Of a stretch of 64,000 bases of DNA, positions 1 through 64,000 are shown piece after piece. The notes under the pieces were generated by a model. That model made no database searches, was not told where the DNA came from, and saw only the letters and a program-made list of their open reading frames with translations. Origin of the DNA: Roseicella sp. DB1501 (GTDB lineage Bacteria; Pseudomonadota; Alphaproteobacteria; Acetobacterales; Acetobacteraceae); the NCBI RefSeq assembly GCF_013112485.1, contig NZ_JABFHG010000001.1, positions 186,001-250,000 on the forward strand. Reading direction: 5' to 3'. Each line of letters begins with the position of its first letter. The first letter of the stretch is position 1. The translations under genes and the position numbers were made by a program.

Positions 1-836
1 TGCTGATCCTGGGCATCGGCGCCTGGCCCGGCCTGCTGCGCGCTGCCGCCGAATTCGCCTTCCTCTTCAACTTCGTCCCCGGCTGGGCCGGCGGCCTGGT
101 GCCCGCCGGCTGGACCGTCGGGGTGGAGATGCCCTTCTACCTGATCCTGCCCCTGCTGCTGCGCATCCGCAGCATCGGCGGGATGGCGGCGGCGGCGGCG
201 CTGGCCACGCTGCTGTCCTGGGGCGCGCGCCTCTGGCTGGAAGCGCGCATGCCCGGCAGCGACTATCCGCAGACCGCGCTCCTCGCCAACCTCTTCGCCT
301 TCGTGCTGTCGCTGCTCGCCTTCCGCATCTTCGAACGCGTCCGCGGCGGGGCCTGGGCGGGCCGGACCGCCGGCCTCGCCGCCGCTCTCACCCTCGGTCT
401 CGGCGCCGGTCTCCTCTCGCCGCTTGCCGCGCCCCTGGCCAGGCCGGGGAATCCGGACCTGCTGCTCTTCGGCATCGTCTTCGCCGCGCTCTGCCTCTGG
501 CAGGCGCTGCGGCCCTCGCGGCTGCTGCGCTGCCGCGCCGCGCTCTGGCTGGGCGAACGGAGCTACAGCCTCTACCTCTTTCACTTCCTGCTGATCCTGG
601 CCCTGCGCCCGGCCTATGCCCGGATCACCGAGGCGCTGGGCCAGGGCGGCGCGGCCTATCTGGCGAGCCTCGCCATCACCCTGCCGCCACTGCTGGTCCT
701 CGCCGCCCTCGGCTACCGGCTGGTGGAGCGGCCGGGCATGGCCATTGGCCGCTGGTTGATTGCCCGGCGCGCCGCCGGGCGGCCGGTTGCGCCCAGCCTG
801 GCGCCCGCCGGCATCGATCGCGGCCGGGCCGGCTGA
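1..836 (+). CDS. Acyltransferase family 3 membrane protein (OafA/YrhL type), C-terminal part
   Basis: The reading frame is open from base 3, so the start lies before the window and about 278 residues are visible. The first part contains GWTVGVEMPFYLILPLLL, the conserved tryptophan-glutamate membrane segment of acyltransferase-3 proteins (usually GWSLGVEMQFYLLLP). Several hydrophobic helices follow, among them a segment near ERSYSLYLFHFLLILAL, the typical late-helix motif with a conserved Ser-Tyr and His. Members of this family acetylate or succinylate sugars of surface polysaccharides or antibiotics at the inner membrane. The end carries a short basic tail after the last helix (ERPGMAIGRWLIARR), as usual. 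No SGNH domain follows. The acceptor substrate cannot be told from the sequence. Confidence 0.85.
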   Translation, partial: LILGIGAWPGLLRAAAEFAFLFNFVPGWAGGLVPAGWTVGVEMPFYLILPLLLRIRSIGGMAAAAALATLLSWGARLWLEARMPGSDYPQTALLANLFAFVLSLLAFRIFERVRGGAWAGRTAGLAAALTLGLGAGLLSPLAAPLARPGNPDLLLFGIVFAALCLWQALRPSRLLRCRAALWLGERSYSLYLFHFLLILALRPAYARITEALGQGGAAYLASLAITLPPLLVLAALGYRLVERPGMAIGRWLIARRAAGRPVAPSLAPAGIDRGRAG

Positions 837-1009
837 CCCTTCGGCCATCCGCGCGATGCCAGCGGCATGGGTTGCCTGCAAGGGCGGCTGATACTGGACG
901 CACGGCATTCCGACTTGCGGCCCGCGGTGCCGAGCGCCCGATGGGCGCTGCCGGTCGCGCCGTGATGCGGCGAAGCCAAGCCGCGCGGGTCGGGGCACTG
1001 CTTCGAACG

Positions 1010-1063
1010 GCGCCCGGCACTTGAGGGGGCACGAAGGTGAAACCCTCGTGTCCTCGGTATGAT
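1010..1063 (+). repeat. C-family intergenic repeat, degenerate copy (C-0)
   Basis: This copy contains GCGCCCGGCACTTGAGG (1010-1026), which differs by one base from the same block in the copy near 53.8 kb. A hairpin follows: CACGAAGG at 1030-1037 pairs with CCCTCGTG at 1043-1050 with one mismatch. The tail TCGGTATGAT resembles the tail of the copy at 40.5 kb. The upstream hairpin module seen in other copies is degenerate here. It lies between the convergent acyltransferase and enoyl-CoA hydratase genes. Confidence 0.5.
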
Positions 1064-1064
1064 A

Positions 1065-1850
1065 TCAGGTAGATGACGCGCGCCGCTGCCGGAAGGCGCC
1101 GAGCATGCGCCGCGGCTCATCCGTCTCCCAGGCAGCAGCGAAGGCGGGGATGCCGGCCGCGACCGCATCCCGCATCGGCAGGTCCTCCCATTGCCGGATC
1201 AGCCGCTTCTGCAGCCGCAGCGCCTGCCGCCCGGCGGCGCCGAGATGGCCGAGCCAGTCCAGCACCGCCGCATCCAGCTCCGCCGCCGGCACCACCGCCT
1301 CGACCAGCCCCCAGGATAGCGCCTCCGCGGCGCCGATCGTCTCAGCGAGCAGCAGCAGGCGGCGGGTGCGGCCCCAGCCGATCAGCCCCGGCAGCAGCGC
1401 CGCCTCGACCACCGAGGGGATGCCGACCCGCACCTCGGGCATTCCGAACTGGGCATGCTCGGCGGCAATGCGCATGTCGCAGGCGGCCGCCAGTTCCAGC
1501 CCGGCCCCCAGCGTCCAGCCATTGAGGCGACCGATCACCGGCACCGGGCAGTCGCGCACCGCACGGCAGCAGCCATGCACCAGGGTGATGAAGGCCTGCG
1601 CCGCCTCGCCATCGGCGAGGTCGGCCATGACGGTGATATCCGCCCCGCCGACGAAGGCCTTCCCGCCGGCTCCGGTCAGCACCGCGGCATGCAGCGTCGC
1701 ATCCGCCGAGAGCCGCTCCATCGCGGCGATGAAGTCGCGCATCAGCGCTGGGTTCAGCGTGTTGAGCTTGGCCTCATGCGCGATGCTCACGACGGCGACG
1801 CGGCCGGTCGCCGGCGCCTCGCGGATCTCGACGCGAATCTCTCCTGGCAT
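1065..1850 (-). CDS. Enoyl-CoA hydratase/isomerase (crotonase) family protein
   Basis: 261 residues, the usual crotonase length. The ATG at 1850 follows a strong GGAGGAGGG ribosome site, so I prefer it to longer upstream frames. Visible crotonase features are the first oxyanion-hole region (GAGGKAFVGGADI), the second (RLNGWTLGAGLELAAACDM), and the FGMPEVRVGIPSVVEAALLP stretch where the catalytic acid normally sits. The form GIPSVVEAALLP instead of GTIPGAGGTQRL marks a subgroup that need not be a classical hydratase. Family reaction: hydration or isomerisation of acyl-CoA thioesters in the cytoplasm. The gene stands alone, convergent with the acyltransferase. Confidence 0.88.
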   Translation of the reverse strand: MPGEIRVEIREAPATGRVAVVSIAHEAKLNTLNPALMRDFIAAMERLSADATLHAAVLTGAGGKAFVGGADITVMADLADGEAAQAFITLVHGCCRAVRDCPVPVIGRLNGWTLGAGLELAAACDMRIAAEHAQFGMPEVRVGIPSVVEAALLPGLIGWGRTRRLLLLAETIGAAEALSWGLVEAVVPAAELDAAVLDWLGHLGAAGRQALRLQKRLIRQWEDLPMRDAVAAGIPAFAAAWETDEPRRMLGAFRQRRASST

Positions 1851-2000
1851 GATTCCTTCCCTCCTCCCGATCAATGGTTGCCGAGGCGCGCCGGCACCCA
1901 TTTTCGATCCGATATCATCACGTTCCGCCCATCGGCGCCGGCGTGAATGGACGCCGAGGCCATGGTCGCGCGAGTCTGCTGCGAGAGGCGAGGAGGCGGG

Positions 2001-2291
2001 ATGGACGTCGAGGATGCAACCCTGCGGTGGCCGCTCGAGCCGCGGCGCCCGGACCCGCCCCTGCAGGAGGATGCGGCCCTCCGCGACCTGCTGGCGCATC
2101 GGCGCAAGCGCGCCTTCGACGCGGCCTGTTCGGCCGCCTGCTACACGCTCGGCGTCCGGCTCGGCCTGCGCAACGGCGCCCTGCCCGCCTGGCTGCCGAC
2201 GGCACCGCCCTGGGCACGCCAAGCGATGCGGGCCGGGCATGCCAGCGGCCTCGCCATCGCCGGCGAAGGCCTCGCCCAGCCCGGCCGCTGA
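2001..2291 (+). CDS. Hypothetical protein, 96 aa
   Basis: I do not recognise a family. The ATG at 2001 has a GAGGAGGCGGG site just before it, which favours it over an upstream in-frame start at 1947. The protein is 96 residues with an acidic, proline-rich start (roughly residues 10-30) and a middle segment rich in Ala, Cys and Arg (HRRKRAFDAACSAACYTLGVRLGLR). It has no clear membrane helix or signal peptide. It is divergent from the enoyl-CoA hydratase. A perfect 9-bp GC hairpin starts about five bases after the stop (2296-2304 with 2317-2325), which could end its transcript. Confidence 0.55.
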   Translation: MDVEDATLRWPLEPRRPDPPLQEDAALRDLLAHRRKRAFDAACSAACYTLGVRLGLRNGALPAWLPTAPPWARQAMRAGHASGLAIAGEGLAQPGR

Positions 2292-2342
2292 GCATCCCGC
2301 CCGCTGCCTGATGCGGCGGGCGGGCGGCGAAGCTCATACCAT

Positions 2343-2476
2343 CGGACCGATCGTTTGACCGGTCCGAGGCCCTGAATGGGGCCCGCCGCAGGTGCGGCGG
2401 AGCCAAGCAAACCGAAGGTTTGCGCCCAGGGTTTGAGGGACCGTTGATGGGTTGCCATCAACGGCCGTCGACATCA
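2343..2476 (+). repeat. C-family intergenic repeat, complete copy (C-1)
   Basis: Four hairpins in a row. Module C1 is at 2343-2366 (CGGACCG/CGGTCCG). A variable hairpin is at 2383-2400 (CCGCCGCA/TGCGGCGG). Module C2 is at 2407-2423 (GCAAACC-GAA-GGTTTGC). Module C3 is at 2441-2464 (CCGTTGATGG, loop GTTG, CCATCAACGG, 10 bp perfect). The order matches the inverted copy at 53.8 kb. The end of the element supplies the stop codon of the convergent gene at 2474. Confidence 0.7.
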
Positions 2477-2743
2477 GACCGGGTTCATCGGCTGCATCGC
2501 TTCGCCCTCATCGGGCAGGTCCGGCAGGCTGTCCTCCGGCTCGTCGCGCCAGCCGGAGCGGCGCTCCATGGCCTTCCGCGCCAGCAGGGCGCCGCCAACG
2601 ATGCCGGCGCCGACGCCGACACCCGCCAGGAAGGGCCCGATGCCGGCGAGCACCGCCATGCCGCCCATGGCGGTGCCGGCCACGGTCATCGGCCCCGGCA
2701 GGCCCCCAGGCAAGCCGAAGGGAGTGCAGCGCGGCAGGAACAT
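2474..2743 (-). CDS. Small hypothetical membrane protein downstream of pqqE
   Basis: 89 residues. The ATG at 2743 is preceded by AGGAGAAGG at good spacing. Roughly residues 10-50 form one or two hydrophobic Gly/Ala-rich segments (PMTVAGTAMGGMAVLAGIGPFLAGVGVGAGIVGGALLA), followed by a positively charged KAMERR and an acidic tail (DEPEDSLPDLPDEGEA). The pattern suggests a small inner-membrane protein with a cytoplasmic tail. It starts 65 bases after the pqqE stop on the same strand and may be co-transcribed with the PQQ genes, but it is not a known Pqq protein. Its function is unknown. Confidence 0.6.
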   Translation of the reverse strand: MFLPRCTPFGLPGGLPGPMTVAGTAMGGMAVLAGIGPFLAGVGVGAGIVGGALLARKAMERRSGWRDEPEDSLPDLPDEGEAMQPMNPV

Positions 2744-2808
2744 GGAATGCCCTTCTCCTGATCGATGAGAGTGATAGTGGCCCGTCGGATCGTCACCGCA
2801 ACCCGGCC

Positions 2809-3963
2809 TCAGCCGGGGATCTTCTGCGGTTCGCGGTATGTGAACGCGGTGCCGGCCTCGATGGCTGCGTCGACCGCCAGCGAGAGCACGCCGTGATGCG
2901 GCGACAGGGCGCAGGCCGGATCGGTGCTGGCGGCATCGCCGGTCAGGGCGAAGGCCTGGCAGCGGCAGCCGCCCCAGTCGAGCTCCGCCCGCTCGCAGCC
3001 GCGACAGGGCAGCGGCATCCAGCCGGTGCCGCGGAAGCGGTTGAAGGCCTCGGAGTCTTCCCAGGCCCATTGCAGCGAGACCTGCCGCACATTCGGAAAG
3101 TCAAAGCCCGGCAGGCTCTCGGCGGCATGGCAGGGCAGGACCCGGCCGGCCGGCGAGACAGCGAGGAATTGCCGGCCCCAGCCGCCCATGCAGGATTTCG
3201 GCCGCTTCGCGTAGTAGTCGGGCACGACATAGTCGATGACGAGCCGCCCCTTCAGCGCGCGCCGCGCCGCCTCGACGGTCGCCGTCGCCGCCTCGAGCTG
3301 CGCCCGGGTCGGCAGCAACGCGTCGCGGTTGGCCAGCGCCCAGCCGTAATACTGCACATGCGCCACTTCGAGTCGCCCGGCGCCGAGGTCCAGCGCCAGC
3401 TCGATGAGCTGCGGCAGGCGGTCGAGATTCTGCCGGTGGACCACCGCGTTCAACGTCAGCGGCAGGCCGGAGGCATGCACCAGCCGGGCGAAATCCAGCT
3501 TCTTCGCATGGCCGCCGCGATAGCCGCCGATGCGGTCGGCCGAGACGGGCTCGGCATCCTGCACCGAGAGCTGCACGTGATCGAGCCCCGCCTCGGCCAG
3601 CGCCTGCAGCTTCGCCTCGCCGGTCAGCACGCCCGAGGTGATGAGGTTGGTGTAGAGCCCGGCCTCGCTCGCCGCCCGCACCAGCGCCACGATGTCGCGC
3701 CGCGCCGTGGGCTCGCCGCCCGAGAGATGCACCTGCAGGCAGCCCAGCGCCGCCGCCTCCTGGAAGACGCGGGCCCAGGTGGCGGTGTCGAGCTCCTCGC
3801 CCGGCCGGGCGAGCGCCGTCGGGTTGGAGCAGTAGGGGCAGCGCAACGGGCAACGATGCGTCAGCTCGGCCAGCAGCGCCAAGGGAGCAGCGGGTGGGGC
3901 GGCCAGAGGGGCGGCGGGTGGGGCGGCCAGAGGGGCGGCGGGAGGGGCGGCGGGGACCGTCAT
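2809..3963 (-). CDS. pqqE: PQQ biosynthesis radical SAM protein PqqE
   Basis: 384 residues. PqqE forms the C-C bond between the Glu and Tyr side chains of the PqqA peptide, working with PqqD. The radical-SAM cluster motif is C38-x3-C42-x2-C45 ([13 protein letters not shown]). Further family marks are the [10 protein letters not shown] segment, [10 protein letters not shown], and a cysteine-rich C-terminal SPASM-type region ([23 protein letters not shown]) for auxiliary Fe-S clusters. The ATG at 3963 follows a GGAGGGG site and begins 28 bases after pqqD. Unusual: residues 4-29 are an 8-residue Pro-Ala-Leu repeat (PAAPLAAP) encoded by a 24-bp tandem DNA repeat. PqqE proteins normally start close to the first cysteine. 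Confidence 0.97.
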
Positions 3964-3991
3964 GATGCCCCTCCATATGGGGATGCGCCCC

Positions 3992-4267
3992 TCATGCGGT
4001 GACCACCCCCTTGGCGGCGAGATCCTCCAGCATGGCGAGGACGTCGCCGAGGATCTCCTCCCGCGGCGCGGCGAAGCGAGTGGCGAGGTCGTCGACCATG
4101 GCATCGACCGGGCGGGCGCCATCCACCAGCCGCAGCACCTCGAGCGCGATCTCGTCGGGGACGAACATGCGCTCCGGCCCCAGCACCACCCATTGGCCGC
4201 GCGCCTTGTCCTCGCGCAGCCTCATGCCGCGCCCGAGCCGCAGCACGCTGGCGCCCGAGAGGGTCAT
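3992..4267 (-). CDS. pqqD: PQQ biosynthesis peptide chaperone PqqD
   Basis: 91 residues, the normal size. PqqD is the RiPP-recognition chaperone that binds PqqA and presents it to PqqE. Family features include the starting [20 protein letters not shown] beta segments, [22 protein letters not shown], and a helical end. The start chosen is the ATG at 4267, 10 bases after the pqqC stop. A longer in-frame extension would run back into pqqC and is not expected in the family. It is part of the pqqBCDE block, stop to start 28 bases from pqqE. Confidence 0.96.
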
Positions 4268-4277
4268 GCCCGGCCGC

Positions 4278-5048
4278 TCACGCCGCGCCCACACCCGCCG
4301 CGCCCAGACCCCCCTCACCGGGCCGCCAGGCGCCGGGCGGGATGTGGCCGGGCTCGACATAGGCATGCTGCAACGCATCGAGCTGCGCCCAGAGCAGGTC
4401 GCATTTGAAGCGCAGCGCCGCCATCACCTGCTCCTGCTGCTCGCGGGTGCGGGCATGCTCCTTCACATAGGCCAGGGCGAAGGCGACATCCTGCGGCGCC
4501 TGGGTCAGGCGCGGCGTGAAATAGGCGAGCGTCGCCTCCGAGACGAAGTCGTAGTTGCGCAGCATGCCGGAGACGCGCTCGGAGATGATGTTCGGCGAGA
4601 ACATCTCGGTCAGCGAGGAGGCGACGGCCTCGAGCAGGCTGCGCTCCTTCACGAAATGCACATAGGCATCGACGGCGTAGCGCGTGCCGGGCAGCAGGCC
4701 GCGCAGCGAGGTGACGTAGCCGCGGTCGAGGCCGAGCCCGTCGGTGAGCTTCAGCCAGCGCTCGACGCCGCCCGGCTTCACCCCGTCGCCGTCATGGTCG
4801 ACGATGCGGCGGCGCCACTCCCGCCGCAGCTCCGGCGTCGGCAGCCGGCCCAGCACCGCCGCGTCCTTCGCCGGGATGCTGGCCTGGTAGTAGTAGCGGT
4901 TCAGCGCCCAGGCCTGGACCTGCGGCTTGCTCAGCTTGCCGCCATGCAGCAGGTGATGGAACGGGTGGAGGATGTGGTAGCGCTCCTCGCCGATGGCGCG
5001 GAGCCGCCGTTCCAGCTCCTCCGGCGGCAGCAATTCCGTCTCGCTCAC
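4278..5048 (-). CDS. pqqC: Pyrroloquinoline-quinone synthase PqqC
   Basis: 256 residues. PqqC is the cofactor-free oxidase that performs the last ring closure and eight-electron oxidation to PQQ. The sequence is strongly conserved, with motifs such as ALNRYYYQASIPAKDAA, RRRIVDHDGD, ERWLKLTDGLG, SSLTEMFSPNIISERVSGM and NYDFVSE. The start overlaps the end of pqqB by four bases (ATGA), indicating translational coupling. About 15 extra residues rich in Gly/Ala end the protein (GEGGLGAAGVGAA). Confidence 0.97.
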   Translation of the reverse strand: MSETELLPPEELERRLRAIGEERYHILHPFHHLLHGGKLSKPQVQAWALNRYYYQASIPAKDAAVLGRLPTPELRREWRRRIVDHDGDGVKPGGVERWLKLTDGLGLDRGYVTSLRGLLPGTRYAVDAYVHFVKERSLLEAVASSLTEMFSPNIISERVSGMLRNYDFVSEATLAYFTPRLTQAPQDVAFALAYVKEHARTREQQEQVMAALRFKCDLLWAQLDALQHAYVEPGHIPPGAWRPGEGGLGAAGVGAA

Positions 5049-5980
5049 AGCGTCACCTCCATGCCGTCTTCCGCGACGTCCCAGCCCGCCGCCACGGCCG
5101 CGGCGCGCTCCGCGCTGTCTGCCAGGAGAACGGGGTTGGTGTTGTTGATATGGATCAGGATTCGCCGGCGCACGCCGAGCCGGGCGAAGGCGGCGATCAC
5201 GCCCTCAGGCCCGTCGATGCTCATATGCCCCATGCGCGCCCCGGTCTTCGGCCCGGCGCCGGCACGCAGCATCTCGTCGTCGCGCCAGAGCGTGCCGTCG
5301 AAGAAGACGCAGGCCGCGCCCTCGAGCCGCGCGGCGAGCGCCGGCGTCATGGCGGCGCAGCCGGGGATGAAGAACAGCGCCTCGCCGCCGGCCGCGACGC
5401 GGAGGCCGATCGTCTCGCCCTCCTCCGCTCGGCCCGGATCGGCGCCCGAGGCGTCCTCGAGGAAGAGCGGCACCTTGCCCGGGACGGCGAAGGCCTCGAC
5501 CGTCAGGCCGAGCGGCGCGCCCGCCGCATCCTGCAGCGCCAGCGGCGCCTCGAGCGGCAGCGGCCGGCGCGGCACGATGGCTGGGTTGACCGCCTGGAAG
5601 ATCGGGTTGGCGGCGAGCACGGCGAGGGCCTGCGGCGCGCCGTAGAGGGCGAAGGCGTGCCGCTCGCGCAGCGTCAGCAGGCCGGCGATGGTGTCCACCT
5701 CGGCGCCGGTCAGCACCACCGCGGCGATCGGCGAATGCCGGATCTCGCCCGGTGCCGGGCGTGGATGCAGGGCGGGGGTGGCGATGATCTGCTGCCGCAG
5801 GTCGGGCGAGGCGTTGAGCAGCACCCAGCGCTCGCCATCGGCGGAGACGGCCAGCGAGGCCTGCGAGCGGGCGGGCGCGGCGGGGTCGCCGGCCAGCGCC
5901 CGGCGGCAGCCCGGCCCGGCGGAGTTCCATTGCGGGAAGCCGCCGCCGGCGGCGGCGCCGAGGACGATGGCGCGCAGCAC
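5045..5980 (-). CDS. pqqB: PQQ biosynthesis protein PqqB (metallo-hydrolase fold)
   Basis: 311 residues with GTG start at 5980, giving the typical beginning LRAIVLGAAAGGGFPQWNS. PqqB belongs to the metallo-beta-lactamase fold and acts as an Fe-dependent hydroxylase on the Glu-Tyr intermediate. Conserved pieces are CNxxN-like RRALAG, SASLAVSADGERWVLLNASPDLRQQI, ILIHINNTNPVL and WDVAEDGMEVTL. Few Shine-Dalgarno bases precede the GTG. A 12-codon ORF with a strong ribosome site ends 10 bases upstream, so translation may be coupled to it. It is the first gene of the pqqBCDE block, 337 bases after pqqA and separated from it by an intrinsic terminator. Confidence 0.96.
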   Translation of the reverse strand: MLRAIVLGAAAGGGFPQWNSAGPGCRRALAGDPAAPARSQASLAVSADGERWVLLNASPDLRQQIIATPALHPRPAPGEIRHSPIAAVVLTGAEVDTIAGLLTLRERHAFALYGAPQALAVLAANPIFQAVNPAIVPRRPLPLEAPLALQDAAGAPLGLTVEAFAVPGKVPLFLEDASGADPGRAEEGETIGLRVAAGGEALFFIPGCAAMTPALAARLEGAACVFFDGTLWRDDEMLRAGAGPKTGARMGHMSIDGPEGVIAAFARLGVRRRILIHINNTNPVLLADSAERAAAVAAGWDVAEDGMEVTL

Positions 5981-5990
5981 GGGCGGGCGC

Positions 5991-6029
5991 TCAGCCGGCC
6001 GATGCGGCGGGCAGGATCGAGCGGGTCAT
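5991..6029 (-). CDS. 12-codon leader ORF upstream of pqqB
   Basis: ATG at 6029, preceded by GGAGGAG about 10 bases upstream, codes for MTRSILPAASAG and stops with TGA 10 bases before the pqqB GTG. It is in a different frame from pqqB. The ribosome site is better than that of pqqB itself, so it may bring ribosomes to pqqB by reinitiation. There is no sign of a run of regulatory codons. It may be fortuitous. Confidence 0.35.
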   Translation of the reverse strand: MTRSILPAASAG

Positions 6030-6124
6030 CTTGGTCGTTCTCCTCCGGGAGGCGCTTTTGGACCGCCGCCGCCTCCTGGCCGGCCGGTCGGCCATGCCGC
6101 TTCCCCTGGCTTACCGGCAGGCAA

Positions 6125-6154
6125 GAAAAAAGCCCCGCACGCTGGGCGCGGGGC
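6125..6154 (-). terminator. Intrinsic terminator between pqqA and pqqB
   Basis: Read on the minus strand: GCGGGGC (6148-6154 on the plus side), a 9-base loop, its perfect partner GCCCCGC (6132-6138), then six T residues (complement of 6126-6131). This is a classic Rho-independent terminator, and T-runs are rare in this genome. It lies about 165 bases after the pqqA stop. It should end most transcripts after pqqA and let a fraction through to pqqBCDE. Confidence 0.85.
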
Positions 6155-6317
6155 CTGGACCGGCCGGGCACGGGCACGCCCAGCCGGGCTGCCTGCCAGG
6201 GGCTCTGGCCAATCCTTTTTCCGCAAACGGATCTCAGGCCCCTGGGATCAGCGCCGCAGAGTCCTGGTGCCGCCCGCTGCAGCCGAGGCGCCAAGCCGGC
6301 CGAGGCCGGCCAGGGCT

Positions 6318-6398
6318 TCAGCCGATTTCGGCGCAGGCGTAGCTGTTGATCTCGAGCGCGAGGGAAACCTCGGTCACGCGGGGCTTCTTCCAGGCCAT
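6318..6398 (-). CDS. pqqA: PQQ precursor peptide PqqA
   Basis: 26-residue ribosomally made precursor of pyrroloquinoline quinone. It begins MAWKKPRVTEVSLALEINSY; Glu16 and Tyr20 (E-x3-Y) are the two residues that PqqE crosslinks and that become the PQQ carbon skeleton. The ATG at 6398 follows GGAGGAAATC. It is the promoter-proximal gene of the operon. The terminator downstream fits a peptide substrate that must be made in excess over the enzymes. Confidence 0.97.
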   Translation of the reverse strand: MAWKKPRVTEVSLALEINSYACAEIG

Positions 6399-6750
6399 GA
6401 TTTCCTCCATCGAGGCGGTGATCGCCTTTTCGTATTTTGGGAAACCGGTCGCGCCAGATCAAGTGATCCCTTCGTGCATCGCCCGCCCGGCCGGACCACG
6501 CCCCTTGCCGGCCCCCCCCCGGTCCTCGGGCAAGGGCTTGAAATTACGGATGCCGCGACCATCCTTCGCAGCCGATTAAGATTTCCCCACGAACCGCCTG
6601 CCGCCGGTGAAGCGCCCGTTGGGCAGGTTTCGCGGCCGGCCACGCCCTCCCGGGCACCCTCCCCCATGCGGCCTTCGCAGGCTACAGCCCCCGACACCCA
6701 ATCGGGCCGGCCCTGCCCGGTCGGCCGCGCAACAGTGCAGGAGTCGTGAC
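6399..6750. promoter_or_regulatory. Divergent promoter region between pqqA and asd
   Basis: 352 bases with no convincing gene. It must hold the start sites of the minus-strand pqq operon and plus-strand asd. It is locally richer in A/T near 6430-6480 and 6538-6600. An 8-bp inverted repeat (CCCTTGCC at 6502-6509, GGCAAGGG at 6529-6536) encloses a run of nine C. No clear sigma-70 boxes could be assigned with confidence. CAGGAG before 6751 is the asd ribosome site. Confidence 0.45.
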
Positions 6751-7785
6751 ATGAGCTACCGGGTCGCGGTCGTCGGCGCCACTGGCGCGGTGGGACGCGA
6801 GATGCTGAAGACCCTCGCCGAGCGGGACTTCCCCGTGCGCGAAGTCATCGCCCTCGCCTCCGGTCGCTCCACCGGCCTCGAGGTCTCCTTCGGCGAGAAG
6901 GCCGTCCTCAAGGTGCAGGCGCTCGAGCGCTTCGACTTCAAGGGCACGGAGATCGCGCTCTTCTCGCCCGGCGCCAGCGTCTCGGCGGTGCATGCGCCGC
7001 GCGCCGCCGAGGCCGGCTGCGTGGTGATCGACAATACCAGCCAGTTCCGCATGGAGCCGGGCGTGCCGCTGGTCGTGCCGGAGGTGAACCCCAAGGCGCT
7101 GAAGGGTTTCGCGCGGCGCAACATCATCGCCAACCCGAACTGCTCGACTATCCAGATGGTGATGGCGCTGAAGCCGCTGCACGACATCGCCCGCATCCGG
7201 CGCGTCGTCGTCGCCACCTACCAGTCCGTCTCCGGCGCCGGGAAGGAGGCGATGGACGAGCTCTTCAACCAGACCCGCGCGATCTACGTGAATGACCCGA
7301 CCGCGCCGGAGCAGTTCAGCAAGCCGATCGCCTTCAACTGCATCCCGCATATCGACCGCTTCCTCGAGGACGGCGCGACCAAGGAGGAGTGGAAGATGGC
7401 GGCGGAGACGCGGAAGATCCTCGATCCCGACATCGCGGTGGTGGCGACCTGCGTGCGCGTGCCGGTCTTCATCGGCCATGCCGAGGCGGTGCATGTCGAG
7501 TTCGAGGCGCCGATCACCGAGGAGCAGGCCGCCGAGGCGCTGCGCGAGGCGCCGGGGGTGCAACTCGTCGACAAGCGCGAGGACGGCGGCTACGTGACCC
7601 AGGTGGATGCCGCCGGGGAGGATGCCGTCTTCGTCAGCCGGCTGCGCGCCGACCCGACCGTGCCGCACGGCCTCGCCTTCTGGTGCGTCTCCGACAACCT
7701 CCGCAAGGGGGCGGCGCTGAACGCGGTGCAGATCGCCGAGGCGCTGCACGAACAGGGGCTGATCAAGCCGCGCCGGGGAGGCTGA
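6751..7785 (+). CDS. asd: Aspartate-semialdehyde dehydrogenase
   Basis: 344 residues. It reduces beta-aspartyl phosphate to aspartate semialdehyde with NADPH, the branch point to lysine/diaminopimelate, threonine and methionine. The N-terminal dinucleotide motif is GATGAVG (residues 9-15), the catalytic cysteine is in NPNCSTIQM (Cys131), and YQSVSGAGKEAMDEL plus the NCIPHID segment are typical of the bacterial family. The ATG at 6751 has CAGGAG upstream at 8 bases. Longer in-frame starts would encode atypical sequence. A single gene, divergent from pqqA. Confidence 0.97.
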   Translation: MSYRVAVVGATGAVGREMLKTLAERDFPVREVIALASGRSTGLEVSFGEKAVLKVQALERFDFKGTEIALFSPGASVSAVHAPRAAEAGCVVIDNTSQFRMEPGVPLVVPEVNPKALKGFARRNIIANPNCSTIQMVMALKPLHDIARIRRVVVATYQSVSGAGKEAMDELFNQTRAIYVNDPTAPEQFSKPIAFNCIPHIDRFLEDGATKEEWKMAAETRKILDPDIAVVATCVRVPVFIGHAEAVHVEFEAPITEEQAAEALREAPGVQLVDKREDGGYVTQVDAAGEDAVFVSRLRADPTVPHGLAFWCVSDNLRKGAALNAVQIAEALHEQGLIKPRRGG

Positions 7786-7815
7786 CGAGGCGGCTGGCGG
7801 GCCGGGACCTTCGGC

Positions 7816-8193
7816 TCAGCAGCCCTGCTCGGCGCCGCGCGCGGCGCCCGCCTCGCGGATCATCGCCGCCAGCCGGTCGGGTGCGAAGGGCTTCTGCAGG
7901 AAATGCTCGCGCCGGCCGCCGTTCCGCCTGGCCGGCTCCGGCGCGGCGCCGCTGATCAGGATGACCTCGACATCGGGATGCCGCGCCCGCGCCATCTCCG
8001 CGAGGTCGAAGCCGTTCAGCCCGGCGCCGAGATTGATGTCCGCCACCAGCACGTCCGGCACCTGCCCGGCGCCGAGCAGGATCAGCGCATCCTCGGCATT
8101 GGCCAGCCCGTCTACCTCGAACCCGTCGCCGTCCAGCGTCTCGGACAGCAGGTTCCGCACCAGCGCGTCGTCCTCGATCAGCAAAACCCGCAT
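7816..8193 (-). CDS. Single-domain response regulator (receiver only)
   Basis: 125 residues, CheY-like, with no output domain. The acidic pocket is E7-D8-D9, the phosphoacceptor Asp52 (VADINLG), Ser81 takes the place of the conserved Ser/Thr (LISGA), and Lys101 lies in FLQKPF. The sequence type (IEDDALVRNLLSETL, GFDLA, FLQKPF) matches receivers paired with HWE/HisKA_2 kinases in alphaproteobacteria. The ATG at 8193 has AGGAAGGAG upstream. There is no kinase gene beside it; the nearest HisKA_2 kinase is at 46 kb. It is convergent with asd, with only 30 bases between. Confidence 0.9.
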   Translation of the reverse strand: MRVLLIEDDALVRNLLSETLDGDGFEVDGLANAEDALILLGAGQVPDVLVADINLGAGLNGFDLAEMARARHPDVEVILISGAAPEPARRNGGRREHFLQKPFAPDRLAAMIREAGAARGAEQGC

Positions 8194-8218
8194 CGGCTCT
8201 CCTTCCTGCCCGTCGGCC

Positions 8219-8242
8219 CGGCCGCCGGCGCGCCGGCGGCCG
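8219..8242. repeat. Perfect 24-bp palindrome
   Basis: Bases 8219-8242 read the same on both strands (centre GGCGCGCC, flanked by CGGCCGCC and GGCGGCCG). It lies in the gap between a receiver gene and the upstream lipoprotein gene, 26 bases before the receiver start. It could be an operator for a dimeric protein, or a hairpin in the leader RNA. Confidence 0.4.
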
Positions 8243-8340
8243 CTCGACGGCAAGCCCCGCGCCCCTATATGCCGGGGCAACGCATCAGGCCGCGGAAGGA
8301 TCGCCCCTCCCTTCGATCGACAGGCTGCCCAGCCCGGCCA

Positions 8341-8820
8341 TCAGAGCCGGCAGGCCGCGTCCAGGAAGGCGGCGATGAGGGTGCCAGGCCGCACCCCGCG
8401 CTCGCCGGTGTCCCGTGGCCGCTCCTCCAGCTCGAGCCCGGCGGCGTCGGCTTCGCGGTACCAGTTGCCCTCGATCGGATTCCAGCTCTGCTCGGCGCAG
8501 CGGTAATCGGCGAGGAAGGCGACGCTGCGAGCCTGGCCGCCCGTCTCCGGCAAGCGGATCGGCGCGGCGAGGTCGAGGACGATCCAGACCCGCCGCACCC
8601 CCTCCCGCCAATGCGCGACCTCGGAGGCGGCGAAGGCGCCGGCGATGCCGCCGCGCCGGTCGAGCGGGATCGACTGCCAGGCGGCGCGCGGCGCCAGGGT
8701 GAGCGCCGGCGGCTGCGGCCCGGCGGGAGCCGCGGGCGGCGCGGCCGGCGGGACGCATCCCAACAGCGGCAGCAAGGCGAGCAGGCCGATGCAGGGGCGG
8801 GTCAGGCCGGTCAAGCGCAT
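8341..8820 (-). CDS. Putative lipoprotein, surface-adhesin-E-like
   Basis: 159 residues. A lipoprotein signal runs through hydrophobic GLLALLPLLGC with the lipid-attachment Cys22, then a Pro/Ala linker. The mature part (about residues 45-159) contains WIVLDLAAP, RSVAFLADYRCAEQSWNPIEGNWYREADAAG and ends PGTLIAAFLDAACRL. The pattern of a reported tyrosine/tryptophan around a conserved cysteine pair resembles proteins annotated as surface-adhesin E-like, but I rate that weak. Location: probably periplasm-facing membrane. Confidence 0.65.
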   Translation of the reverse strand: MRLTGLTRPCIGLLALLPLLGCVPPAAPPAAPAGPQPPALTLAPRAAWQSIPLDRRGGIAGAFAASEVAHWREGVRRVWIVLDLAAPIRLPETGGQARSVAFLADYRCAEQSWNPIEGNWYREADAAGLELEERPRDTGERGVRPGTLIAAFLDAACRL

Positions 8821-8983
8821 GTCCAGTGGCTCCGGGGCGATCGGCGGCAGGGCGGCCGCGATCAGGGGGCGAGGAGGCGCGGGTCTGCACCGCCGAGGCG
8901 CGCAACGCCACCCCCTCTTCCGGTTCCTCAGGAGGCGCGGCGCATGCCGCCCCGTTCCCGCCGCGTCGCCCGCTTCCTGGCAG

Positions 8984-9035
8984 CGGACCGGTCCCTCGAC
9001 CGGTCCGGGGCCGCGAAGGGGCGCCGCAGGCGGGC
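8984..9035 (+). repeat. C-family repeat, truncated copy (C-2)
   Basis: Only module C1 is present: CGGACCGGT (8984-8992), loop CCCTCG, ACCGGTCCG (8999-9007), a perfect 9-bp stem, followed by GGGGCCGCGAAGGGGC as in the copies at 2.3 and 53.9 kb. Modules C2 and C3 are missing. It abuts the stop of the L,D-transpeptidase gene. Confidence 0.6.
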
Positions 9036-9040
9036 CAGCC

Positions 9041-10660
9041 TCAATGCGTGCGCAGCTCGGCCAGCCGCGGCAGGCGCGGCGCGTCGAGGGCGCGGGCATA
9101 GGCCTCGTCGAGCCCGTAGAGGTCCGGCCGGATGCGCACCTCGCCGCCCTCGATCGTCACCGTGGTGTAGTGCAGCCGCACCGGGATCGACCGGCCAACC
9201 GTCATGACCGCCGTCTGGCGCCCGGCCAGCACCTGCTCGACCCGCGCCCGGTCCCAGCCGGGCGTGCCCTGCAGCGCGATGCCGAGCAGCTCCATCGGCT
9301 TCTCCAGCCGGATGCAGCCGGAGGAGAAAGCCCGCTCGGCGCGGCGGAAGAGGCCGCGATCCGGCGTGTCGTGCATGAAGATGTCCTCGCCGTTCGGGAT
9401 CACGAACTTGATCCGGCCGAGGGCATTGGCGTCGCCGGCATCCTGGCGGATGAGGTAGGGGAAGCGGTCCTTCTGCACGCTGCGCCAGTCGATGGCCAGC
9501 GGGTCGAGCTCGACGCGCTGGCCGTCGGCGAAGCCGTAGACGCGGAAGCCCTTCTCCATCATGGCGCGCGGGTTGGCGCGGAATTTCGGCAGCAGGTCCT
9601 CGCGCGCGTTGCGCTCCGGCACGCCCCAGGGCGGGTTGAACATCACCGAGGTGAGGCGCACCCGCATCACCGGCGTCGGCCGCGCCGGCTTGCCGACGAT
9701 GACCGCCATCTCCAGCGCCACCCGGCCGGCCTCGATCACCTGCAGGCGCTGCCAGGGGATGTTGACCTCGATGCGCCGGTCGGCGCCGGGCGGGGCCGTG
9801 GCGCGGCGCATGTCGAGGGCGACCCGGAGCTGGCGGACCGCGACCTCCGCCGGGCGGTTGAGCGCGGCGAAGGTCATGCGGCCGATCCGGCCGTCCGGCT
9901 CCAGCCCCTCGCCCGCCTGGAAGCGCTGCACCGCGGCGACCAGCGCCTCGTCATAGACCAGAGGATCCTCGGGCGCGGCGGCGGCCAGCGCCGGATCGAC
10001 GGCGGCGAGGCGCGCCCGCAGCGCCGGCACCCGCTCGGCATCGGCCATGCCCGGCTCCAGCGCCTCGATCCCTGGCATGGGCGGCACCACCGGCCAGCCC
10101 CCGGCCGCGACCCGGGCGCGGGCGGCGGCGAGCGCACGCTTCAGCGGCGCGGCGCCGGGCGGCAGCAGCGCCGCCCGCTCGATTACCACGGCCGGCTCCG
10201 GCGCGGCGGCCAGCTCCGCCACCCAGGGCGCGAGCGGCAGGGAGGCGGTCTCGCGGCGGATATCCGGCCGGTTCGGCAGCTCCCGCACCCGGCCGTGCAG
10301 CAGGTCGGCCAGCGCCGCCACCGCGGCATGGCGCAGCGCCGCGGCATAGCCGGCCGGATCGGTGCGGGCGAGCGCATCGGGCGGGATGGCGTAGTCGCGC
10401 GGCTCCAGCCCGTCCTCGGCCAGCCGCTGCAGGCGCTGCGCGAGCCGCTGCTGCGCCTCGATCCCCGATACGCCCCCTGGCGCGACCCCTGGCGCGACCC
10501 CTGCTGGCACGACCATCGCCGCCCCGCCTGGCGTGGCGCCCCGGGCGGGCGCGCCGGGCGGCGGCGAGGCATGGGCCAGGGGCGCCGCGACCAGGGCAGC
10601 GGCGGCCGGGGCGGTGAGCCGGGCAAGGGCAAGCAGGATGCGCACGATACAGTGATACAT
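9041..10660 (-). CDS. L,D-transpeptidase (YcbB/LdtD type)
   Basis: 539 residues. A signal peptide (hydrophobic stretch to about residue 32, ending AHA) precedes a Pro/Gly-rich linker containing GVAPGVAPG from a short DNA repeat. About residues 65-260 form the family's substrate domain. A peptidoglycan-binding motif (VQRFQAGEGLEPDGRIGRMTFAALN) follows, then the YkuD catalytic domain with HDTPDRGLFRRAERAFSSGC and IRLEKP, where His and Cys are catalytic. It crosslinks meso-diaminopimelate residues 3->3 in the periplasmic wall. ATG at 10660 is chosen because it gives a complete signal peptide. The neighbouring lipoprotein is on the same strand, but 220 bases separate them. Confidence 0.92.
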   Translation of the reverse strand: MYHCIVRILLALARLTAPAAAALVAAPLAHASPPPGAPARGATPGGAAMVVPAGVAPGVAPGGVSGIEAQQRLAQRLQRLAEDGLEPRDYAIPPDALARTDPAGYAAALRHAAVAALADLLHGRVRELPNRPDIRRETASLPLAPWVAELAAAPEPAVVIERAALLPPGAAPLKRALAAARARVAAGGWPVVPPMPGIEALEPGMADAERVPALRARLAAVDPALAAAAPEDPLVYDEALVAAVQRFQAGEGLEPDGRIGRMTFAALNRPAEVAVRQLRVALDMRRATAPPGADRRIEVNIPWQRLQVIEAGRVALEMAVIVGKPARPTPVMRVRLTSVMFNPPWGVPERNAREDLLPKFRANPRAMMEKGFRVYGFADGQRVELDPLAIDWRSVQKDRFPYLIRQDAGDANALGRIKFVIPNGEDIFMHDTPDRGLFRRAERAFSSGCIRLEKPMELLGIALQGTPGWDRARVEQVLAGRQTAVMTVGRSIPVRLHYTTVTIEGGEVRIRPDLYGLDEAYARALDAPRLPRLAELRTH

Positions 10661-10770
10661 GGCGGCACCCGGCGCCGCCAAGCACAAGCGGCGGCGGGCC
10701 GGGCCGGGCCGCCGCGTTGACGCGCCCGCCCACCCGCGGGAGCCTCGGCCGCCCTCCGGGAGTCCGCGCC

Positions 10771-12132
10771 ATGAGCCCGCTCGATCCGATCGCCCCGCCG
10801 CAGGCCGCACATGGCCGCAACAGCGACCTTGAGGCGGCGCTGGCCGAGGCGCGGGAGGCCTATGCCGCGGCGCGGCCGGAAAGCGCCGCCATCCATGCCC
10901 GGGCGCGCGAGGTCATGCCCGGCGGCAATACCCGCAGCGTGCTGTTCTACGCCCCCTTCCCCACCGCCATGCGGCGCGGCGAGGGCGCCCGGCTCTGGGA
11001 TGCCGATGGCCGCGAGTATCTGGACCTGCTCGGCGAGTACAGCGCCGGGCTGTTCGGCCATTCCGAGCGGCGGATCCTGGCGGCGGTGAAAGCCGCCCTC
11101 GATGCCGGGATCAATCTCGGCGCAGTCGGCGAGGCGGAGGCGCGGCTCGCCGGGCTGATCGCGGGGCGCTTCCCCTCGATCGAACAGGTGCGCTTCACCA
11201 ACAGCGGCACCGAGGCAAATCTGATGGCGCTCGCCGCCGCCCGCGCCTTCACCGGCCGGCCGAAGACCCTGGTGATGCGCGGCGGCTACCATGGCGGCGT
11301 GCTGACCTTCGCCAGCGAGCGGAACCCGGTGAACCTGCCGATCCCGCTGGCCTTCACCGATTACAACGATCCGGAGAGGGCGACGCGCGACATCCTCGCC
11401 GAGGGGGACGGGCTCGCCGCCGTGCTGGTCGAGCCCATGCTCGGCTCCGGCGGCTGCATCCCGGCGAGCGAGGCCTTCCTGCGGGCGCTGCGCGAGGCGA
11501 CGCGGCGGACCGGCGCGGTGCTGGTCTTCGACGAGGTGATGACCAGCCGGCACGGCCCTGCCGGGCTGCAGGGCATGACAGGCGTCACTCCGGACATGAC
11601 GACGCTTGGCAAGTACATGGCGGGCGGGATGAGCTTCGGCGCCTTCGGCGGCCGGCGCGAGATCATGGCGGTGTTCGACGGCCACCGGCCGGGGACGCTG
11701 CCGCATGCCGGCACCTTCAACAACAATGTCTGGTCGATGGCGGCCGGCTGCGTCGCCATGGGCGAGATCTTCACCCCCGCCGTCGCCGAGGCGCATTACG
11801 CCCGCGGCGAGGCGCTGCGCGCGGCGCTGAACGAGGCCTGCCGGCGCGCCGGCGGGGCGATGCAGTTCACCGGCCGCGGCTCCATGCTGACGGCGCATTT
11901 CCGCCCCGGCCCGATCACCGCCCCCTATGCCGCGGGCCCGGCCGAGGACGGGCTGCGGGAGCTCTTCTTCTTCGACATGCTGGCCGCCGGCATCTACCTC
12001 GCCCGGCGCGGCATGGCGGCGCTCTCCCTGGCCGTGACGGAGGCGGACGGCGCCCGCTTCCTCGCCGCGGTGGAGGAGTTCCTGGCGGCGCGCGGCCCGC
12101 TGCTGGCGGCGGGGAGCCCGGCGCAGGGATGA
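10771..12132 (+). CDS. Class III aminotransferase (glutamate-1-semialdehyde mutase-like)
   Basis: 453 residues, PLP enzyme. The cofactor lysine is Lys281 (TTLGKYMAGG), and the ring-binding Asp254 is in VLVFDEVMTSR. RFTNSGTEANLMALAAARA and RGGYHGGVLTF are family motifs. It resembles glutamate-1-semialdehyde aminomutase, but alphaproteobacteria make 5-aminolevulinate by ALA synthase, and the Lys281 environment here is of the general GSA-like aminotransferase group. An amine or amino-acid catabolic role is more likely than haem synthesis. ATG at 10771 lies 6 bases after a weak GGGAG. Divergent from the L,D-transpeptidase. Confidence 0.85.
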   Translation: MSPLDPIAPPQAAHGRNSDLEAALAEAREAYAAARPESAAIHARAREVMPGGNTRSVLFYAPFPTAMRRGEGARLWDADGREYLDLLGEYSAGLFGHSERRILAAVKAALDAGINLGAVGEAEARLAGLIAGRFPSIEQVRFTNSGTEANLMALAAARAFTGRPKTLVMRGGYHGGVLTFASERNPVNLPIPLAFTDYNDPERATRDILAEGDGLAAVLVEPMLGSGGCIPASEAFLRALREATRRTGAVLVFDEVMTSRHGPAGLQGMTGVTPDMTTLGKYMAGGMSFGAFGGRREIMAVFDGHRPGTLPHAGTFNNNVWSMAAGCVAMGEIFTPAVAEAHYARGEALRAALNEACRRAGGAMQFTGRGSMLTAHFRPGPITAPYAAGPAEDGLRELFFFDMLAAGIYLARRGMAALSLAVTEADGARFLAAVEEFLAARGPLLAAGSPAQG

Positions 12133-12202
12133 ATTCCGCCGACCGGGCGTTTCCGCATCCCGGCCTTCTGCTCTACCCTGGGGGTGGCCCGAGGAGACCC
12201 CC

Positions 12203-12982
12203 ATGTCGACGTCCATCGCCGGACACCACCGCCTGTCCAACCAGGCGCGCCGGGTCATGCTGCTCACCGGCGCCTCGCGCGGGATCGGCCATGCCACGGT
12301 GAAGGTGTTCTCCGCCGCCGGCTGGCGGGTCATCACCGTCTCGCGGCAGCCCTTCCCCGAGGAATGCCCCTGGGCCATGGGCCCCGAGGACCATATCCAG
12401 TGCGACCTGGCGAGCCCGGAGGACACCGAGCGCGCCATCGCCGAGATCCGTCAGCGGCTGGAGCCGGAGGGCGGCCGGCTGGATGCGCTGGTGAACAATG
12501 CCGGCATCTCGCCGAAGGGGGCGGCCGGCGCCCGGCTCGGCACCATCCAGACCGCGCTCGACGACTGGAAATGGGTGTTCCAGGTGAATTTCTTCTCCTC
12601 GATCATGCTCGCGCGCGGGCTGATCGAGGAGCTGCAGCGCACCCGTGGCGCGGTGGTGAACGTCACCAGCATCGCCGGCAGCCGGGTGCATCCCTTCGCC
12701 GGCGCCGCCTATGCCACCTCCAAGGCGGCGCTGATGGCCCTGACGCGCGAGATGGCGCATGACTTCGGCCCGCTCGGCATCCGGGTGAACGCGCTGAGCC
12801 CGGGCGAGATCGACACCTCCATCCTCTCGCCCGGGACGGAGAAGATCGTCGAGGAGCAGATCCCGCTGCGCCGCCTCGGCAAGCCGGCCGAGGTGGCCAA
12901 GGCGATCTACTTCCTCTGCACCGAGGCCTCCTCCTATGTGAACGGGGCGGAGATCCATGTGAATGGCGGCCAGCACGTCTGA
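12203..12982 (+). CDS. SDR family NAD(P)-dependent oxidoreductase
   Basis: 259 residues. Rossmann motif TGASRGIG at residues 22-29, NNAGIS for the central strand, catalytic Ser in VNVTSIAGS and Tyr-x3-Lys in AAYATSK. The end (ASSYVNGAEIHVNGGQHV) is classical for FabG-like SDRs. The ATG at 12203 follows GAGGAGACC. The substrate is unknown. The last 20 bases overlap the start of the mlaA-type gene, so the two are probably translated together, although no functional link is evident. Confidence 0.9.
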   Translation: MSTSIAGHHRLSNQARRVMLLTGASRGIGHATVKVFSAAGWRVITVSRQPFPEECPWAMGPEDHIQCDLASPEDTERAIAEIRQRLEPEGGRLDALVNNAGISPKGAAGARLGTIQTALDDWKWVFQVNFFSSIMLARGLIEELQRTRGAVVNVTSIAGSRVHPFAGAAYATSKAALMALTREMAHDFGPLGIRVNALSPGEIDTSILSPGTEKIVEEQIPLRRLGKPAEVAKAIYFLCTEASSYVNGAEIHVNGGQHV

Positions 12983-13811
12983 GCCGGGCAAGGGCGGGCG
13001 CGGCATCCGGCCATGGCGCGCGGCCGCCCCGCTCGGCCTCCTGCTCCTCGCCCTGGCCGGCTGCGCGACGCCGCCGCCGGCCTCCGACCCGGAGGCGCTG
13101 GCCGAGTTCAGGGCCAACAACGACCCCTTGGAGCCGGCGAACCGCAAGCTCTACGCCGCCAATGAATGGCTCGACCGGGCCGTGACCCGGCCGGTCGCGG
13201 TGGAGTATCGCCGCGCCGTGCCGCGGCCGGTGCGCAGCGGCATCCGCAACGTCCTGAACAACATCCGCAGCCCGGTGATCCTGTTCAACGACATGCTGCA
13301 GGGCGAGCCGCGCCGCGCCGGCGACACGCTCGGGCGCTTCCTGCTCAACACCACGGTCGGCGTCGCTGGCATCTTCGACGTCGCCGACAGCTGGTTCGGC
13401 GTGCCGCGCCACACCGAGGATTTCGGCCAGACCATGGCGGTCTGGGGCGTCGGCGAGGGCCCCTACGTCTTCCTGCCGCTCTTCGGCCCGACCAATCCGC
13501 GCGACCTCGCGGGCTCGACCGTCGACGGCTCGGCCAACCTGATCACCTGGTTCGGCCAGGGCGCCGTGGTGGACGCGCTGCGCACCACCCGCGGCGCGAT
13601 GAGCCTGGTCGATACCCGCGAGGCGCTGATCGATCCGGTGGACGAGCTGCGCCGCAGCTCGCTCGACCCCTATGTCACCTATCGCAGCGCCTACCGGCAG
13701 CGGCGGCAGGCGGATATCGAGAACCGGCTCGGCCCGGCGGTGACCAGCAGCACCGGCGCCTTCCTGCCGACGCCCGCCCCGAAGGAACCGCCCGGCACCA
13801 CGCCGCCCTGA
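12963..13811 (+). CDS. mlaA: MlaA/VacJ family outer-membrane lipoprotein
   Basis: 282 residues. A signal with lipobox LALAGC (Cys34) precedes the VacJ domain: FRANNDPLEPANRKLYAANEWLD, RSGIRNVLNNIRSPVILFNDMLQGE, RFLLNTTVGVAGIFDVAD and TEDFGQTMAVWGVGEGPYVFLPLFGP, all diagnostic. MlaA removes mislocalised phospholipids from the outer leaflet and passes them to MlaC. No mlaBCDEF genes are nearby. The tail after residue 255 is Pro/Thr rich. It overlaps the upstream SDR by 20 bases. Confidence 0.95.
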   Translation: MAASTSEPGKGGRGIRPWRAAAPLGLLLLALAGCATPPPASDPEALAEFRANNDPLEPANRKLYAANEWLDRAVTRPVAVEYRRAVPRPVRSGIRNVLNNIRSPVILFNDMLQGEPRRAGDTLGRFLLNTTVGVAGIFDVADSWFGVPRHTEDFGQTMAVWGVGEGPYVFLPLFGPTNPRDLAGSTVDGSANLITWFGQGAVVDALRTTRGAMSLVDTREALIDPVDELRRSSLDPYVTYRSAYRQRRQADIENRLGPAVTSSTGAFLPTPAPKEPPGTTPP

Positions 13812-13826
13812 AGATCCCCATCGGAA

Positions 13827-13931
13827 CCGTCGCCGCCCGGTGCCCTGCCGCGGCAGGCTGTGACGCGCTCGGGCCGTGGGGCGAATCACAGGGTCCGCGC
13901 GAAGCCGCTTCGCGGCTTCGCGGGGAGTTCC
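13827..13931 (-). repeat. AB-family composite palindromic repeat (AB-1), reverse orientation
   Basis: Module A is a perfect hairpin with an 11-bp stem (CGCGAAGCCGC 13898-13908, loop TTC, GCGGCTTCGCG 13912-13922). Module B is at 13827-13864 and reads on the minus strand GTCACAGCCTGCCGCGGC then AGGGCACCGGGCGGCGACGG, with the inner stem shortened. GGAACTCCCC on the minus strand follows the TAG stop of the SDR at 13932 directly. It separates two convergent genes (mlaA and SDR). Confidence 0.7.
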
Positions 13932-14669
13932 CTACCGTCCGCCGCCGACCGGCAGCAGCGCGCCGCTGACATAGCTCGCGGCGTCGGAGAGCAGCCAGAG
14001 CACCGCCTCCGCCACCTCCTCGGCGCTGCCGCCGCGGGCGAGCGGCACGCCGGCCGACATGCGCTCGACCCGGTCCGGCATGCCGGCATTGGCGTGCAGC
14101 TCGGTGTCGATCAGCCCGGGATTGACGGCATTCACCCGGATGTTCTGCGGCCCGACCTCCCTGGCGAGGCCGATGGTGAGCGTGTCCACCGCCCCCTTGG
14201 TCGCGGCGTAGTGGATCCACTCGCCGGCGCCGCCGAGCGCGGAGGCGCGCGAGGAGATGTTGACGATCGACCCGCCGGAGGGCAGCCGCGCCAGCGCCGC
14301 GCGGCAGCAGGCGGCGAGGCCGAGGACATTGGTGCGGAACACCCTCTCCCAGACCTCGTCCGTGCTGTCGCGCAGCAGCGCCTTCGGCCCGGTGATGCCG
14401 GCATTGTTCACCAGCCCGTCGAGCCGGCCGAACTGCCGGTCCACCGCCTCGAAGGTGACGGCGACCGCCTTCGGATTGCCGACATCGGCCTGCATCGCCA
14501 GCGTGCGCGCCCCGGCCGCCTTCGCCGCCGCCTCGGTCTCCGCCGCACGCGCCGCATTGCCGGCATAGGTGAAGGCGACGTCGTAGCCGCGCGCCGCGGC
14601 CAGCCGCACCACCGCGGCGCCGATGCCGCGCCCGCCGCCGGTCACCAGCAGCACCTTCCGTTCCGTCAT
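13932..14669 (-). CDS. SDR family oxidoreductase
   Basis: 245 residues. Motifs: TGGGRGIG near residue 11, NNAGITG, SIVNISSRAS with the catalytic Ser, and YAATKGA with Tyr and Lys. The C-terminus SYVSGALLPVGGGR is typical. It is close to glucose/ribitol-type and FabG-like NADP-dependent SDRs; the substrate cannot be assigned. The ATG at 14669 follows GGGGAGGG; another in-frame ATG four codons upstream is possible. Divergent from the Bug receptor gene. Confidence 0.9.
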   Translation of the reverse strand: MTERKVLLVTGGGRGIGAAVVRLAAARGYDVAFTYAGNAARAAETEAAAKAAGARTLAMQADVGNPKAVAVTFEAVDRQFGRLDGLVNNAGITGPKALLRDSTDEVWERVFRTNVLGLAACCRAALARLPSGGSIVNISSRASALGGAGEWIHYAATKGAVDTLTIGLAREVGPQNIRVNAVNPGLIDTELHANAGMPDRVERMSAGVPLARGGSAEEVAEAVLWLLSDAASYVSGALLPVGGGR

Positions 14670-14766
14670 GGCCCTCCCCATCCCTGCGCTTTGCGGGCAG
14701 CATAGGGCCGAGACGAGCGAGGAGGGAGAGGATGTCCAGGAAAGGCCGCGTCCGCGACGCGGCGGG

Positions 14767-15762
14767 ATGCGCCGCATGCCGGTAGGCGGCAGCGGCCCCC
14801 GGCGGCGCGCGCTGCTCGCGGCCGCCCTCGCGGCGCCGGCCACGGTGCCGCGCCGCGCCGCCGCGCAGACGCGGGTCCTTCGCCTCGTCCTCGGCTTCCC
14901 GCCTGGCGGCTCGGCGGATTTCCTCGGCCGCGCCATGGCCGAGCCGCTCGGCGCCGCGCTCGGCGCGACGGTGGTGATCGACAACCGCCCCGGCGCCGGA
15001 TCCAACCTCGCCACCGAGCATGTCGCGCGCGCCGAGGCGGACGGTTCGGTGCTGCTGCTCGGCGGCAATTTCAGCCACGCGGTCAACCCGGTGATGTACC
15101 GGCGCGTGGCCTTCGACCCGATCGCCGATTTCACCGCCATCGGCCGCGTCTGCGACCTGCCGACGGTCATCGCGGTGAGCGCGGCGAGCGGCATCGCCAG
15201 CCTCGCCGATCTCCTCGCCCGCATGCGGGCCGAGCCGGGGCGCTGGAATTACGGCACGCCGGGCATCGGCACGCCGAGCCATCTCGCCGGCGCCAAATTC
15301 GCGCGGGTGACGGGGCTCGACTGGACGCATGTGCCCTTCCGCGGCGGCGCCCCCTCCCTCACCGCCCTGCTCGCCGGCGATATCGAGGTGATCATCGCCA
15401 CCCCGCCGGTGATCCTGCCGCATGTCCGCGCCGGCAAGGCGGTCGCCCTCTGCCTCACCACGGCGGCACCCTCCGCCGCCATCCCGGACGTGCCCGGCGC
15501 GGCGGAGGCCGGGCTGCCCGGGCTCGACATCGCCGGCTGGTACGGGATCTGGGCGCCGGCGCGCCTGCCCGCGCTGCAGCGCGACCGCGCCTTCGCCGCG
15601 CTCGGCAAGACGCTGGCTGATCCCGCGGTGCGGGCGCGCTTCGCCGGCGAGGGGCTGCGCGCCTGGCCGAGCGAGAGCCCGGCGGAATTCGACGCCTTCA
15701 TCCGCCAGCAGATGCCCTTCTGGGCCGAGGTCGTGCGCGACGCAGGAGCAACCGCCGAATGA
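14767..15762 (+). CDS. Tripartite tricarboxylate transporter substrate-binding protein (Bug family)
   Basis: 331 residues. The N-terminus has arginines (PRRRALLAAALAAP) before a hydrophobic stretch, so export may use the Tat or Sec route. The fold signature of Bug proteins is clear: LVLGFPPGGSADFLGRAMAEPL, VVIDNRPGAGSNLATEHVARAEADG, WNYGTPGIGTPSHLAG, HVPFRGGAPSLTALLAGDIEVI, and DIAGWYGIWAPARLP. These periplasmic receptors bind carboxylates. No TctA/TctB membrane genes are adjacent. The gene overlaps the next by ATGA, linking it to an iron alcohol dehydrogenase. Start could also be the ATG at 14776. Confidence 0.92.
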   Translation: MRRMPVGGSGPRRRALLAAALAAPATVPRRAAAQTRVLRLVLGFPPGGSADFLGRAMAEPLGAALGATVVIDNRPGAGSNLATEHVARAEADGSVLLLGGNFSHAVNPVMYRRVAFDPIADFTAIGRVCDLPTVIAVSAASGIASLADLLARMRAEPGRWNYGTPGIGTPSHLAGAKFARVTGLDWTHVPFRGGAPSLTALLAGDIEVIIATPPVILPHVRAGKAVALCLTTAAPSAAIPDVPGAAEAGLPGLDIAGWYGIWAPARLPALQRDRAFAALGKTLADPAVRARFAGEGLRAWPSESPAEFDAFIRQQMPFWAEVVRDAGATAE

Positions 15763-16904
15763 GCACGCATATCCATCTCTGGCCGGCGCAGCAGCGCGTC
15801 CGCACCGGCCCCGTCGCCGAGGCGCTGCCGCCCGAGCTCGGCGATTGCCGCCGGGTGCTGCTGGCGACCACGCGCTCCCTGGCGCGGAGCCGGATCGCCG
15901 AGGCGGTGCGCGCCGCCATCGGCGACAGGCTCGTCGGCGAGTTCGCCGCCATGCGCGCGCATTCCCCGGTCGAGGACGTGCTGGCGCTGGCCGGGCTGCT
16001 GCGCGAGAGCGGCGCCGAGCGGGTGGTGGCGCTCGGCGGCGGCAGCGTCATCGACGGCAGCAAGGTGGCCTGTCGCGCCCTCTGGGCCGGCGTCGCCGAC
16101 CGGGCGGGGCTGCTCGGCCTCGCCGTCTCGCGCGGCGCCGAGGCGGAGGGCTGGGATGCCAGGGAGCCGAGCCCGCGCATCGTGGCGGTGCCGACCACCC
16201 TCTCGGCCGCCGAATTCGCCCCGCATGCCGGCTATACCGATCTCGAGGCCGGGCGGAAGCTGCGGGCGGTGCAGGCGAGCCAGGTGCCGCGCGCCGTGGT
16301 GCTCGACCCGGCGGCGACGCTCGAGACGCCGGCCGAGCTGCTGCTCTCCTCCGGCATCCGCGCCGTCGACCATGCGGTGGAGCGCCTCTGCGCCCGGGTC
16401 CGGGCGCCCTTCTCGGATGCCGTCTCCCGCCAGGCGCTGACCATGCTGGCCGAGGCGCTGCCGGCGATCCGGCGCGACCCGGCCGACCTGGCGGCGCGCT
16501 CGGCGGCGCAGCAGGCGATGTGGCTCTCCATCATGGGCGGCTGGTCCGGCGTGCCGACCGGCGCCAGCCATGGCATCGGCTACATCCTCGGCGGGGCGCG
16601 CGGCGTGCCGCACGGCATCACCTCCTGCCTCGGCCTGCCGGCGGTGATGCAGTGGAACGAGCCGGTGAACGCGGCGCAGCAGCGGGAGGTCGCCGCCATC
16701 CTCGGCGGCGGCAGCGGACATGAGGCGCTGCGACGCTTCATCCGCGGCCTCGGCCTGCCGACGACGCTCGCCGAGGTCGGCATCGCCGAGGCGGAGATCG
16801 AGGGCCTCGCCGCCCGCTGGGATGGCGGGCCGCCGATCGCCACCAATCCGCGGCCGGTCCAGGGCACGGAGGATGTGGCGGCGATCCTGCGGCTGATGCG
16901 CTGA
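15759..16904 (+). CDS. Iron-containing alcohol dehydrogenase / maleylacetate reductase-like
   Basis: 381 residues. Type III Fe-ADH fold: GGGSVIDGSK for the nucleotide site, VPTTLSAAEFAPHAGYTD, a metal-site helix with SSGIRAVDHAVE, and the ligand-bearing GASHGIGYILGGARGVPHG. The protein is close to maleylacetate reductases, which feed ring-cleavage products into 3-oxoadipate, but it could act on another 2-oxo or hydroxy acid. Its start overlaps the Bug receptor stop by four bases, so an acid taken up or sensed by the receptor may be its substrate or a precursor (inference). Confidence 0.85.
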   Translation: MSTHIHLWPAQQRVRTGPVAEALPPELGDCRRVLLATTRSLARSRIAEAVRAAIGDRLVGEFAAMRAHSPVEDVLALAGLLRESGAERVVALGGGSVIDGSKVACRALWAGVADRAGLLGLAVSRGAEAEGWDAREPSPRIVAVPTTLSAAEFAPHAGYTDLEAGRKLRAVQASQVPRAVVLDPAATLETPAELLLSSGIRAVDHAVERLCARVRAPFSDAVSRQALTMLAEALPAIRRDPADLAARSAAQQAMWLSIMGGWSGVPTGASHGIGYILGGARGVPHGITSCLGLPAVMQWNEPVNAAQQREVAAILGGGSGHEALRRFIRGLGLPTTLAEVGIAEAEIEGLAARWDGGPPIATNPRPVQGTEDVAAILRLMR

Positions 16905-17228
16905 GAGGACGGCGCGGCGCCGGAACGCGTCGCCGAAGCGAAGCCTGGCAGGCGACGGAGGTCCTCGCCGCTGACGCCATTGACGCCGGGCAGCGGCTGC
17001 CACGTCGTGCGGGAAGCGGGCGAGGACATCACCCGGCCAGCCGCGGCCGTGACTATCCGTGCCGGCAGCCGACCGGCATGCGAAACGGAACCGGAAATTT
17101 CATTTGAAGCGCTGCGGGCCGCGGCACCATCAAAAGTCATACAAAGAAAAATTCAACTACCGGTCGCCATTCCAGCCCGCTGCATGACTGCCAACCCGCC
17201 GGCATTTCCCGTTTCTTGAAGGAACGCA
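16905..17228. other. Intergenic region before the 344-aa putative regulator
   Basis: 324 bases without a convincing gene. A 79-codon frame at 16980-17219 has no ribosome site or family features. The last 130 bases are much richer in A/T (for example GGAAATTTCATTTGAAG and ACAAAGAAAAATTCAAC), which suggests a promoter for the gene at 17229. I cannot assign exact boxes. TGAAGGAACGCA just before the ATG is its ribosome site. Confidence 0.4.
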
Positions 17229-18263
17229 ATGGCTGTAACCTACGGCCCCAGGCGTATCCCGCTGGCAGAATTTCGATGGGACACGGCGCAGGCCCCGGGC
17301 TCCGCGACGCGGATGCCCGAAGAAGGCCACGAGGGCACCGTCACCGCATCCAAAGGATCGGTCCGCATGAGCGCCGAGACGCATCCGACCCCGCAGGCCG
17401 TCCTCCTCATGCGAGCGCATCCCGAGCTGCCGGCCGCCATCCGGCGGCTGCTGCAGGCGCTGATCGGGGCCTATAGCCGCAACAGCGTCTGGAACCGCGT
17501 CTTCAGCGACCGGGGACGCTTCATGGGCAGCCTCGCCGCCTTCTACCTGCATCTCTGTCCCGATGGCGGGACGGGGCAGCAGGGGCTTACCCTCGGCCGG
17601 TTCCAGGCGCTCTGCCTGGATATCGGCCTCTGCAGCCGCGGCCGGGCGCGCGCCCTGCTCATCCTGCTGCAGGTCACCGGCTACATCGCCGCCGATCCCG
17701 GCCCGGTGGCGGATCGCCGGCAACGCCGCTTCGTCCCGACCCAGCGGCTGACCGAGTTGCAGCACCAGCGCTGGAGCCAGCAATTCGCGGCCATGACCGC
17801 CCTCGTGCCGCATGCGCGCACGGCGCATGCGGCCTGCGGCAGGGCCGATTTCGCCGCGGCCTTCCTCGGCGAGATGGCCCGCTGCTACCGGGCCGGCTTC
17901 CGCCTCCTGCATTACGCGCCGGAACTGGCGCAGCTGGTGGAGCGGAATGCCGGGCTGCTCGTGGCCTCGAGCCTGATCCTCGCCGCGCCGGACGAGCTGC
18001 CGGAGGATGGCGCTGCCGTTCCCGTCTCGATCTCGGCCCTGGCGTCGCGCTTCGGCATCGCCCGGGCGCATGCGCGCGGCCTGCTCGAGCATCTGGCGGA
18101 GGCCGAGCTGATCCGGCGCGCGCCGGGCCGGGACACCGTCCTCGTCCTGCCGGATCTCGCGCGCAGCCTGCACGGCTTCTACGCCGCCTGCTTCGCGCTG
18201 CTGGCCCATGGCGCCGCGGTCGCCCTGCGGGAGATCGATGCCGAAGCCGGCCTCGTCCCGTAG
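17229..18263 (+). CDS. Putative winged-helix DNA-binding protein, family not recognised
   Basis: 344 residues. I do not recognise the family. Two regions look like helix-turn-helix folds: about 115-155 (LTLGRFQALCLDIGLCSRGRARALLILLQVTGYI) and about 270-305 (ISALASRFGIARAHARGLLEHLAEAELIRRAPG), the second a good winged helix. The first 50 residues are polar and unlike the rest. Met47 (17367) would be a shorter start, but AAGGAA before 17229 supports the longer one. No membrane segments. A 'two-wHTH' transcription factor with a central all-helical part is a reasonable reading; its targets are unknown. It stands alone. Confidence 0.6.
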   Translation: MAVTYGPRRIPLAEFRWDTAQAPGSATRMPEEGHEGTVTASKGSVRMSAETHPTPQAVLLMRAHPELPAAIRRLLQALIGAYSRNSVWNRVFSDRGRFMGSLAAFYLHLCPDGGTGQQGLTLGRFQALCLDIGLCSRGRARALLILLQVTGYIAADPGPVADRRQRRFVPTQRLTELQHQRWSQQFAAMTALVPHARTAHAACGRADFAAAFLGEMARCYRAGFRLLHYAPELAQLVERNAGLLVASSLILAAPDELPEDGAAVPVSISALASRFGIARAHARGLLEHLAEAELIRRAPGRDTVLVLPDLARSLHGFYAACFALLAHGAAVALREIDAEAGLVP

Positions 18264-18453
18264 CGCCTCGGCATGGCCGGCAGGCGCATCCCCCCTTGCG
18301 CATCCGGCGCGACCGGCGCGAGCATCGCGGGCAACCGGGGCCGGGGCGGGCCGCGACCGCGCGACACCGCTCCGCAAGCAGGAAGGGACGGCAACGGGAG
18401 GTCGAAGCCCGCTGCCAGGCCGCCATCGACCCCGGCAGAGGAGGACGGACCCA

Positions 18454-19569
18454 ATGGAATTCGGCTATTTCTCCATGCCCTCCCACCCGCCGGAGCGGGG
18501 CCTGAAGGAGGGGCATGACTGGGACCTCCAGACCATCCGCTGGCTCGACGAGCTCGGCTTCTCCGAGGTCTGGATCGGCGAGCACCACACCGCGCCCTGG
18601 GAGCCGCATCCGGCGCCCGACCTGCTGCTGGCCCAGGCGATGATGGAGACCAGCCGCATCCGCCTTGGCCCCGGCGGCTTCCTGCTGCCCTACCACCACC
18701 CGGCCGAGCTGGCGAACCGCGTCGCCATGCTCGACCATCTCTCGAAAGGCCGGCTGAATTTCGGCATCGCGGCGAGCGGCCTGCCGAGCGACTGGGCGAT
18801 GTTCAACGTGGACGGCATGTCCGGCGCCAACCGCGAGATGACGCGCGAGGCGCTCGACATCATCCTGAAGCTCTGGACCTCGGAGACGCCCTTCCACTTC
18901 GAGGGCAAGTACTGGAAGGTCGACAGGCCGGACACGATGTTCGGCTTCCTCAAGCCGCATCTGAAACCGCTGCAGGCGCCGCATCCGCCGATCGGCGTCG
19001 CCGGCCTCTCGAAGAATTCCGACACGCTGAAGATGGCGGGCGAGCACGGCTTCCTGCCGATGAGCCTCAACCTCAACCCGGGCTATGTGAAGAGCCACTG
19101 GGAGAGCGTCGAGGCCGGGGCCCGCAAGGGCGGCCGCACGGCGGATCGCCGCGACTGGCGGCTGGTGCGCGAGATCTTCGTCGCCGAGACGGACGAGGAG
19201 GCGTGGCGGCTCTCGGTCGGCGGCATGATGGGCCGGATGATGGGCGAGTACTTCCTGCCGCTGCTGGCGAATTTCGGCTTCAAGGAATACCTCAAGCACA
19301 GTCCCGAGGTGCCGGACAGCGACGTGACGGTGGAGTATTGCGCGAAGCGGAACTGGCTGGTCGGCTCGCCGGCGACCGTCGCCGAGAAGCTGGAGCGGAT
19401 CTACGAGGATGTCGGCGGCTTCGGCCAGCTCCTCGTCTTCGGCTTCGACTATGTCGAGAACCCGCAGGCCTGGCGGAACTCGCTGCGGCTGATCCAGGAG
19501 GAGGTGGCGCCGCGGGTGAAGCACCTGGTGCCGAAGCCGGCCGCCGGCTCGCTCGCCGCGGCGCAATAA
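18454..19569 (+). CDS. LLM class flavin-dependent oxidoreductase (luciferase-like)
   Basis: 371 residues. Bacterial luciferase-like monooxygenase of the F2 or FMN group: WLDELGFSEVWIGEHH, LGPGGFLLPYHHPAELANRVAMLDHLSKGRLNFGIAASG, and ALDIILKLWTSE. Similar proteins are called limonene 1,2-monooxygenases or alkanesulfonate-type enzymes. It needs reduced flavin from a reductase. The ATG at 18454 follows GAGGAGGACGG. A 190-base leader precedes it, with the block GACACCGCTCCGCAAGCAG, which closely matches a block upstream of the gene at 24983. Confidence 0.88.
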   Translation: MEFGYFSMPSHPPERGLKEGHDWDLQTIRWLDELGFSEVWIGEHHTAPWEPHPAPDLLLAQAMMETSRIRLGPGGFLLPYHHPAELANRVAMLDHLSKGRLNFGIAASGLPSDWAMFNVDGMSGANREMTREALDIILKLWTSETPFHFEGKYWKVDRPDTMFGFLKPHLKPLQAPHPPIGVAGLSKNSDTLKMAGEHGFLPMSLNLNPGYVKSHWESVEAGARKGGRTADRRDWRLVREIFVAETDEEAWRLSVGGMMGRMMGEYFLPLLANFGFKEYLKHSPEVPDSDVTVEYCAKRNWLVGSPATVAEKLERIYEDVGGFGQLLVFGFDYVENPQAWRNSLRLIQEEVAPRVKHLVPKPAAGSLAAAQ

Positions 19570-19658
19570 GCCGCGGCGCAGTAACGAGAAGACCGGGCGG
19601 AGGCGGCGACCCATCGCCGCCGCTTGCCTTGGCGGGGCGCTTCACCCATAGAACGGTC

Positions 19659-19862
19659 ATGCGCCTCGCCAGCCTCTGCCTCCTGCTCCTCGCCCTCAGC
19701 GCCTGCGGCCCTGGGGGGCTGCAGCCGGGCGCCCGGTATTCCGGCGTGCCGGACACCATCATCGGCGATGCCCAGCGCAACCGCGCCATGGGCACGATCA
19801 GCAGCGAGGGGACCGTCTGGTCCAAGCAGCAGGGCTACCTGACCACGCCGAGCCCGCGATAG
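19659..19862 (+). CDS. Small lipoprotein, 67 aa
   Basis: A signal peptide with lipobox LALSAC (Cys16) is followed by about 50 mature residues: GPGGLQPGARYSGVPDTIIG, DAQRNRAMGTISSEG, TVWSKQQGYLTTPSPR. I know no family. It probably sits on the periplasmic face of a membrane. It begins 90 bases after the LLM gene and ends 66 bases before the dioxygenase gene. Ribosome site weak. Its coding-like codon usage and lipobox make it likely real. Confidence 0.65.
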   Translation: MRLASLCLLLLALSACGPGGLQPGARYSGVPDTIIGDAQRNRAMGTISSEGTVWSKQQGYLTTPSPR

Positions 19863-19927
19863 CGCCCGGTCGGGCGCTTGACCACCCGCGGGGCCTGACG
19901 GAGTCTGCCGCTCCGGAGGAGACGGCC

Positions 19928-20809
19928 ATGCGGATCACACCCAACAATGCCGGGCTCGGCGCGCGCATCGAGGGCATCGACCTCGCGCAGCCGCTTGGGG
20001 AGGACGGCTTCCGTACCTTGCTGCGGGCGCTCGGCCGGTACGGCGTGCTCTGCTTCCCGGGCCAGGAGCTGGACGCGCCGCAACTCTCCGCCTTCGGCAG
20101 TCGCTTCGGCGAGCTGGAGGTGAACGTCGCCAACATGTTCCACGCCCCCGGCCATCCGGAGGTGATGATCCTCTCCAACATGAAGGACGCGGCGGGCCAG
20201 CCGATCGGCCTGCACGATGCCGGCCAGGGCTGGCACACCGACATGTCCTATTCCCGCGAGATCGCGCTGGCGAACGCGCTGCACGCGAAGCAGGTGCCGA
20301 TGCGCGACGGCCGCCCGCTCGGCGATACGCAGTTCCGCAACATGCACGCCGCCTATGACGACCTGCCGGCCGAGATCGTGCAGCGGCTGGAAGGCCGGGT
20401 GGCGATCCACGACTTCGGCAAGTTCTGGGACGTCATGCGCACCCGCCCCGGCAGCATCCGCAAGCCGCTGACGCCGGAGCAACGGGCGAAGAAGCCGCCG
20501 GTGCCGCAGCCGATCCTCCGCACCCATCCGATCACCGGGCGGCGCGTGCTCTACTGCAACCCCGGCTATGCGGTGCGGATCGAGGGGCTGGAGCCGGCCG
20601 AGAGCGACGCCATGCTGGAATACCTGTTCCGCCACCAGGCGCAGGCGAAATACCTCTACAGCCATGCCTGGCGGCCGGGCGACCTGCTGATCTGGGACAA
20701 TATCGGCACGGTCCACAACGCCAAGGCCGATTACGGGCCGGAGGAGCACCGCTACATCCTGCGGGTGCAGGCGATGGCGACGCGCGACTACGCGGCGCTG
20801 GCCGCCTGA
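19928..20809 (+). CDS. TauD/TfdA family Fe(II)/2-oxoglutarate dioxygenase
   Basis: 293 residues. The iron ligands are His and Asp in GWHTDMSY and the distal His in WDNIGTVHNA; the 2-oxoglutarate-binding Arg is in the RYILRVQ end. The N-terminal GLGARIEGIDLAQPL is typical of TauD/TfdA. The family hydroxylates sulfonates, aryloxyacetates, quaternary amines and related compounds; the substrate is not predictable. It is first in an operon with an FAH-family hydrolase (1 base apart) and a Bug receptor (ATGA overlap). ATG at 19928 follows GGAGGAGACGG. Confidence 0.92.
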   Translation: MRITPNNAGLGARIEGIDLAQPLGEDGFRTLLRALGRYGVLCFPGQELDAPQLSAFGSRFGELEVNVANMFHAPGHPEVMILSNMKDAAGQPIGLHDAGQGWHTDMSYSREIALANALHAKQVPMRDGRPLGDTQFRNMHAAYDDLPAEIVQRLEGRVAIHDFGKFWDVMRTRPGSIRKPLTPEQRAKKPPVPQPILRTHPITGRRVLYCNPGYAVRIEGLEPAESDAMLEYLFRHQAQAKYLYSHAWRPGDLLIWDNIGTVHNAKADYGPEEHRYILRVQAMATRDYAALAA

Positions 20810-20810
20810 G

Positions 20811-21737
20811 ATGAAGCTGGCGAGCTTCGAGGCCGAGGGCGCCCGGCAGATCGGCGCCGTGCTCGGCGATGCGGTGGTGGCGTTCCAGCCGGCGCTGGAT
20901 GCGGCGAGGGCGGCGGCCGGCGAGCCGCGGCAGGCGCTGCCCGCCGACATGCGCGGGCTGCTCGCGTCCGGCGAGGCGGCGATGGCCGCGGCGGCGCGCG
21001 CCCTCGCCTTCGCGGCGCGGCCGGGGAATGCCGCGCTGCGCCGCCCCCTCGCCGCGGTGCGGCTGCTGGCGCCGCTGCAGCCGGGCAAGATCCTCGGCGT
21101 CGGCCGCAATTACGCCGATCATGCGAAGGAGGTGGGCGGGCCGAAGCTCGCCGCGCCGCGCATCTTCCTCAAGCCGACCTCCTCGGTCAGCGGCCCGGGC
21201 GATGTGGTGCGCATCCCGCCCGCGGCGCTGAAGCCGGACTGGGAGGTGGAACTCGGCGTCGTCATCGGCCAGCCGGCCTGGCAGGTCGAGGAGGGCGCGG
21301 CGCTCGACCATGTCGCCGGCTACACGGTGCTGAACGACCTGACCGACCGGGCGCTGCAATTCGACCACCCGATCGGCATGACCAGCTTCGGCAAGGGGTT
21401 GGACGGCTTCTGCCCGATGGGCCCCTGGATCGCCACGCCGGAGGAGGTGGGCGAGCCCTGGGCGCTCGACCTCCGCTGCACGCTGAACGGCGAGGAGGTG
21501 CAGCACGGCAACACGCGCGACCTCATCTTCCCGGTCGCCACGCTGATCACCTGGCTCAGCCGCTTCGTCACGCTGCAGCCAGGCGACGTGATCGCCACCG
21601 GCACGCCCGCCGGGGTCGGGCATTTCCGCGACCCGCCGCGCTACCTGAAGCCCGGCGACCGGCTGCGGCTGGAGGTGGAGAAGGTCGGCGTGCTCGAGCA
21701 CGGCATCGGCGGGCATGAAACGGGGGACGCGGCATGA
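20811..21737 (+). CDS. Fumarylacetoacetate hydrolase (FAH) family protein
   Basis: 308 residues. FAH core: KILGVGRNYADHAKE, PRIFLKPTSSVSGPGDVVRIP, WEVELGVVIG with the metal-binding Glu residues, VLNDLTDRALQ, KGLDGFCPMGPWI and GDVIATGTPAGVGHFRDP. Proteins of this type hydrolyse or decarboxylate acylpyruvates, or hydrate 2-oxo-pent-4-enoates, with Mg. It is the middle gene of the dioxygenase-FAH-Bug unit, starting one base after the dioxygenase stop, so it may process a 2,4-diketo acid made upstream (inference). Confidence 0.92.
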   Translation: MKLASFEAEGARQIGAVLGDAVVAFQPALDAARAAAGEPRQALPADMRGLLASGEAAMAAAARALAFAARPGNAALRRPLAAVRLLAPLQPGKILGVGRNYADHAKEVGGPKLAAPRIFLKPTSSVSGPGDVVRIPPAALKPDWEVELGVVIGQPAWQVEEGAALDHVAGYTVLNDLTDRALQFDHPIGMTSFGKGLDGFCPMGPWIATPEEVGEPWALDLRCTLNGEEVQHGNTRDLIFPVATLITWLSRFVTLQPGDVIATGTPAGVGHFRDPPRYLKPGDRLRLEVEKVGVLEHGIGGHETGDAA

Positions 21738-22732
21738 GGCGCCGCAGCCTCGGTGGCCTCCTGGCCGGCGGCCTCGCCGCGCCCCTTCTCGGCGCCGCCG
21801 CGGCGGAACCGCGGGCGCCGGGAACCGACTATCCCAACCGCCCGGTGCGGATCATCGTGGCGCTCGCCCCCGGCGGCAATGCCGACCTGAACGCGCGGCT
21901 GGTGGCGGGCCAGCTCTCGGCCCAGCTCGGCCAGCAATTCGTGGTGGAGAACCGGCCGAGCGGCGGCGGCACCGTCGCCTTCGAGACGCTCGCGGCGACG
22001 CCGCCCGATGGCTACACGCTGCTGGTCGGCGCGCTCGGCTCGCACACGCTGAATGTCGGCCTCTATGGCGACCGGTTGCGGGTGCATCCGCTGACCGGCG
22101 TCGACCATGTCACCATCAGCAGCCATTCGCCGATCGCCGTCGCGGTGCATCCCTCGCTCGGCGTCGGCACCCTGGCGGAGTTCCGGGCGCTGCTCGCCGC
22201 CAATCCCGGCAAGTACGATTACGGCTCCTCCGGCAACGGCACCACCGGGCACATCGCCGGCGCCATGCTGGTGCAGCTGCTCGGCGTGCAGGCGCAGCAC
22301 GTGCCCTATCGCGGCTCGGCCGCCGCCTTCGCCGACCTCGCCGCCGGCCGCACCGCCTTCCAGGCCGACACCATCTCCTTCCTCTCCGAGCATTTCCGCA
22401 GCGGCGAGGTGCGCGGCCTCGTCATCGCCACCCCCGAGCGCTCGCCCATGGCGCCGGAGGTGCCGACCAGCGCCGAGGCCGGCCTGCCGGCCTACCAGGC
22501 GACGACCTGGACGCCCTGGAGCGCGACGCTCGGCACGCCGCTGGTCATCCGGCAATTCCTCTATGAGCAGATCGCCGCGGCGCTGCGCGTGCCGGCGGTG
22601 CGCGACCGGCTGCTGCAGCTCGGCAACACCATCCCCGAGGGCATGACGCCGGAGCGGACGCGCGCCTTCATCGCCGGCGAGATCGAGCGCTGGGTGCCGC
22701 TGGTCCAGGCGAGCGGCGCGCGGGTGGATTGA
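21734..22732 (+). CDS. Bug-family tripartite tricarboxylate receptor
   Basis: 332 residues with an Arg-rich, hydrophobic N-terminal signal (MRRRSLGGLLAGGLAAPLLGAAAAE). Family motifs: YPNRPVRIIVALAPGGNADLNARLVAGQL, FVVENRPSGGGTVAFE, YDYGSSGNGTTGHIAGAML, HVPYRGSAAAFADLAAGRTAF. Periplasmic carboxylate receptor. It overlaps the FAH gene by four bases and so belongs to the same catabolic unit, probably binding its substrate. No membrane components are in the window. Confidence 0.93.
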   Translation: MRRRSLGGLLAGGLAAPLLGAAAAEPRAPGTDYPNRPVRIIVALAPGGNADLNARLVAGQLSAQLGQQFVVENRPSGGGTVAFETLAATPPDGYTLLVGALGSHTLNVGLYGDRLRVHPLTGVDHVTISSHSPIAVAVHPSLGVGTLAEFRALLAANPGKYDYGSSGNGTTGHIAGAMLVQLLGVQAQHVPYRGSAAAFADLAAGRTAFQADTISFLSEHFRSGEVRGLVIATPERSPMAPEVPTSAEAGLPAYQATTWTPWSATLGTPLVIRQFLYEQIAAALRVPAVRDRLLQLGNTIPEGMTPERTRAFIAGEIERWVPLVQASGARVD

Positions 22733-22760
22733 GGCCAGCCCCTACCGGCGGAAGCGTGAC

Positions 22761-22788
22761 TTGATTTCGTGTGGATAAATGGTAATCT
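22761..22788 (+). promoter_or_regulatory. Candidate sigma-70 promoter upstream of the rnk pair
   Basis: TTGATT at 22761-22766 and TAATCT at 22783-22788 with a 16-base spacer, in a locally AT-rich patch that stands out in this GC-rich sequence. It lies 200 bases before the first rnk-like gene. The following leader contains a 21-codon frame from 22799 that I do not call. Confidence 0.4.
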
Positions 22789-22991
22789 CTCTTTCATCAT
22801 GTGGCTCAGCGCGACCTTCCGACGCCGCCTTGCGCATGCGGGAAGCCTGATCGCGGGCAACTAGCCCCGGGCCGGCCGCAGCGCGCCGCCGCGTCTCCGA
22901 ACCCGGGGTTCCCCCTCTCCCAGCAACAGCAGCCGCCTGCGGCCCGCCCCCTCGGCGCGGCCGCGCGGCGCCTTGGAAGGGCGCACCGGTC

Positions 22992-23516
22992 ATGCCGACC
23001 CGTACCAACCACCTGCACCACCACCCGCCATCGGCCGCCACGGCCCCCGTCGTGCCGGGCATCACCGCCGGCCTCCGCGACGAGCCCGACGCCGCGCCGG
23101 TCCTGGCCTCGCGCGACTATTCCCGCCTGAAGGCCCTGGCGCATCACCGGCTCGGCCTCGCGGATCCGGTCGGCCGGATGCTGGCCGAGAAGCTCGGCGC
23201 CTGCCACGTCCTGCCTCCGGAGGCGGTGCCGGCCTCTGTCGCCGTCCTCGGCGCGCGGCTGATCCTCGCCCTCCCCGGCCGCGGGGTGGAATCCCGGGTG
23301 CTGGCGATGCCGGAGGAGCATGCCTCGGGCGGCTGGACCCTGCCCGTCTCCGCGCCGCTCGGCGCCGCGCTGCTCGGCGCCGCCGCTGGGCACCGGATGG
23401 AGGTGGTGGAGCGCGACGGGCGCCGCCGGACCGTGCATCTCCTGGCGGTGGACCGCTCCTCCGACCTGCCGCGCCGGACGCGTCCCGCGCCGGGCCGGGA
23501 AGGAACATGGGCATGA
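22992..23516 (+). CDS. Rnk/GreA C-terminal-domain protein, first of a tandem pair
   Basis: 174 residues. Residues about 40-155 match the nucleoside diphosphate kinase regulator (Rnk) fold: ASRDYSRLKALAHHRL, VLPPEAVPASVAVLGARLILA, and WTLPVSAPLGAALLGAAAGHRMEVVERDGRRRTVHLLAVD, a GreA/GreB-C-type FKBP-like domain. The first 38 residues, with a histidine-rich patch (NHLHHHPP), look disordered. Rnk proteins bind RNA polymerase near the secondary channel. The sequence is more diverged than its neighbour: the usual SVLSPVGxALLGL is LPVSAPLGAALLGA. It overlaps the next gene by 10 bases. Confidence 0.78.
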   Translation: MPTRTNHLHHHPPSAATAPVVPGITAGLRDEPDAAPVLASRDYSRLKALAHHRLGLADPVGRMLAEKLGACHVLPPEAVPASVAVLGARLILALPGRGVESRVLAMPEEHASGGWTLPVSAPLGAALLGAAAGHRMEVVERDGRRRTVHLLAVDRSSDLPRRTRPAPGREGTWA

Positions 23517-23959
23517 CGGCGGAATCGGAAGCGGTGGCCCAGCGCCCGCCCCTGCTGCTCTCCGTGGCGGATCACGACCGGCTGGTCGCGCTGGCCGGGA
23601 TCATGGCGCGGCGCAACCCGCTGCTCTCCCGGCTGCTGCTGGAGGAGGCCGACCGCGCCGAGCTGGTTCCGGCCGGGGAATTGCCCGCGGGCACCGTCGG
23701 CCTCGGCTCGCAGGTCGAGTTCCGCGACACGGCGGCGGGCGAGACGCGCCGGGTGCAGCTCGTGCTGCCGGGCGAGGCCGATATCGCCGCCGGCCGCATC
23801 TCGGTCCTGTCGCTGGTCGGAGCCGGGCTGATCGGGTTGTCGGAAGGGCAATCCATCGAATGGCCGACCCAGGACGGGCGGCTGCGGCGCCTCACCGTGC
23901 TGCATGTCGAGGCGCTGCAGCCGGGGACGGTGCCCCCCAACCCGCCGCCCCTCGCCTGA
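23507..23959 (+). CDS. rnk: Nucleoside diphosphate kinase regulator (Rnk-like)
   Basis: 150 residues. A canonical Rnk: LSVADHDRLVALAGIMARRNPLLSRLLLEEADRAELV, LGSQVEFRDTAAGETRRVQLVLPGEADIAAGRISVLSLVGAGLIGLSEGQSIEWPTQDGRLRRLTVL. It contains an N-terminal short coiled-coil remnant and a C-terminal FKBP-like domain. It likely modulates RNA polymerase. ATG at 23507 has GGGAAGGAAC upstream. It follows a diverged paralogue directly and is followed at 17 bases by a HemD-like gene. Confidence 0.88.
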   Translation: MGMTAESEAVAQRPPLLLSVADHDRLVALAGIMARRNPLLSRLLLEEADRAELVPAGELPAGTVGLGSQVEFRDTAAGETRRVQLVLPGEADIAAGRISVLSLVGAGLIGLSEGQSIEWPTQDGRLRRLTVLHVEALQPGTVPPNPPPLA

Positions 23960-23976
23960 GCCGGGACGCGGCGGCG

Positions 23977-24756
23977 ATGCTGCGCGCCCTGGTCACGCGG
24001 CCGCGCCACCAGGCCGGAGAGCTCGTCGCCGGCTTGCAGGCACGCGGCATCGCCTGCCTAGTGGAGCCCATGCTGGAGATCCTGCCCCGGCCCTGGGATC
24101 CGCGCCCGCTCCTGGCCGGACCGCAGGCGGTGCTGCTCACCTCCGCCAATGCGGCGGAGGCGCTGCTGCGCGCCGTGGCCGGCAGGGCGCTGCCGCTGCC
24201 ACCCATCCTCGCGGTCGGCCCGGCGACGGCGCGCCCCTTGTGCCGCGCCGGGTTGCAACTCGGATTGCGGCGGATCGAGGCCGCCGGCGGCGATGCCGCG
24301 GACCTGCTGCGGCTGGTGCGGCGCCGGCTGGACCCGCGGGGCGGCCCTGTCCTCCATCTGAGCGGCGAGGCCATCGCCTGCGACCTCGGCGCCGCCCTCG
24401 CCGCCGATGGCTATGCGGTGGAGCGGCACGTCGTCTATGCGGCGCGGCCGGCCACCCGCCTGAGCCCGCAGCTCCGCGCCGCGCTGGCGGATGGCGGGAT
24501 CCAGCTCGCGCCCTTCCTCTCTTGCCGCACGGCCATGGCCTTCCGCGACCTGGTCCTGGCGACGCGGCTCGAATCGGCCTGTCGCGGCATGGTCGGGGTG
24601 GCGCTGAGCCCGCGCATCGCGGCGGCGATGCGCCCCCTGCCCTGGTGCGCGCTGGCCACCGCCGCGCGGCCGGATCTGCGCTCGCTGCTCGCCGCCCTGG
24701 ACGCCTCCCTGGCCGGCATCGTGGACGCCGCCTTCGGACGGCCCGTCATGCCATAG
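23977..24756 (+). CDS. Uroporphyrinogen-III synthase (HemD) family protein
   Basis: 259 residues. HemD-type bilobal fold: MLRALVTRPRHQAGELVAGLQARGI at the start, AVLLTSANAAEALL, ILAVGPATARPLC, LHLSGEAIACDLGAALAADGYAVERHVVYAA, and FLSCRTAMAFRDLV. The family closes hydroxymethylbilane to uroporphyrinogen III. It is not next to hemC or hemE as usual, but 17 bases after rnk. It may be the cell's only HemD or a paralogue; I cannot tell from this window. Confidence 0.78.
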   Translation: MLRALVTRPRHQAGELVAGLQARGIACLVEPMLEILPRPWDPRPLLAGPQAVLLTSANAAEALLRAVAGRALPLPPILAVGPATARPLCRAGLQLGLRRIEAAGGDAADLLRLVRRRLDPRGGPVLHLSGEAIACDLGAALAADGYAVERHVVYAARPATRLSPQLRAALADGGIQLAPFLSCRTAMAFRDLVLATRLESACRGMVGVALSPRIAAAMRPLPWCALATAARPDLRSLLAALDASLAGIVDAAFGRPVMP

Positions 24757-24914
24757 CCCGCGGAGGGATACGGCCGCAGGGGAATCATGCGGCCCTGGCG
24801 TTTTCGCCTGCGGCCGGGCGGCCATAGACTGGCGCCCGTGACGGGGCCGGCCTGGAGCAGACCGCAGGAGGGCGAGACCGCCCGGAGGCGTGACTCCGCT
24901 CCGGAAGCAGCAGG

Positions 24915-24957
24915 CCACGGCGGAGCGGCGTTCGATCCTGAACGCAGTCCGCCGTGG
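24915..24957 (+). promoter_or_regulatory. Strong hairpin in the leader of the Ldh-family gene
   Basis: CCACGGCGGA (24915-24924) pairs with TCCGCCGTGG (24948-24957), 10 bp perfect. Inside it GCGTTC (24928-24933) pairs with GAACGC (24940-24945). The structure ends 25 bases before the ATG at 24983. Just upstream is GACTCCGCTCCGGAAGCAG, nearly the same as a block in the leader of the LLM gene at 18454. It could be a regulatory leader; it matches no riboswitch class I know. Confidence 0.4.
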
Positions 24958-24982
24958 TTGCCGGCCGCAGGAGGGGAACGCC

Positions 24983-26098
24983 ATGGCGAAGAACGTGACC
25001 AGCGGCCGGCCGGTGCCGGCCGAGAGCATCCGGGCCCAGATCCACGCCATCCTCACCGCCTGGGGCATGCCGGAGGAGCATGCGGCGACGACGGCGCAGG
25101 TGATGGTCGAGACCGACCTGATGGGCGTCGACAGCCACGGCCTGTCGATGCTGATGACCTATGAGGAGGGCGTGCGGGCCGGCCGGCTGCAGATGCAGGC
25201 GAAGCCGCGCGTCGCCCGCGACACCGGCCCGACGGCGCTGCTCGATGCCGGGGACGGGCTCGGCCATCCCGTCTCGGCGCTCGCCATGGGCATGGCGGTG
25301 GACAAGGCGCTGCAATACGGCATCGGCGTCGTCGGCGTGGTGAACAGCCACCATTTCGGCGCCGCCGGCGCCTATGCGCGGATGGCGGCGGCGCGCGGCG
25401 TCATCGGCCTCGTCACCAGCTCGGCCCAGGGCATCACCATGGTGCCGACGCGCGCCGCCATGCCGGTGCTCGGCACCAACCCGCTCGCCTTCGCCGCCCC
25501 GGCCGGGCGCAACAAGCCCTTCGTGCTGGACATGGCGACGACGACGGTCGCCGCCGGCAAGGTGAAGGTGCACCATCTGAACGACGCGCCGCTGCCGCCC
25601 GGCTGGGTGGTGGACGGCACCGGCCGGACCGTCACCGACCCGCATGAGGGCAACGCCTATGTCTTCCAGCGCAAGGAGGGCGGCATCACCCCGCTCGGCG
25701 GCACGGAGACCCAGGGCAGCGCCAAGGGCTACGGCCTCGCCATGATGGTGCACATCCTGGGCGGCGCGTTGACCGGCGCCGCCTTCTCGCCGATCCACAA
25801 GCGGACATGGACGCCGGACAAGCCGCAGAATATCGGCCATTTCTTCCTCGCCCTCGATCCGCGCGCCTTCCGCGAGGAGGGCGCGTTCGAGGCCGAGCTC
25901 GACAGCATCCTCGACGTGCTGCATGCGACGCCGCCCGCCGATCCGGCCGAGCCGGTGCTGGTGCCGGGCGAGCCGGAGGACATCATGCGCGAGAAGCGCC
26001 TGGCCGAGGGCGTGCCGGTGCCGGATTCCCTCGACGCGCTGATCCGCGGCATCTGCGAGCGCAGCGGCGCGCCCTATCTGCTGCGGCCGAACGAGTAA
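24983..26098 (+). CDS. Ldh family NAD(P)-dependent oxidoreductase (malate/L-lactate dehydrogenase type 2)
   Basis: 371 residues. Family marks: LMGVDSHGLSML with catalytic His, VVNSHHFGAAGAYARMAAARGVIGLVTSS, VLGTNPLAFAAPAG and LDMATTTVAAGKV, GSAKGYGLAMMVHILGG. These sulfolactate/malate/ureidoglycolate-type enzymes interconvert 2-hydroxy and 2-oxo acids and are unrelated to classical LDH. ATG at 24983 has GGAGGGGAAC before it. It is a single gene with a structured leader; an AB repeat follows. Confidence 0.9.
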   Translation: MAKNVTSGRPVPAESIRAQIHAILTAWGMPEEHAATTAQVMVETDLMGVDSHGLSMLMTYEEGVRAGRLQMQAKPRVARDTGPTALLDAGDGLGHPVSALAMGMAVDKALQYGIGVVGVVNSHHFGAAGAYARMAAARGVIGLVTSSAQGITMVPTRAAMPVLGTNPLAFAAPAGRNKPFVLDMATTTVAAGKVKVHHLNDAPLPPGWVVDGTGRTVTDPHEGNAYVFQRKEGGITPLGGTETQGSAKGYGLAMMVHILGGALTGAAFSPIHKRTWTPDKPQNIGHFFLALDPRAFREEGAFEAELDSILDVLHATPPADPAEPVLVPGEPEDIMREKRLAEGVPVPDSLDALIRGICERSGAPYLLRPNE

Positions 26099-26102
26099 TC
26101 AT

Positions 26103-26213
26103 CCCCACGGCGTCGCCGCACGCCGTCGCGGGGGCCTCGATGCAGCCCCGATCGGCTCGGATCCGTCACAGCCTGCCGCGGCGAAGCCACGGCAGGGCAA
26201 CGGGCGGCGACGG
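26103..26213 (+). repeat. AB-family composite palindromic repeat (AB-2)
   Basis: Module A, 26103-26133: CCCCACGGCG, loop, CGCCGTCGCGGGG. Module B, 26164-26213: CGTCACAGCCTGCCGCGGC, GAA, GCCACGGCAGGGC, then AACGGGCGGCGACGG. Same order and spacing as AB-3. It lies between convergent ldh-type and phnZ-like genes. Confidence 0.75.
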
Positions 26214-26227
26214 CTCCGGCGGGCGGC

Positions 26228-26800
26228 CTATGACCCGATGGGCCGCAGGCAGCGGGCGACGGCGGGCAGGAAATGCTCGACGGGCGGGGTGGCGAGGTCC
26301 TTCACCTTGGCCTGCTCGTCGAAGCGCCGCAGCAGCACGGCCTCCCGCGCCCCGGGCAAGGCGATGAAGCCGGCGGCCTCCGCCTCCGACATCGGGCCGC
26401 CCTGCAAGGCGAGGCTCAGCACCGAATCCGGCGCCAGCCGGGCGACATAGTCCGGCTCGGTCGCGACGAGATAGCGCTTGGCCGCGACATGCAGCCGCAC
26501 CGGCTCGGTCACCTCCGGCCCGAACCAGGCGCGGAGGAAGGCATCGCCCCGCTCCTCGTGCCGGTCGTCCACTCCCTCGGCCGCCGGATCCTCGCCGAGG
26601 TCGTGCACCAGATGGCCGATATCGTGCAGCAGGCTGGCGGCGACGAGCGCATCGCCGCAGCCCGCCTGCTCGGCGAGCCAGGCCGCCTGCAGCGCGTGCT
26701 GCCGCTGGTTGATCTCGGCGAGGCCGTAGCGGCCTTCCGCCCGCAGGGTCAGCAGCCCGGCGATGTGCCGCAGCCGCGGATCGGCGGGCGGCGCGCTCAT
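26228..26800 (-). CDS. PhnZ-like HD-domain oxygenase
   Basis: 190 residues. The sequence YGLAEINQRQHALQAAWLAEQ followed by LLHDIGHLV, the later histidine in RHEERGDAFLRAW, RLHVAAKRYL and the ending LLRRFDEQAKV is that of 'phosphonate degradation associated HDIG' proteins (PhnZ, TIGR03276 type), mixed-valent di-iron oxygenases that cleave C-P bonds of hydroxylated phosphonates. The HD motif is intact. The usual partner PhnY is not beside it. It overlaps the upstream NTF2-like gene by four bases, so its true partner may be that protein. A role with non-phosphonate substrates is possible. Confidence 0.75.
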   Translation of the reverse strand: MSAPPADPRLRHIAGLLTLRAEGRYGLAEINQRQHALQAAWLAEQAGCGDALVAASLLHDIGHLVHDLGEDPAAEGVDDRHEERGDAFLRAWFGPEVTEPVRLHVAAKRYLVATEPDYVARLAPDSVLSLALQGGPMSEAEAAGFIALPGAREAVLLRRFDEQAKVKDLATPPVEHFLPAVARCLRPIGS

Positions 26801-27198
26801 CCGCGCGTCTCGGCCCGGTAGACCTTGCTGACGATCCGCCACCCCTCCCGGGTGCGGTTCAGCACCAGGTAGTCGGTGAAGTAGCGCGGCGGAATCTGGC
26901 AGGCGACCTTCACGAAGGCGGTCTCCGGCCCGCTGATGTCGAGCATCAGGATGCGGTCGTCGCGGGCGAGGCCCTTGCTGGCCGCGCTCTCGCGCTGCCG
27001 CACCGCCTCGAACCACTGCGCCCGCGGCACGTCCAGCACCTCGCCATCCTTCTCGCAGTAGAGATGGCTGACCGGGTGGAAGGCCGCGGCGAGCATCTCG
27101 ACATTGCCCTCGTAGAGCCCGTCGAAATAGGTCTGGATCACCGCCTCGATCTCGGCGACGGCGCTCGCCGCCATGGGGCGGCCGCTGGCATCCGGCAT
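26797..27198 (-). CDS. Nuclear transport factor 2 (SnoaL/lumazine-binding-like) family protein
   Basis: 133 residues: cone-shaped NTF2-fold pattern with EIEAVIQTYFDGLYEGNVEMLAAAFHPVSHLYCEKDGEV at the start and VKVACQIPPRYFTDYLVLNRTREGWRIVSKVYRAE at the end. These proteins are small isomerases, hydrolases or stress binding proteins; the residues seen do not name a reaction. ATG at 27198 follows AGGAGAG. It is coupled to the PhnZ-like gene by an ATGA overlap. Divergent from the Bug gene at 27310. Confidence 0.85.
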   Translation of the reverse strand: MPDASGRPMAASAVAEIEAVIQTYFDGLYEGNVEMLAAAFHPVSHLYCEKDGEVLDVPRAQWFEAVRQRESAASKGLARDDRILMLDISGPETAFVKVACQIPPRYFTDYLVLNRTREGWRIVSKVYRAETRG

Positions 27199-27309
27199 GG
27201 GCGCTCTCCTGTCTCTCCCGCGCCCATCCTGGCACGGGCGGCGGGGCCTTGCATCCCTCCCCCGCGGACCGATACTCGGCCGCGCCATCGACCAGGGAGA
27301 ACGCCGTCC

Positions 27310-28284
27310 ATGCCTCTCGGCCGCCGCGGGCTGCTGGCCGCCACCCTGGCCTCCGGCGCCGTCCTGCCCGCAGCCGCGCGGGCTGCCGAGGCCTGGCCGG
27401 CGCGGCCCATCCGCCTCGTCGTGCCCTATGCGACGGGCGGCGGCACCGACCTGCTGGCGCGCGCCCTGGCCGAGGCGCTGCGCCCCGCCCTGCCGCAGCC
27501 GATCGTGGTGGAGAACCGCGCCGGCGGCGCCGGGGTGATCGGCTCCGAGCTCGTGGCGCGCGCCGAGCCGGACGGCCACACCCTCATGGCCGTGGTCTCG
27601 ACGCATGTCGCCAACCGCTACTTCCTCGCCGCCCTGCCCTACGACCCGCTGCGCGACTTCACCCCGGTGGCGCTGCTGAGCCGCAACACCATGGTGCTGG
27701 TGACCGGCGCCGCGCAGCCCTATGCCGACCTGCCGGCGATGCTGGCGCATGCCAGGCAGCATCCGGGCCGGGTCGGCACCGGCAGCACCGAGAGCCTCTC
27801 CTCCTTCATCGGCCAGGAGCTGGCGCGGCGGGCGCGGGTGGAGATGCCGGATGTCCAGTACCGCTCCGGCGGCCAGCTCATGAACGACATCGTCGCCGGC
27901 CATCTGCCGGTGGGCTGGACCAGCACCGCCAGCGTCATGCCGCATATGCAGACCGGCCGGGTGCGGCCGCTCGCCGTCTCCACCGCGACGCGCACGCCCT
28001 TCTTCCCCGACCTGCCGACCGCGCAGGAACAGGGGATCGCCGATTTCGACCTCGCCGGCTGGGTCGGGCTCTACGGGCCCGCCGGGCTGCCGGCGGCGGT
28101 GGCGCAGCGGTTGCAGGCGGCGCTCGAGCGCGCCTTCGCCGATGCCACGCTGCGGCAGCGCTTCACCGGCATGGGCATCGAGCCCGACCTGCGTCCGGCC
28201 GAGGGCCTCGCCGCCATGGCGGAGCGCGAGGACCGTCTCTGGGCCGCGGCGGCCGCCGCCGGCCACGTCAAGCGAGAGCAATAG
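27310..28284 (+). CDS. Bug-family tripartite tricarboxylate receptor
   Basis: 324 residues. Signal peptide GRRGLLAATLASGAVLPAAARAAE with two arginines (possible Tat). Motifs: IRLVVPYATGGGTDLLARALAEAL, IVVENRAGGAGVIGSELVARAEPDGHT, HPGRVGTGSTESLSSFIGQ, VQYRSGGQLMNDIVAGHL. First gene of an operon with an ICL/PEP-mutase family lyase (9 bases on) and a haloacid dehalogenase (ATGA overlap). It probably binds the organic acid these enzymes process. Confidence 0.93.
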   Translation: MPLGRRGLLAATLASGAVLPAAARAAEAWPARPIRLVVPYATGGGTDLLARALAEALRPALPQPIVVENRAGGAGVIGSELVARAEPDGHTLMAVVSTHVANRYFLAALPYDPLRDFTPVALLSRNTMVLVTGAAQPYADLPAMLAHARQHPGRVGTGSTESLSSFIGQELARRARVEMPDVQYRSGGQLMNDIVAGHLPVGWTSTASVMPHMQTGRVRPLAVSTATRTPFFPDLPTAQEQGIADFDLAGWVGLYGPAGLPAAVAQRLQAALERAFADATLRQRFTGMGIEPDLRPAEGLAAMAEREDRLWAAAAAAGHVKREQ

Positions 28285-28293
28285 GAATCCAGC

Positions 28294-29190
28294 ATGGCCG
28301 ATCCGCGCCTCAAGGCCGCTTTCGCCGCGCGCCGCTTCGTCGTCGCCCCCGGCATCTTCGACATGATCTCGGCGCGCATCGCCGACGGCATGGGCTTCGA
28401 CTGCCTCTACGTCACCGGCTTCGGCACCGTCGCCTCGCATCTCGGCCTCGCCGATGCCGGCATCGCCACCTACAGCGACATGGTCGCGCGCGTCGGCACC
28501 ATGGCGCGCGGCTGCCGCACGCCGGTGATCGCCGATGCCGATACCGGCTATGGCGGGTTGCTCAACGTCCGTCACACGGTGATGGGCTACGAGGCGGCGG
28601 GCGTCTCGGGCATCCAGCTCGAGGACCAGGAGATGCCGAAGAAATGCGGCCACACGCCCGGCCGCCGCGTCATCCCGGCCGAGGAGATGGCGTTGAAGAT
28701 CCAGGTGGCGGCCGAGGCGCGGAACGACCCGGACTTCCTCATCGTCGCCCGCACCGATGCGCGCACCACCCTCGGCCTCGAGGAAGCGATCCGCCGCGGC
28801 CGGCTCTACGCGGAAGCGGGCGCGGACGTCATCTTCATCGAAAGCCCGGAGAGCGAGGCGGAGATGCAGGCGATCGGCCGCGCCATCGACCGGCCGCTGC
28901 TCGCCAACATGGTCGAGGGCGGCCGCACGCCGATCCTGCCGGCCGAGAGGCTGCGGGCGCTCGGCTACGCCATGGCGATCTATCCGGCGATCGGCTTCCT
29001 CGCCGCCGCGGCGGCGCTGGAGAAGGCCTATGCGCATCTGAAGGAGACCGGCGACAGCATGGCGATCGGCGAGAGCTACGGCTTCCGCCGCATGACCGAG
29101 CTGATGGGCTTCCCGGAGGTCTGGGAGTTCGAGCAGCGCTGGGCCCGGGATGCGGGGACGGGAGAAGCCAGGATGGGAGAGGGGGCATGA
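28294..29190 (+). CDS. Isocitrate lyase/PEP mutase family protein (2,3-dimethylmalate lyase or oxaloacetate decarboxylase-like)
   Basis: 298 residues, (beta-alpha)8 barrel. Substrate/Mg residues are in PVIADADTGYGG, IQLEDQEMPKKCGH (the lyase KKCGH loop, with catalytic Cys), and FLIVARTDARTT. The KKCGH loop favours a C-C lyase of 2-alkylmalate type over PEP mutase, whose loop differs. The start is 9 bases after the Bug gene and its stop overlaps the HAD gene by ATGA. Likely cleaves a substituted malate to pyruvate plus another acid. Confidence 0.88.
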   Translation: MADPRLKAAFAARRFVVAPGIFDMISARIADGMGFDCLYVTGFGTVASHLGLADAGIATYSDMVARVGTMARGCRTPVIADADTGYGGLLNVRHTVMGYEAAGVSGIQLEDQEMPKKCGHTPGRRVIPAEEMALKIQVAAEARNDPDFLIVARTDARTTLGLEEAIRRGRLYAEAGADVIFIESPESEAEMQAIGRAIDRPLLANMVEGGRTPILPAERLRALGYAMAIYPAIGFLAAAAALEKAYAHLKETGDSMAIGESYGFRRMTELMGFPEVWEFEQRWARDAGTGEARMGEGA

Positions 29191-29912
29191 CGCGGTTCGA
29201 GAGCGTGAAGGCGCTGGTCTTCGACGTCTTCGGCACGGTGGTCGACTGGCGCGAGGGCGTGGCGCGGGACGCCGCGCCGGTGCTGGCGAAGCTCGGGCGA
29301 CGGGACATCGACCCCCGCGCCTTCGCCGATGCCTGGCGCAAGCGCTACCAGCCGGCGATGGAGGAATGCCGCAGCGGCCGCCGCGCCTTCACCCGGCTCG
29401 ACGTGCTGCACCGGGAGAATCTCGAGGGCGTGCTGCAGGACCATGGCATCGACCCGGCGATGCTCGGCGAGGCGGGGCTCGACGACCTCAACCGCGCCTG
29501 GCACCGGCTCGATCCCTGGCCGGAGGCGGTGGCCGGGCTGACCCGGCTGAAGCGGAAGTTCATCATCGCGCCGCTCTCCAACGGCAACATCGCGCTGATG
29601 ACCAACATGGCCAAGCGCGCCGGCATCCCCTGGGACGCCATCCTCGGCGCCGAGGTGGCGCAGGCCTACAAGCCGCAGCCCGAGGCCTATCTGCGCACCG
29701 CCGAGATCCTCGGCATCAAGCCCGACGAGCTCTGCCTGGTGGCGGCGCATAACGGCGACCTGAAGGCGGCGCGCGGCTGCGGCCTGGCCACCGCCTTCGT
29801 CACCCGTCCCACCGAGCACGGGCCGGACCAGACGACCGACCTCGCCCCGAGCGAGCCCTGGGACGCGGTGGCGCGGGACTTCCAGGATCTGGCCCACAAG
29901 CTCGGCTGCTGA
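29187..29912 (+). CDS. Haloacid dehalogenase type II (L-2-haloacid dehalogenase-like)
   Basis: 241 residues. HAD motif I VFDVFGTVVDWREG with nucleophile Asp, motif II APLSNGN, motif III Lys with AYKPQPEAYLRTAEILG, and motif IV VAAHNGDLKAAR (the Asp in HNGDL). 'FDVFGTVVDWR' is diagnostic for type II haloacid dehalogenases, which turn 2-haloacids to 2-hydroxyacids. It overlaps the lyase gene by four bases. With the Bug receptor it could form a route for a (halogenated) short acid (inference). Confidence 0.9.
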   Translation: MTRFESVKALVFDVFGTVVDWREGVARDAAPVLAKLGRRDIDPRAFADAWRKRYQPAMEECRSGRRAFTRLDVLHRENLEGVLQDHGIDPAMLGEAGLDDLNRAWHRLDPWPEAVAGLTRLKRKFIIAPLSNGNIALMTNMAKRAGIPWDAILGAEVAQAYKPQPEAYLRTAEILGIKPDELCLVAAHNGDLKAARGCGLATAFVTRPTEHGPDQTTDLAPSEPWDAVARDFQDLAHKLGC

Positions 29913-30029
29913 AGCGGCGCGACCGGCCTGCCTCCCCGGCCTGCCCACCCGGCCTGCCTCCCCTGGCAAAGCCCTTGAAGCCGCGCAACCAACAGACGAA
30001 ATTGCGTGTCCAGACCCGATCGGACCCGC

Positions 30030-31280
30030 ATGAGTCTCAACCAGACCCGCCATATCCGCCTGACCTCGCATCCCGAGCCGCAGGCCCATCGCTGGCAGAT
30101 CAACTGGGGCGCCGCGACGCCGGTGGCGCGCGGCCCGGTCATCGGCTCCGTCACCCGGCCGCAGGACCGCAACGTCATCGGCACCCATGGCGGCTCCTAC
30201 TCCCTCTACCGGGCGCTGGCCGTCTCCGCCGGCGCCCTCTCGCCGCTGCAGCGGCCAGACCTCGCCAACACCCATCCGGTGACCGCGATCGGGCCCCATC
30301 CGCAATGGAGCGAGCCGGGGCGGATCGTCTCCCTCGACCCCTGGGGCCATGTGGTCGGCGAGGCCTTCGCGGATGCCATCGGCGAGGGCATCGACATCCG
30401 CCCGACCATCGCCATCACCCGCGCCCGGCTGAACATGGCCGAGCTGAACGCGCTGCTGGCCAGCGGCAAGCTGAAGTCCGATGGCCGCGTGCTGCATCCG
30501 GGCGGCGACGTCTCGGTCACCAAGGCGGCGATCGATCCGGTCTGGTGGCTGCCCGGCATCGCCGAGCGCTTCGGCACCGCCGAGCACGAGCTGCGCCGCG
30601 TGCTCTTCGAGCAGACCGGCGGCATGTATCCCGAGCTGGTGACGCGGCCCGACCTCTCCGTCTTCCTGCCGCCCATCGGCGGCATCAGCGTCTACATCTT
30701 CGGCGACCCGGCGCATCTGGCGGACCGCCGCGTGCCGCTGACCTGCCGCGTGCATGACGAGTGCAACGGCTCCGACGTCTTCGGCTCCGACATCTGCACC
30801 TGCCGCCCCTATCTCATCCACGGCATCGAGGAGAGCCTGCGCGCGGCGCAGGAGGGCGGCGTCGGCCTCGTCGTCTACAACCGCAAGGAGGGCCGGGCGC
30901 TCGGCGAGGTCACGAAATTCCTCGTCTACAACGCCCGCAAGCGGCAGGAGGGCGGCGACCAGGCCGCCACCTATTTCGAGCGCACCGAATGCGTCGCCGG
31001 CGTGCAGGATGCACGCTTCCAGCAGCTCATGCCGGATGTGCTGCACTGGCTCGGCGTGACGAAGATCCACCGCCTCGTCTCCATGTCCAACATGAAGCAC
31101 GACGCCATGGTGGAGCAGGGCATCGAGATCGGCGAGCGGGTGCCGATCCCGCCCGACCGCATCCCGCCCGATGCCTCGGTCGAGATCGAGGCCAAGAAGG
31201 CGGCGGGCTATTACGCGCCGGAGGTGCCGGACCCGGCGGCGCTGCAGCGCACCGTCGGCCGCGCCCTGGGGGAGATGTGA
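30030..31280 (+). CDS. URC1-type GTP cyclohydrolase II-like protein (uracil catabolism)
   Basis: 416 residues, twice the size of RibA. The C-terminal part has the cyclohydrolase II core with altered zinc site: CRVHDECNGSDVFGSDICTC (about residues 240-260), VYNRKEGRALGEVTKFLVYNARK, and the LGVTKIHRLVSMSNMKHDAM segment. The N-terminal about 220 residues are unlike RibA. This architecture is that of Urc1 proteins, which in yeasts (Lachancea kluyveri) are needed for uracil use as nitrogen source. The next gene is the URC4 homologue, which strengthens the call. Start is ATG at 30030, with a weak ribosome site; GTG at 30006 is possible. Confidence 0.85.
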   Translation: MSLNQTRHIRLTSHPEPQAHRWQINWGAATPVARGPVIGSVTRPQDRNVIGTHGGSYSLYRALAVSAGALSPLQRPDLANTHPVTAIGPHPQWSEPGRIVSLDPWGHVVGEAFADAIGEGIDIRPTIAITRARLNMAELNALLASGKLKSDGRVLHPGGDVSVTKAAIDPVWWLPGIAERFGTAEHELRRVLFEQTGGMYPELVTRPDLSVFLPPIGGISVYIFGDPAHLADRRVPLTCRVHDECNGSDVFGSDICTCRPYLIHGIEESLRAAQEGGVGLVVYNRKEGRALGEVTKFLVYNARKRQEGGDQAATYFERTECVAGVQDARFQQLMPDVLHWLGVTKIHRLVSMSNMKHDAMVEQGIEIGERVPIPPDRIPPDASVEIEAKKAAGYYAPEVPDPAALQRTVGRALGEM

Positions 31281-32506
31281 CGCCGGAGGCGGCGGCCGCC
31301 GCGGCGCTGCTGACGCCCGAGGCGGTGCGCAGCCGCGCGGCGGAGATCCACGCCCTCGGCCTGGAGGACCGGCTGCAGGCCTGGCGCCTGCAGCCGGAGC
31401 GGCTGGCGGCGGCGGCCGATGCCGTGGCGGCGGTGGTGCGGGACCGGCATCCCGATCTGCGGGTGCCGCCGCATACGCGCTGGCGTCACCTGCTGCCGGA
31501 CGGCGCCTCGCTGCTGGCCCTGATCGCCGCGCGGCTCGACCACGACCCGGCGGCGCTGCTGCGGGCGCGGATGGACCTCATCATCCTCTCCGTGCTGCTC
31601 GATGCCGGGGCGGGGATGAGCTGGCGCTACATCGACCTCGAGACGGGCCGCTGCCACACGCGCTCCGAGGGGCTGGCCCTGGCGAGCCTCGCCATGTTCG
31701 CCCGCGGCGACTTCGCCGATGACGGCCGCTCCCCCCGCGCCGATGCGGCGCGGCTCGCCGGCATGACGGCCGAGGCGCTGGGCCGCGGCTTCCAGGCCGG
31801 GCCGGACAACCCTCTGGCCGGGCTGGAGGGCCGCGCCGCGCTGCTCCGCCGGCTCGGCGAGACCATGGCGGCATCGCCCGGCGTCTTCGGCCAGGTCTAT
31901 CCGCCGCGGCCGAGCGGGCTGATCGACGGCCTCACCGCCGAGATCACCGAGGGCAGCCTGCCGGCGCGCAGCATCCTCATCGCGCTGCTGCGGCATCTCG
32001 GCCCGATCTGGCCGGGGCGGGAGGCGCTGGGCGGCGTCAATCTCGGCGATTGCTGGCGCCATCCCGGCATCCGCCGCGCCGATGCGACGAACGGCCTGAT
32101 CCCCTTCCACAAGCTCTCGCAATGGCTGGCCTATTCGCTGATCGAGACGCTGGAGCTGGCCGGCATCGCGGTCTCCGGCACCGAGGCGCTGACAGGCCTG
32201 CCGGAATACCGCAATGGCGGCCTCTTCCTCGATCTGAGGGTGATCGCGCCGCGCGACCCCTCGCTGCTGGAGATGGAGCACGCGCCCGGCGACCTGGCGA
32301 TCGTCGAATGGCGGGCGTTGACCGTTGCGCTGCTCGATGCCGTGGCACCGCTGGTGCGGGCGAGGCTCGGGCTGGACGAGGCGGCCTTCCCCCTCGCCCG
32401 GGTGCTGGAGGGCGGCACCTGGTGGGCCGGCCGCCGCCTCGCCCGCGAGCGCCGCGCCGATGGCGGCCCGCCGCTGCGCATCGTCAGCGATGGCACAGTC
32501 TTCTGA
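31277..32506 (+). CDS. URC4/Urg3 family protein (DUF1688)
   Basis: 409 residues with a GTG start (31277) overlapping the URC1 stop by GTGA; GGGGGAG lies just before. Matches DUF1688: SRAAEIHALGLEDRLQ, PPHTRWRHLLP, DAGAGMSWRYIDLETG, FPDNPLAGLEGR-like GPDNPLAGLEGRAALLRRLG, and GTPFHKLSQWLAYSL-like GLIPFHKLSQWLAYSLIETLE. In fungi Urc4 works with Urc1 in the URC route that degrades uracil through a ribosylurea intermediate; its exact reaction is still not settled. The tight pair here indicates a bacterial form of that route. Confidence 0.88.
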   Translation: MTPEAAAAAALLTPEAVRSRAAEIHALGLEDRLQAWRLQPERLAAAADAVAAVVRDRHPDLRVPPHTRWRHLLPDGASLLALIAARLDHDPAALLRARMDLIILSVLLDAGAGMSWRYIDLETGRCHTRSEGLALASLAMFARGDFADDGRSPRADAARLAGMTAEALGRGFQAGPDNPLAGLEGRAALLRRLGETMAASPGVFGQVYPPRPSGLIDGLTAEITEGSLPARSILIALLRHLGPIWPGREALGGVNLGDCWRHPGIRRADATNGLIPFHKLSQWLAYSLIETLELAGIAVSGTEALTGLPEYRNGGLFLDLRVIAPRDPSLLEMEHAPGDLAIVEWRALTVALLDAVAPLVRARLGLDEAAFPLARVLEGGTWWAGRRLARERRADGGPPLRIVSDGTVF

Positions 32507-32509
32507 ACT

Positions 32510-32620
32510 CCCCACGGCGTCGCTGCGCGCCGTCGTGGGGCCCCCCTGGGATCCCTCCTGAACCTTGATCCGTCACAGCCTGCCGCGACTTGGCCGCAGC
32601 AGGGCAACGGGCGGCGACGG
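32510..32620 (+). repeat. AB-family composite palindromic repeat (AB-3)
   Basis: Starts GAACTCCCC right at the TGA stop of the URC4 gene. Module A, 32510-32540: CCCCACGGCG, loop TCGCTGCG, CGCCGTCGTGGGG. Module B, 32571-32620: CGTCACAGCCTGCCGCGAC, TTG, GCCGCAGCAGGGC, AACGGGCGGCGACGG. It separates the convergent URC4 and LysR genes. Confidence 0.75.
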
Positions 32621-32636
32621 GTGCTGCGATGCTGGC

Positions 32637-33548
32637 TCAGCGCTCCGACCGCAGCACCGGGAGGGCGGCGAGGCGTGGCGCGGCGAAGTCGAGGAAGGCA
32701 CGCACCCGCGCCGGCAGCAGCCGCGCCGAGGGGAAGACGAGCGAGACCGGCAGCACCGGCGGCTCGGCCTCGCGCAGCAGCCGCACCAGCGCGCCGGAGG
32801 CGAGCTCCGCCTCCATCTGATAGGAAAGCGCGCTCAGGACGCCATGCCCCGCCACCGCGGCGGCGACCGCGGCGCGCGCCTCGTTCACCGCGAAGCGCCC
32901 GGGCAGGCGCAGCGTCGCCGCTTCCCCGCCCTGCCCGCGGAAGCGCCATTCCGCTGGCGTCGCGCGGCTGTGGAAGAGGATGACGTCATACGCCGCGAGG
33001 TCCTCCGGCCGCGCCGGCACGCCGCGCCGGGCCAGGTAGTCCGGACTCGCCGCGACCAGCCGCCGGACGCTGCCGAGGCGCCGCGCCACCAGCCCGCCCT
33101 CGGTCAGCGGCCCGATGCGCAGCGCGACATCGATCCCCTCCTCCACCAGGTCGAGATTGCGGTCGCTGAGCTGCAGCTCCGCCGTCACCATGGGCTGCTC
33201 GCCGAGGAAGGCGGTGACGACCGGCGCCACGTGCAGCCGGCCGAAGACGAGCGGCGCGGTGACGCGCAGGCGGCCGCGCAGGGACGCCGCCTCGCCGGCC
33301 GCCGCCGAGACCGCCTCGGCATAATCGGCCAGCAGCCGCCGGGCCCGGTCCGCGAGGTGGCGCCCCGCCTCGGTCGGTGCCAGGCGGCGGGTGCTGCGCT
33401 CGAGCAGCCGGACGCCGAGCCGCTCCTCCAGCCCGGCCAGCATGCGGGACATGGCAGGCGGCGACTGGCCATGCCGCCGCCCGGCCGCGGCGAGGCTGCC
33501 GGCCTCGATCGCCGCCAGAAAGAGGCGCAATTCGTCGAGCCGATCCAT
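32637..33548 (-). CDS. LysR family transcriptional regulator
   Basis: 303 residues. N-terminal winged HTH: ELRLFLAAIEAGSLAAAGRRHGQSPPAMSRMLAGLEERLGVRLLERSTRRLAPTEAG, then the inducer-binding periplasmic-type domain (LRGRLRVTAPLVFGRLHVAPVVTAFL, GIDVALRIGPL). The CrgA/DmlR-like subgroup (RLRVTAPxxFG) fits. It is divergent from a PPOX-family gene at 33645 with 96 bases between, so it probably controls that gene and itself from this intergenic region. Confidence 0.93.
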   Translation of the reverse strand: MDRLDELRLFLAAIEAGSLAAAGRRHGQSPPAMSRMLAGLEERLGVRLLERSTRRLAPTEAGRHLADRARRLLADYAEAVSAAAGEAASLRGRLRVTAPLVFGRLHVAPVVTAFLGEQPMVTAELQLSDRNLDLVEEGIDVALRIGPLTEGGLVARRLGSVRRLVAASPDYLARRGVPARPEDLAAYDVILFHSRATPAEWRFRGQGGEAATLRLPGRFAVNEARAAVAAAVAGHGVLSALSYQMEAELASGALVRLLREAEPPVLPVSLVFPSARLLPARVRAFLDFAAPRLAALPVLRSER

Positions 33549-33644
33549 TCTTCCGCCATCTGGAATGCTGCCTTGCGATCAGGCCCCATTCCTGGCCTGC
33601 GGCGCAATGCCCATCCTTTCCGGCGACGCAGCAGGAGGACGGAT

Positions 33645-34196
33645 ATGGGCCGGCACTACGCACGCATCGCCTTCACGCCCGCCGTGCAGGCCGAGCAGCA
33701 GCGGATCGGCTCGCAGGCGCATTACGCCCGGATGGCCGAGGCGGGACGCGAGGATGACGCCCTCACCGCGGCCGAGGCCGCCTTCATCGCGGCGCGCGAC
33801 AGCGTCTACATGGCGACCGTCTCGGAGAGCGGCTGGCCCTATCTGCAGCATCGCGGCGGGCCGCCCGGCTTCGTCGCGGTGCTGGATGCGCGGCACATCG
33901 CCTTCGCCGAGCTCGCCGGCAACCGCCAGCAGGTTTCGCGCGGCAACCTCGCGGGCGATGGCCGCGTGGCGCTGTTCTTCATGGATTATCCGAACCGCCG
34001 GCGGTTGAAGCTGCTCGGCCATGCGCGGCTGGTGGAGGATGATCCGGCGCTGCTGGCGCGGCTCGCGCCGCCGGGCCGGGCGCCGCGCGCCGAGGCGGCG
34101 ATGCTGATCGAGGTGGCAGGCTTCGAGTGGAACTGCCCGCAGCACATCACCCCGCGCTACAGCGTCGCGGAATGGGCGGCGCTGGCGCGCGAGTGA
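33645..34196 (+). CDS. Pyridoxamine 5'-phosphate oxidase family protein
   Basis: 183 residues. PPOX split beta-barrel: FIAARDSVYMATVSESGWPYLQHRGGPPGFVAVLDARHIAFAELAGNRQQVSRGNLAGDGRVALFFMDYPNRRRLKLLGHARLVEDDP. Binds FMN or F420 and acts as a small reductase/oxidase; these are not true PdxH. Ribosome site AGGAGGACGGAT before ATG 33645. Divergent from, and probably regulated by, the LysR gene. Only 12 bases separate its stop from the convergent SDR. Confidence 0.88.
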   Translation: MGRHYARIAFTPAVQAEQQRIGSQAHYARMAEAGREDDALTAAEAAFIAARDSVYMATVSESGWPYLQHRGGPPGFVAVLDARHIAFAELAGNRQQVSRGNLAGDGRVALFFMDYPNRRRLKLLGHARLVEDDPALLARLAPPGRAPRAEAAMLIEVAGFEWNCPQHITPRYSVAEWAALARE

Positions 34197-34208
34197 TGGC
34201 GCCCGGTA

Positions 34209-35024
34209 TCACACCGGTCCGGCGGAGGTCAGGCCGCCATCGACCACGATCTCGGTCGCAGTGATGTATTTCGCCTCCTCGCTGGCGAGGAAGAGCACGG
34301 CATGCGCGATGTCCCAACCCGTGCCCATATGGCCGACGGGCACGCTGGCATGGCGCTTGGCGATCAGCGCCTCGGCATCGTTGGCGCCGAGCTGGCGCAC
34401 CAGCCGGTGCTCGACCAGCGGCGTGTGCATCAGCCCGGGCACGACGGTGTTGCAGCGGATGCCCTTCTTCGCATAGCCGAGCGCGACCGATTTCGAGAAG
34501 GCGATGATGCCGGCCTTGCTCGCCGAATAGGCACTGTGCACGCGCGCGGTCGACATGCGCAGCCCGGCGACGGAGGAGATGTTCACCACCGCGCCGGCGC
34601 CCTGCCGCTCCATCACCGGCAGCACGTATTTGCAGCCGAGGAAGGCGGTCTTCAGGTTCATGTCGATCTGCCGATCCCAGACCTCCTCCGGCATGTCGGC
34701 CGGCCCGCCGGGATGCGAGCCGCCGACATTGTTGATCAGCACGTCGATGCGGCCGAAGCGGTCGAGGCAGGCGGCGACCGCCGCCTCGACCTGCTCCGCC
34801 GCCAGCATGTCGGCGCGATGCGCAATGGCGGTGCCGCCCTCGCCGAGGATGATGTCACGCGTCTCCGCGGCCGCCGCCTCGTTGACGTCGATGCCGAAGA
34901 GCTGCGCGCCGGCGCGGGCGAGCAGCACCGCGGTCGCCTTGCCATTGCCCCAGCCCGGCCCGACCGAGCCCGCGCCGGTGACCAGTGCCACCTTGCCATC
35001 CAGCCTGAACACCGCGTCCTCCAC
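34209..35024 (-). CDS. SDR family oxidoreductase
   Basis: 271 residues. The glycine motif is enlarged (TGAGSVGPGWGNG instead of TGxxxGIG), then DVN for the adenosine acid, NNVGGSHPGGPAD, VVNISSVAGLR with Ser, and YSASKAG with Tyr/Lys; ends SEEAKYITATEIVVDGGLTSAGPV. The extended glycine loop is known in a subgroup of 3-oxoacyl-like SDRs. Substrate unknown. Convergent with the PPOX protein. Confidence 0.88.
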   Translation of the reverse strand: MEDAVFRLDGKVALVTGAGSVGPGWGNGKATAVLLARAGAQLFGIDVNEAAAAETRDIILGEGGTAIAHRADMLAAEQVEAAVAACLDRFGRIDVLINNVGGSHPGGPADMPEEVWDRQIDMNLKTAFLGCKYVLPVMERQGAGAVVNISSVAGLRMSTARVHSAYSASKAGIIAFSKSVALGYAKKGIRCNTVVPGLMHTPLVEHRLVRQLGANDAEALIAKRHASVPVGHMGTGWDIAHAVLFLASEEAKYITATEIVVDGGLTSAGPV

Positions 35025-35096
35025 TCATTCTGCTTGAGGGCGGACTATCCGGGGCGCTGGCGGATGCCGCAAGGCCCGCCAGGATGAGCGTCCGGA

Positions 35097-35768
35097 TCAG
35101 GCGGCGGTGTGGCGGAACATGAACCGGCGCGCCTCCTCGTCCATCTCGGTCTTGAAGGCGTGCCTGTCCTTGATCGCCGCCGCGCGCTGCGCCGCCGGCC
35201 GGGCGCTGATCGCCTCGAAATGCCGCCGCACATTCGGCAGCGCGGCCCAGCCGGCCTCGCCCAGGACGAAGGGCGCCGCCCGCTCCCAGCCCCAGGCCGC
35301 CATGTCGACGAGGGAATAGCTGTCGCCGACCAGCCACTCCCGCCCCTCCAGCCGGTCGTTCAGGATGCCCCAGTGACGCTTCGCCTCGAACTCGTAGCGC
35401 GAGACGGCATAGTCGTTGCCCGGCGGCGCGAAATGCCGGAAGTGCACGCACTGGCCGGAATAGGGGCCGATGCCGGTGGCGATGAACATCAGCCAGGACA
35501 GCGTCTCCCCGGCATGCGCGCCCTCGGGCAGGAACTGCCCGGTCTTCTCCGCGAGATAGAGCAGGATGGCGTTGGAATCGAAGACCGGCTCGCCGTCATC
35601 GACGATGGCGGGCGCCTTGGAGTTCGGGTTGATGGCGACGTAGTTGGGAGCGAATTGCTCGCCCTTGCGCGTGTCGAGCGGCACGGCCTCGTAGGGCAGG
35701 CCGCTTTCCTCGAGGAAGAGCGCGACCTTCATCGGGTTCGGTGCGGTGTTGTAGTAAAATTTCAGCAC
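35097..35768 (-). CDS. Glutathione S-transferase family protein (GstB/YfcG-like)
   Basis: 223 residues with a GTG start at 35768 after GAGGAGGGCCTC. Thioredoxin-fold domain: KFYYNTAPNPMKVALFLEESGLPYEAVPLDTRKGEQFAPNYVAINPNSKAPAIVDDG, with FDSNAILLYLAEKTG for the glutathione gamma-Glu site. The helical domain has DYAVSRYEFEAKRHWGILNDRLEGREWLVGDSYSLVDMAAWGW. The Asn in 'YYNTAPNP' is the catalytic type of the Nu/YfcG class, with disulfide reductase activity. 73 bases separate it from the SDR downstream. Confidence 0.92.
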   Translation of the reverse strand: MLKFYYNTAPNPMKVALFLEESGLPYEAVPLDTRKGEQFAPNYVAINPNSKAPAIVDDGEPVFDSNAILLYLAEKTGQFLPEGAHAGETLSWLMFIATGIGPYSGQCVHFRHFAPPGNDYAVSRYEFEAKRHWGILNDRLEGREWLVGDSYSLVDMAAWGWERAAPFVLGEAGWAALPNVRRHFEAISARPAAQRAAAIKDRHAFKTEMDEEARRFMFRHTAA

Positions 35769-36001
35769 GAGGCCCTCCTCGGTCGGTGGCCGCGGATGGG
35801 AGCGCAGATGGCGCGCCGCCGCAAGCTCGTGCCCATTCGCCGGCAGCGGCCGCGTCTCCGGCGCGCAGTCGAGCACCCCGATCGAGCGTCCCTCAGGACG
35901 GCCAGAATGATGCGCGTCCGGTTGCCGGTCGGATGGCCGGCCACGCGCCATCAACCTTGCATCGGGCCGGGCGTTGGCGGCCGGTCGATGGGAGAGGCGG
36001 G

Positions 36002-37279
36002 ATGGGCGAGGGCAAGACACGGCGCGGGATCATTCAGGCGAGCGGTCTCGCCGCCGCGGGCCTCGCCACGGGGGGCGCCGGCGCGCCGGGCTATCCGCCC
36101 CCCTCGCCGCTTGATGCCGGCGGCGTGCAGGAGGGCCGGGTCGCCTTCCCGCCCTGGCGCGGCGAGGCGGACCCGCCGGGCGAGCCGCCGCCGGCGCCGC
36201 TGCCGCCCGGGGAACGGGTTGGTTTCGCCGTCATCGGCCTCGGCCGCATCAGCCTCGAGCAGGTGCTGCCGGCCTTCGCAAGCTGCCGCCTCGCGCGCCC
36301 CACGGCGCTGGTCAGCGGCTCGCCGGAGAAGGCGGCGCTGGTCGCGCGGCAATACGGCATCCGGCCGGAGGCGGTGCATGGCTATGCGCAGCTCGAGCGG
36401 CTGCGCGACGATCCGGCGGTGCAGGCCGTCTACATCGCCCTGCCGAATGCGATGCACCGCGAATACACCGAGCGCGCCGCGGCGATCGGCAAGCATGTGC
36501 TGACCGAGAAGCCGATGGCCACGAGCGCCGAGGATTGCGCCGCGATGATCGCCGCCTGCGCCCAGACGGATGTGCGGCTGATGGTCGCCTATCGCTGCCA
36601 GTACGAGCAGGTGAACCGCGCCGCCATCCGCGCCGTGCAATCCGGCGCGCTCGGCCGGCTCCGCTTCCTGCAGGCCGCGAACCTGCAATCCAACGGTCCC
36701 GGGCCGCAATGGCGCTACAGCCGGCAGCTCGCCGGCGGCGGCGCGCTGCCCGACATCGGCCTCTACTGCCTGAACGCCGCCCGCTACCTCAGCGGCGAGG
36801 AGCCGGTCGAGGTGGTGGCGCAGGCCTGGAGCCCGCCGGGCGATGCGCGCTTCGCCGAGGTGGAGGAGAGCATGGCCTTCACGCTCCGCTTCGCCTCCGG
36901 CTTCCTGGCGCAGGCGCAATCCAGCTACGGCGCCTATCAGGAGAAATCCTGCCGCCTGGCCGGCGAGCGCGGCAGCCTGCTGCTGGAAGACGCCTTCGCC
37001 TATCGCGGCCAGCGGCTGCGGCTGTTCCGGCGCGAGGGCGATGCCGGCCTCGAACAGATGCCGCAGCTGCATCCTCGCAACCAGTTCGCGCTCGAGCTCG
37101 ACCACATGGCGCGCTGCGTGCGCGAGTCGCGGCGGCCGCACACGCCGGGCGAGGAAGGGCTGCGCGACCAGCAGATCATGGAGGCGATTGTCCGCTCGGC
37201 CGAAAGCGGCAGGCCGGAAGCCATCCCGCCCCTGCCGTCGGAGTTGCCGGTGCGTGGCCCGGCGCCCGATCCGGCGTGA
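36002..37279 (+). CDS. Gfo/Idh/MocA family oxidoreductase with export signal (glucose-fructose oxidoreductase-like)
   Basis: 425 residues. The start KTRRGIIQASGLAAAGLATGGAGAPG is a twin-arginine signal, followed by a Pro-rich linker to about residue 75. The Rossmann domain is VGFAVIGLGRISLEQVLPAF, then ALPNAMHREYTERAAAIGKHVLTEKPMAT (the EKP motif), and the C-terminal domain with GGGALPDIGLYCLNAARYLSGEEP. It resembles the periplasmic glucose-fructose oxidoreductase of Zymomonas, with tightly bound NADP. ATG at 36002 follows GGGAGAGGCGG. Likely periplasmic sugar oxidoreductase. Confidence 0.88.
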   Translation: MGEGKTRRGIIQASGLAAAGLATGGAGAPGYPPPSPLDAGGVQEGRVAFPPWRGEADPPGEPPPAPLPPGERVGFAVIGLGRISLEQVLPAFASCRLARPTALVSGSPEKAALVARQYGIRPEAVHGYAQLERLRDDPAVQAVYIALPNAMHREYTERAAAIGKHVLTEKPMATSAEDCAAMIAACAQTDVRLMVAYRCQYEQVNRAAIRAVQSGALGRLRFLQAANLQSNGPGPQWRYSRQLAGGGALPDIGLYCLNAARYLSGEEPVEVVAQAWSPPGDARFAEVEESMAFTLRFASGFLAQAQSSYGAYQEKSCRLAGERGSLLLEDAFAYRGQRLRLFRREGDAGLEQMPQLHPRNQFALELDHMARCVRESRRPHTPGEEGLRDQQIMEAIVRSAESGRPEAIPPLPSELPVRGPAPDPA

Positions 37280-37389
37280 GGAAACAGGCGCGCAGCAAGG
37301 CTCATGAGGAAGCGCTCGTGATGCCGCTACAGGCGAACTTCGGCACGGCTCGCACGCTCTGTCGCCGACGCACCGTGACGGAGTGAATG

Positions 37390-37578
37390 ATGCCGCGCCT
37401 TTTCCTGATCCTGCCGGCCCTGTTGCTGCTGAGCCTCGCCGCCTGCCAGCGGGAAGGTCCGGCGGAGCGCGCCGGCCGCAGCCTCGACAAGGCGGGGCAG
37501 ACGGTGCGCGACACCGTCGATCCGCCGAAAGGCCCGGCCGAGCGTCTCGGCCGTTCGGTCGATCGCACGATCAACTAG
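37390..37578 (+). CDS. Small lipoprotein with a repeated motif
   Basis: 62 residues. Signal LFLILPALLLLSLAAC (lipobox LAAC) and a short mature part with two related blocks: GPAERAGRSLDK and GPAERLGRSVDR. This amphipathic repeat recalls other tiny 'entericidin-like' or YajG-type lipoproteins, but I cannot assign it. Two ATGs are adjacent (37387, 37390); ACGGAG is better spaced from the second. Hairpins follow the gene. Confidence 0.7.
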   Translation: MPRLFLILPALLLLSLAACQREGPAERAGRSLDKAGQTVRDTVDPPKGPAERLGRSVDRTIN

Positions 37579-37676
37579 CCGGCTGCGCGGCCCTCATGGG
37601 AGAATCCATGTGGGCCGCGGATCGGCAGACGGTTCAATAGTCCCGCTGTCACCCAGTTGGGCAGGAGCGTCATTGC

Positions 37677-37701
37677 CCTGCATCATCCCCCATGATGCAG
37701 G
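37677..37701. terminator. Perfect hairpin between convergent genes
   Basis: CCTGCATCAT (37677-37686), loop CCCCC, ATGATGCAGG (37692-37701), a 10-bp perfect stem. An upstream imperfect hairpin at 37586-37617 (GCGGCCC/GGGCCGC) precedes it. It lies between a lipoprotein gene and a convergent receiver gene, so a bidirectional terminator is likely, though there is no T-run. Confidence 0.5.
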
Positions 37702-37734
37702 ACAGATTTGCTCACTCAGACCCGGTCGGGACAG

Positions 37735-38157
37735 TCAGACATGCCGGTCGGCATCGCTCGTCCGCAACACCGGCTCGTGCTTCGCATCCGGCCCGATCAT
37801 GTCGTGCAGCACGGCGGCGGCAAGGGAGGGGGTGAAGGGCTTGGCGAGGAAGCGCGAGCCGTTCACCGCCTGTCCTTCCTCCGCGCCGCCATAGCGACCC
37901 GAGGCGTAGACGACCGGCAGCTGCGGCCGGATCACCCGCGCCGCCCGCGCCAGCGCGAATCCATCGGAACCGCCCGGCAGGTTGATGTCGGTCAGCATCG
38001 CCGCGATATCGTCGCGGTCGCAGACAAGCGTCAGCGCCTCCTTCGCATCGGCGGCCTCCAGCACCTCGAAGCCGCCATCACTGAGCGCATCGACCAATGT
38101 AAGACGAACAAGAAAGTCATCCTCGACCACGAGCAGCACGGGTGGTTCGGCCTGCAT
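37735..38157 (-). CDS. Single-domain response regulator (receiver only)
   Basis: 140 residues. Acidic residues VVEDD (about 11-14), phosphoacceptor Asp57 in LTDINLPGGSDGF, Lys106 in FLAKPFTP, no output domain. The Ser/Thr position reads VVYASGRYGG. This is the receiver type often partnered with HWE-kinase signalling in alphaproteobacteria. A tail of about 25 residues follows. The ribosome site is modest. The kinase is not adjacent. Confidence 0.9.
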   Translation of the reverse strand: MQAEPPVLLVVEDDFLVRLTLVDALSDGGFEVLEAADAKEALTLVCDRDDIAAMLTDINLPGGSDGFALARAARVIRPQLPVVYASGRYGGAEEGQAVNGSRFLAKPFTPSLAAAVLHDMIGPDAKHEPVLRTSDADRHV

Positions 38158-38838
38158 TCCCTGGGTTCCCCCTGCCTCGCCCTAGGCAAGCGCCGACTTC
38201 CGGCTCCGTTGCCCTGCAGCGCTGTGACGAGCGCGTGACTGCGCCGTCACCCCTGCGTCCATTGCATGATCGAAAAACCTGCTTACGCACTGCTTTCCGT
38301 TGCATCGCGGAGACAATTTGTCACGCCACCGCTGCCGTTCCGCAAACCTGCTGGGAAGTTTCTATGGCATGAGCGCGTGGCGCGCATCTTCACACAGCAG
38401 CACTCTTAAGAAGATGTGATCCCGTCGTCATGCGTCGCATTGCGATGTGGCAATGCCCGGTATGGCTGCATATCACTTCGAGAGGATCGAGTTGCCGACG
38501 CAAGGATCGACGACCGCGGCGGATCGTCGATGGCGGGCGATGCCGCATCATGCGCGCCGGCATCGACGACGCCGTCATGATGCCCGCTACGGCACAATCG
38601 CCATATCGCAACGTCTAGTCAGCGTCGCCGCGATGGGCAATGGCGTCCGTCGTGGCGAGGCCACGTCTCCGCATAACCACGAACGGACAGTATTGCGAAG
38701 TTGCTTTCACATGGCGGCAGCGTCGCAATGCGACGACGGAACACAGGTGCTGCACCGTCCTGCGAGCATCGGCGAAAGGGCGCGTGTCGGCGGCCGCGCC
38801 GCGCGGGCCCGCGACGATCGCGCGCAGCCGCGACCCGC
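38158..38838. other. Long intergenic region of lower GC with three consecutive hairpins
   Basis: 681 bases with no credible gene. From about 38240 to 38720 it is distinctly less GC-rich than the rest. It contains a perfect 7-bp stem (GCATTGC 38437-38443, GCAATGC 38450-38456), an 8-bp stem (ATCGACGA 38506-38513, TCGTCGAT 38524-38531) and an 8-bp inverted repeat (GCATCATG 38545-38552, CATGATGC 38576-38583). Several short frames overlap it on both strands with poor codon bias. It may encode a structured RNA or be decayed foreign DNA. Confidence 0.45.
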
Positions 38839-39324
38839 TTAGCCGATCTCGCGCCGGGGCAGACGCACGCAGAGCGGCACTGCGGGACCGGCCTTCGCCC
38901 GCAGCCGCTTCGGCCGTCGCGCCGCGCCACGCTTGTCGGCGCTCACCGCCGTATCCCGGCGCAGGCTGGTGAGGCAGGGCGACCGTGGCTCCCGAGTCAC
39001 CGGCGCCATGCGGAAGGCATGCGTGATGCGCGGCACCGCCACCTCCTCGGTCGGCTCGGGCAGCGGCGGCAGGATGCGCGGCACGCGCAGGGCCGGCCGC
39101 CGCGGCGGCGGCTTCTGGCCGGCGGATTTCACCATGACCAGCGCCCCGGTCGCCCGCGCCTCGCCGGGCAACATCGCGGGGGCCGTGGCGAGCAGGATGG
39201 CAGCCAGGCACAGCCCGGCCCATCCCGCGCGCGCCCGGCCGCAACCGACCCTCTCCGCCAGGCGCGAGGGCAGCGCGTCGGACCGCCGGAGTGCGTCCTC
39301 CGGCCAACCATGGGCAGACGTCAT
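38839..39324 (-). CDS. Hypothetical protein with one membrane/signal segment
   Basis: 161 residues. No known family. One hydrophobic helix (about residues 30-52: RAGWAGLCLAAILLATAPAMLPGEARA) follows a basic stretch, consistent with a signal peptide or single anchor; the rest is Pro/Arg rich (SAGQKPPPRRPALRVPRILPPLPEPTEE, then KRGAARRPKRLRAKAGPAVPL). The ATG at 39324 lacks a strong ribosome site. It might be a spurious frame in GC-rich DNA, but no competing gene on either strand is better. Confidence 0.4.
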   Translation of the reverse strand: MTSAHGWPEDALRRSDALPSRLAERVGCGRARAGWAGLCLAAILLATAPAMLPGEARATGALVMVKSAGQKPPPRRPALRVPRILPPLPEPTEEVAVPRITHAFRMAPVTREPRSPCLTSLRRDTAVSADKRGAARRPKRLRAKAGPAVPLCVRLPRREIG

Positions 39325-39456
39325 CACCACCGCGCTATCACGCAGGCCGACCCCCGGCAAACCTTGTTTTTCCGCATCGACCGGCTACCGCCATCCGGGC
39401 CGCCGCAAATCCGACCAGATGCGCAGGCATTCTGTACCGGAATCGGGAGTGAAGCC

Positions 39457-40455
39457 ATGCGCCGCCTGCCCCGCCGCGCAGTCCTCGCCGCCCTGCCTGG
39501 CCTGGCGGCCGGACCTGGCCGGGCGCAGCCATCCGCGCCGGAGGCCTATCCCGCCGCGCCGGTAACCCTGGTCGCGCCCTTCTCCGCGGGCGGCGCCGCC
39601 GACCAGACGGCGCGGCTACTGGCCCGCCACGCGCCGGCGCATCTGCCGAATCGCGGCGCGCAACTGGTGGTGGAGAACAAGACCGGCGCCTCGGGCGCCA
39701 TCGGCACGCAATACGTCGCCCGGGCCCGGCCGGACGGGCTGACCCTGCTGGCGGCGCGCGTCGCCTCGGCCGCGATCCTGCCGGCCATCGACCCCCGCAC
39801 CCCCTATGCCTGGGACGAGTTCACCATGCTCGGCCTGCTGGAGGAGACGCCCTTCGTGGTCTGCGTCCGGGCCGATTCGCCTTGGGACCGGCTGCAGGAC
39901 CTGCTCAACGTGCTGCGGGAGCAGCCAGGCCGTATCGCCTTCGCGACCACCGGGCCGGCGACAGTGCAGGATCTCGGCATGCGGCACCTCTTCGCCACGG
40001 CCGGCCTGCCGATCGATGCCGGGCTGGCGATGCCCTTCCGCGGCGGCGGCGAGGCGGTGGCGGCGCTGCTCGATGGCCGCGTGCAGGTGCTCGGCACCAA
40101 TTTGAACGAGGCCTTGCCGCCGCTGCGCGACGGTCGGCTGCGCGGCCTCGTCATCGGCACGACCGAGCGGCTGCGGGTGCTGCCGGCCGTGCCCATGGCG
40201 CGGGAGGTCGAGATGCCGGCCCTGGTCAGCGTCACCGGCTGGAGCGCCCTCTTCGCCCCGCCGGCCCTCGCGGAGGCACCGCGCCGCGCTTGGCTGGCGG
40301 CGCTCGCGGCCCTGCGCGAGGACGCCGCCTGGCAGGGGGCGGTGCGGGCCGCCGGCGGCATCCCTCGCCTGCTGCCGCCCGAGGAGACGCGCGACTATGT
40401 CCGCGGCCAGGTGACCTTCTACCGCGATCTCGGCCGCCGGCTCGGCCTGATCTGA
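39457..40455 (+). CDS. Bug-family tripartite tricarboxylate receptor
   Basis: 332 residues. N-terminal RRLPRRAVLAALPGLAAGPGRAQ is a likely export signal. Motifs: PVTLVAPFSAGGAADQTARLLARHA, LVVENKTGASGAIGTQYVARARPDG, RIAFATTGPATVQDLGMRHLFATAG, MPFRGGGEAVAALLDGRVQVLG. It is the fourth Bug gene in the window and stands alone, with a C repeat after it. Its ligand is unknown. Confidence 0.92.
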   Translation: MRRLPRRAVLAALPGLAAGPGRAQPSAPEAYPAAPVTLVAPFSAGGAADQTARLLARHAPAHLPNRGAQLVVENKTGASGAIGTQYVARARPDGLTLLAARVASAAILPAIDPRTPYAWDEFTMLGLLEETPFVVCVRADSPWDRLQDLLNVLREQPGRIAFATTGPATVQDLGMRHLFATAGLPIDAGLAMPFRGGGEAVAALLDGRVQVLGTNLNEALPPLRDGRLRGLVIGTTERLRVLPAVPMAREVEMPALVSVTGWSALFAPPALAEAPRRAWLAALAALREDAAWQGAVRAAGGIPRLLPPEETRDYVRGQVTFYRDLGRRLGLI

Positions 40456-40461
40456 TGCCAA

Positions 40462-40531
40462 GCGAACCGGAGGTTCGCGCCCGGCGTCCGAGGGGGCCCT
40501 CATGCGGCCACGCATGAGGGCCAGCGGTATG
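40462..40531 (+). repeat. C-family repeat, modules C2 and C3 (C-3)
   Basis: Module C2: GCGAACC 40462-40468, loop GGA, GGTTCGC 40472-40478. Linker GCCCGGCGTCCGAGG. Module C3: GGCCCTCATGCG 40495-40506, loop GCCA, CGCATGAGGGCC 40511-40522, a 12-bp perfect stem, then AGCGGTATGAC. The C2 stem has an A->G/T->C change relative to the copies at 2.4 and 53.8 kb that keeps pairing, and C3 has a different but equally paired sequence. Confidence 0.7.
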
Positions 40532-40726
40532 ACCCTGCCGGGCCATTCCCACCGGCCCGCGATCCGCTGTACGCTGCCCGGAGCGGGGTCGGCCCGACCC
40601 TGAGATGCGGCTGCAAATCCCGGCCCGGATGCCCTGCCCGCCCCGCCCTCCCTGGCCCGCGGCCGCCAGGTCGCGCGGGGTCAGTGTGCGCGCCGGCCAC
40701 CGGGCAAGCCCGTGGGAGCGCAGGCG

Positions 40727-41563
40727 ATGGATGGCACGACCGGGATGGAGGCTTTGCAGGCAGCGGCGCTCGCGGCCCGCTATGGCGGGGCGGTGCCGCA
40801 GGCCGGCCCCTGGAACGCGACCATCGCCGGACTGCTCGGCCACCGCTCGGTGCGCGGCTACCGTCCCGATCCGGTGCCACCCGGCACGCTGGCGACACTG
40901 ATCGCCGCAGCGCAATCCGCCGCCACCTCCTCGAACCTGCAGACCTGGTCGGTGGTGGCGGTCGGGGATCCCGCGACACGCGCGGCGATGGCGGAGATCG
41001 CCGGCGGGCAGGCGCATATCACCGAATGCCCGCTCTTCCTCGTCTTCCTCGCCGATGTCTCGCGCAACGCGCGGCTGGGCGAGGCCGAGGGGCGTGAACT
41101 CGAGGGCCTGCCCTACCTCGAGACCTTCCTCGTCGCCGCCATCGATGCCGCGCTGGCGGCGCAAAATGCCGTGGTGGCGGCCGAGAGCCTCGGCCTCTCG
41201 ACCGTCTATATCGGGGCGCTGCGCAACGACCCGACGCGGGTGGCCAAGCTGCTCGGCCTGCCGCCCGGCGCCGCCGGCGTCTTCGGCCTCTGCATCGGCT
41301 ACCCGAAGCCTGGCGCCGAAGGCGAGGTGAAGCCGCGGCTGCCGCAATCCGTGGTGCTGCATCACGGTCGCTACGATGCCGGCGCCGAGCCGGCGGCGAG
41401 GGCGGCCTACGACGCCGAGATGTCCGCCTTCTCCCGCCGCAACGAGATGGCGGCCGATAGCTGGACCCAGCGGGTGATCGCCCGGATCGGCACCATCCGG
41501 GCGCTGCGCGGCCGCGACCACCTGGCGGCGACGCTGCGGAGCCTCGGCTTCCCGCTGCGCTAG
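40727..41563 (+). CDS. Nitroreductase family protein (NfsA-like FMN oxidoreductase)
   Basis: 278 residues. HRSVRGYRPDPVPPGTLATLIAAAQSAATSSNLQTWSVVAV is the nitroreductase N-terminal FMN site; GLPYLETFLVAAIDAALAAQNAVVAAESLGLSTVYIGALRNDP and GLCIGYP follow. NADPH-dependent reduction of nitroaromatics or quinones. ATG at 40727 with GGGAGCGCAGG. The TAG stop is the first three bases of a D repeat that follows. Confidence 0.9.
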   Translation: MDGTTGMEALQAAALAARYGGAVPQAGPWNATIAGLLGHRSVRGYRPDPVPPGTLATLIAAAQSAATSSNLQTWSVVAVGDPATRAAMAEIAGGQAHITECPLFLVFLADVSRNARLGEAEGRELEGLPYLETFLVAAIDAALAAQNAVVAAESLGLSTVYIGALRNDPTRVAKLLGLPPGAAGVFGLCIGYPKPGAEGEVKPRLPQSVVLHHGRYDAGAEPAARAAYDAEMSAFSRRNEMAADSWTQRVIARIGTIRALRGRDHLAATLRSLGFPLR

Positions 41564-41765
41564 ACCATGATCCGCTCACACAGGTTCACGAACCATGGTC
41601 CAGGCCGTTGTTTGATCGCGTGATTCATGCCTGCGGTGAGTCACCTCAGGCGATCGCGCCTAGAGCAGATCCCGTTCGAGTGGAAACATCCGAACGGGTG
41701 AAGATGCTCTGAAAGCGAGAGGCCAGAGCATCTGCCGTAAGCGCAGGTGACCGGAAATGCTCTAA
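41561..41765. repeat. D-family repeat plus two AGAGCA-bounded palindromic units (D-1)
   Basis: Begins TAGACCATGATCCG at the stop of the nitroreductase gene; GACCATG...CCATGGTC forms an imperfect hairpin, followed by the D body (CAGGCCGTTGTTTGATCGCG). From 41662 an element AGAGCA...TGCTCT encloses CCCGTTCG/CGAACGGG, and at 41725-41765 a second AGAGCAT...ATGCTCT unit follows. The latter are like the small intergenic palindromes common in Rhizobiales-type genomes. It is between convergent genes. Confidence 0.7.
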
Positions 41766-41786
41766 GCCGCCACCCTGGCGCGGAGG

Positions 41787-42029
41787 TTAGCGCCCGCGCC
41801 CGGTCTTCTCCTGCAGCGCGTCAATGCGGCGGGAGGCCTCGGCCTTGGTGAGGCCAGGATCGAAAGGCTCGCCGGCCTCCTCGCTCAGGGTCTTCAGGTA
41901 ACTCGCCTGAGCGCCGGTCATTTCCTCCTCCCCGGTGGTCCAGTCCGCCGGATCCTTGATGGTGTTGGACCCCGGCTCCGGGTCGCGCTTCGGATTCTCG
42001 TCCTGCTGCGGCTGCGCCTGCTTCGCCAT
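41787..42029 (-). CDS. DUF3072 family protein
   Basis: 80 residues, charged and likely soluble. The core DPADWTTGEEEMTGAQASYL, KTLSEEAGEPFDPGLTKAEA and SRRIDALQEKTGRGR is the DUF3072 signature (TTGEEPMTGAQ-SYLKTL ... LTKAEAS). The N-terminal 25 residues are polar and Gln-rich. The function of the family is unknown. ATG at 42029 follows a GGAGAG-type site. It is divergent from the esterase gene at 42199. Confidence 0.88.
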   Translation of the reverse strand: MAKQAQPQQDENPKRDPEPGSNTIKDPADWTTGEEEMTGAQASYLKTLSEEAGEPFDPGLTKAEASRRIDALQEKTGRGR

Positions 42030-42198
42030 GCTGCTCTCCTTCGGTGCTGGCTCTCTGTTCCTTTAACGTTCACACCGGCGCCGCGTTTCTTGACATGGCA
42101 CATGAAGCAATTGCTGCGTTGCAGCATAAATGCACCGGCGTTGCTCACGATCGGCGGGCCGCCCCGACCCGGCTGCGGCCCCAAGAAGGATCCCCGCC

Positions 42199-43314
42199 TT
42201 GTCCCAGCCCCATCTCGACCTCGGCGATCTGGTCCGACGCAGCCAAGCCATGACACGCGCCGCCGGCCTCGCCGGCCCGCCGGCGGGGGACGGCGCGCTG
42301 CGCGAGATCGGCGAGTTCGGCCCCAATCCCGGCCAGCTCCGCATGCTGGCCTTCGTGCCGCCGGGACTGCCGGCCGGCGCGCCGCTCGTCCTCGTCCTGC
42401 ATGGCTGCGGCCAGACCGCCGGCGGCTATGACCGCGGCAGCGGCTGGTCGGCGCTGGCCGCCCGGCTCGGCTTCGCCCTGGTCTTCCCCGAGCAGCGGCC
42501 GACCAACAACCCGAATCGCTGCTTCAACTGGTTCAGGCCGGCCGATACCCGGCGCGACGCCGGCGAGGCGGCCTCGATCCGGCAGATGGTGGCCTGGATG
42601 CTGGCGCGGCACCGGCTCGATCCGCGCCGGGTCTTCGTCACCGGCCTCTCCGCCGGCGGCGCCATGGCCTCGGTGATGCTGGCCGCCTATCCCGACGGCT
42701 TCGCCGCCGGCGCCATCATTGCCGGCCTGCCCTATGGCGCGGCGCAGTCCATCCCCGAGGCCTTCGAGGCCATGGCCACCGGCCGTCCCCGCCCGCCCGA
42801 GGCCTGGGCCGAGGCGGTGCGCCGCGCCTCGCCGCATCGCGGCCCCTGGCCGCGCGTCTCGATCTGGCAGGGCAGCGCCGATGCCACCGTGCGCCCGGTC
42901 AATGCCGAGCAGATCCTGGCGCAGTGGCGCGCCCTGCACGGGCCGGCCGCGACCGCCGAGGCCGAGCGGCTGCTCGCGCCCGGCCACCGCCTCGCCCTCT
43001 GGCGCGGCTCGGATGGCCGGGTGTTGATCGAGCTGCATCGGATCGAGGGCATGGGTCATGGCGTGCCGATCGCGCCGCAGGCCGGCGCGCCGCCGCTCGG
43101 CGAGGCGGGGCCCTTCATGCTCGATGTCGGCATCGCCTCGACCGCGGCGATCGCCGCGTTCTTCGGCCTCGGCGCCGCGCCCGCCGCCGAGGCGGCCCCG
43201 GCCAAGCCCCTGCCCAACCCCTCCTCTGGCCCGGCCCCCGGCTTGCTGGACCGCATTGACCCAAGGCCCCTGCTGCGGCGCGCCCTGCGCGCCGCCGGCC
43301 TGCTGGACCGCTGA
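42199..43314 (+). CDS. PHB depolymerase-type extracellular esterase (PhaZ-like)
   Basis: 371 residues with a TTG start at 42199 after AAGGA; this yields SQPHLDLGDLVRRSQAMTRAAGL, the usual beginning. Alpha/beta hydrolase: LVLVLHGCGQTAGGYDRGSGW (oxyanion site), FVTGLSAGGAMASVMLAAYPD with nucleophile Ser in GLSAGG, FPEQRPTNNPNRCFNWF, and GMGHG with catalytic His. Esterase family PF10503. A longer start at 42130 is possible. There is no signal peptide, so it may be intracellular. The last 60 residues are Ala/Pro rich. Confidence 0.85.
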   Translation: MSQPHLDLGDLVRRSQAMTRAAGLAGPPAGDGALREIGEFGPNPGQLRMLAFVPPGLPAGAPLVLVLHGCGQTAGGYDRGSGWSALAARLGFALVFPEQRPTNNPNRCFNWFRPADTRRDAGEAASIRQMVAWMLARHRLDPRRVFVTGLSAGGAMASVMLAAYPDGFAAGAIIAGLPYGAAQSIPEAFEAMATGRPRPPEAWAEAVRRASPHRGPWPRVSIWQGSADATVRPVNAEQILAQWRALHGPAATAEAERLLAPGHRLALWRGSDGRVLIELHRIEGMGHGVPIAPQAGAPPLGEAGPFMLDVGIASTAAIAAFFGLGAAPAAEAAPAKPLPNPSSGPAPGLLDRIDPRPLLRRALRAAGLLDR

Positions 43315-43356
43315 TCCGGGCACGCGCATCCTGCGCCCACTCACGGAGGAAGACCC

Positions 43357-44304
43357 ATGGAGCACCGCAGCCTCGGCCGCAGCGGCCTCACCGTCCCGCC
43401 CATCGTCTTCGGCGGCAACGTCTTCGGCTGGACCCTCGACAAGGCGGCCTCGCACCGCATCCTCGACCAGCTCGTCGAGGTCGGGCTCACCGCGATCGAC
43501 ACCGCCGACATGTATTCCGCCTGGGCGCCGGGCAATCAGGGCGGCGAGAGCGAGAGCATCATCGGCGACTGGCTCGCCGCGCGCGGCAACCGCAGCCGGG
43601 TCACGATCTTCACCAAGGTCGGCATGAAGATGGGCAATGGCAGGGAAGGCCTGTCGCCCGCCTGGATCCGCGAGGAGGTCGATGCCTCCCTCAAGCGCCT
43701 CCGGACCGACGTGATCGATCTCTACCAGGCGCACAAGGACGACCCGGAGACGCCGCTCGAGGACACGCTCGGCACCTTCGCCGAGCTGGTGCAGGCCGGC
43801 AAGGTGCGGGCCATCGGCGCCTCCAACTACACCGCGCCGCGGCTGCGGCAGGCGCTCGAGACCAGCGCCCGGCTCGGCCTGCCGCGCTACGAATCGCTGC
43901 AGCCGCACTACAACCTGATGGAGCGCGCCGGCTTCGAGGCGGAGCTCGGCCCGCTCTGCCAGGAGCAGGGGCTCGGCGTCGTCAACTACTACGCGCTGGC
44001 CTCCGGCTTCCTCTCGGGCAAGTACCGGTCGGAGGCGGATTTCGGCAAGAGCGCCCGCGGCGGCGGCATGGCGAAGTACCTGACGCCGCGCGGCAAGGCG
44101 GTGCTCGGCGCGCTCGACGCCGTCGCCGGCGAGCTCTCAGCGACCCCGGCCCAGGTGGCGCTCGCCTGGCTGCGCGCCAAGCCCGCCATCACCGCGCCGA
44201 TCGCCAGCGCCACCAGCGCGGCGCAGGTGGACGATCTGGTGAAGGCGGCCAAGCTGGTCCTGCCGGCCGAGGCGGTGGCGAAGCTCGACGCGGCGAGCGC
44301 CTGA
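43357..44304 (+). CDS. Aldo/keto reductase
   Basis: 315 residues, (beta-alpha)8 barrel. Catalytic Asp, Tyr in ADMYSAW, Lys in ITIFTKVG and His in LYQAHKDD are all there. LGRSGLTVPPIVFGGNVFG and IGASNYTAPRLRQAL are family motifs, and the C-terminus has LRAKPAITAPIASATSAAQVDDLV for NADP binding. Voltage-gated-channel-like/YajO subgroup. Start 43357 follows GGAGGAAGACCC. It lies 42 bases after the esterase gene. Confidence 0.94.
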   Translation: MEHRSLGRSGLTVPPIVFGGNVFGWTLDKAASHRILDQLVEVGLTAIDTADMYSAWAPGNQGGESESIIGDWLAARGNRSRVTIFTKVGMKMGNGREGLSPAWIREEVDASLKRLRTDVIDLYQAHKDDPETPLEDTLGTFAELVQAGKVRAIGASNYTAPRLRQALETSARLGLPRYESLQPHYNLMERAGFEAELGPLCQEQGLGVVNYYALASGFLSGKYRSEADFGKSARGGGMAKYLTPRGKAVLGALDAVAGELSATPAQVALAWLRAKPAITAPIASATSAAQVDDLVKAAKLVLPAEAVAKLDAASA

Positions 44305-44417
44305 CCCGGTGACACCTCGCGGCCGGCGTGCCGGGCGGGTATGACCGGCCCCTGCTGCGACAGGCAGGGAGAGGATGGCATGATCCGGCAGACGAGCGCG
44401 GCGGCGAGCGGCGGGGC

Positions 44418-45767
44418 GTGAGCGCCGCCTCCCCGCCGCAGCCGGTATCCTTGGCGGCGGCGGCGTGGCTCTGGCTGCGGATCGGCTGCCTCTCCTTCGG
44501 CGGACCGGCCGGGCAGATCGCGCTGCTGCACCGCGAGGTGGTGGAGGAGCGGCGCTGGGTCTCCGATGCCCGCTTCCTGCATGCGCTGAACGTCTGCACG
44601 CTGCTGCCGGGGCCGGAGGCGACGCAGCTCGCCACCTATCTCGGCTGGCTGCTGCATGGCGTGCCGGGCGGGCTGGCGGCCGGACTGCTCTTCCTGCTGC
44701 CCGGCGCGCTGGTGATGCTCGGGCTCTCCGCCCTCTATATCGGCTTCGGCGAGGTGCCGGCCATCGCCGGGCTGTTCTACGGCCTGCAATGCGCCGTGCT
44801 GGTGCTGGTGGTCGAGGCGCTGCTGCGGCTTGCGCGCCGCACGCTGGCGGGGCCGCCGGCCCTGGCCGTCGCACTCGGCGCTTTCCTCGCGCTCGCCTTC
44901 TTCGGCCTGCCCTTCCCGCTGGTCGTCCTGGCGGCCGGGCTGGTGGGGCTGCTCTGGCCCGCCGGCTTCCTCGCCGATCATGGCCGCGCGGCGAAGCCTG
45001 GGCCGCCCGTCCTGCTCGACCTGCTGCTGGCGGCGGAGCCGGACCGCATCGCCCGCGCCGCCGGTCCGGCGCGGCGGGCGGGCCTGCTGGCGCTTCTCCT
45101 CTGGCTCCTGCCGGTCGTCCTGCTGGCGGGGCATCCGCCCTGGGGCGACCTCGCCTGGTTCTTCGCCAAGCTTGCCGTCGTCACCTTCGGCGGCGCCTAT
45201 GCGGTGCTTGCCTATGCCGCGCAGCAGGCGGTCGAGCAGCATCACTGGCTGAGCGCGGCGCAGATGCTGGCCGGGCTCGGCCTGGCCGAGACCACGCCGG
45301 GGCCGCTCATCCTGGTGCTGCAATTCATCGGCACCCTGGCCGGCCATGCGGCGGCGGGCCTGCTTGGCGGCCTGGCCGGCGCGGCGCTGACGCTCTGGGT
45401 GACCTTCCTGCCCTGTTTCGCCTGGATCTTCCTGGCCGCGCCGCATGCCGAGCAGCTGCACGAGGCGGCGCGGCTGCGGGGGGCGCTCGCGGCGGTGACG
45501 GCGGCTCTGGTCGGCGTCATCGCCAGCCTCGCGCTGTGGTTCGGGCTGCGGGTGCTGTTCGGCGCGCTGCGCGAGGTCACGCTCGGACCGCTGCGGCTGG
45601 AGCTGCCGCTGGCGGCCAGCCTCGACCCGGTGGCGGCGCTGCTGGTGCTGCTGGCGGCGGTCTGCCTGCTGCGCATGCGCGTGCCGATGCTGCGGAGCCT
45701 CGCCCTCACCGCCCTGGCGGGGATGGTGCTGCGGCTCGCCTTCGGCTGGCTGCTCGGCCGGCCTTAG
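44418..45767 (+). CDS. chrA: Chromate transporter (ChrA family)
   Basis: 449 residues. Two homologous CHR domains of about 200 residues each: first with WLWLRIGCLSFGGPAGQIALLHREVVEERRWVSDARFLHALNVCTLLPGPEATQLATYLGWLLHG; second with FFAKLAVVTFGGAYAVLAYAAQQAVEQHHWLSAAQMLAGLGLAETTPGPLILVLQFIG. The inner-membrane protein exports chromate by proton exchange. GTG at 44418 is the only start that gives normal length; its ribosome site is weak. TAG stop is part of the adjoining D repeat. No ChrB regulator nearby. Confidence 0.93.
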   Translation: MSAASPPQPVSLAAAAWLWLRIGCLSFGGPAGQIALLHREVVEERRWVSDARFLHALNVCTLLPGPEATQLATYLGWLLHGVPGGLAAGLLFLLPGALVMLGLSALYIGFGEVPAIAGLFYGLQCAVLVLVVEALLRLARRTLAGPPALAVALGAFLALAFFGLPFPLVVLAAGLVGLLWPAGFLADHGRAAKPGPPVLLDLLLAAEPDRIARAAGPARRAGLLALLLWLLPVVLLAGHPPWGDLAWFFAKLAVVTFGGAYAVLAYAAQQAVEQHHWLSAAQMLAGLGLAETTPGPLILVLQFIGTLAGHAAAGLLGGLAGAALTLWVTFLPCFAWIFLAAPHAEQLHEAARLRGALAAVTAALVGVIASLALWFGLRVLFGALREVTLGPLRLELPLAASLDPVAALLVLLAAVCLLRMRVPMLRSLALTALAGMVLRLAFGWLLGRP

Positions 45768-45869
45768 ACCATGATCCGCTCACACAGGGTCGCGGATCAT
45801 GGTCCAGGCCGTTGCTTGATCGCGTGAGTCTCGACCTTCGGTGAGTCCACCTTAAGCGATCACGCTCTG
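45765..45869 (+). repeat. D-family palindromic repeat (D-2)
   Basis: Starts TAGACCATGATCCG with its TAG serving as chrA stop. GACCATGATCCG (45768-45779) pairs perfectly with CGGATCATGGTC (12 bp, 14-base loop CTCACACAGGGTCG). The body CAGGCCGTTGCTTGATCGCG, GTGAGTC, GGTGAGTCCACCTTAAGCG, ATCACGCTCT matches D-4 inverted. It is followed directly by AB-4. Confidence 0.75.
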
Positions 45870-45874
45870 GAATC

Positions 45875-45985
45875 CCCCACGAAGCCGCTTCGCGGCTCCG
45901 TGGGGACCCCATGAGGTTTCCTCTTGCCCAGAATCCGTCACGGCCTGCCACGGCGAAGCCGCGGCAGGGCTACGGGTGGCGACGC
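45875..45985 (+). repeat. AB-family composite palindromic repeat (AB-4)
   Basis: Module A, 45875-45905: CCCCACGAAGCCGC, loop TTC, GCGGCTCCGTGGGG, 14 pairs with one mismatch. Module B, 45936-45985: CGTCACGGCCTGCCACGGC, GAA, GCCGCGGCAGGGC, TACGGGTGGCGACG. Between convergent chrA and histidine-kinase genes, directly after D-2. Confidence 0.75.
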
Positions 45986-46032
45986 TTCCGACAGGCGCTT
46001 CTCATGCCTTGGTCAGGCGGGAGCGCCGGACC

Positions 46033-47211
46033 TCAGGCCTTGCCGCCCGCGGTCCGCCGCTCGTCATGCGGCAGCGGCTCGAGTTCCTCGGCCGCCGGCG
46101 CCTCGCGCGCATCGGGCCCGCGCGCGACCTCGACCGGGAAGCGGAGCGTGCAGATCGTGCCGCCGACCTCGCCGCCGCAAAGCTCCACCCGGCCGCCGAG
46201 CTGACCGGCCAGGGCCTGCACCAGACGCATGCCGCTGCCGCCCTCGAGCCCGGCGCGCCGCTCGGCGCCGAGCCCGACGCCGTTATCCGAGACGACCAGC
46301 CGGTACTGGCTGTCCTCCCGCCGGAAGCCGACCCGTACGATGCCGCCGCGATCAGGCGGAAAGGCGTATTTCAGGGCGTTGGTGACGAGCTCGTTCACCA
46401 CCAGGCCAAGATCGCCTGCCACCGCGACGGGCAGCGGATGCGCCTCGGCCTGGGCAGTCAGGGCGATGCCGCTCTGCGGCCCGAGGGCGGCGCCGATATC
46501 GTCCACCAGCCCTTCGAGGAAGATGCGGCTATCCACCCGGCCGCCGTTCCGCCGCGTCGCCAGCCGGCGATGCACCCGGCCGAGCACCTGGATGCGCCCC
46601 GCCGCCTGCAGCAGCGCCGCCGCCGCGGCCGGGTCGGCCCCCGCCTGGGCCTGCAACAGGCTGATGAGCCGCTGCATGTCGTTACGGACCCGGTGGGACA
46701 TCTCCTCGAGCAGCAGGCCGCGCTGGCGCGCCACCGCCTCGGTGCCGCGCAGCCTTCCGGCCAGGCGGGCGAGCCGGCCACGCGGCAGGGCGATCGCCGC
46801 CGCCAGCGCCTTGGCGAGCGCAAACCAGAGCACGGCGCGCAGCAGCGTCGCCAAATCGAGCCCGCCTGCCGCGGCGGCCGGAAGCAGCAGCGAGACGAAG
46901 CCGGCCGCTGCGGCGGCCAGCCCGGCCCCAAGGCCCAGCCCATAGGCGGCGGCGGCCACGGCGGCGATGAGCAGGAGTTGGCATTCCGCGACGCCGAAAC
47001 CCGGAATGCTCCGCGCCCCGAGGCCGACCGCGAGCGCCAGTGCGATCCCGCCCGCGATGCGCAGGACCGGACGCCAGGGAGCGAGGAGCGCGAGCGGCGA
47101 TTTGGCTGTCTCGTACAGGATGCGTCCCTCTGTGACGCGGCCGGAATGGGCGGCGGCTGGTGCCTCCTGAGGTCGTGAAACGCGGCAGGCCCGCGCGGGC
47201 TGCCGCGACAA
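46033..47211 (-). CDS. HWE/HisKA_2-type sensor histidine kinase
   Basis: About 392 residues. N-terminal membrane part: hydrophobic helices (VLRIAGGIALALAVGLGARSIPG, LLLIAAVAAAAYGLGLGAGLAAAAAGFVSLLLPAA and LLRAVLWFALAKALAAAIAL), then a short linker, the H-box LLLEEMSHRVRNDMQRLISLLQAQ with phospho-His, and the ATPase domain with VVNELVTNALKYAF, DNGVGL, GSGMRLVQALAGQLGG. The type pairs with stand-alone receivers like the two found at 8 and 37.9 kb. The start is uncertain: only TTG at 47211 is available in frame, without a ribosome site. The upstream flank has D repeats. Confidence 0.85.
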   Translation of the reverse strand: MSRQPARACRVSRPQEAPAAAHSGRVTEGRILYETAKSPLALLAPWRPVLRIAGGIALALAVGLGARSIPGFGVAECQLLLIAAVAAAAYGLGLGAGLAAAAAGFVSLLLPAAAAGGLDLATLLRAVLWFALAKALAAAIALPRGRLARLAGRLRGTEAVARQRGLLLEEMSHRVRNDMQRLISLLQAQAGADPAAAAALLQAAGRIQVLGRVHRRLATRRNGGRVDSRIFLEGLVDDIGAALGPQSGIALTAQAEAHPLPVAVAGDLGLVVNELVTNALKYAFPPDRGGIVRVGFRREDSQYRLVVSDNGVGLGAERRAGLEGGSGMRLVQALAGQLGGRVELCGGEVGGTICTLRFPVEVARGPDAREAPAAEELEPLPHDERRTAGGKA

Positions 47212-47261
47212 TTCTAGAAATCTGGCTGTTGCCGCCCGGGGCGGCGCTAACAGACGGCCTC

Positions 47262-47401
47262 AGAGCGTATCGCCGCAGGGTGAAGTCACCCGAAGGCGAG
47301 ACTCAGTGCTGCAAACAATGCTCTAGACCATGGTCCAGGCCGTTGTTTGATCGCGTGAGTCACGCTTTTCGGTATTTCCACCGCAAGCGATCGCGCTCTA
47401 G
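47262..47401. repeat. D-family repeat, composite copy (D-3)
   Basis: Two arms meet at CTCTAGACC (47320-47328). Left arm (47262-47325) starts AGAGCGTATCGCCGCAGGG and ends ATGCTCTA; right arm has GACCATGGTCCAGGCCGTTG, TTTGATCGCGTGAGTC and ends GATCGCGCTCTA. The last TA together with C forms, on the minus strand, the TAG stop of the sterol desaturase gene (47398-47400). The hairpin of the other copies is collapsed to GACCATGGTC. Confidence 0.7.
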
Positions 47402-48342
47402 CGGCCGGCGAGGGCGGCGACCATCCGCCGCAGCCCGACCGCCTGCTGCCGCAGCCAGCCGCCGCTCGCCAGCGCCTCCGGCTCCTCCGGCGTGCCGGTC
47501 GGGGGGAAGACGCCACGGCGGAAATCCGCGGTGCCGAAAAGCCAGTCCCAGACCGGCAGCAGCACCGCGTAGTTTTTGCCATGCGCTCCAGCCGAGAGCG
47601 GCGCGTGGTGCAGCCGGTGGAAGCGCGGCGAGACCAGCAGCCGCTCGCCGAGCCGGCCGTAATCCAGCCGGACATTGGCATGGCTGAGGCTCTCGGCGAG
47701 GCGGAGCAGCAGGACGATCAGCGGGAACTGCCCGGGCGGCACGCCGATCAGCAGCGCGATGGCGCCGAACCAGACCGCGGCCAGCACGTCGTCGAGCACG
47801 TGGTTGCGGTCGTCGGTCCAGAAGGTCATCTGCCGCTGGGCATGGTGGATGGCGTGCAGCGCCCACCACCAGCGCAGCCCGTGCTGCGCCCGGTGCCGCC
47901 AGTACTCGGCGAAGTCGAGGATGACGACATAGGCGGCGAAGGCGAGCAGCGGCTGCTCGCGCAGCAGCGGGACCAGCTCCTCGAGGGTCGGCGGCAGCAG
48001 CCCCGCCTCGGTCAGCCAGGCCTCCCAGGCGGTCTGGGCGGAGGCCAGCAGCACGAAGGCGAGCAGCGGCAGCAGGCCGAGCCGGCTGAGGAAGGTGTAG
48101 AGCATGTCGGTCCGCACCGCCTGGCGATCGGTGCGCGGCTCGACCGGCCGCCAGGCCTCGAGCGGCCGGCACACGGCCACGACGACGAGGATGCCGAACA
48201 GGCCGAAGAGCGCGAAGTCGAGCCAGGCATAGGCATCCTCCGCCCAGTCCATCAGCCCGAGCGCGTAGAGCAGCGGCTGCAGCGCGTGCTCGAAGATCCA
48301 GCCCGTGGCCTGCGCGTAGAGATCGGCGATGCGGCTCATCAT
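47398..48342 (-). CDS. Sterol desaturase / fatty-acid hydroxylase superfamily protein
   Basis: 314 residues, several membrane helices. The eight-His di-iron motif is complete: HRAQH, HAIHHAQ (about residues 155-175), HRLHHAPL and the earlier DFAEYWRHR, with a late HAP region. Integral-membrane monooxygenase of lipid or carotenoid chains. Product unknown. ATG 48342 (two ATG codons in a row). Its TAG stop lies inside the D-3 repeat. It follows the deacetylase gene with 15 bases between, same strand. Confidence 0.9.
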   Translation of the reverse strand: MMSRIADLYAQATGWIFEHALQPLLYALGLMDWAEDAYAWLDFALFGLFGILVVVAVCRPLEAWRPVEPRTDRQAVRTDMLYTFLSRLGLLPLLAFVLLASAQTAWEAWLTEAGLLPPTLEELVPLLREQPLLAFAAYVVILDFAEYWRHRAQHGLRWWWALHAIHHAQRQMTFWTDDRNHVLDDVLAAVWFGAIALLIGVPPGQFPLIVLLLRLAESLSHANVRLDYGRLGERLLVSPRFHRLHHAPLSAGAHGKNYAVLLPVWDWLFGTADFRRGVFPPTGTPEEPEALASGGWLRQQAVGLRRMVAALAGR

Positions 48343-48357
48343 CGGTCTGCTGCGGGC

Positions 48358-49131
48358 CTAGGACGGGCCGGCCGAGGCAATCCCCTCGGACGGCAGGATG
48401 GCGAAGCACAGCCCGCGCGCCTGCAGGCCGGCGATGATCTCCTCAAGCACCTCGGCGAAGGGCTCGCGGCGGCTGCGGACGCCCCAGTGCATCACCACCA
48501 CCTCTCCCGGCCGGGTGCGGGCAATGGCGCGGCGGGCGAGCGCGGCATTGGGATGTTTGGCGCTGTCCAGCTCGTCGCCCCAGAAGCCGTTGGCGGTCCA
48601 GCCCTGGTGGTGCAGCCCGCAGGCAGCGGCCAGCGCCAGGGCGTTCGGCGTGGTGAAGCCGCCCGGCGCCCGCCAGAGCGGCAGCACCCGCGCCTCCGGC
48701 GCCATGGCGCGCAGCCGCTCCACCGGCCGGCGCAGCTCGGCGCAGAGCGCCGGCCCGTCGAGCACCGTCTCGCCCCCATTGCCCCCAGAGGCGTGGCGAG
48801 CGGCGTAGCGCACCCGGCCCGGCCCCGGATCGCCGCGGAAGTACCAGTGGTGCCAGGTATGGCTGGCGAAGGCATGGCCCTCGGCGGCGCGGGCGCGCCA
48901 GAAGGGCGCCCAGGCCTCGTCGAGCGTGCGGTCGCCGCGCCAGCTCGGCTCGTCGGCAAGGAAAAGGGTGGCCGGCACGCCGCGGCGGCGGAGGATGGCG
49001 GCGATCTGCTCCGCCTCGCGCCCCCAGCCGGTATCGATGGTGAGATAGACCTGGCCGCGGCAGGCGGGTTGCGCCGCGGCGGGGGCCGCGAGCGGCAGCG
49101 CCGCCGCGGCCAGCAGGGCGCGGCGCCTCAT
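48358..49131 (-). CDS. Polysaccharide deacetylase-like protein with altered motif 1
   Basis: 257 residues with a Sec-type signal (RRRALLAAAALPLAAPAAAQPA). Carbohydrate esterase 4 layout: LTIDTGWGREAEQIAAIL at about 30, FASHTWHH (motif 2), RAPGGFTTPN (motif 3 RxP), MHWG (motif 5). Usual motif 1 is TFDDG with two Asp; here it reads TIDTG, so the second Asp, a metal ligand, is replaced by Thr. The enzyme might use a different metal geometry or be inactive. It overlaps the beta-propeller gene by ATGA. Confidence 0.8.
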   Translation of the reverse strand: MRRRALLAAAALPLAAPAAAQPACRGQVYLTIDTGWGREAEQIAAILRRRGVPATLFLADEPSWRGDRTLDEAWAPFWRARAAEGHAFASHTWHHWYFRGDPGPGRVRYAARHASGGNGGETVLDGPALCAELRRPVERLRAMAPEARVLPLWRAPGGFTTPNALALAAACGLHHQGWTANGFWGDELDSAKHPNAALARRAIARTRPGEVVVMHWGVRSRREPFAEVLEEIIAGLQARGLCFAILPSEGIASAGPS

Positions 49132-50228
49132 CGGCTCCAGAGGCGCCGCTGGCTCGCCGGCCGGGGCGCCGACGCGGCCGCCGCCTCGGGCCGCGCGGGC
49201 ATGTCGTCCTCGGTCTGCACCAGGGGCGCCGGCGCGTCATGGGCCGGCTGCGCCGCCGGCAGCGTCTCCGAGACCGCGAGCGGCGGCAGCGGCGTCGCCC
49301 GCTTCTCGACGAAGATGCCGTGCGGCGAGCGGCCGACCGGGAAACTGTCGGTCTCGCCCGTCTTCGGGTCGATGACGGCGACGCGGGCGATCCAGCGCAG
49401 CGTCACCCAGAGCCGCCCCTCCGGGTCGAAGGCGATGCAGTCCGGCCCGCCCGGCAGCGGCCAGGTGACGCGGGGGTCGAGCGTCTCGGCATCGAGCACG
49501 GTGATGCGGCTGTCGACGCGGCTGTTGACGTAGAGCAGCTTGCCGTCGGGCGAGGGGAAGATGGTATGGGCGCCGCGGCCGACATAGATCCGGCGCTCGA
49601 CCTTGCCGTCGGCCGGGCTCACCACGGCGACATGGTCGCTGCCCATCAGCCCGACCAGCAGCTTGCCGTTGTGCCAGGTGACGCCGGCCGGCTGCGGCCC
49701 GACATCCGCGGTCCAGAGCGGCTTCTGGGTGGCGAGGTCGATCGCCATCAAGCCGCGGGCGCCCTGCAGGGTGACGAAGACCGTGCGGCTGTCCGGAGTG
49801 TAGGCGAGATGGCTCGGCTTGTCCGGCACCTTCAGCCGGGCCAGCAGGGTGCGGCTGGCGGCCTCGTAGATGTCGACCTGATCGCGCCGCAGGCTGGTGA
49901 CGACCAGCAGCTTGCCGTCCGGGCTGAGCTCCATGTGGTAGGGGTTGCTGAACCGGTCCCGCTTCAGCACCGTGGCCGAGGCCGGGTCGATGGCGATCAG
50001 CTCGTTGCCGCCGCTGTCGCCCACCAGCAGCTCGCCGCGGTCGGGCGTGAGGATCAGGTGGTGCGCCTCCCGCAGCACCGGGATGCGGCGGACCTCCTCC
50101 CGCGTGGTGCTCTCGATCACGCTGATGGAGGCGTCGGCGCTGTTCAGCACATAGACGAGGTCGGCCCGGGCAGTGGCGGGCACGAGGCCCGCCAGCCCGA
50201 GACAAAGCGCGAGGCGGGCGCGCCGCAT
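49128..50228 (-). CDS. YVTN-type beta-propeller repeat protein, secreted
   Basis: 366 residues. Signal peptide (LALCLGLAGLVPATARA), then about seven blades with repeats like VYVLNSADASISVIES, ELSPDGKLLVVTSLRRDQVDIYEA, AYTPDSRTVFVTLQG, FPSPDGKLLYVNSRVDSRITVLDAE, FDPEGRLWVTLRWIARVAVIDPKTGETDSFPVGRSPHG. The last 60 residues are Pro/Ala rich. Such proteins are periplasmic or surface interaction scaffolds; some bind PQQ-dehydrogenase-type partners. Coupled by 4-base overlap to the deacetylase-like gene, which suggests a common periplasmic pathway. Confidence 0.88.
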   Translation of the reverse strand: MRRARLALCLGLAGLVPATARADLVYVLNSADASISVIESTTREEVRRIPVLREAHHLILTPDRGELLVGDSGGNELIAIDPASATVLKRDRFSNPYHMELSPDGKLLVVTSLRRDQVDIYEAASRTLLARLKVPDKPSHLAYTPDSRTVFVTLQGARGLMAIDLATQKPLWTADVGPQPAGVTWHNGKLLVGLMGSDHVAVVSPADGKVERRIYVGRGAHTIFPSPDGKLLYVNSRVDSRITVLDAETLDPRVTWPLPGGPDCIAFDPEGRLWVTLRWIARVAVIDPKTGETDSFPVGRSPHGIFVEKRATPLPPLAVSETLPAAQPAHDAPAPLVQTEDDMPARPEAAAASAPRPASQRRLWSR

Positions 50229-50314
50229 GGCCCAGTATCCCTAACTACGGGCGGGAAAATCTCTCCGCCGGATCGCTAATGCAAGCTATCATTCCCGGGG
50301 CGGGCCATGGTGGT

Positions 50315-50743
50315 TCAGTCCGAGGCTGGCTCGAATTTCATCGCCACGCCATTCATGCAATAGCGCTCCCCCGTGGGCCGCGGGCCGTCCGGGAAGACAT
50401 GGCCGAGATGGCCGCCGCAGCGGGCGCAATGCACCTCGGTCCGCACCATGAAGAGGCTCCGGTCGGTGGTGGTGCCGACCGCCCCCTCCTTCGGGGCCCA
50501 GAAGCTCGGCCAGCCCGAGCCGCTCTCGTACTTGGTGGCGGTGTCGAAGAGCGCCTGGCCGCAGCCGGCGCAGAGGAAGGTGCCGGGGCGCTTCTCGGCG
50601 TTCAGCGGGCTGCTGCCCGGCCGCTCGGTGGCGTGCTGGCGCAACACCCGGTAGCTGTCGGGCGGCAGTTCCGCCCGCCATTCGGCATCCGGCTTCTCCA
50701 CCGGGTAATGCGCCTCGGGCGCTTCCTTGCGAAAGAGCGACAT
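50315..50743 (-). CDS. msrB: Peptide-methionine (R)-S-oxide reductase MsrB
   Basis: 142 residues. Two zinc CxxC motifs (CAGC and CARC), YESGSGWPSFWAP, VRTEVHCARCGGHLGHVFPDGP, and the catalytic Cys in GERYCMNGVAMKF. Repairs R-methionine sulfoxide. Ends on the minus strand 15 bases after msrA, so the two form an msrA-msrB unit. ATG at 50743 follows GGAGGGCCG. Confidence 0.97.
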   Translation of the reverse strand: MSLFRKEAPEAHYPVEKPDAEWRAELPPDSYRVLRQHATERPGSSPLNAEKRPGTFLCAGCGQALFDTATKYESGSGWPSFWAPKEGAVGTTTDRSLFMVRTEVHCARCGGHLGHVFPDGPRPTGERYCMNGVAMKFEPASD

Positions 50744-50758
50744 CGGCCCTCCTGTGCC

Positions 50759-51337
50759 TCAGGCCGCCGGCCGCTTGAGCCGGTCGGCATAGAGTTTCCT
50801 GAACTTCGCCACCTTGGGGGCGATCACCACCTGGCAATAGCCGCTCCAGGGGGTGCGGGCGAAGTAGTCCTGATGCTCCGGCTCGCCCGGCCAGTAGCGG
50901 TCGAAGGGCACCAGCTCGGTGACGAGCGGGGCGCCCCAGATGTCCTGCGCCGTCACCTCCGCCATCACCCGCTCCGCCGCCGCCTTCTGCTCCGGCGAAT
51001 GATGGAGGACGATGGAGCGGTATTGCGGCCCGATATCGTTGCCCTGGCGGTCCTTGGTGGTCGGGTCGTGGATGGTGAAGAAGACCCGCAGCAGATCCTC
51101 GTAGGAGATCACCGCCGGATCGAAGGTGACCTGCACCACCTCGGCATGGCCGGTGCGCTTGCCGCAGACCATCTCGTAGCTGGGATTTTCCACATGCCCG
51201 CCGGCATAGCCGGAATGCACCGCCGTGACGCCCTTGAGGTCGCGGAACACCGCATCCAGGCACCAGAAGCAGCCGCCCCCCAGGGTGGCGACCTCGGTAG
51301 TGCCCGTGGGCCTCGTCCCGCTCGTGCCTCCGCTCAT
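50759..51337 (-). CDS. msrA: Peptide-methionine (S)-S-oxide reductase MsrA
   Basis: 192 residues. Active site GCFWC with nucleophile Cys, then VFRDLKGVTAVHSGYAGGHVENPSYEMVCGKRTGHAEVVQVTFDP and PEQKAAAERVMAEV. Repairs S-methionine sulfoxide. ATG at 51337 follows GGGAGGTAAGGG. A preceding extension of 27 codons would be needed for an earlier start and has no family support. Head of the msrA-msrB unit. Confidence 0.97.
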   Translation of the reverse strand: MSGGTSGTRPTGTTEVATLGGGCFWCLDAVFRDLKGVTAVHSGYAGGHVENPSYEMVCGKRTGHAEVVQVTFDPAVISYEDLLRVFFTIHDPTTKDRQGNDIGPQYRSIVLHHSPEQKAAAERVMAEVTAQDIWGAPLVTELVPFDRYWPGEPEHQDYFARTPWSGYCQVVIAPKVAKFRKLYADRLKRPAA

Positions 51338-51495
51338 GCCCTTACCTCCCGCTTCGTCCTGGCCCCATAGATAGGGAGCCCCGGCCCGCGGTGCAGCGCC
51401 CCGCCCCAAACGCCCCATGCCAGGCGGCGCCCGGGCATGGACGCCGCGCCCGCCGCGGGCGAGACTCGCGCCTGGGATGGAGCGGGGAGCCGGCG

Positions 51496-51864
51496 ATGGG
51501 CCTGAAGCGCATGGTGCTGCAGATCGGCATGGGGACCGATATCCGCGGCGGCGAGCCGACCAAGGCCGCGGTGCGGGCGCTGCGCGACGCGCTCTGGCAC
51601 AACTCGCTCACCGTCACCCATGCCCTCGGCGTCGACGTCGATTCCATGCAGGTGAAGGTGACCATCGGGGTGCCGCATCCGGAGCAAGTCGACCGGGAGG
51701 CGGTGCTGGCGGTGCTGCCGCACGGCACCGGCACGGTGGAGGTGGTCGCGGGCGGGCTCGAGATTCCGACCGAGGATGGCAGCGGCGTCACCCTGCTCGC
51801 CCAGGCGGCGGCCGAGGTCTTTCTCGACCTACCCGGGCCGGCGCCGGCGGGAGGCCGGGCATGA
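51496..51864 (+). CDS. Lin0512 family protein, first of a tandem pair
   Basis: 122 residues. Matches the Lin0512 family: MVLQIGMGTDIRGGEPTKAAVRALRDALWHNSLTVTHALG, VDSMQVKVTIGVPHPEQVDREAVLAVLPHG, VEVVAGGLEIPTEDG. Family function is unknown. ATG 51496 with a GGGGAG site. Its stop overlaps the start of a second Lin0512 gene. The divergent neighbour is msrA. Confidence 0.88.
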   Translation: MGLKRMVLQIGMGTDIRGGEPTKAAVRALRDALWHNSLTVTHALGVDVDSMQVKVTIGVPHPEQVDREAVLAVLPHGTGTVEVVAGGLEIPTEDGSGVTLLAQAAAEVFLDLPGPAPAGGRA

Positions 51865-52214
51865 GCGCGCCCAAGGCCAGCCCGCGCCGCGTCATCCTCG
51901 AGCTCGGCACCGGCAACGACCTGCATGGCGGCGACTACACCAAGGCGGCGCTGCGGGCGGTGCAGGACGCGCTGCACCATTCCTCCCTCACCATGCTGCG
52001 CTCCCTCGGCGTCGATCCGGCGGCGATGCTGGTGGAGGTGACCATCGGCGTGCAGCGCCCGGAGCGGGTGGAGGCGGAGCGGGTCCGCGCCTCCCTGCCG
52101 CATGGCCAGGTGACGGTCCGGGTGGTGCGGGGCGGGCTGGACGTGCCCGATCCCGGCCGCGACGACCCGGCGGTGATCGCCAGCGCCGCCATCGCGGTGC
52201 GGCTGCCGCTGTAG
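51861..52214 (+). CDS. Lin0512 family protein, second of a tandem pair
   Basis: 117 residues. Same family: VILELGTGNDLHGGDYTKAALRAVQDALHHSSLTMLRSLG, AMLVEVTIGVQRPERVEAERVRASLPHGQVTVRVVRGGLDVPDPG. Overlaps the first by ATGA. The two share the order of elements but differ in sequence, so they probably form a heterodimer (inference). TAG stop is followed by the AACTCCCC that begins AB-5. Confidence 0.88.
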   Translation: MSAPKASPRRVILELGTGNDLHGGDYTKAALRAVQDALHHSSLTMLRSLGVDPAAMLVEVTIGVQRPERVEAERVRASLPHGQVTVRVVRGGLDVPDPGRDDPAVIASAAIAVRLPL

Positions 52215-52329
52215 AACTCCCCACAACACCGCTTCGCGGCCTTGCGGGGGCCCCGTAGGGTTCCCTCCTGCCCAAGGCGCGCCACAGCCTGCTGCGGCAA
52301 AGCCGCAGCAGGGCAACGGGAGGCGATGG
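52215..52329 (+). repeat. AB-family composite palindromic repeat (AB-5)
   Basis: Follows the Lin0512 TAG directly with AACTCCCC. Module A (52219-52249): CCCCACAACACCGC, TTC, GCGGCCTTGCGGGG, with mismatches. Module B, 52281-52329: GCCACAGCCTGCTGCGGC, AAA, GCCGCAGCAGGGC, AACGGGAGGCGATGG, a perfect stem. C->T and G->A changes in B relative to AB-2/AB-4 preserve pairing. Between convergent Lin0512 and arsC. Confidence 0.75.
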
Positions 52330-52373
52330 CTTTGATGGGCGCCTTTGGTGCCCGACCTTCGAGGGCGCTGCCG

Positions 52374-52733
52374 TCACGCCCCCGGCAGGATCTCGCGCAG
52401 CCGCTCGGCCGGCCGGCAGAGCCTCGTGCCGCCGGGGGCGATCACGAAGGGCCGGTTGATCAGCACCGGATGCGCGAGCATCGCCTCCAGCAGCGCCGCC
52501 TCGTCCACCCCCGGATCCTTGAGCCCGAGTTCGGCGGCGAGCCTCTCCTTCGCCCGCAGCGCCTCGCGGACCGTGAGGCCGGCGGCGGCGATGGTCGCCC
52601 GCAGCGTCTCCCGGTCGGGCCGCGATTGCAGGTAGGGGACGATGCGCGGCTCGATGCCGGCGGCGCGGATCATCGCCAGCGTGGTGCGCGAGGTCCCGCA
52701 GGAGGGGTTGTGCCAGATGGTGACGTCGCTCAT
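52374..52733 (-). CDS. arsC: Arsenate reductase (ArsC/Spx family, glutaredoxin-coupled)
   Basis: 119 residues. HNPSCGTSR has catalytic Cys12; YLQSRPDRETLRATI, LLEAMLAHPVLINRPFVIAPGGTRLCRPAERL is typical of E. coli-type ArsC (LINRP). Reduces arsenate to arsenite using glutathione/glutaredoxin. ATG at 52733 follows GGGAGGCCCGC. No arsR or arsB nearby. Convergent with the Lin0512 pair. Confidence 0.93.
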   Translation of the reverse strand: MSDVTIWHNPSCGTSRTTLAMIRAAGIEPRIVPYLQSRPDRETLRATIAAAGLTVREALRAKERLAAELGLKDPGVDEAALLEAMLAHPVLINRPFVIAPGGTRLCRPAERLREILPGA

Positions 52734-53181
52734 GCGGGCCTCCCGGCCGGCGCCGCGCCGCAGTCGGCGGGGCGGCGCCGGCCCGTTGCTGTGCCTGCGG
52801 TCCGCCGGCCGGCGGACCGCGCGGGCGGCATCATCGCCCGGCTGCCCCAGGCGGTCATCCCGCGCTGTGCGCCGGCGCACAGCGCGCCGGGCGAAATTGC
52901 TGCAACGACGACAAACGAGGCGACACTTCCCCTCCGCCTCGATGCTGGCATTTCAGCCCTGGCCCCGGCCTTCCGCCACAGTGGATCGCCGGGGCCGGAC
53001 TTCCAGACCAGGCATTGCAACCAGGGTGCATTAGGTCGCCGCGGCCGGTCTCTGCGCCGGCCGCGGCGGTCGCGAGAACGGGCCGCCACCCGTGCGACAT
53101 CGACCCTCGCCGCCCCGGCGCCGCTTCGCCCCGCGGCTGCGGCATGCGATGCTGCGCCGCCGCCAAGCCGGGGGAGGAAGG
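52734..53181. other. Gap with three successive perfect inverted repeats
   Basis: 448 bases without a credible gene. GGCCGGCGCCGC (52745-52756) pairs with GCGGCGCCGGCC (52772-52783). TCCGCCGGCCGGCGGA (52801-52816) is a 16-bp palindrome. A 26-bp perfect palindrome at 52861-52886 has halves CGCGCTGTGCGCC/GGCGCACAGCGCG. All lie within 150 bases upstream of arsC and 290 or more bases before the DUF1349 gene. Possible operators or hairpins. Confidence 0.45.
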
Positions 53182-53757
53182 ATGTTCGCTGCGGGCCGCT
53201 GGCTGAACGAGCCGGCCGAATGGCGGGGCGATGCCGAGGGACTCGCCGTCGTCACCGACCATGGCGGCGATTTCTGGCGCGAGACGCATTACGGCTTCAC
53301 CCGCGATAGCGGCCATTTCCTCGGCATCCCGGCCCCCGCCGCCTTCACCGCCACGCTGCGGGTGCAGGCGCGCTACGAGCAGCTCTACGACCAGGTCGGC
53401 CTCATGCTGCGGCGCGATGCCGCCACCTGGCTGAAGGCCGGCGTCGAATGGTCGGATGGCGAGGCGTTGCTCGGCAGCGTGCTCACCCTCGGCCGCTCCG
53501 ACTGGGCGACCGGCCCCTGCCGCGGCGATCCCACCGATGTCTGGCTGCGCCTTACCCTCTCGGCCGGGGTGCTGCGCCTGCAGGCCTCGGGCGATGGGCG
53601 GCACTGGCCGCTGCTGCGGCTCTGCCCCTTTCCCTTGGAAGGCCCGCTGCTGGTCGGGCCGATGTGCTGCTCGCCGGAACGCGCCGGGCTGCGCGTGCGG
53701 TTCAGTGCCTTCTCCCTCGGCCCGGCCACGGACAAGGCCCTGCACGACCTGTCGTGA
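53182..53757 (+). CDS. DUF1349 domain protein
   Basis: 191 residues. DUF1349 (concanavalin-like beta-sandwich): GDFWRETHYGFTRDSGHFLGIPAPAAFTATLRVQARYEQLYDQVGLMLRRDAATWLKAGVEWSDGEALLGSVLTLGRSDWAT, and DVWLRLTLSAGVLRLQASGDGRHWPLLRLCPFP. Relatives include yeast 'regulation of enolase protein 1'. The fold suggests carbohydrate binding; role unknown. ATG 53182 after GGAGGAAGG. It has no obvious partner; a C repeat follows. Confidence 0.87.
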   Translation: MFAAGRWLNEPAEWRGDAEGLAVVTDHGGDFWRETHYGFTRDSGHFLGIPAPAAFTATLRVQARYEQLYDQVGLMLRRDAATWLKAGVEWSDGEALLGSVLTLGRSDWATGPCRGDPTDVWLRLTLSAGVLRLQASGDGRHWPLLRLCPFPLEGPLLVGPMCCSPERAGLRVRFSAFSLGPATDKALHDLS

Positions 53758-53764
53758 TACTGAT

Positions 53765-53916
53765 GGCCTCCATGCGTGACCGGATGAGGCCTCCTCAAGC
53801 GCCGGGCGCAAACCTCCGGTTTGCCTGGCTTCGCGGCGTCACGCCGTCAGGCGCGCCTCACGGCGTGACGGCGCGGGACCCGTTCGGGGCCTCGGACCGG
53901 TCAAGCGACCGGTCCG
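53765..53916 (-). repeat. C-family intergenic repeat, complete copy, inverted (C-4)
   Basis: Modules from right to left: C1 CGGACCGGT/ACCGGTCCG (53893-53901 with 53908-53916, 9 bp). Variable hairpin CGTCACGCCGT (53837-53847) with ACGGCGTGACG (53860-53870) around AGGCGCGCCT, a near-perfect 34-base palindrome. C2 GCAAACC/GGTTTGC (53808-53824). C3 GGCCTC...GAGGCC (53765-53791), partly degenerate. The linker GCGCCCGGCGCTTGAGG matches C-0. Confidence 0.75.
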
Positions 53917-53959
53917 TTGATATGAGGCCCGTGCCCCTCTCCATCGGCCTCATCGCCTG

Positions 53960-54646
53960 ATGCGCCTGCCGCTGCCGCGTAGCCCGAAGCGGGTGCTGCG
54001 GATCCTGCTGCTCGTCCTGCTCGCCGGGCCGCCCGGCCTGTTCCTTGTCTTCCGCTTCGTCCCGCCGCCGGTCACGCCATTGATGCTGATCCGCCTCGTC
54101 GAGGGGCATGGACTGCACAAGGATTGGGTCTCCTATGCCGAGATCGCGCCGGCGCTGGCCGAATCGGTCATCGCCGCCGAGGACAACCTGTTCTGCGAGC
54201 AGAGCATCGGCTTCGACCTCGCGGCGCTGCGCGGACAGATCGAAGCCTGGTGGCGGGGGGAGCGGCCGCGCGGCGCCAGCACCATCACCATGCAGACCGC
54301 GAAGAACCTGCTGCTCTGGCCGGGCCGCGACCCGCTGCGCAAGGCGATCGAGGCCTGGCTGACGCCGCAGCTCGCCCTGCTCTGGCCAAAGCGGCGGGTG
54401 CTCGAGGTGTATCTCAACATCGTCGAGTTCGGCCCCGGCACCTATGGCGCCGAGGCGGCGGCGCAGCGCTTCTTCGGCAAGCCGGCGCGGCTGCTGACGC
54501 GGCGGGAGGCGGCGCGACTCGCCGCCGTGCTGCCGAGCCCGCTGCACTGGTCGGCCGGCGCGCCGGACCCGGCCCTCCGCCAGCGCGCGGCGGTGATCGA
54601 GCGGCGCGTGCCGCAGCTCGGCCCGCTGCTCGACTGCGCGCATTAG
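53960..54646 (+). CDS. mtgA: Monofunctional biosynthetic peptidoglycan transglycosylase
   Basis: 228 residues. One N-terminal membrane anchor (LLLVLLAGPPGLFLVFRFVP), then the GT51 domain: SVIAAEDNLFCEQSIGFDLAALR (catalytic Glu in AAED), RGASTITMQTAKNLLLWPGRDPLRKAIEAWLTPQLALLWPKRRVLEVYLNIVEFGPGTYGAEAAAQRFFGKPARLLTRREAARLAAVLPSP split over the fold. Polymerises lipid II. Its stop TAG is the first codon of the D-4 repeat. ATG at 53960 starts right after an upstream stop. Confidence 0.95.
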   Translation: MRLPLPRSPKRVLRILLLVLLAGPPGLFLVFRFVPPPVTPLMLIRLVEGHGLHKDWVSYAEIAPALAESVIAAEDNLFCEQSIGFDLAALRGQIEAWWRGERPRGASTITMQTAKNLLLWPGRDPLRKAIEAWLTPQLALLWPKRRVLEVYLNIVEFGPGTYGAEAAAQRFFGKPARLLTRREAARLAAVLPSPLHWSAGAPDPALRQRAAVIERRVPQLGPLLDCAH

Positions 54647-54749
54647 AGCGTGATCGCTTGAGGTGGACTCACCGAAAAGCGAGCATCACGCGATCAAGCA
54701 ACGGCCTGGACCATGATCCGCGATCCTGTGTGAGCGGATCATGGTCCAG
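54644..54749 (-). repeat. D-family palindromic repeat (D-4), inverted
   Basis: Starts with the mtgA stop TAG (TAGAGCGTGATCGCTTGAGG), body ACTCACCGAAAAGCGAGCAT and ACGCGATCAAGCAACGGCC; ends with the hairpin TGGACCATGATCCG/CGGATCATGGTCCA (14 bp, 14-base loop). Read on the minus strand it matches D-2 almost throughout. Between convergent mtgA and RND permease genes. Confidence 0.75.
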
Positions 54750-54758
54750 CGCGGCGAC

Positions 54759-57700
54759 CTACTGCCCCTTGCGGCGCATCTCCCGCAAAGCCGAGGGCTG
54801 CGGCCCGACCAGCTTGCGGATGGTGATGTAGAAGACCGGCGTGAAGAGCAGCCCGAACAGCGTCACGCCCATCATGCCGAAGAAGACCGCGGTGCCGACA
54901 GCGCGCCGCATCTCCGCCCCGGCGCCGCTGGCGATCACCAGCGGCAGCACGCCGAGGATGAAGGCGAGCGATGTCATCAGGATCGCCCGCAGCCGCAGCT
55001 TGCAGGCCTCGACCACGGCATCGACCGCGCTCAGCCCCTCCTCCTCCTCGCGCTGCTGGGCGAATTCGACGATGAGGATGGCATTCTTCGCCGCCAGCCC
55101 GACCAGCACCACGAAGCCGATCTGGGTCAGGATGTTCACCTCCTGCCCCAGCATCCGCACGCCGAGGGTCGAGGCCAGCAGGCACATCGGCACGATGAGG
55201 ATGACGGCGAAGGGCAGGCTCCAGGAGCCGTATTGCGCGGCGAGGACGAGATAGACGAAGAGCACGCAGAGCGGGAAGACCAGCAGGCCGGCATTGCCGC
55301 TCTGGGTCTGCTCGAAGGACAGGTCGGTCCATTCGAAGCCGATGCCGTCCGGCAGCACGCGCCGGGCGGTGCGCTCGATCGCCGCATGCGCCGCGGCCGA
55401 GCCGAAGCCGGGGCGGATCTCACCGCCCAGCTCCGCCGCCGGATAGAGGTTGTAGCGCGGCACGCGCTGCGGCCCGGTGATCTCCCGCAGGGTCATGACA
55501 TTGGCCAGCGGCACCATCTCGCCGGCATTGTTGCGGGTGAAGACGCGGGCGAGATCGGTGTCGAGGCGGCGGAATTCCGGCGCCGCCTGCGCCACCACGC
55601 GCCAGTTCCGGCCATAGGCGGTGAAGTCGTTGACGTAGGAGGAGCCGAGCAGGGTCTCGATGCTCTGGCTGAGGCGCGAGACCGGCACGCCGAGCATCTC
55701 GATGCGAGCGCGATCCACATCGACGGCGATCAGCGGCGAATCGATGCGGAAGGGCGTGTAGGCGCCGGCGATGCCGGGATGCTGCCGCAGCGCGGCGGCG
55801 AGGTTCCCGGCCGCCGCGGCCAGCGTCTCCGTGCCGCGGCCGGTGCGGTCCTCGAGCCGCAGCGCGAAGCCGCCGCTGCCGATGCCGGGCACGGCCGGCG
55901 GCGGGATGATCAGCACCGCCGCCTCCTGCAGCACCGAGAGGCGCCGGCGCAACTCGCGCATGATCCGCGGCGCCGTCAGCCCCTCGGCCGCCCGCTCGCT
56001 CCAGGGGGCGAAGACCGGCGTCAGCGTGCCCTGGTTGCCGCCCGCGGTGTTGGTCGCGCCGGAGACGCCGGCCAGGGCCGAGACACTGGCGATGCCGGGC
56101 ACCTCGCGCGCGATCCGCGCCGCCTGCTCGACCACGGCGGTGGTGCGCGCCAGCGAGGCACCGCCGGGCAGCTCGATCGAGACGGTGGCGTAGCCGCGAT
56201 CCTGCGCCGGCAGGAAGCCCTGCGGCGCCGAGATCAGCAGCCAGCCTGCGCCGAGGATCAGCAGGGCATAAAGGCCGAGCATCGGCAGGATGTGCCCGAC
56301 CAGCCGCCGGGTGAGCGCGGCGTAGCCGCGCGATAGCCGGTCGAAGCCGCGGTTGAAGCGGGCCAGCAGCCAGCGCAGCAGCCGCGCCGGGCCGTGCCGG
56401 CGCGGCGGCGGACGCACCTCGTGCCGGCGCAGGATCAGCGTCGCCAGGGCCGGGCTCAGGGTGAGCGAGCAGAAGCAGGAGAGCGCCGTCGCCACCGCGA
56501 TGGTGACGGCGAATTGCCGGAAGAAGCGGCCGGTGATGCCCTCGAGGAAGGCGGTCGGCACGAAGACGGCGCAGAGCACGAGGGCGATCGAGACCAGTGC
56601 GCCGCCCACCTCCAGCATGGTGGTGGAGGCGGCGCGCCGCACCTCCGGGTCGTTGCGGAGATGCCGGTCGACATTCTCGACCACGACGATGGCGTCGTCG
56701 ACGACGATGCCGACCGCCAGCACCAGGCCGAACAGCGTCAGCACGTTCAGGGTGAAGCCGAAGGCCATCATCACGCCGAAGGTGCCAATCAGCGAGACCG
56801 GGATGGCGAGGATCGGGATCATCGCCGCCCGCCAGTTCTGCAGGAAGAGCAGCACCACGCAGACGACGAGGAAGATCGCCTCGCCGATCGTCTGCACCAG
56901 CTCGCGGATGCTCTCGGCGACGAAGCGGGTCGGGTCGTAGGCGATCTCCGCCCGGATGCCGGGCGGGAAGCCGGCGGTGATGGCGGCGAGCCGGTCGCGG
57001 ATCTGCTGCGCCGTCGCCAGCGCGTTGGAGCCGGGACGCTGGGTCACCGCCAGGGCCACGGCCGGCCGGCCCTGCAACGTGCTCGCGGTGGTGTAGGAGG
57101 CGGCGCCGAGCTCCACCCGGCCGATATCGCCCAGCCGCAGCAGGCGGCCATCGGCGCCGGTGCGGATGACGATCGATTCGAACTCCGCCGGATCGGACAG
57201 GCGGCCGCGGAAGACGAGGTTCGGCTGGAAGGCCTGGTCGGCGACCGGCGGCTCGGCGATCTGCCCGCCCGCCACCTCGGCATTCTGCGCCTGCACCGCC
57301 GCGATCACGTCCTCGGCGATGACGTTGTTGGCCTGCATGCGGCCGGGGTCGAGCCAGACGCGCATGGCGTAGTCGCGCGCCCCCTGCATGTCGATATCGC
57401 CGATGCCGTCGATCCGCAGCAGCTCGTCGCGCACCTGGCGCAGGGCGAAGTTGGAGACGTAGAGCTGGTCGTAGCTGGCATCCGGCGAGCTGACGAAGAT
57501 CACCATCAGCCGGTCGGTCGCCAGCTTGCGCGTCGTCACGCCCCAACGCCGCACCTCCTCCGGCAGGCGCGGCAGCGCCGCCGCCACCGCCCCCTGCACC
57601 AGGATCTGCGCCCGGTCGGGATCGGTGCCGAGGCCGAAGGTGACGACGAGGCTCATCCGCCCGTCGGCGGTGGATTGCGAGGACATGTAGAGCATGCCCT

Positions 57701-57926
57701 CGGTGCCGTTCACCTCCTGCTCGATCGGCGTCGCCACGGTGTTGGCGACCACCTGCGCCGAGGCCCCGGGATAGCCGGTGGCGACGACCACGGTCGGCGG
57801 CACCACGTCCGGATATTCCGAGATCGGCAGCGAGAGCATGGACAGCCCGCCGACAATCAGCAGCACCAGCGACAGGACGCAGGCGAGGACCGGCTGGCGG
57901 ACGGAGAGGACGCCGAGATTGCTCAG
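54759..57926 (-). CDS. RND efflux transporter permease (HAE1/AcrB type)
   Basis: 1055 residues if started at 57926. Inner-membrane trimeric pump of toxic compounds. Motifs: ISEYPDVVPPTVVVATGYPGASAQVVANTVATPIEQEVNG; transmembrane helix LFGLVLAVGIVVDDAIVVVEN with the proton-relay Asp pair; FFRQFAVTIAVATALSCFCSLTLSPAL; and a second half with the same arrangement ending PVFYITIRKLVG. A full first helix (SNLGVLSVRQPVLACVLSLVLLIVGGL) needs a start upstream of the first standard codon, GTG at 57866. The likeliest is CTG at 57926, overlapping the fusion-protein TGA in CTGA. Confidence 0.9.
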   Translation of the reverse strand: MSNLGVLSVRQPVLACVLSLVLLIVGGLSMLSLPISEYPDVVPPTVVVATGYPGASAQVVANTVATPIEQEVNGTEGMLYMSSQSTADGRMSLVVTFGLGTDPDRAQILVQGAVAAALPRLPEEVRRWGVTTRKLATDRLMVIFVSSPDASYDQLYVSNFALRQVRDELLRIDGIGDIDMQGARDYAMRVWLDPGRMQANNVIAEDVIAAVQAQNAEVAGGQIAEPPVADQAFQPNLVFRGRLSDPAEFESIVIRTGADGRLLRLGDIGRVELGAASYTTASTLQGRPAVALAVTQRPGSNALATAQQIRDRLAAITAGFPPGIRAEIAYDPTRFVAESIRELVQTIGEAIFLVVCVVLLFLQNWRAAMIPILAIPVSLIGTFGVMMAFGFTLNVLTLFGLVLAVGIVVDDAIVVVENVDRHLRNDPEVRRAASTTMLEVGGALVSIALVLCAVFVPTAFLEGITGRFFRQFAVTIAVATALSCFCSLTLSPALATLILRRHEVRPPPRRHGPARLLRWLLARFNRGFDRLSRGYAALTRRLVGHILPMLGLYALLILGAGWLLISAPQGFLPAQDRGYATVSIELPGGASLARTTAVVEQAARIAREVPGIASVSALAGVSGATNTAGGNQGTLTPVFAPWSERAAEGLTAPRIMRELRRRLSVLQEAAVLIIPPPAVPGIGSGGFALRLEDRTGRGTETLAAAAGNLAAALRQHPGIAGAYTPFRIDSPLIAVDVDRARIEMLGVPVSRLSQSIETLLGSSYVNDFTAYGRNWRVVAQAAPEFRRLDTDLARVFTRNNAGEMVPLANVMTLREITGPQRVPRYNLYPAAELGGEIRPGFGSAAAHAAIERTARRVLPDGIGFEWTDLSFEQTQSGNAGLLVFPLCVLFVYLVLAAQYGSWSLPFAVILIVPMCLLASTLGVRMLGQEVNILTQIGFVVLVGLAAKNAILIVEFAQQREEEEGLSAVDAVVEACKLRLRAILMTSLAFILGVLPLVIASGAGAEMRRAVGTAVFFGMMGVTLFGLLFTPVFYITIRKLVGPQPSALREMRRKGQ

Positions 57927-59089
57927 GGCGCGGCCTCCGCCCCGGAGGCCCGCACCGGCGTCACCACCAGGCCGGAGCGGGCCTGCATCAGCCCGCTGAT
58001 CACCACCTGCTCGTCGCCCTTGAGGCCGGCGCGGATCACCCGCTGCGTCCCCTCCAGCGGGCCGAGCGTGACCGGCCGCGCCAGCAGCGTGTTCTCCGGC
58101 CCCAGCACGTAGACGATGCGCCGCGACTGGTCGGTCGCCACCGCGGCGTCGGGGACCAGCAGCGCCTGGTAGGGCAGGCTGGCGACCAGGCGGAGCCGGG
58201 CGAAGATGCCGGGCGCGAACTGGTCCTGCGGGTTGGCGAAGCGCGCCCGCAGCCGGATGGTGCCGATGCCGGGATCGGCCTCGTTGTCGACGAAGACGAC
58301 CTTCCCCTCATGCGGGAAGTCGGTCTCGTCGGCGAGGGCGAGCTTCACCGGATTGGCCACGTCGCGCGAGGAGGGCCGGCCGCCGGTCTCGGCCATGCGG
58401 GTGTAGCGCAGCGCCGCGCCCTGATCGATGTCGAAGACGACGTCGATCGGGTCCATGGTGACGATGGTGGCGAGCAGCGTCGCCGTGCTCGCCTCGCCGC
58501 CCGCGACGAGGTTGCCCGGGCTGACCAGGTGGCGGCCGATGCGGCCGGTGAGCGGCGCGCGGATCTCGGTGAATTCGAGGTCGAGCCGCGCCCGCTGCAA
58601 CGCCGCCTCGGCCTGGGTGACCCCGGCCCGCGCCGCCTCCACCGCCTGGCTGCGCTGCTCGAGATTGGCCTCGGAGCCGGCGCGGTACTGCAGCAGGTTC
58701 TTCGCCCGCGCGAGCTCCTGCTCGGCCAGGCTGAGTTGCGAGCGGACGGCGACGAGCCGCGCCTCGGCCTCGGTGACGGTGGCGCGGAAGGGCCGCGGAT
58801 CGATCCGGAACAGCAGGTCGCCGCGACGCACCACCTGGCCATCGGCGAAGCTCACCGCATCGAGGTAGCCGCTGACGCGGGCGCGGACCTCGATACGCTC
58901 GGTGCTGGCGAAGCGGCCGGTGAATTCGTCCCAGTCGGTGATCTCGCGCTTCAGCGGCGCCATGACAGTCACGCGCGGCGGTTCGGCGGCGGCGTCCTCC
59001 TCCGGCCGGTCGCAGCCGGCGAGCAGCGCGATCCCGAGTGCCACCGCCAGTCGCCAGCGGCGGGTTGGCCGGGCGAGACACTGTGTCAT
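57923..59089 (-). CDS. RND efflux periplasmic adaptor (membrane fusion protein), lipoprotein
   Basis: 388 residues. Lipobox ALLAGC with Cys26. Then EFTGRFASTERIEVRARVSGYLDAVSFADGQVVRRGDLLFRIDPRPF (lipoyl domain), a helical hairpin with TVTEAEARLVAVRSQLSLAEQELARAKNLL, LDLEFTEIRAPLTGRIGRHLVSPGNLVAGG, and beta-barrel domain. Bridges the pump below to an outer-membrane channel; no TolC is in the window. ATG at 59089 preferred to a farther one because it yields a proper signal. Coupled to the permease by overlap. Confidence 0.95.
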   Translation of the reverse strand: MTQCLARPTRRWRLAVALGIALLAGCDRPEEDAAAEPPRVTVMAPLKREITDWDEFTGRFASTERIEVRARVSGYLDAVSFADGQVVRRGDLLFRIDPRPFRATVTEAEARLVAVRSQLSLAEQELARAKNLLQYRAGSEANLEQRSQAVEAARAGVTQAEAALQRARLDLEFTEIRAPLTGRIGRHLVSPGNLVAGGEASTATLLATIVTMDPIDVVFDIDQGAALRYTRMAETGGRPSSRDVANPVKLALADETDFPHEGKVVFVDNEADPGIGTIRLRARFANPQDQFAPGIFARLRLVASLPYQALLVPDAAVATDQSRRIVYVLGPENTLLARPVTLGPLEGTQRVIRAGLKGDEQVVISGLMQARSGLVVTPVRASGAEAAP

Positions 59090-59240
59090 CGGGCCGGCCT
59101 CAGGCGTCGATCCGCGGGGCGGCGCATGGAAGCCCGTCATGCCGCATCGCCCCTCCCCTCCCGGTCCCCGGGCCGGGCGCCATCCGGCCGGCCGCCCCCA
59201 TAGCAGCACGGCGGTGGCACCGCCGGAAGCGGTCGGCGCC

Positions 59241-60228
59241 TCACTCATCCAGGGCGAGAAGAGCGAAGCTCGCCAGCCAGTGCTCGCCCATATAGTGCCC
59301 CGCGAGATGCGGCAGGCTGGAAGCGAGATGCCGCCGCGCCGCCGCCTCGGCCCGGGCGCGGCGAGGGTCCTCCGGCGCCCAGCCGCGCGCCAGGGCCCGC
59401 CAGCACCAGGCGCGGCTGAGGTTGAGCCCGTCGAGATGCACGATGCGGCCATCCGTCCGGTCGCTCACCAGCGCCGGCTCGAACAGCGCTGCCGGCTCGC
59501 CGGCGGCGAGGCGCGGCAGGAAGCGGTCGAGCCAGGACGCGAATTCCGCCGCCGGCAGCAGCCGGCGCATGCATTCCGCCTCGATCAGGGCGGGGGAGAG
59601 GAAATCCTCGCCGCTCGGCTCCCAGGCCTGGCAATCGGCATCCGCGCCGTACCAGGCGAGCGCCGTCCCGCGCAGCAGGCGCAGCAGCGCCGGATCGGCC
59701 GCCGCGGCAAAGGGGGCGGCAAGCGCCAGGGCGAAGGCGGAGCTGGCATGGGTGCCCGCCCGCACCGGATAGGTGGCGCGCGGCAGCCAGGCCCGGAAGC
59801 GCCCGGCGAAGGCGCGCGCGAGCGGCTCGAGCCGCGCCGCCCAAGGGTGATCGGGCTGCCGGGCGAGCTCGGCGGCCAGCATCAGCAGCCAGGCCCAGCC
59901 ATAGGGGCGCTCGAAGCGGCCGGGCGAGATAGGCGCATTCGCCCGCCACCGCCTCTGGCGTGTAGAGCCTGTCGAACAACGCGGCGATCGCCGGCGCGGA
60001 TGGCATCGAGGGGAGGCGGCGCCGCAGCCGGGCCAGCATCCAGTGCGCATGCACGCAGGAATGCCAGTCGAAGCTGCCGAAGAAGATCGGATGCAGGGCG
60101 CGCGGGCCGAGCAGGTCCTGCGGCCCGGCCAGCACATGGTCGAGCTTGTTCGGGTATTCGCGCGTGACATGGCCGAGGGCGATCCCGGCCAGCCGTTCCC
60201 CGAAGGCCTCGGTCAACCCCTCGGGCAT
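59241..60228 (-). pseudogene. DUF2891 family gene interrupted by a +1 frameshift
   Basis: The start (ATG 60228) reads LTEAFGERLAGIALGHVTREYPNKLDHVLAGPQDLL, HPIFFGSFDWHSCVHAHWMLARLLR-like, EAVAGECAYLARPLRAPLW, then shifts. A different frame continues GRFERPYGWAWLLMLAAELARQ to ALIEAECMRRLL and HYMGEHWLASFALLALDE, closing at 59241. Dropping one C in CGGCCGC near 59917-59924 restores ECAYLARRFERPYGWAW, the expected DUF2891 sequence, and about 328 residues in all. Either a real frameshift or a sequence error. DUF2891 function is unknown; conserved histidines and Glu suggest an (alpha/alpha)6-like fold. Lies 8 bases downstream of the MetE-like gene. Confidence 0.8.
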
Positions 60229-60236
60229 GGGCGAGG

Positions 60237-61415
60237 TCAGCCCGGCAGGCCAAGGCGGCGCGAGGCGATGCGCGCGCCCTCGGCCATGGCGGCGAGCTTG
60301 GCCCAGACGATGTCCTCGGCCACCCGGCCGCGCCCGGCCGAGGTGTCGAAGCCGCAATCCGTGCCGGCCAGCACCCGCCGCGGATCGCCGACCGATTGCG
60401 CCACGAGCTGCAGCCGCTCCGCCACCACCTCCGGATGCTCGACGAAATTGGTCAGCGGGTCGATCACCCCGGCGACCACCACCTGACCGTCGCCGAGCGG
60501 CAGGTCCTTCAGGCAGCGATGCTCATGCGCATGCCGCGGATTGGCGATGGGGAGCACCCAGCCGCCGACCCTGGCGCGGGAGATCGCCGGCAGGATCTCG
60601 TGCATCGCCACGTCGCAATCATGCGGCCCCTCGTAGTTGCCCCAGCAGGCATGCAGCCGCACCCGCTCGCGCGGAATGTTGGCGAGGGCGGCGTTGATCA
60701 CCTCCACCACCCGCTCGGCGAAATCGAGGAAATCACCGAGCGGCCGGTCCTGGTAGGAGAGGTGCCGCTCCATCGCCAGGTCCGGCGCGTCGATCTGCAG
60801 CAGGAAGCCGCTGCCGACGATCGCCTCGTACTCCACCTGCAGGGCGCGGCCGAGGGCGGCGAGATAGGCGTCCTCGGTGTCGTAGTGCCGGTTGCGCATC
60901 GCCGCGGCGATGATGCCGGGCGAGGGCGCGGTCATGAAGGCCTCGGCGAAGCCCTGCGGCGCCAGCTCGCGCAGCGTCGCCTGGAACTCGTCGCATTCCG
61001 CCTGCACCAAAGCCGGGTCGAGGTAGCGCACCTCGCCCACCGCCTCCGGCACGTTGTCGCGGTTGCTGACATTCGGCCGGCCGGAGGCGAGGGCGTCGTT
61101 CCAGGCGCGGAAGCCGGGATAGCGCGCCACATCGGCGAAGCTGCGACGCGACCAGCCGCCGCCGAAGCCGCTCATCCGGTGGCGGACATAGAGGAAGAAG
61201 GCCTCGCGCATCTGCTCGCCATTGTTGCCGACATCGATGCCGGATTCGATCTGGCGGCGCACCACATGCCTTGTCGCCGCCCGCCCCTCGGCCTCGATCG
61301 CGGCATCGTCCACCGCCTCGCCGGCGGCGCGGCGCGCATAGAGCGCGGTGAGCGCGGCCGGCCGCGGCAGGCTGCCGGTATGCGTGGTCAGGATCCGGTC
61401 GTCGCTCCGGCGCAT
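60237..61415 (-). CDS. Cobalamin-independent methionine synthase-like protein (MetE C-terminal domain only)
   Basis: 392 residues. TTHTGSLPRPAALTALYARR and GIDVGNNGEQMREAFFLYVRHRMSGFGG are those of 'methionine synthase II (cobalamin-independent)' stand-alone catalytic domains. Zinc ligands: His in RVRLHACWGNYEGPHDCDV, Cys in AGTDCGFDTSAGRG, acids in between. Without the N-terminal MetE domain its folate dependence is doubtful; such proteins may use other methyl donors. ATG 61415 follows AAGGGGGACGCC. The DUF2891 frame starts 8 bases after its stop. Confidence 0.9.
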   Translation of the reverse strand: MRRSDDRILTTHTGSLPRPAALTALYARRAAGEAVDDAAIEAEGRAATRHVVRRQIESGIDVGNNGEQMREAFFLYVRHRMSGFGGGWSRRSFADVARYPGFRAWNDALASGRPNVSNRDNVPEAVGEVRYLDPALVQAECDEFQATLRELAPQGFAEAFMTAPSPGIIAAAMRNRHYDTEDAYLAALGRALQVEYEAIVGSGFLLQIDAPDLAMERHLSYQDRPLGDFLDFAERVVEVINAALANIPRERVRLHACWGNYEGPHDCDVAMHEILPAISRARVGGWVLPIANPRHAHEHRCLKDLPLGDGQVVVAGVIDPLTNFVEHPEVVAERLQLVAQSVGDPRRVLAGTDCGFDTSAGRGRVAEDIVWAKLAAMAEGARIASRRLGLPG

Positions 61416-61576
61416 GGCGTCCCCCTTGGTCTTGCCGCGCCGGATGCTGCGCGCGGCGGCCGGCCGGGGCAATCCCGGGCCGGGCGCCGGCCCCCTCCCC
61501 GCGCCGCATTGCGGCCGTGCCATCGGCCTCGGTATAGGGCCCGGGGCGGCGGCCCCAGGACAGGGAGGAGACCGTC

Positions 61577-62212
61577 ATGCTCACGCTCATCAGCGCCACG
61601 CCGAGCCCCTATGCCCGCAAGGTGCGCATCGCCCTCGCCGAGAAGGCCATCCCCTTCGAGCTGGTAACCGAGGTGCCCTGGGACAGCACCACCCAGACGC
61701 CGCGCCACAACCCGCTCGAGAAGCTGCCGGTGCTGATCTTCGAGGACGGCAGCAGCGCCTATGAGAGCCGCTACATCCTCGAGGTGATCGAGGCGAAATG
61801 GCCCGAGCCGCCGTTGGTCCCGGCGGATCCCTGGGAGCGGCTCGCCGCGCGCAAGGTCGAGGTGATCGTGGACGGCGTCTGCGATGCCTGCGTGCTGCTG
61901 TTCTGGGAGCGCCACCGCGCGCCGGAGCAGCAGAGCGCGGAGTGGATCGCCCGGCAGCGCCGCAAGGTGGATGGCGGGCTGAAGGCCCTCGCCGAGACCG
62001 CCGGCACGCGCGAATGGGTGGTCGGCGAACGCTTCGGCCTCGCCGACATCGTCACCGGCACGGTGCTGCGCTACCTCGATGTCCGCTTCCCCGAGCATCC
62101 CTGGCGCAGCCAGTACCCGAACCTCGCCGCCCTCTCGGCGCGGCTGGAGGCGCGGCCCTCCTTCGCCGGCTCGGTGCCGGTGCCGCAGGTGATCAGCGAC
62201 AAGGTGGTTTGA
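61577..62212 (+). CDS. Glutathione S-transferase family protein
   Basis: 211 residues. Thioredoxin domain TLISATPSPYARKVRIALAEKAIPFELVTEVPWDSTTQTPRHNPLEKLPVLIFEDGSSAYESRYILEVIEAKW, helical domain WVVGERFGLADIVTGTVLRYLDVRFPEHPW. SPYARKVR gives a Ser/Cys catalytic site of the beta/theta-like 'GstA/YliJ' group. Ribosome site GGGAGGAGACCGTC. Divergent from the MetE-like gene. Confidence 0.93.
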   Translation: MLTLISATPSPYARKVRIALAEKAIPFELVTEVPWDSTTQTPRHNPLEKLPVLIFEDGSSAYESRYILEVIEAKWPEPPLVPADPWERLAARKVEVIVDGVCDACVLLFWERHRAPEQQSAEWIARQRRKVDGGLKALAETAGTREWVVGERFGLADIVTGTVLRYLDVRFPEHPWRSQYPNLAALSARLEARPSFAGSVPVPQVISDKVV

Positions 62213-62233
62213 CGCCGCGCCGGATGCGTCCTG

Positions 62234-62620
62234 TCAGGGCCGCCGGCGCGCCGACCAGACCAGCGAGGCGGCGGAGAGCAGGATGGAGGCGACCATGATG
62301 CCGGTCGTCACCAGCCCCGCCGGGGTGAGGCGGCCGCTCGCCTGCAGCACCGCGCGCTCGCCGATGGTGAGCGTCAGGGTGCCGCGGATCTCCTCGGGAT
62401 GCGTCAGCGCCGCCTCGGGCGCGGGCTTCGCCGCGTCCCGATTCGGCCGCTCGACCGGCGCCGGCTCGGCCGGACGCTCGGCGCGGCGCACCGGCAGCTC
62501 GGCCGCCTCCCTGGCGGTCTCCTCCACGTCCGGGACGGGCGTCGTTGCCGCCGGCGCCTCGGCTTCGGATCGCGCGGCCGTGGACCGGCTGCGGCTGCGG
62601 GCGGGCTTCGTGGATGCCAT
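62234..62620 (-). CDS. Hypothetical tail-anchored protein
   Basis: 128 residues. About residues 1-80 are polar with Arg/Ser at the start and Pro/Glu/Ala (low complexity, probably disordered). About 100-122 is one hydrophobic segment (PAGLVTTGIMVASILLSAASLVWSARRR), followed by basic residues. TLTIGERAVLQASGRLTPAG precedes it. I do not recognise a family. It looks like a cytoplasmic protein anchored by its C-terminus. Separated by 14 bases from the GMC gene stop upstream on the same strand. Confidence 0.6.
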   Translation of the reverse strand: MASTKPARSRSRSTAARSEAEAPAATTPVPDVEETAREAAELPVRRAERPAEPAPVERPNRDAAKPAPEAALTHPEEIRGTLTLTIGERAVLQASGRLTPAGLVTTGIMVASILLSAASLVWSARRRP

Positions 62621-62634
62621 GCCGGGCCCCCGCC

Positions 62635-64000
62635 TCAGGCCGCCGCGGCCGCGTCGGGCGCCGCCGCCTCGCGGCCGCGGATGAAATCCGCCGCCTTCTC
62701 GGCGATCATCAGCGTCGTCGCATAGGTGTTGGCCGAGGGCATGCCCGGCATGATGGAGGCATCCACCACCCGCAGCCCCTGCATGCCATGCACCAGCAGC
62801 CGGTCATTGACCACGGTGGTGGGATCGGTCTCCGGTCCCATCCGCGCCGTGCCGATCAGGTGGTAGGTGGTGCTGCCGTTCTTCTTGGCGAAGTCGAGCA
62901 GCTCGTCATCCGACTGCACCTGCGGTCCGGGCAGCGTCTCCGCTTCCAGGAAACGGGCGAGCTCGGGCGTGCCGAGCATGCGCCGCAGCAGCCGCATGCC
63001 GCCGAGATGCACCCGCACATCCATCGGGTCGGAGAGATAGTTCGGGTTGATCTCCGGGTCTTCGAAGACATTGGCGCTGTGCGCCCGCACCCAGCCATGG
63101 CTCTCCGGCCGGTGCTGCCAGGCGCCGGCGGTCACGCCGGGATAGTCGTCCAGCACATAGACCTTGCCCTCGGCATAGGAGCCTGGGGTGAAGACGCATT
63201 GCAGGTCCGGCGCGTCGAGTCCCTCGAAGCTCTTCCAGAAGACGTGCACATGGCTCGGCGCCGTCGCCAGGATGCTAGGCTTGCCGAGCGCCCAGCGGGC
63301 GATCTGGGCGCCGAGCTTGAGGCCGCGCGCCAGCTCGTTCAAGGTCTCCACGCCCGGCTTCGCCCGCATGACGAAGCGGGAGGCGTAGTGGTCGCGGAAA
63401 TTGCTGCCGACGCCGCGCAGCTCGTGCACCACCGGCACGCCGAGCCGGCCGAGCAGCTCGGCCGGGCCGACGCCCGAGACCTGCAGCAGCCGCGCCGTGT
63501 TCACCGTGCCGGCGGAGAGGATCACCTCGCGCCGCGCCCGCACCGCCTGCGGCGCCGCGCCCGGGGCGTTCAGATAGGCGATGCCGACCGCCCGCTTGCC
63601 CTCGAAGAGGATGCGGCTGGCCCGCGCATTGGTCCGCACTTCGAGGTTCGGCCGCGACAGCGCCGGCTTGAGGAAGGCAACGGCGGCCGAGACGCGGCGG
63701 CCCTTGCGGATCGCCCGCTGGAAGTAGCCGACCCCGGCCTGGTCGCCGCAATTGTAGTCGCGGGCGCGCGGGATGCCGAGCCCGACGCAGCCCTGGATGA
63801 AGGCCTCCGAGATCGGGCTGATCCAGTCCATGTCGGTGATCGGAATGCCGTCCGCATTCTGCCCGCGCGAGGCGTCGCAGGTGCCGATGCGATTCTCGCT
63901 GCGCCGGTAATAGGGCAGGCAATCGGCATAGCCCCAGCCGCGGTTCCCGCGCTGCGCCCAATTGTCGAGATCGGCGGGCTGGCCGCGGTTGTAGATCATG
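62635..64000 (-). CDS. GMC family oxidoreductase (choline dehydrogenase-like), C-terminal part
   Basis: About 455 residues are seen; the gene runs off the window. It starts inside the FAD domain (MIYNRGQPADLDNWAQRGNRGWGYADCLPYYRRSE, a GMC motif), with VILSAGTVNTARLLQVSGVGPAELLGRLG (motif 2) and the substrate domain, ending TTYHLIGTARMGPETDPTTVVNDRLLVHGMQGLRVVDASIMPGMPSANTYATTLMIAEKAADFI with the catalytic His/Asn region. Oxidises alcohols with FAD; choline dehydrogenase or an alcohol dehydrogenase are alternatives. Confidence 0.93.
   Translation of the reverse strand, partial: MIYNRGQPADLDNWAQRGNRGWGYADCLPYYRRSENRIGTCDASRGQNADGIPITDMDWISPISEAFIQGCVGLGIPRARDYNCGDQAGVGYFQRAIRKGRRVSAAVAFLKPALSRPNLEVRTNARASRILFEGKRAVGIAYLNAPGAAPQAVRARREVILSAGTVNTARLLQVSGVGPAELLGRLGVPVVHELRGVGSNFRDHYASRFVMRAKPGVETLNELARGLKLGAQIARWALGKPSILATAPSHVHVFWKSFEGLDAPDLQCVFTPGSYAEGKVYVLDDYPGVTAGAWQHRPESHGWVRAHSANVFEDPEINPNYLSDPMDVRVHLGGMRLLRRMLGTPELARFLEAETLPGPQVQSDDELLDFAKKNGSTTYHLIGTARMGPETDPTTVVNDRLLVHGMQGLRVVDASIMPGMPSANTYATTLMIAEKAADFIRGREAAAPDAAAAA

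What the first reader, a model, noticed from the sequence alone, without database searches (positions are those of the whole stretch)
13827..52329. AB: a composite palindromic repeat found only between convergent genes (5 of 5)
Copies at 13827-13931, 26103-26213, 32510-32620, 45875-45985 and 52215-52329. Each has hairpin A (CCCCAC...GTGGGG type) then hairpin B (GCCTGCCGCGGC/GCC-CGGCAGGGC) with a conserved tail GGGCAACGGGCGGCGACGG. All five fall between genes that converge: mlaA/SDR, ldh/phnZ-like, URC4/LysR, chrA/kinase, Lin0512/arsC. In three copies GAACTCCCC or AACTCCCC starts at or right after the stop codon, and in AB-1 the minus-strand GGAACTCCCC follows the SDR TAG. Stem sequence differs between copies with pairing largely kept (CTGCTGC/GCAGCAG in AB-5 against CTGCCGC/G-CGGCAG types). 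The strict position points to a terminator or anti-read-through role for converging transcripts, in addition to being a mobile or REP-like repeat.
Basis: partly seen in the sequence, partly recalled or inferred. Interest (0 to 1): 0.7.

Follow-up and report, generated by a model that had tools for sequence, protein, structure and literature searches.

The report
Paired hairpins anchored behind stop codons
A two-hairpin DNA repeat sits a few letters behind the stop codons of well over a hundred genes in this bacterium, keeps its folding through matched mutations in related genera, and looks like a device at the ends of messenger RNAs, akin to the REP repeats of other bacteria but with a stricter place.

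Summary
The five copies are real and lie between convergent genes, but "only convergent" fails genome-wide. At 50 bits or more, 167 copies in 1.49 Mb of the own genome split 103 convergent, 64 co-directional, 0 divergent; none has its midpoint in a called gene. The real rule: the 5' end follows a stop codon, in sense. Of 64 co-directional copies 61 are sense; in 137 of 164 sense copies hairpin A starts -4 to +9 nt from the stop, 128 at 1-6. Top-scoring copies of six genera agree. 20 of 29 pairs change on both sides. Between orthologous copies, stems A and B change 1.7 and 3.4 times less than the linker; element-free congeners keep the stop at the same codon in 20 of 21 comparisons at 9 sites. 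Models match 37 of 397 family genomes, 7 genera, and 0 of 16 genomes from other families. No RAYT in element-rich genomes, no U-tract, no Rfam match; a CGTC motif precedes hairpin B here but pairs and is not kept elsewhere. Best reading: a REP/BIME-like family acting as two-sided 3'-end RNA module. Function is inferred, not shown.

The parts
13807..13930 (-). AB1, full element by model R1, behind the stop (TAG) of the minus-strand SDR gene 13932-14669
   Evidence: R1 104.5 bits; 6 nt from stop to hairpin A
13895..13925 (-). AB1 hairpin A (31 nt)
   Evidence: sequence, structure of A3
13844..13857 (-). AB1 hairpin B, shortened to the palindrome CCTGCCGCGGCAGG
   Evidence: sequence and alignment
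26098..26233 (+). AB2, full element, behind the TAA of the Ldh_2 gene 24890-26098
   Evidence: R1 107.7 bits; copy at the orthologous place in R. frigidaeris, there with doubled hairpin A
26103..26133 (+). AB2 hairpin A
26172..26196 (+). AB2 hairpin B core stem (11 bp, 3-nt loop)
32505..32640 (+). AB3, full element, behind the TGA of the DUF1688 gene 31277-32506
   Evidence: R1 110.4 bits; no element at the same stop codon in G001, G002 and G004
32510..32540 (+). AB3 hairpin A
32579..32603 (+). AB3 hairpin B core stem
45870..46005 (+). AB4, full element, 102 nt behind the TAG of the chromate transporter gene 44418-45767
   Evidence: R1 125.1 bits; repeat C lies in between
45875..45905 (+). AB4 hairpin A
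45944..45968 (+). AB4 hairpin B core stem
52214..52349 (+). AB5, full element, behind the TAG of the Lin0512-family gene 51861-52214
   Evidence: R1 129.6 bits
52219..52249 (+). AB5 hairpin A
52288..52312 (+). AB5 hairpin B core stem

Best explanation
AB is a family of dispersed, REP/BIME-like repeats whose resident copies serve as two-sided 3'-end modules of the genes they follow. Shown here: an element of about 130 nt, hairpin A (14 pairs, 3-nt loop), a linker of about 30 nt, then hairpin B (11 pairs plus an outer helix), standing in sense orientation with A a few nt behind the stop codon; pairing is conserved between vertically inherited copies; and gene ends without the element stop at the same codon. 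Inferred: in the mRNA of the upstream gene, hairpin A refolds behind the terminating ribosome (and may delay it, as stop-proximal REPs are reported to do in E. coli), while hairpin B, whose outer helix begins about 64 nt behind the stop and so outside the ribosome's shadow, ends or protects the transcript. Read from the other side, A is the distal hairpin and is the more stable on that strand, so opposing transcripts are ended or protected at the gene boundary before they run antisense into the gene. How copies spread is unknown; no dedicated transposase was found.
For: Location and orientation: 167 copies, 103 convergent, 64 co-directional, 0 divergent, none with its midpoint in a called gene, 61 of 64 sense; 137 of 164 sense copies within -4 to +9 nt of the stop, 128 at 1-6; CGTCAC of hairpin B at a median of 64 nt (103 copies holding that hexamer). 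Other genomes, 124 copies of which 2 at locus edges: 45 convergent, 70 co-directional sense, 7 antisense, 0 divergent, 0 in genes; 92 of 115 sense copies within -6 to +12 nt. Structure: cells changed on both sides 185 against 65 +/- 5 and 205 against 74 +/- 6 in shuffles, 0 of 500 as high, slid controls far lower. Conservation of pairing: in 20 orthologous pairs (24 found, 4 skipped) substitutions are 18.7% in the linker, 10.9% in stem A, 5.5% in stem B; of 438 Watson-Crick pairs 411 are unchanged, 12 changed on both sides and still paired, 15 broken. Stop at the same codon in element-free congeners in 20 of 21 comparisons at 9 sites. Hairpin A more stable on the antisense strand in 102 copies against 23 of 133 folded; antisense wobble (A.C) to sense wobble (G.U) 184 to 49 in 151 copies. 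E. coli: terminators 5-6 bp behind a stop are repressed, full effect needs more than 27 nt (PMC4824070, abstract and passages); REPs within 15 nt of a stop are reported to stall ribosomes (PMC12306157, passages and introduction, citing Liang 2015, which I did not read).
Against: No expression data. No U-tract, so an end at B would have to be Rho-linked or made by exonuclease trimming. The antisense bias of hairpin A sits mainly at three pairs (150 of the 184 A.C cells) and may be a founder effect; 127 further cells are other mismatches; and the bias is the same in convergent and co-directional copies, so it is not tuned to opposing transcription. Hairpin B has hardly any strand bias (means -21.0 and -21.1 kcal/mol; sense better in 89, worse in 43). 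The best-scoring copy folds only moderately better than shuffles (z -2.0 sense, -1.8 antisense; 5 and 6 of 200 shuffles as good). Many copies lie in co-directional gaps, where a two-sided barrier is less needed. Copy number runs from 1 to well over 100 and some congeners have none, so the function is dispensable. Gene conversion between copies, which would also keep stems alike, was not tested.
Confidence: 0.45

Rival explanations
1. Translational brake: hairpin A right behind the stop codon stalls terminating ribosomes, lowering output or triggering mRNA cleavage, as reported for stop-proximal REPs in E. coli; hairpin B is secondary.
For: Spacing of A (mode 4-5 nt) lies inside the 15-nt window reported for E. 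coli REPs (PMC12306157, passages). Genes next to AB have a shifted stop codon (TAG 56, TGA 55, TAA 25 of 136 against TGA 825, TAG 187, TAA 48 of 1060; p 5e-21). Of 14 comparisons with TGA in the element-free congener 8 have TAG or TAA in the AB bearer, while all 7 with TAG kept it (21 comparisons at 9 sites, not independent), as if termination had been adjusted.
Against: The AT-rich leader (67% AT against 22%) and low structure before the stop would ease rather than block termination. Hairpin A is the less stable on the sense strand. Does not explain the stronger conservation of hairpin B.
Confidence: 0.22
2. Selfish non-autonomous element without host function: it inserts behind stop codons by target preference, and pairing is kept only because source copies must fold to move.
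For: Patchy distribution (2 of 5 genomes of the genus rich in copies; copy number 1 to at least 151), lineage-specific consensus, lone or doubled hairpins, and another repeat at stop codons in the same genome.
Against: Orthologous copies, more alike than random paralogs (mean 83% against 76% identity), keep pairing far better than their linker changes would allow. No Y1 transposase in G000, G003, G082 and G156. Among 14 lone A and 7 lone B hairpins in the fetched stretches no A and B lie on the same stretch within 5 kb, so no autonomous copy was seen.
Confidence: 0.2
3. DNA-level element: the palindromes bind a nucleoid protein or gyrase, or extrude as hairpins, and lie behind genes because transcription-driven supercoiling acts there.
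For: Both hairpins are palindromic. Hairpin A has the loop GC-TNC-GC in 130 of 151 copies, that is GC-GNA-GC on the other strand, a very stable DNA mini-hairpin (recalled; only a search listing was seen). Gyrase acts on E. coli REPs (PMC3733652, discussion part 1).
Against: Strict orientation and spacing to the stop codon are hard to explain by supercoiling alone; 0 copies between divergent genes.
Confidence: 0.09
4. One reading: terminator specific for converging transcripts.
For: 24 of 34 C1 copies convergent against 4.2 to 6.5 expected.
Against: 64 of 167 copies are co-directional; in the other genomes examined co-directional copies predominate; no U-tract; strand bias equal in both contexts.
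Confidence: 0.04

Closest known systems
REP/BIME repeats in the broad sense (E. coli REPs; definition in PMC12306157, introduction)
   Same: Extragenic palindromes in many copies, 3' of genes, often close to the stop codon; paired hairpins of opposite polarity.
   Different: Here two different hairpins form one conserved unit of about 130 nt with fixed orientation towards the gene; 128 of 164 sense copies start 1-6 nt from the stop, against 446 of 4,072 E. coli REPs within 15 nt by RepRanger, or 260 of 496 in the older count (both from passages of PMC12306157).
CGTC-tagged REPs of alphaproteobacteria (PMC3733652: abstract, passages, section 15, part 1 of section 17)
   Same: Alphaproteobacterial palindromes, mostly dimers, no dedicated transposase, between convergent and co-directional genes, often under 20 bp from the stop. 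In the own genome CGTC stands within 8 nt before the hairpin B core in 116 of 167 copies.
   Different: Stems 14 and 11 bp against 8-9, loops 3 nt against 4-5, no CCA tail. The CGTC is predicted to pair with GACG and is replaced in the other genera. That paper lists CGTC repeats as missing from Acetobacteraceae.
GTAG-tagged REPs with RAYT transposases (PMC3733652; PMC2817692 search listing only)
   Same: Palindromes; GTAG termini often supply the TAG stop.
   Different: GTAG within 8 nt of a hairpin foot in 12 of 167 copies, all before hairpin A where the stop codon lies; no Y1_Tnp gene in the element-rich genomes tested.
Bidirectional intrinsic terminators
   Same: Hairpins between converging genes.
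   Different: No U-tract, conserved primary sequence, multi-copy family, and frequent in co-directional gaps.

Membership tests
REP in the broad sense (criteria in PMC12306157, introduction) | Extragenic, seldom overlapping coding regions | tested here: met
   0 of 167 copies with midpoint in a called gene; 0 of 122 placed elsewhere
REP in the broad sense (criteria in PMC12306157, introduction) | Palindromic stem-loops sharing a consensus | tested here: met
REP in the broad sense (criteria in PMC12306157, introduction) | Short (14-40 nt) and in many copies | tested here: inconclusive
   Each hairpin fits (31 and 25 nt) but the conserved unit is about 130 nt; copy number from 1 (G247, G019, G307) to at least 151
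REP in the broad sense (criteria in PMC12306157, introduction) | Transcribed from extragenic regions | not testable with these tools
   no RNA data
CGTC-tagged REP | Unpaired terminal CGTC (or TGTC, CCTC) tag | tested here: inconclusive
   CGTC stands before hairpin B in 116 of 167 own copies, but pairs with GACG in 94% of cells of A3, and is replaced in other genera, partly with partner changes
CGTC-tagged REP | Stem 8-9 bp, loop 4-5 nt, CCA-like tail | tested here: not met
   14 bp and 11 bp stems with 3-nt loops, tail GGGCAACGGG type
GTAG REP / RAYT system | Tyrosine transposase (Y1_Tnp) in the genome | tested here: not met
   PF01797 absent from G000, G003, G082, G156 (also G001, G002, G203); found in G004, in which no element was found, and in 5 of 14 control genomes
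GTAG REP / RAYT system | GTAG tetranucleotide at the hairpin foot | tested here: not met
   GTAG at a foot in 12 of 167 copies, all before hairpin A
Intrinsic (Rho-independent) terminator | GC-rich hairpin followed by a run of T | tested here: not met
   2 of 136 copies by a simple scan; the antisense tail behind hairpin A is A-rich, not T-rich
Known RNA family | Match to a curated Rfam model | tested here: not met
   no match in the window at gathering score; in five loci of five genera no match at the element reaches its gathering score
Stop-proximal, ribosome-stalling REP (E. coli) | Hairpin within 15 nt of the stop codon | tested here: met
   137 of 164 sense copies within -4 to +9 nt
Stop-proximal, ribosome-stalling REP (E. 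coli) | Ribosome stalling and mRNA cleavage | not testable with these tools
   needs ribosome profiling or reporters

The most novel reading that the evidence does not exclude
AB is a family of dispersed RNA elements whose defining rule is contact with the stop codon: a repeat that reached the ends of well over a hundred genes, sits in the terminating ribosome's footprint, goes with a changed stop codon (TGA to TAG or TAA) and last codon, and couples translation termination to formation of both opposing 3' ends.
Probability: 0.22. Interest if true: 0.82.

Novelty: new variant of a known kind. Interest (0 to 1): 0.6.

Why it matters
What REP-type repeats do is an old open question. Here two rules that are blurred in E. 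coli, distance to the stop codon and orientation to the gene, are sharp and hold in several genera; element-free congeners keep the same stop codons; and genomes range from 1 to well over 100 copies. That gives matched pairs of genes with and without the element, and so a natural test of whether stop-proximal hairpins act on ribosome release, on 3'-end formation, or on nothing. The stop codon shift (60% TAG or TAA next to AB against 22% elsewhere) is an unexpected, testable trace of an effect on translation termination.

Tried and rejected
RAYT-driven REP: rejected for the element-rich genomes tested. Intrinsic terminator with U-tract: rejected. CGTC-REP membership: stem, loop and tail do not fit; the tag is inconclusive. 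Truncation artefact (element carries stop codons and cuts genes short, so a stop always precedes it): rejected, since element-free congeners stop at the same codon in 20 of 21 comparisons at 9 sites and one codon later in 1. Autonomous version with A and B flanking a transposase: none among 14 lone A and 7 lone B in 1.49 Mb, about a quarter of the genome. Hairpin A tuned to opposing transcripts: not supported, as the wobble bias is equal in convergent (104 to 27) and co-directional (80 to 22) copies. Leader GAAC pairing with tail GTTC, and RNase E cleavage in the AT-rich leader: ideas only, not tested.

Counting rules: all hits of 50 bits or more in the fetched stretches were used (34 on C1, 133 elsewhere); weaker hits were dropped, many of them other-strand echoes of the palindromes. 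Three antisense copies were left out of the 164 spacing counts; 27 sense copies lie outside -4 to +9 nt, 6 of them at 39-55 nt (doubled hairpin A in those looked at) and 11 with the element start 95-140 nt off (repeat C in several). In one search I entered 94 of the 98 rows (left out: L296 of G307, L297 of G001, and the rows under 50 bits in L290 and L302) and 34 of the 38 rows (four under 50 bits left out); identical sequences were counted once, giving 124. These loci are the best-scoring of each search or were picked for holding copies, not a random sample. One search folded 133 of 167 copies, one search used 151 of 167, one search used 20 of 24 ortholog pairs. Alignments A5 and A6 were fitted to the model, which leans towards its structure; A3 is a MAFFT alignment without that bias and also beats its shuffles. 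Copy numbers from the genome search are lower bounds where all scored candidates matched. An earlier notebook entry counts G019 among the genomes of A5; its locus L033 was searched but is not in that alignment.
Full report
1. Is it there? The tail pattern with up to 3 mismatches occurs five times in the window against a mean of 0.01 in shuffles. They align as one element: a short AT-rich leader, hairpin A of 31 nt (14 pairs, 3-nt loop), a linker of about 30 nt, CGTCACAG, hairpin B (11 pairs, 3-nt loop), and the tail GGGCAACGGGCGGCGACGGTT. AB1 lies on the minus strand and has a shortened hairpin B; AB4 is parted from its stop codon by about 100 nt of another repeat. Rfam has no match in the window, and none at the element that reaches its gathering score in five further loci.

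2. How many copies? The own genome (5,991,797 bases, 47 contigs) holds 118 tail matches against 3 for the reversed pattern. A covariance model (R1, 27 copies) finds 151 matches at E 0.01, a lower bound because 150 candidates were scored. I fetched C1:1-700000 without regard to copies, plus 85 stretches round known copies. At 50 bits or more these hold 34 and 133 copies. By my count by eye 29 of the 34 C1 copies were, which suggests about 175-180 in all (inference).

3. Where do they sit? With a gene caller trained on the genome's own codon use (653 genes on C1, 88% coding), the 167 copies fall 103 between convergent genes, 64 between co-directional genes, none between divergent genes, and none has its midpoint inside a called gene. 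On C1 the counts are 24, 10 and 0, against 4.2, 18.9 and 10.9 by intergenic length, or 6.5, 21.0 and 6.5 by pair number. Convergent gaps are enriched but not exclusive. Two sharper rules appear. In co-directional gaps 61 of 64 copies point the same way as the genes (p 5e-15). And the first base of hairpin A lies -4 to +9 nt from the stop codon in 137 of 164 sense copies, 1-6 nt in 128. Of the other 27, 6 lie at 39-55 nt and 11 start 95-140 nt off; several of the former have a second hairpin A in front, several of the latter repeat C.

4. Is this general? In the other genomes looked at (R. frigidaeris G003; G082, G156 and G203 of genus g79; genera g52, g60, g111, g16; 124 distinct copies, two at locus edges), 45 are convergent, 70 co-directional sense, 7 co-directional antisense, none divergent or in genes, and 92 of 115 sense copies are within -6 to +12 nt of the stop. 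These loci are mostly best-scoring ones, not a random sample.

5. Who has it? The own genome is an unnamed member of the same GTDB genus; NCBI files Roseicella under Roseomonadaceae. The tail pattern is abundant in 2 of 5 genomes of the genus (118 and 83; G001, G002 and G004 have 5, 2 and 3, with 3, 2 and 1 for the reversed pattern) and, among 397 genomes of the family, stands out otherwise only in two of genus g79 (33 and 19). That pattern is narrow: G203 of the same genus has 0 tail matches but 47 matches of model R1, and G082 and G156 have 149 each with 150 scored. With the wider model R2, 37 of 397 genomes in 7 genera match at E 1e-5, although only 8 candidates per genome were scored. Model R3 (up to 88 scored per genome) gives 11-26 copies in six genomes of g52, 7-20 in five of g60, 1-51 in five of g111, 1-2 in two of g16, 1 in one of g118, 3 weak ones in congener G001 (the one seen is a lone hairpin A, L297), 0 in G002 and G004, and 0 in 16 genomes from 16 other families of the class. 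Spread is patchy and copy number varies widely.

6. Is the structure selected? In A6 (67 copies, 6 genera), 20 of 29 pairs show changes on both sides, 185 such cells against 65 +/- 5 in shuffles (0 of 500 as high), and slid structures score far lower; A5 with 92 copies agrees (205 against 74 +/- 6). A5 and A6 are model-fitted; the MAFFT alignment A3 also beats its shuffles (26 cells against 11.5 +/- 2.2, 0 of 500). A single well-scoring copy folds only moderately better than shuffles (z -2.0 and -1.8 on the two strands). Source copies that must fold to move could explain covariation without any host function, so I compared orthologous copies in the own genome and R. frigidaeris. In 20 pairs with 95% identical flanks the elements are 83% identical (random paralogs 76%). 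Substitutions are 32% in the leader, 18.7% in the linker, 22% in the tail, but 10.9% in stem A and 5.5% in stem B. Of 438 Watson-Crick pairs 411 are unchanged, 12 changed on both sides and stayed paired, 15 broke. At the linker rate about a third would have been hit. So pairing is conserved in resident copies, which points to selection; gene conversion between copies is an alternative I did not test.

7. Which came first, stop or element? At 9 sites with alignable element-free congeners (21 comparisons in G001, G002 and G004), the stop is at the same codon in 20 and one codon later in 1. The element did not make its stops by truncating genes. The stop itself often differs: in 8 of 14 comparisons where the congener has TGA the AB bearer has TAG or TAA, and in all 7 where it has TAG the bearer has TAG. 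In the fetched sample, AB neighbours use TAG 56, TGA 55, TAA 25 (of 136), other genes TGA 825, TAG 187, TAA 48 (of 1060; p 5e-21). The AT-rich stretch reaches from the middle of the last codon to about +4. Of 42 R. frigidaeris copies tested, 30 could be placed in the fetched own DNA: on C1, 7 of 10 places have the element in the same orientation, 3 do not, and 2 of these 3 keep a hairpin A or part of one beside the stop; in the stretches picked for copies, 16 of 20 have it, 1 in the other orientation, 3 not.

8. Polarity. Hairpin A is more stable on the antisense strand in 102 copies against 23 (mean -23.2 against -19.9 kcal/mol, 133 folded), hairpin B slightly more often on the sense strand (89 against 43, means equal). 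Wobble-type mismatches in A favour the antisense strand 184 to 49, equally in convergent and co-directional copies; 127 cells are other mismatches. The loop reads GC-TNC-GC in 130 of 151 copies, hence GC-GNA-GC on the other strand; such loops are known as very stable mini-hairpins (recalled; search listing only). A and B thus look of opposite polarity, like the two members of a REP dimer. A founder effect is possible for A.

9. How does it work? Shown: position, orientation, structure, conservation of pairing, distribution. Inferred: function. A sense-strand intrinsic terminator is unlikely, since there is no T-run (2 of 136; other ends 3 of 112 and 4 of 160) and, in E. coli, ribosomes repress terminators 5-6 bp behind the stop, with full effect only beyond 27 nt (PMC4824070: abstract and passages). 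Hairpin A is inside that shadow; the outer helix of hairpin B starts at a median of 64 nt. E. coli REPs within 15 nt of a stop are reported to stall ribosomes (PMC12306157, passages and introduction, citing Liang, Rudd and Deutscher 2015, which I did not read). I commit to a two-sided 3'-end module in which B serves the sense and A the antisense transcript and A also touches the terminating ribosome (0.45). The pure translational brake (0.22) and a purely selfish element (0.20) are the main rivals.

10. What is known? REPs lie mostly downstream of genes, often under 20 bp from the stop, and GTAG termini often supply the TAG (PMC3733652, section 15). CGTC REPs are the alphaproteobacterial class, lack a dedicated transposase, and are listed as missing from Acetobacteraceae (PMC3733652, abstract, passages, discussion part 1). 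AB does not fit their stem, loop and tail. The tag is a point against my separation: CGTC stands before hairpin B in 116 of 167 own copies, but it pairs with GACG in 94% of cells of A3 and is replaced in other genera, so descent from a CGTC REP cannot be excluded. The element-rich genomes tested lack Y1 transposases. Seven literature searches listed no paper whose title or abstract start describes this element; the library is open-access full text, without most subscription journals. I class it as a new variant of a known kind: a REP/BIME-like repeat with an unusually strict stop-codon rule.

11. Limits. Genes are my own calls. Capped searches give lower bounds. No RNA or protein data were available.

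Noticed in passing
window 41561-41626, 45765-45868, 47296-47399: A second repeat of about 100 nt (repeat C, beginning TAGACC and ending ATCACGCTCT): 53 hits of 60 nt or more in the 1.49 Mb fetched; 34 of 53 have an end within 6 nt of a called stop codon, and in the window its first letters TAG are the stop of two genes. Looks like a TA-bounded MITE; in AB4 it lies between stop and AB.
   Followed up: partly
C1 near 594694 of the own genome; R. frigidaeris loci L238 and L246: A further palindromic repeat (CACCCGATCAG...CTGATCGGG type) appears beside stop codons where AB is missing in one of the two species.
   Followed up: no
R. frigidaeris loci, e.g. L229 about 11950-12130, L240, L248: Hairpin A is often doubled in R. 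frigidaeris (spacing 45-51 nt in 6 of 31 sense copies), less often in the own genome (6 of 164 at 39-55 nt); sequences.
   Followed up: partly
own genome, fetched stretches: Genes next to AB have 60% TAG or TAA stops against 22% elsewhere, and an AT-rich last codon.
   Followed up: yes
L138 3084-3219 and L237 4260-4394: At the same gene end the element points one way in the own genome and the other way in R. frigidaeris.
   Followed up: no
L105 about 3049-3257: A copy with hairpin B units in tandem (repeat of the GATGCGTCACAGCC...GCCGCG unit), seen in the output.
   Followed up: no
L297 (congener G001) and L296 (G307, genus g118): L297: a lone hairpin A behind a TAG in a congener otherwise almost without the element (44.4 bits). 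L296: the single copy of G307 (61.6 bits), behind a TGA, with an enlarged hairpin A.
   Followed up: partly
L272 512-597, minus strand: Rfam match to suhB/mmgR sRNA (43.1 bits, above the gathering score of 41) in a genome of genus g111.
   Followed up: no
own genome, fetched stretches: Hairpin plus T-run terminators are rare at all classes of gene ends scanned (0-3%), so 3' ends in this organism may be formed mostly in other ways.
   Followed up: no
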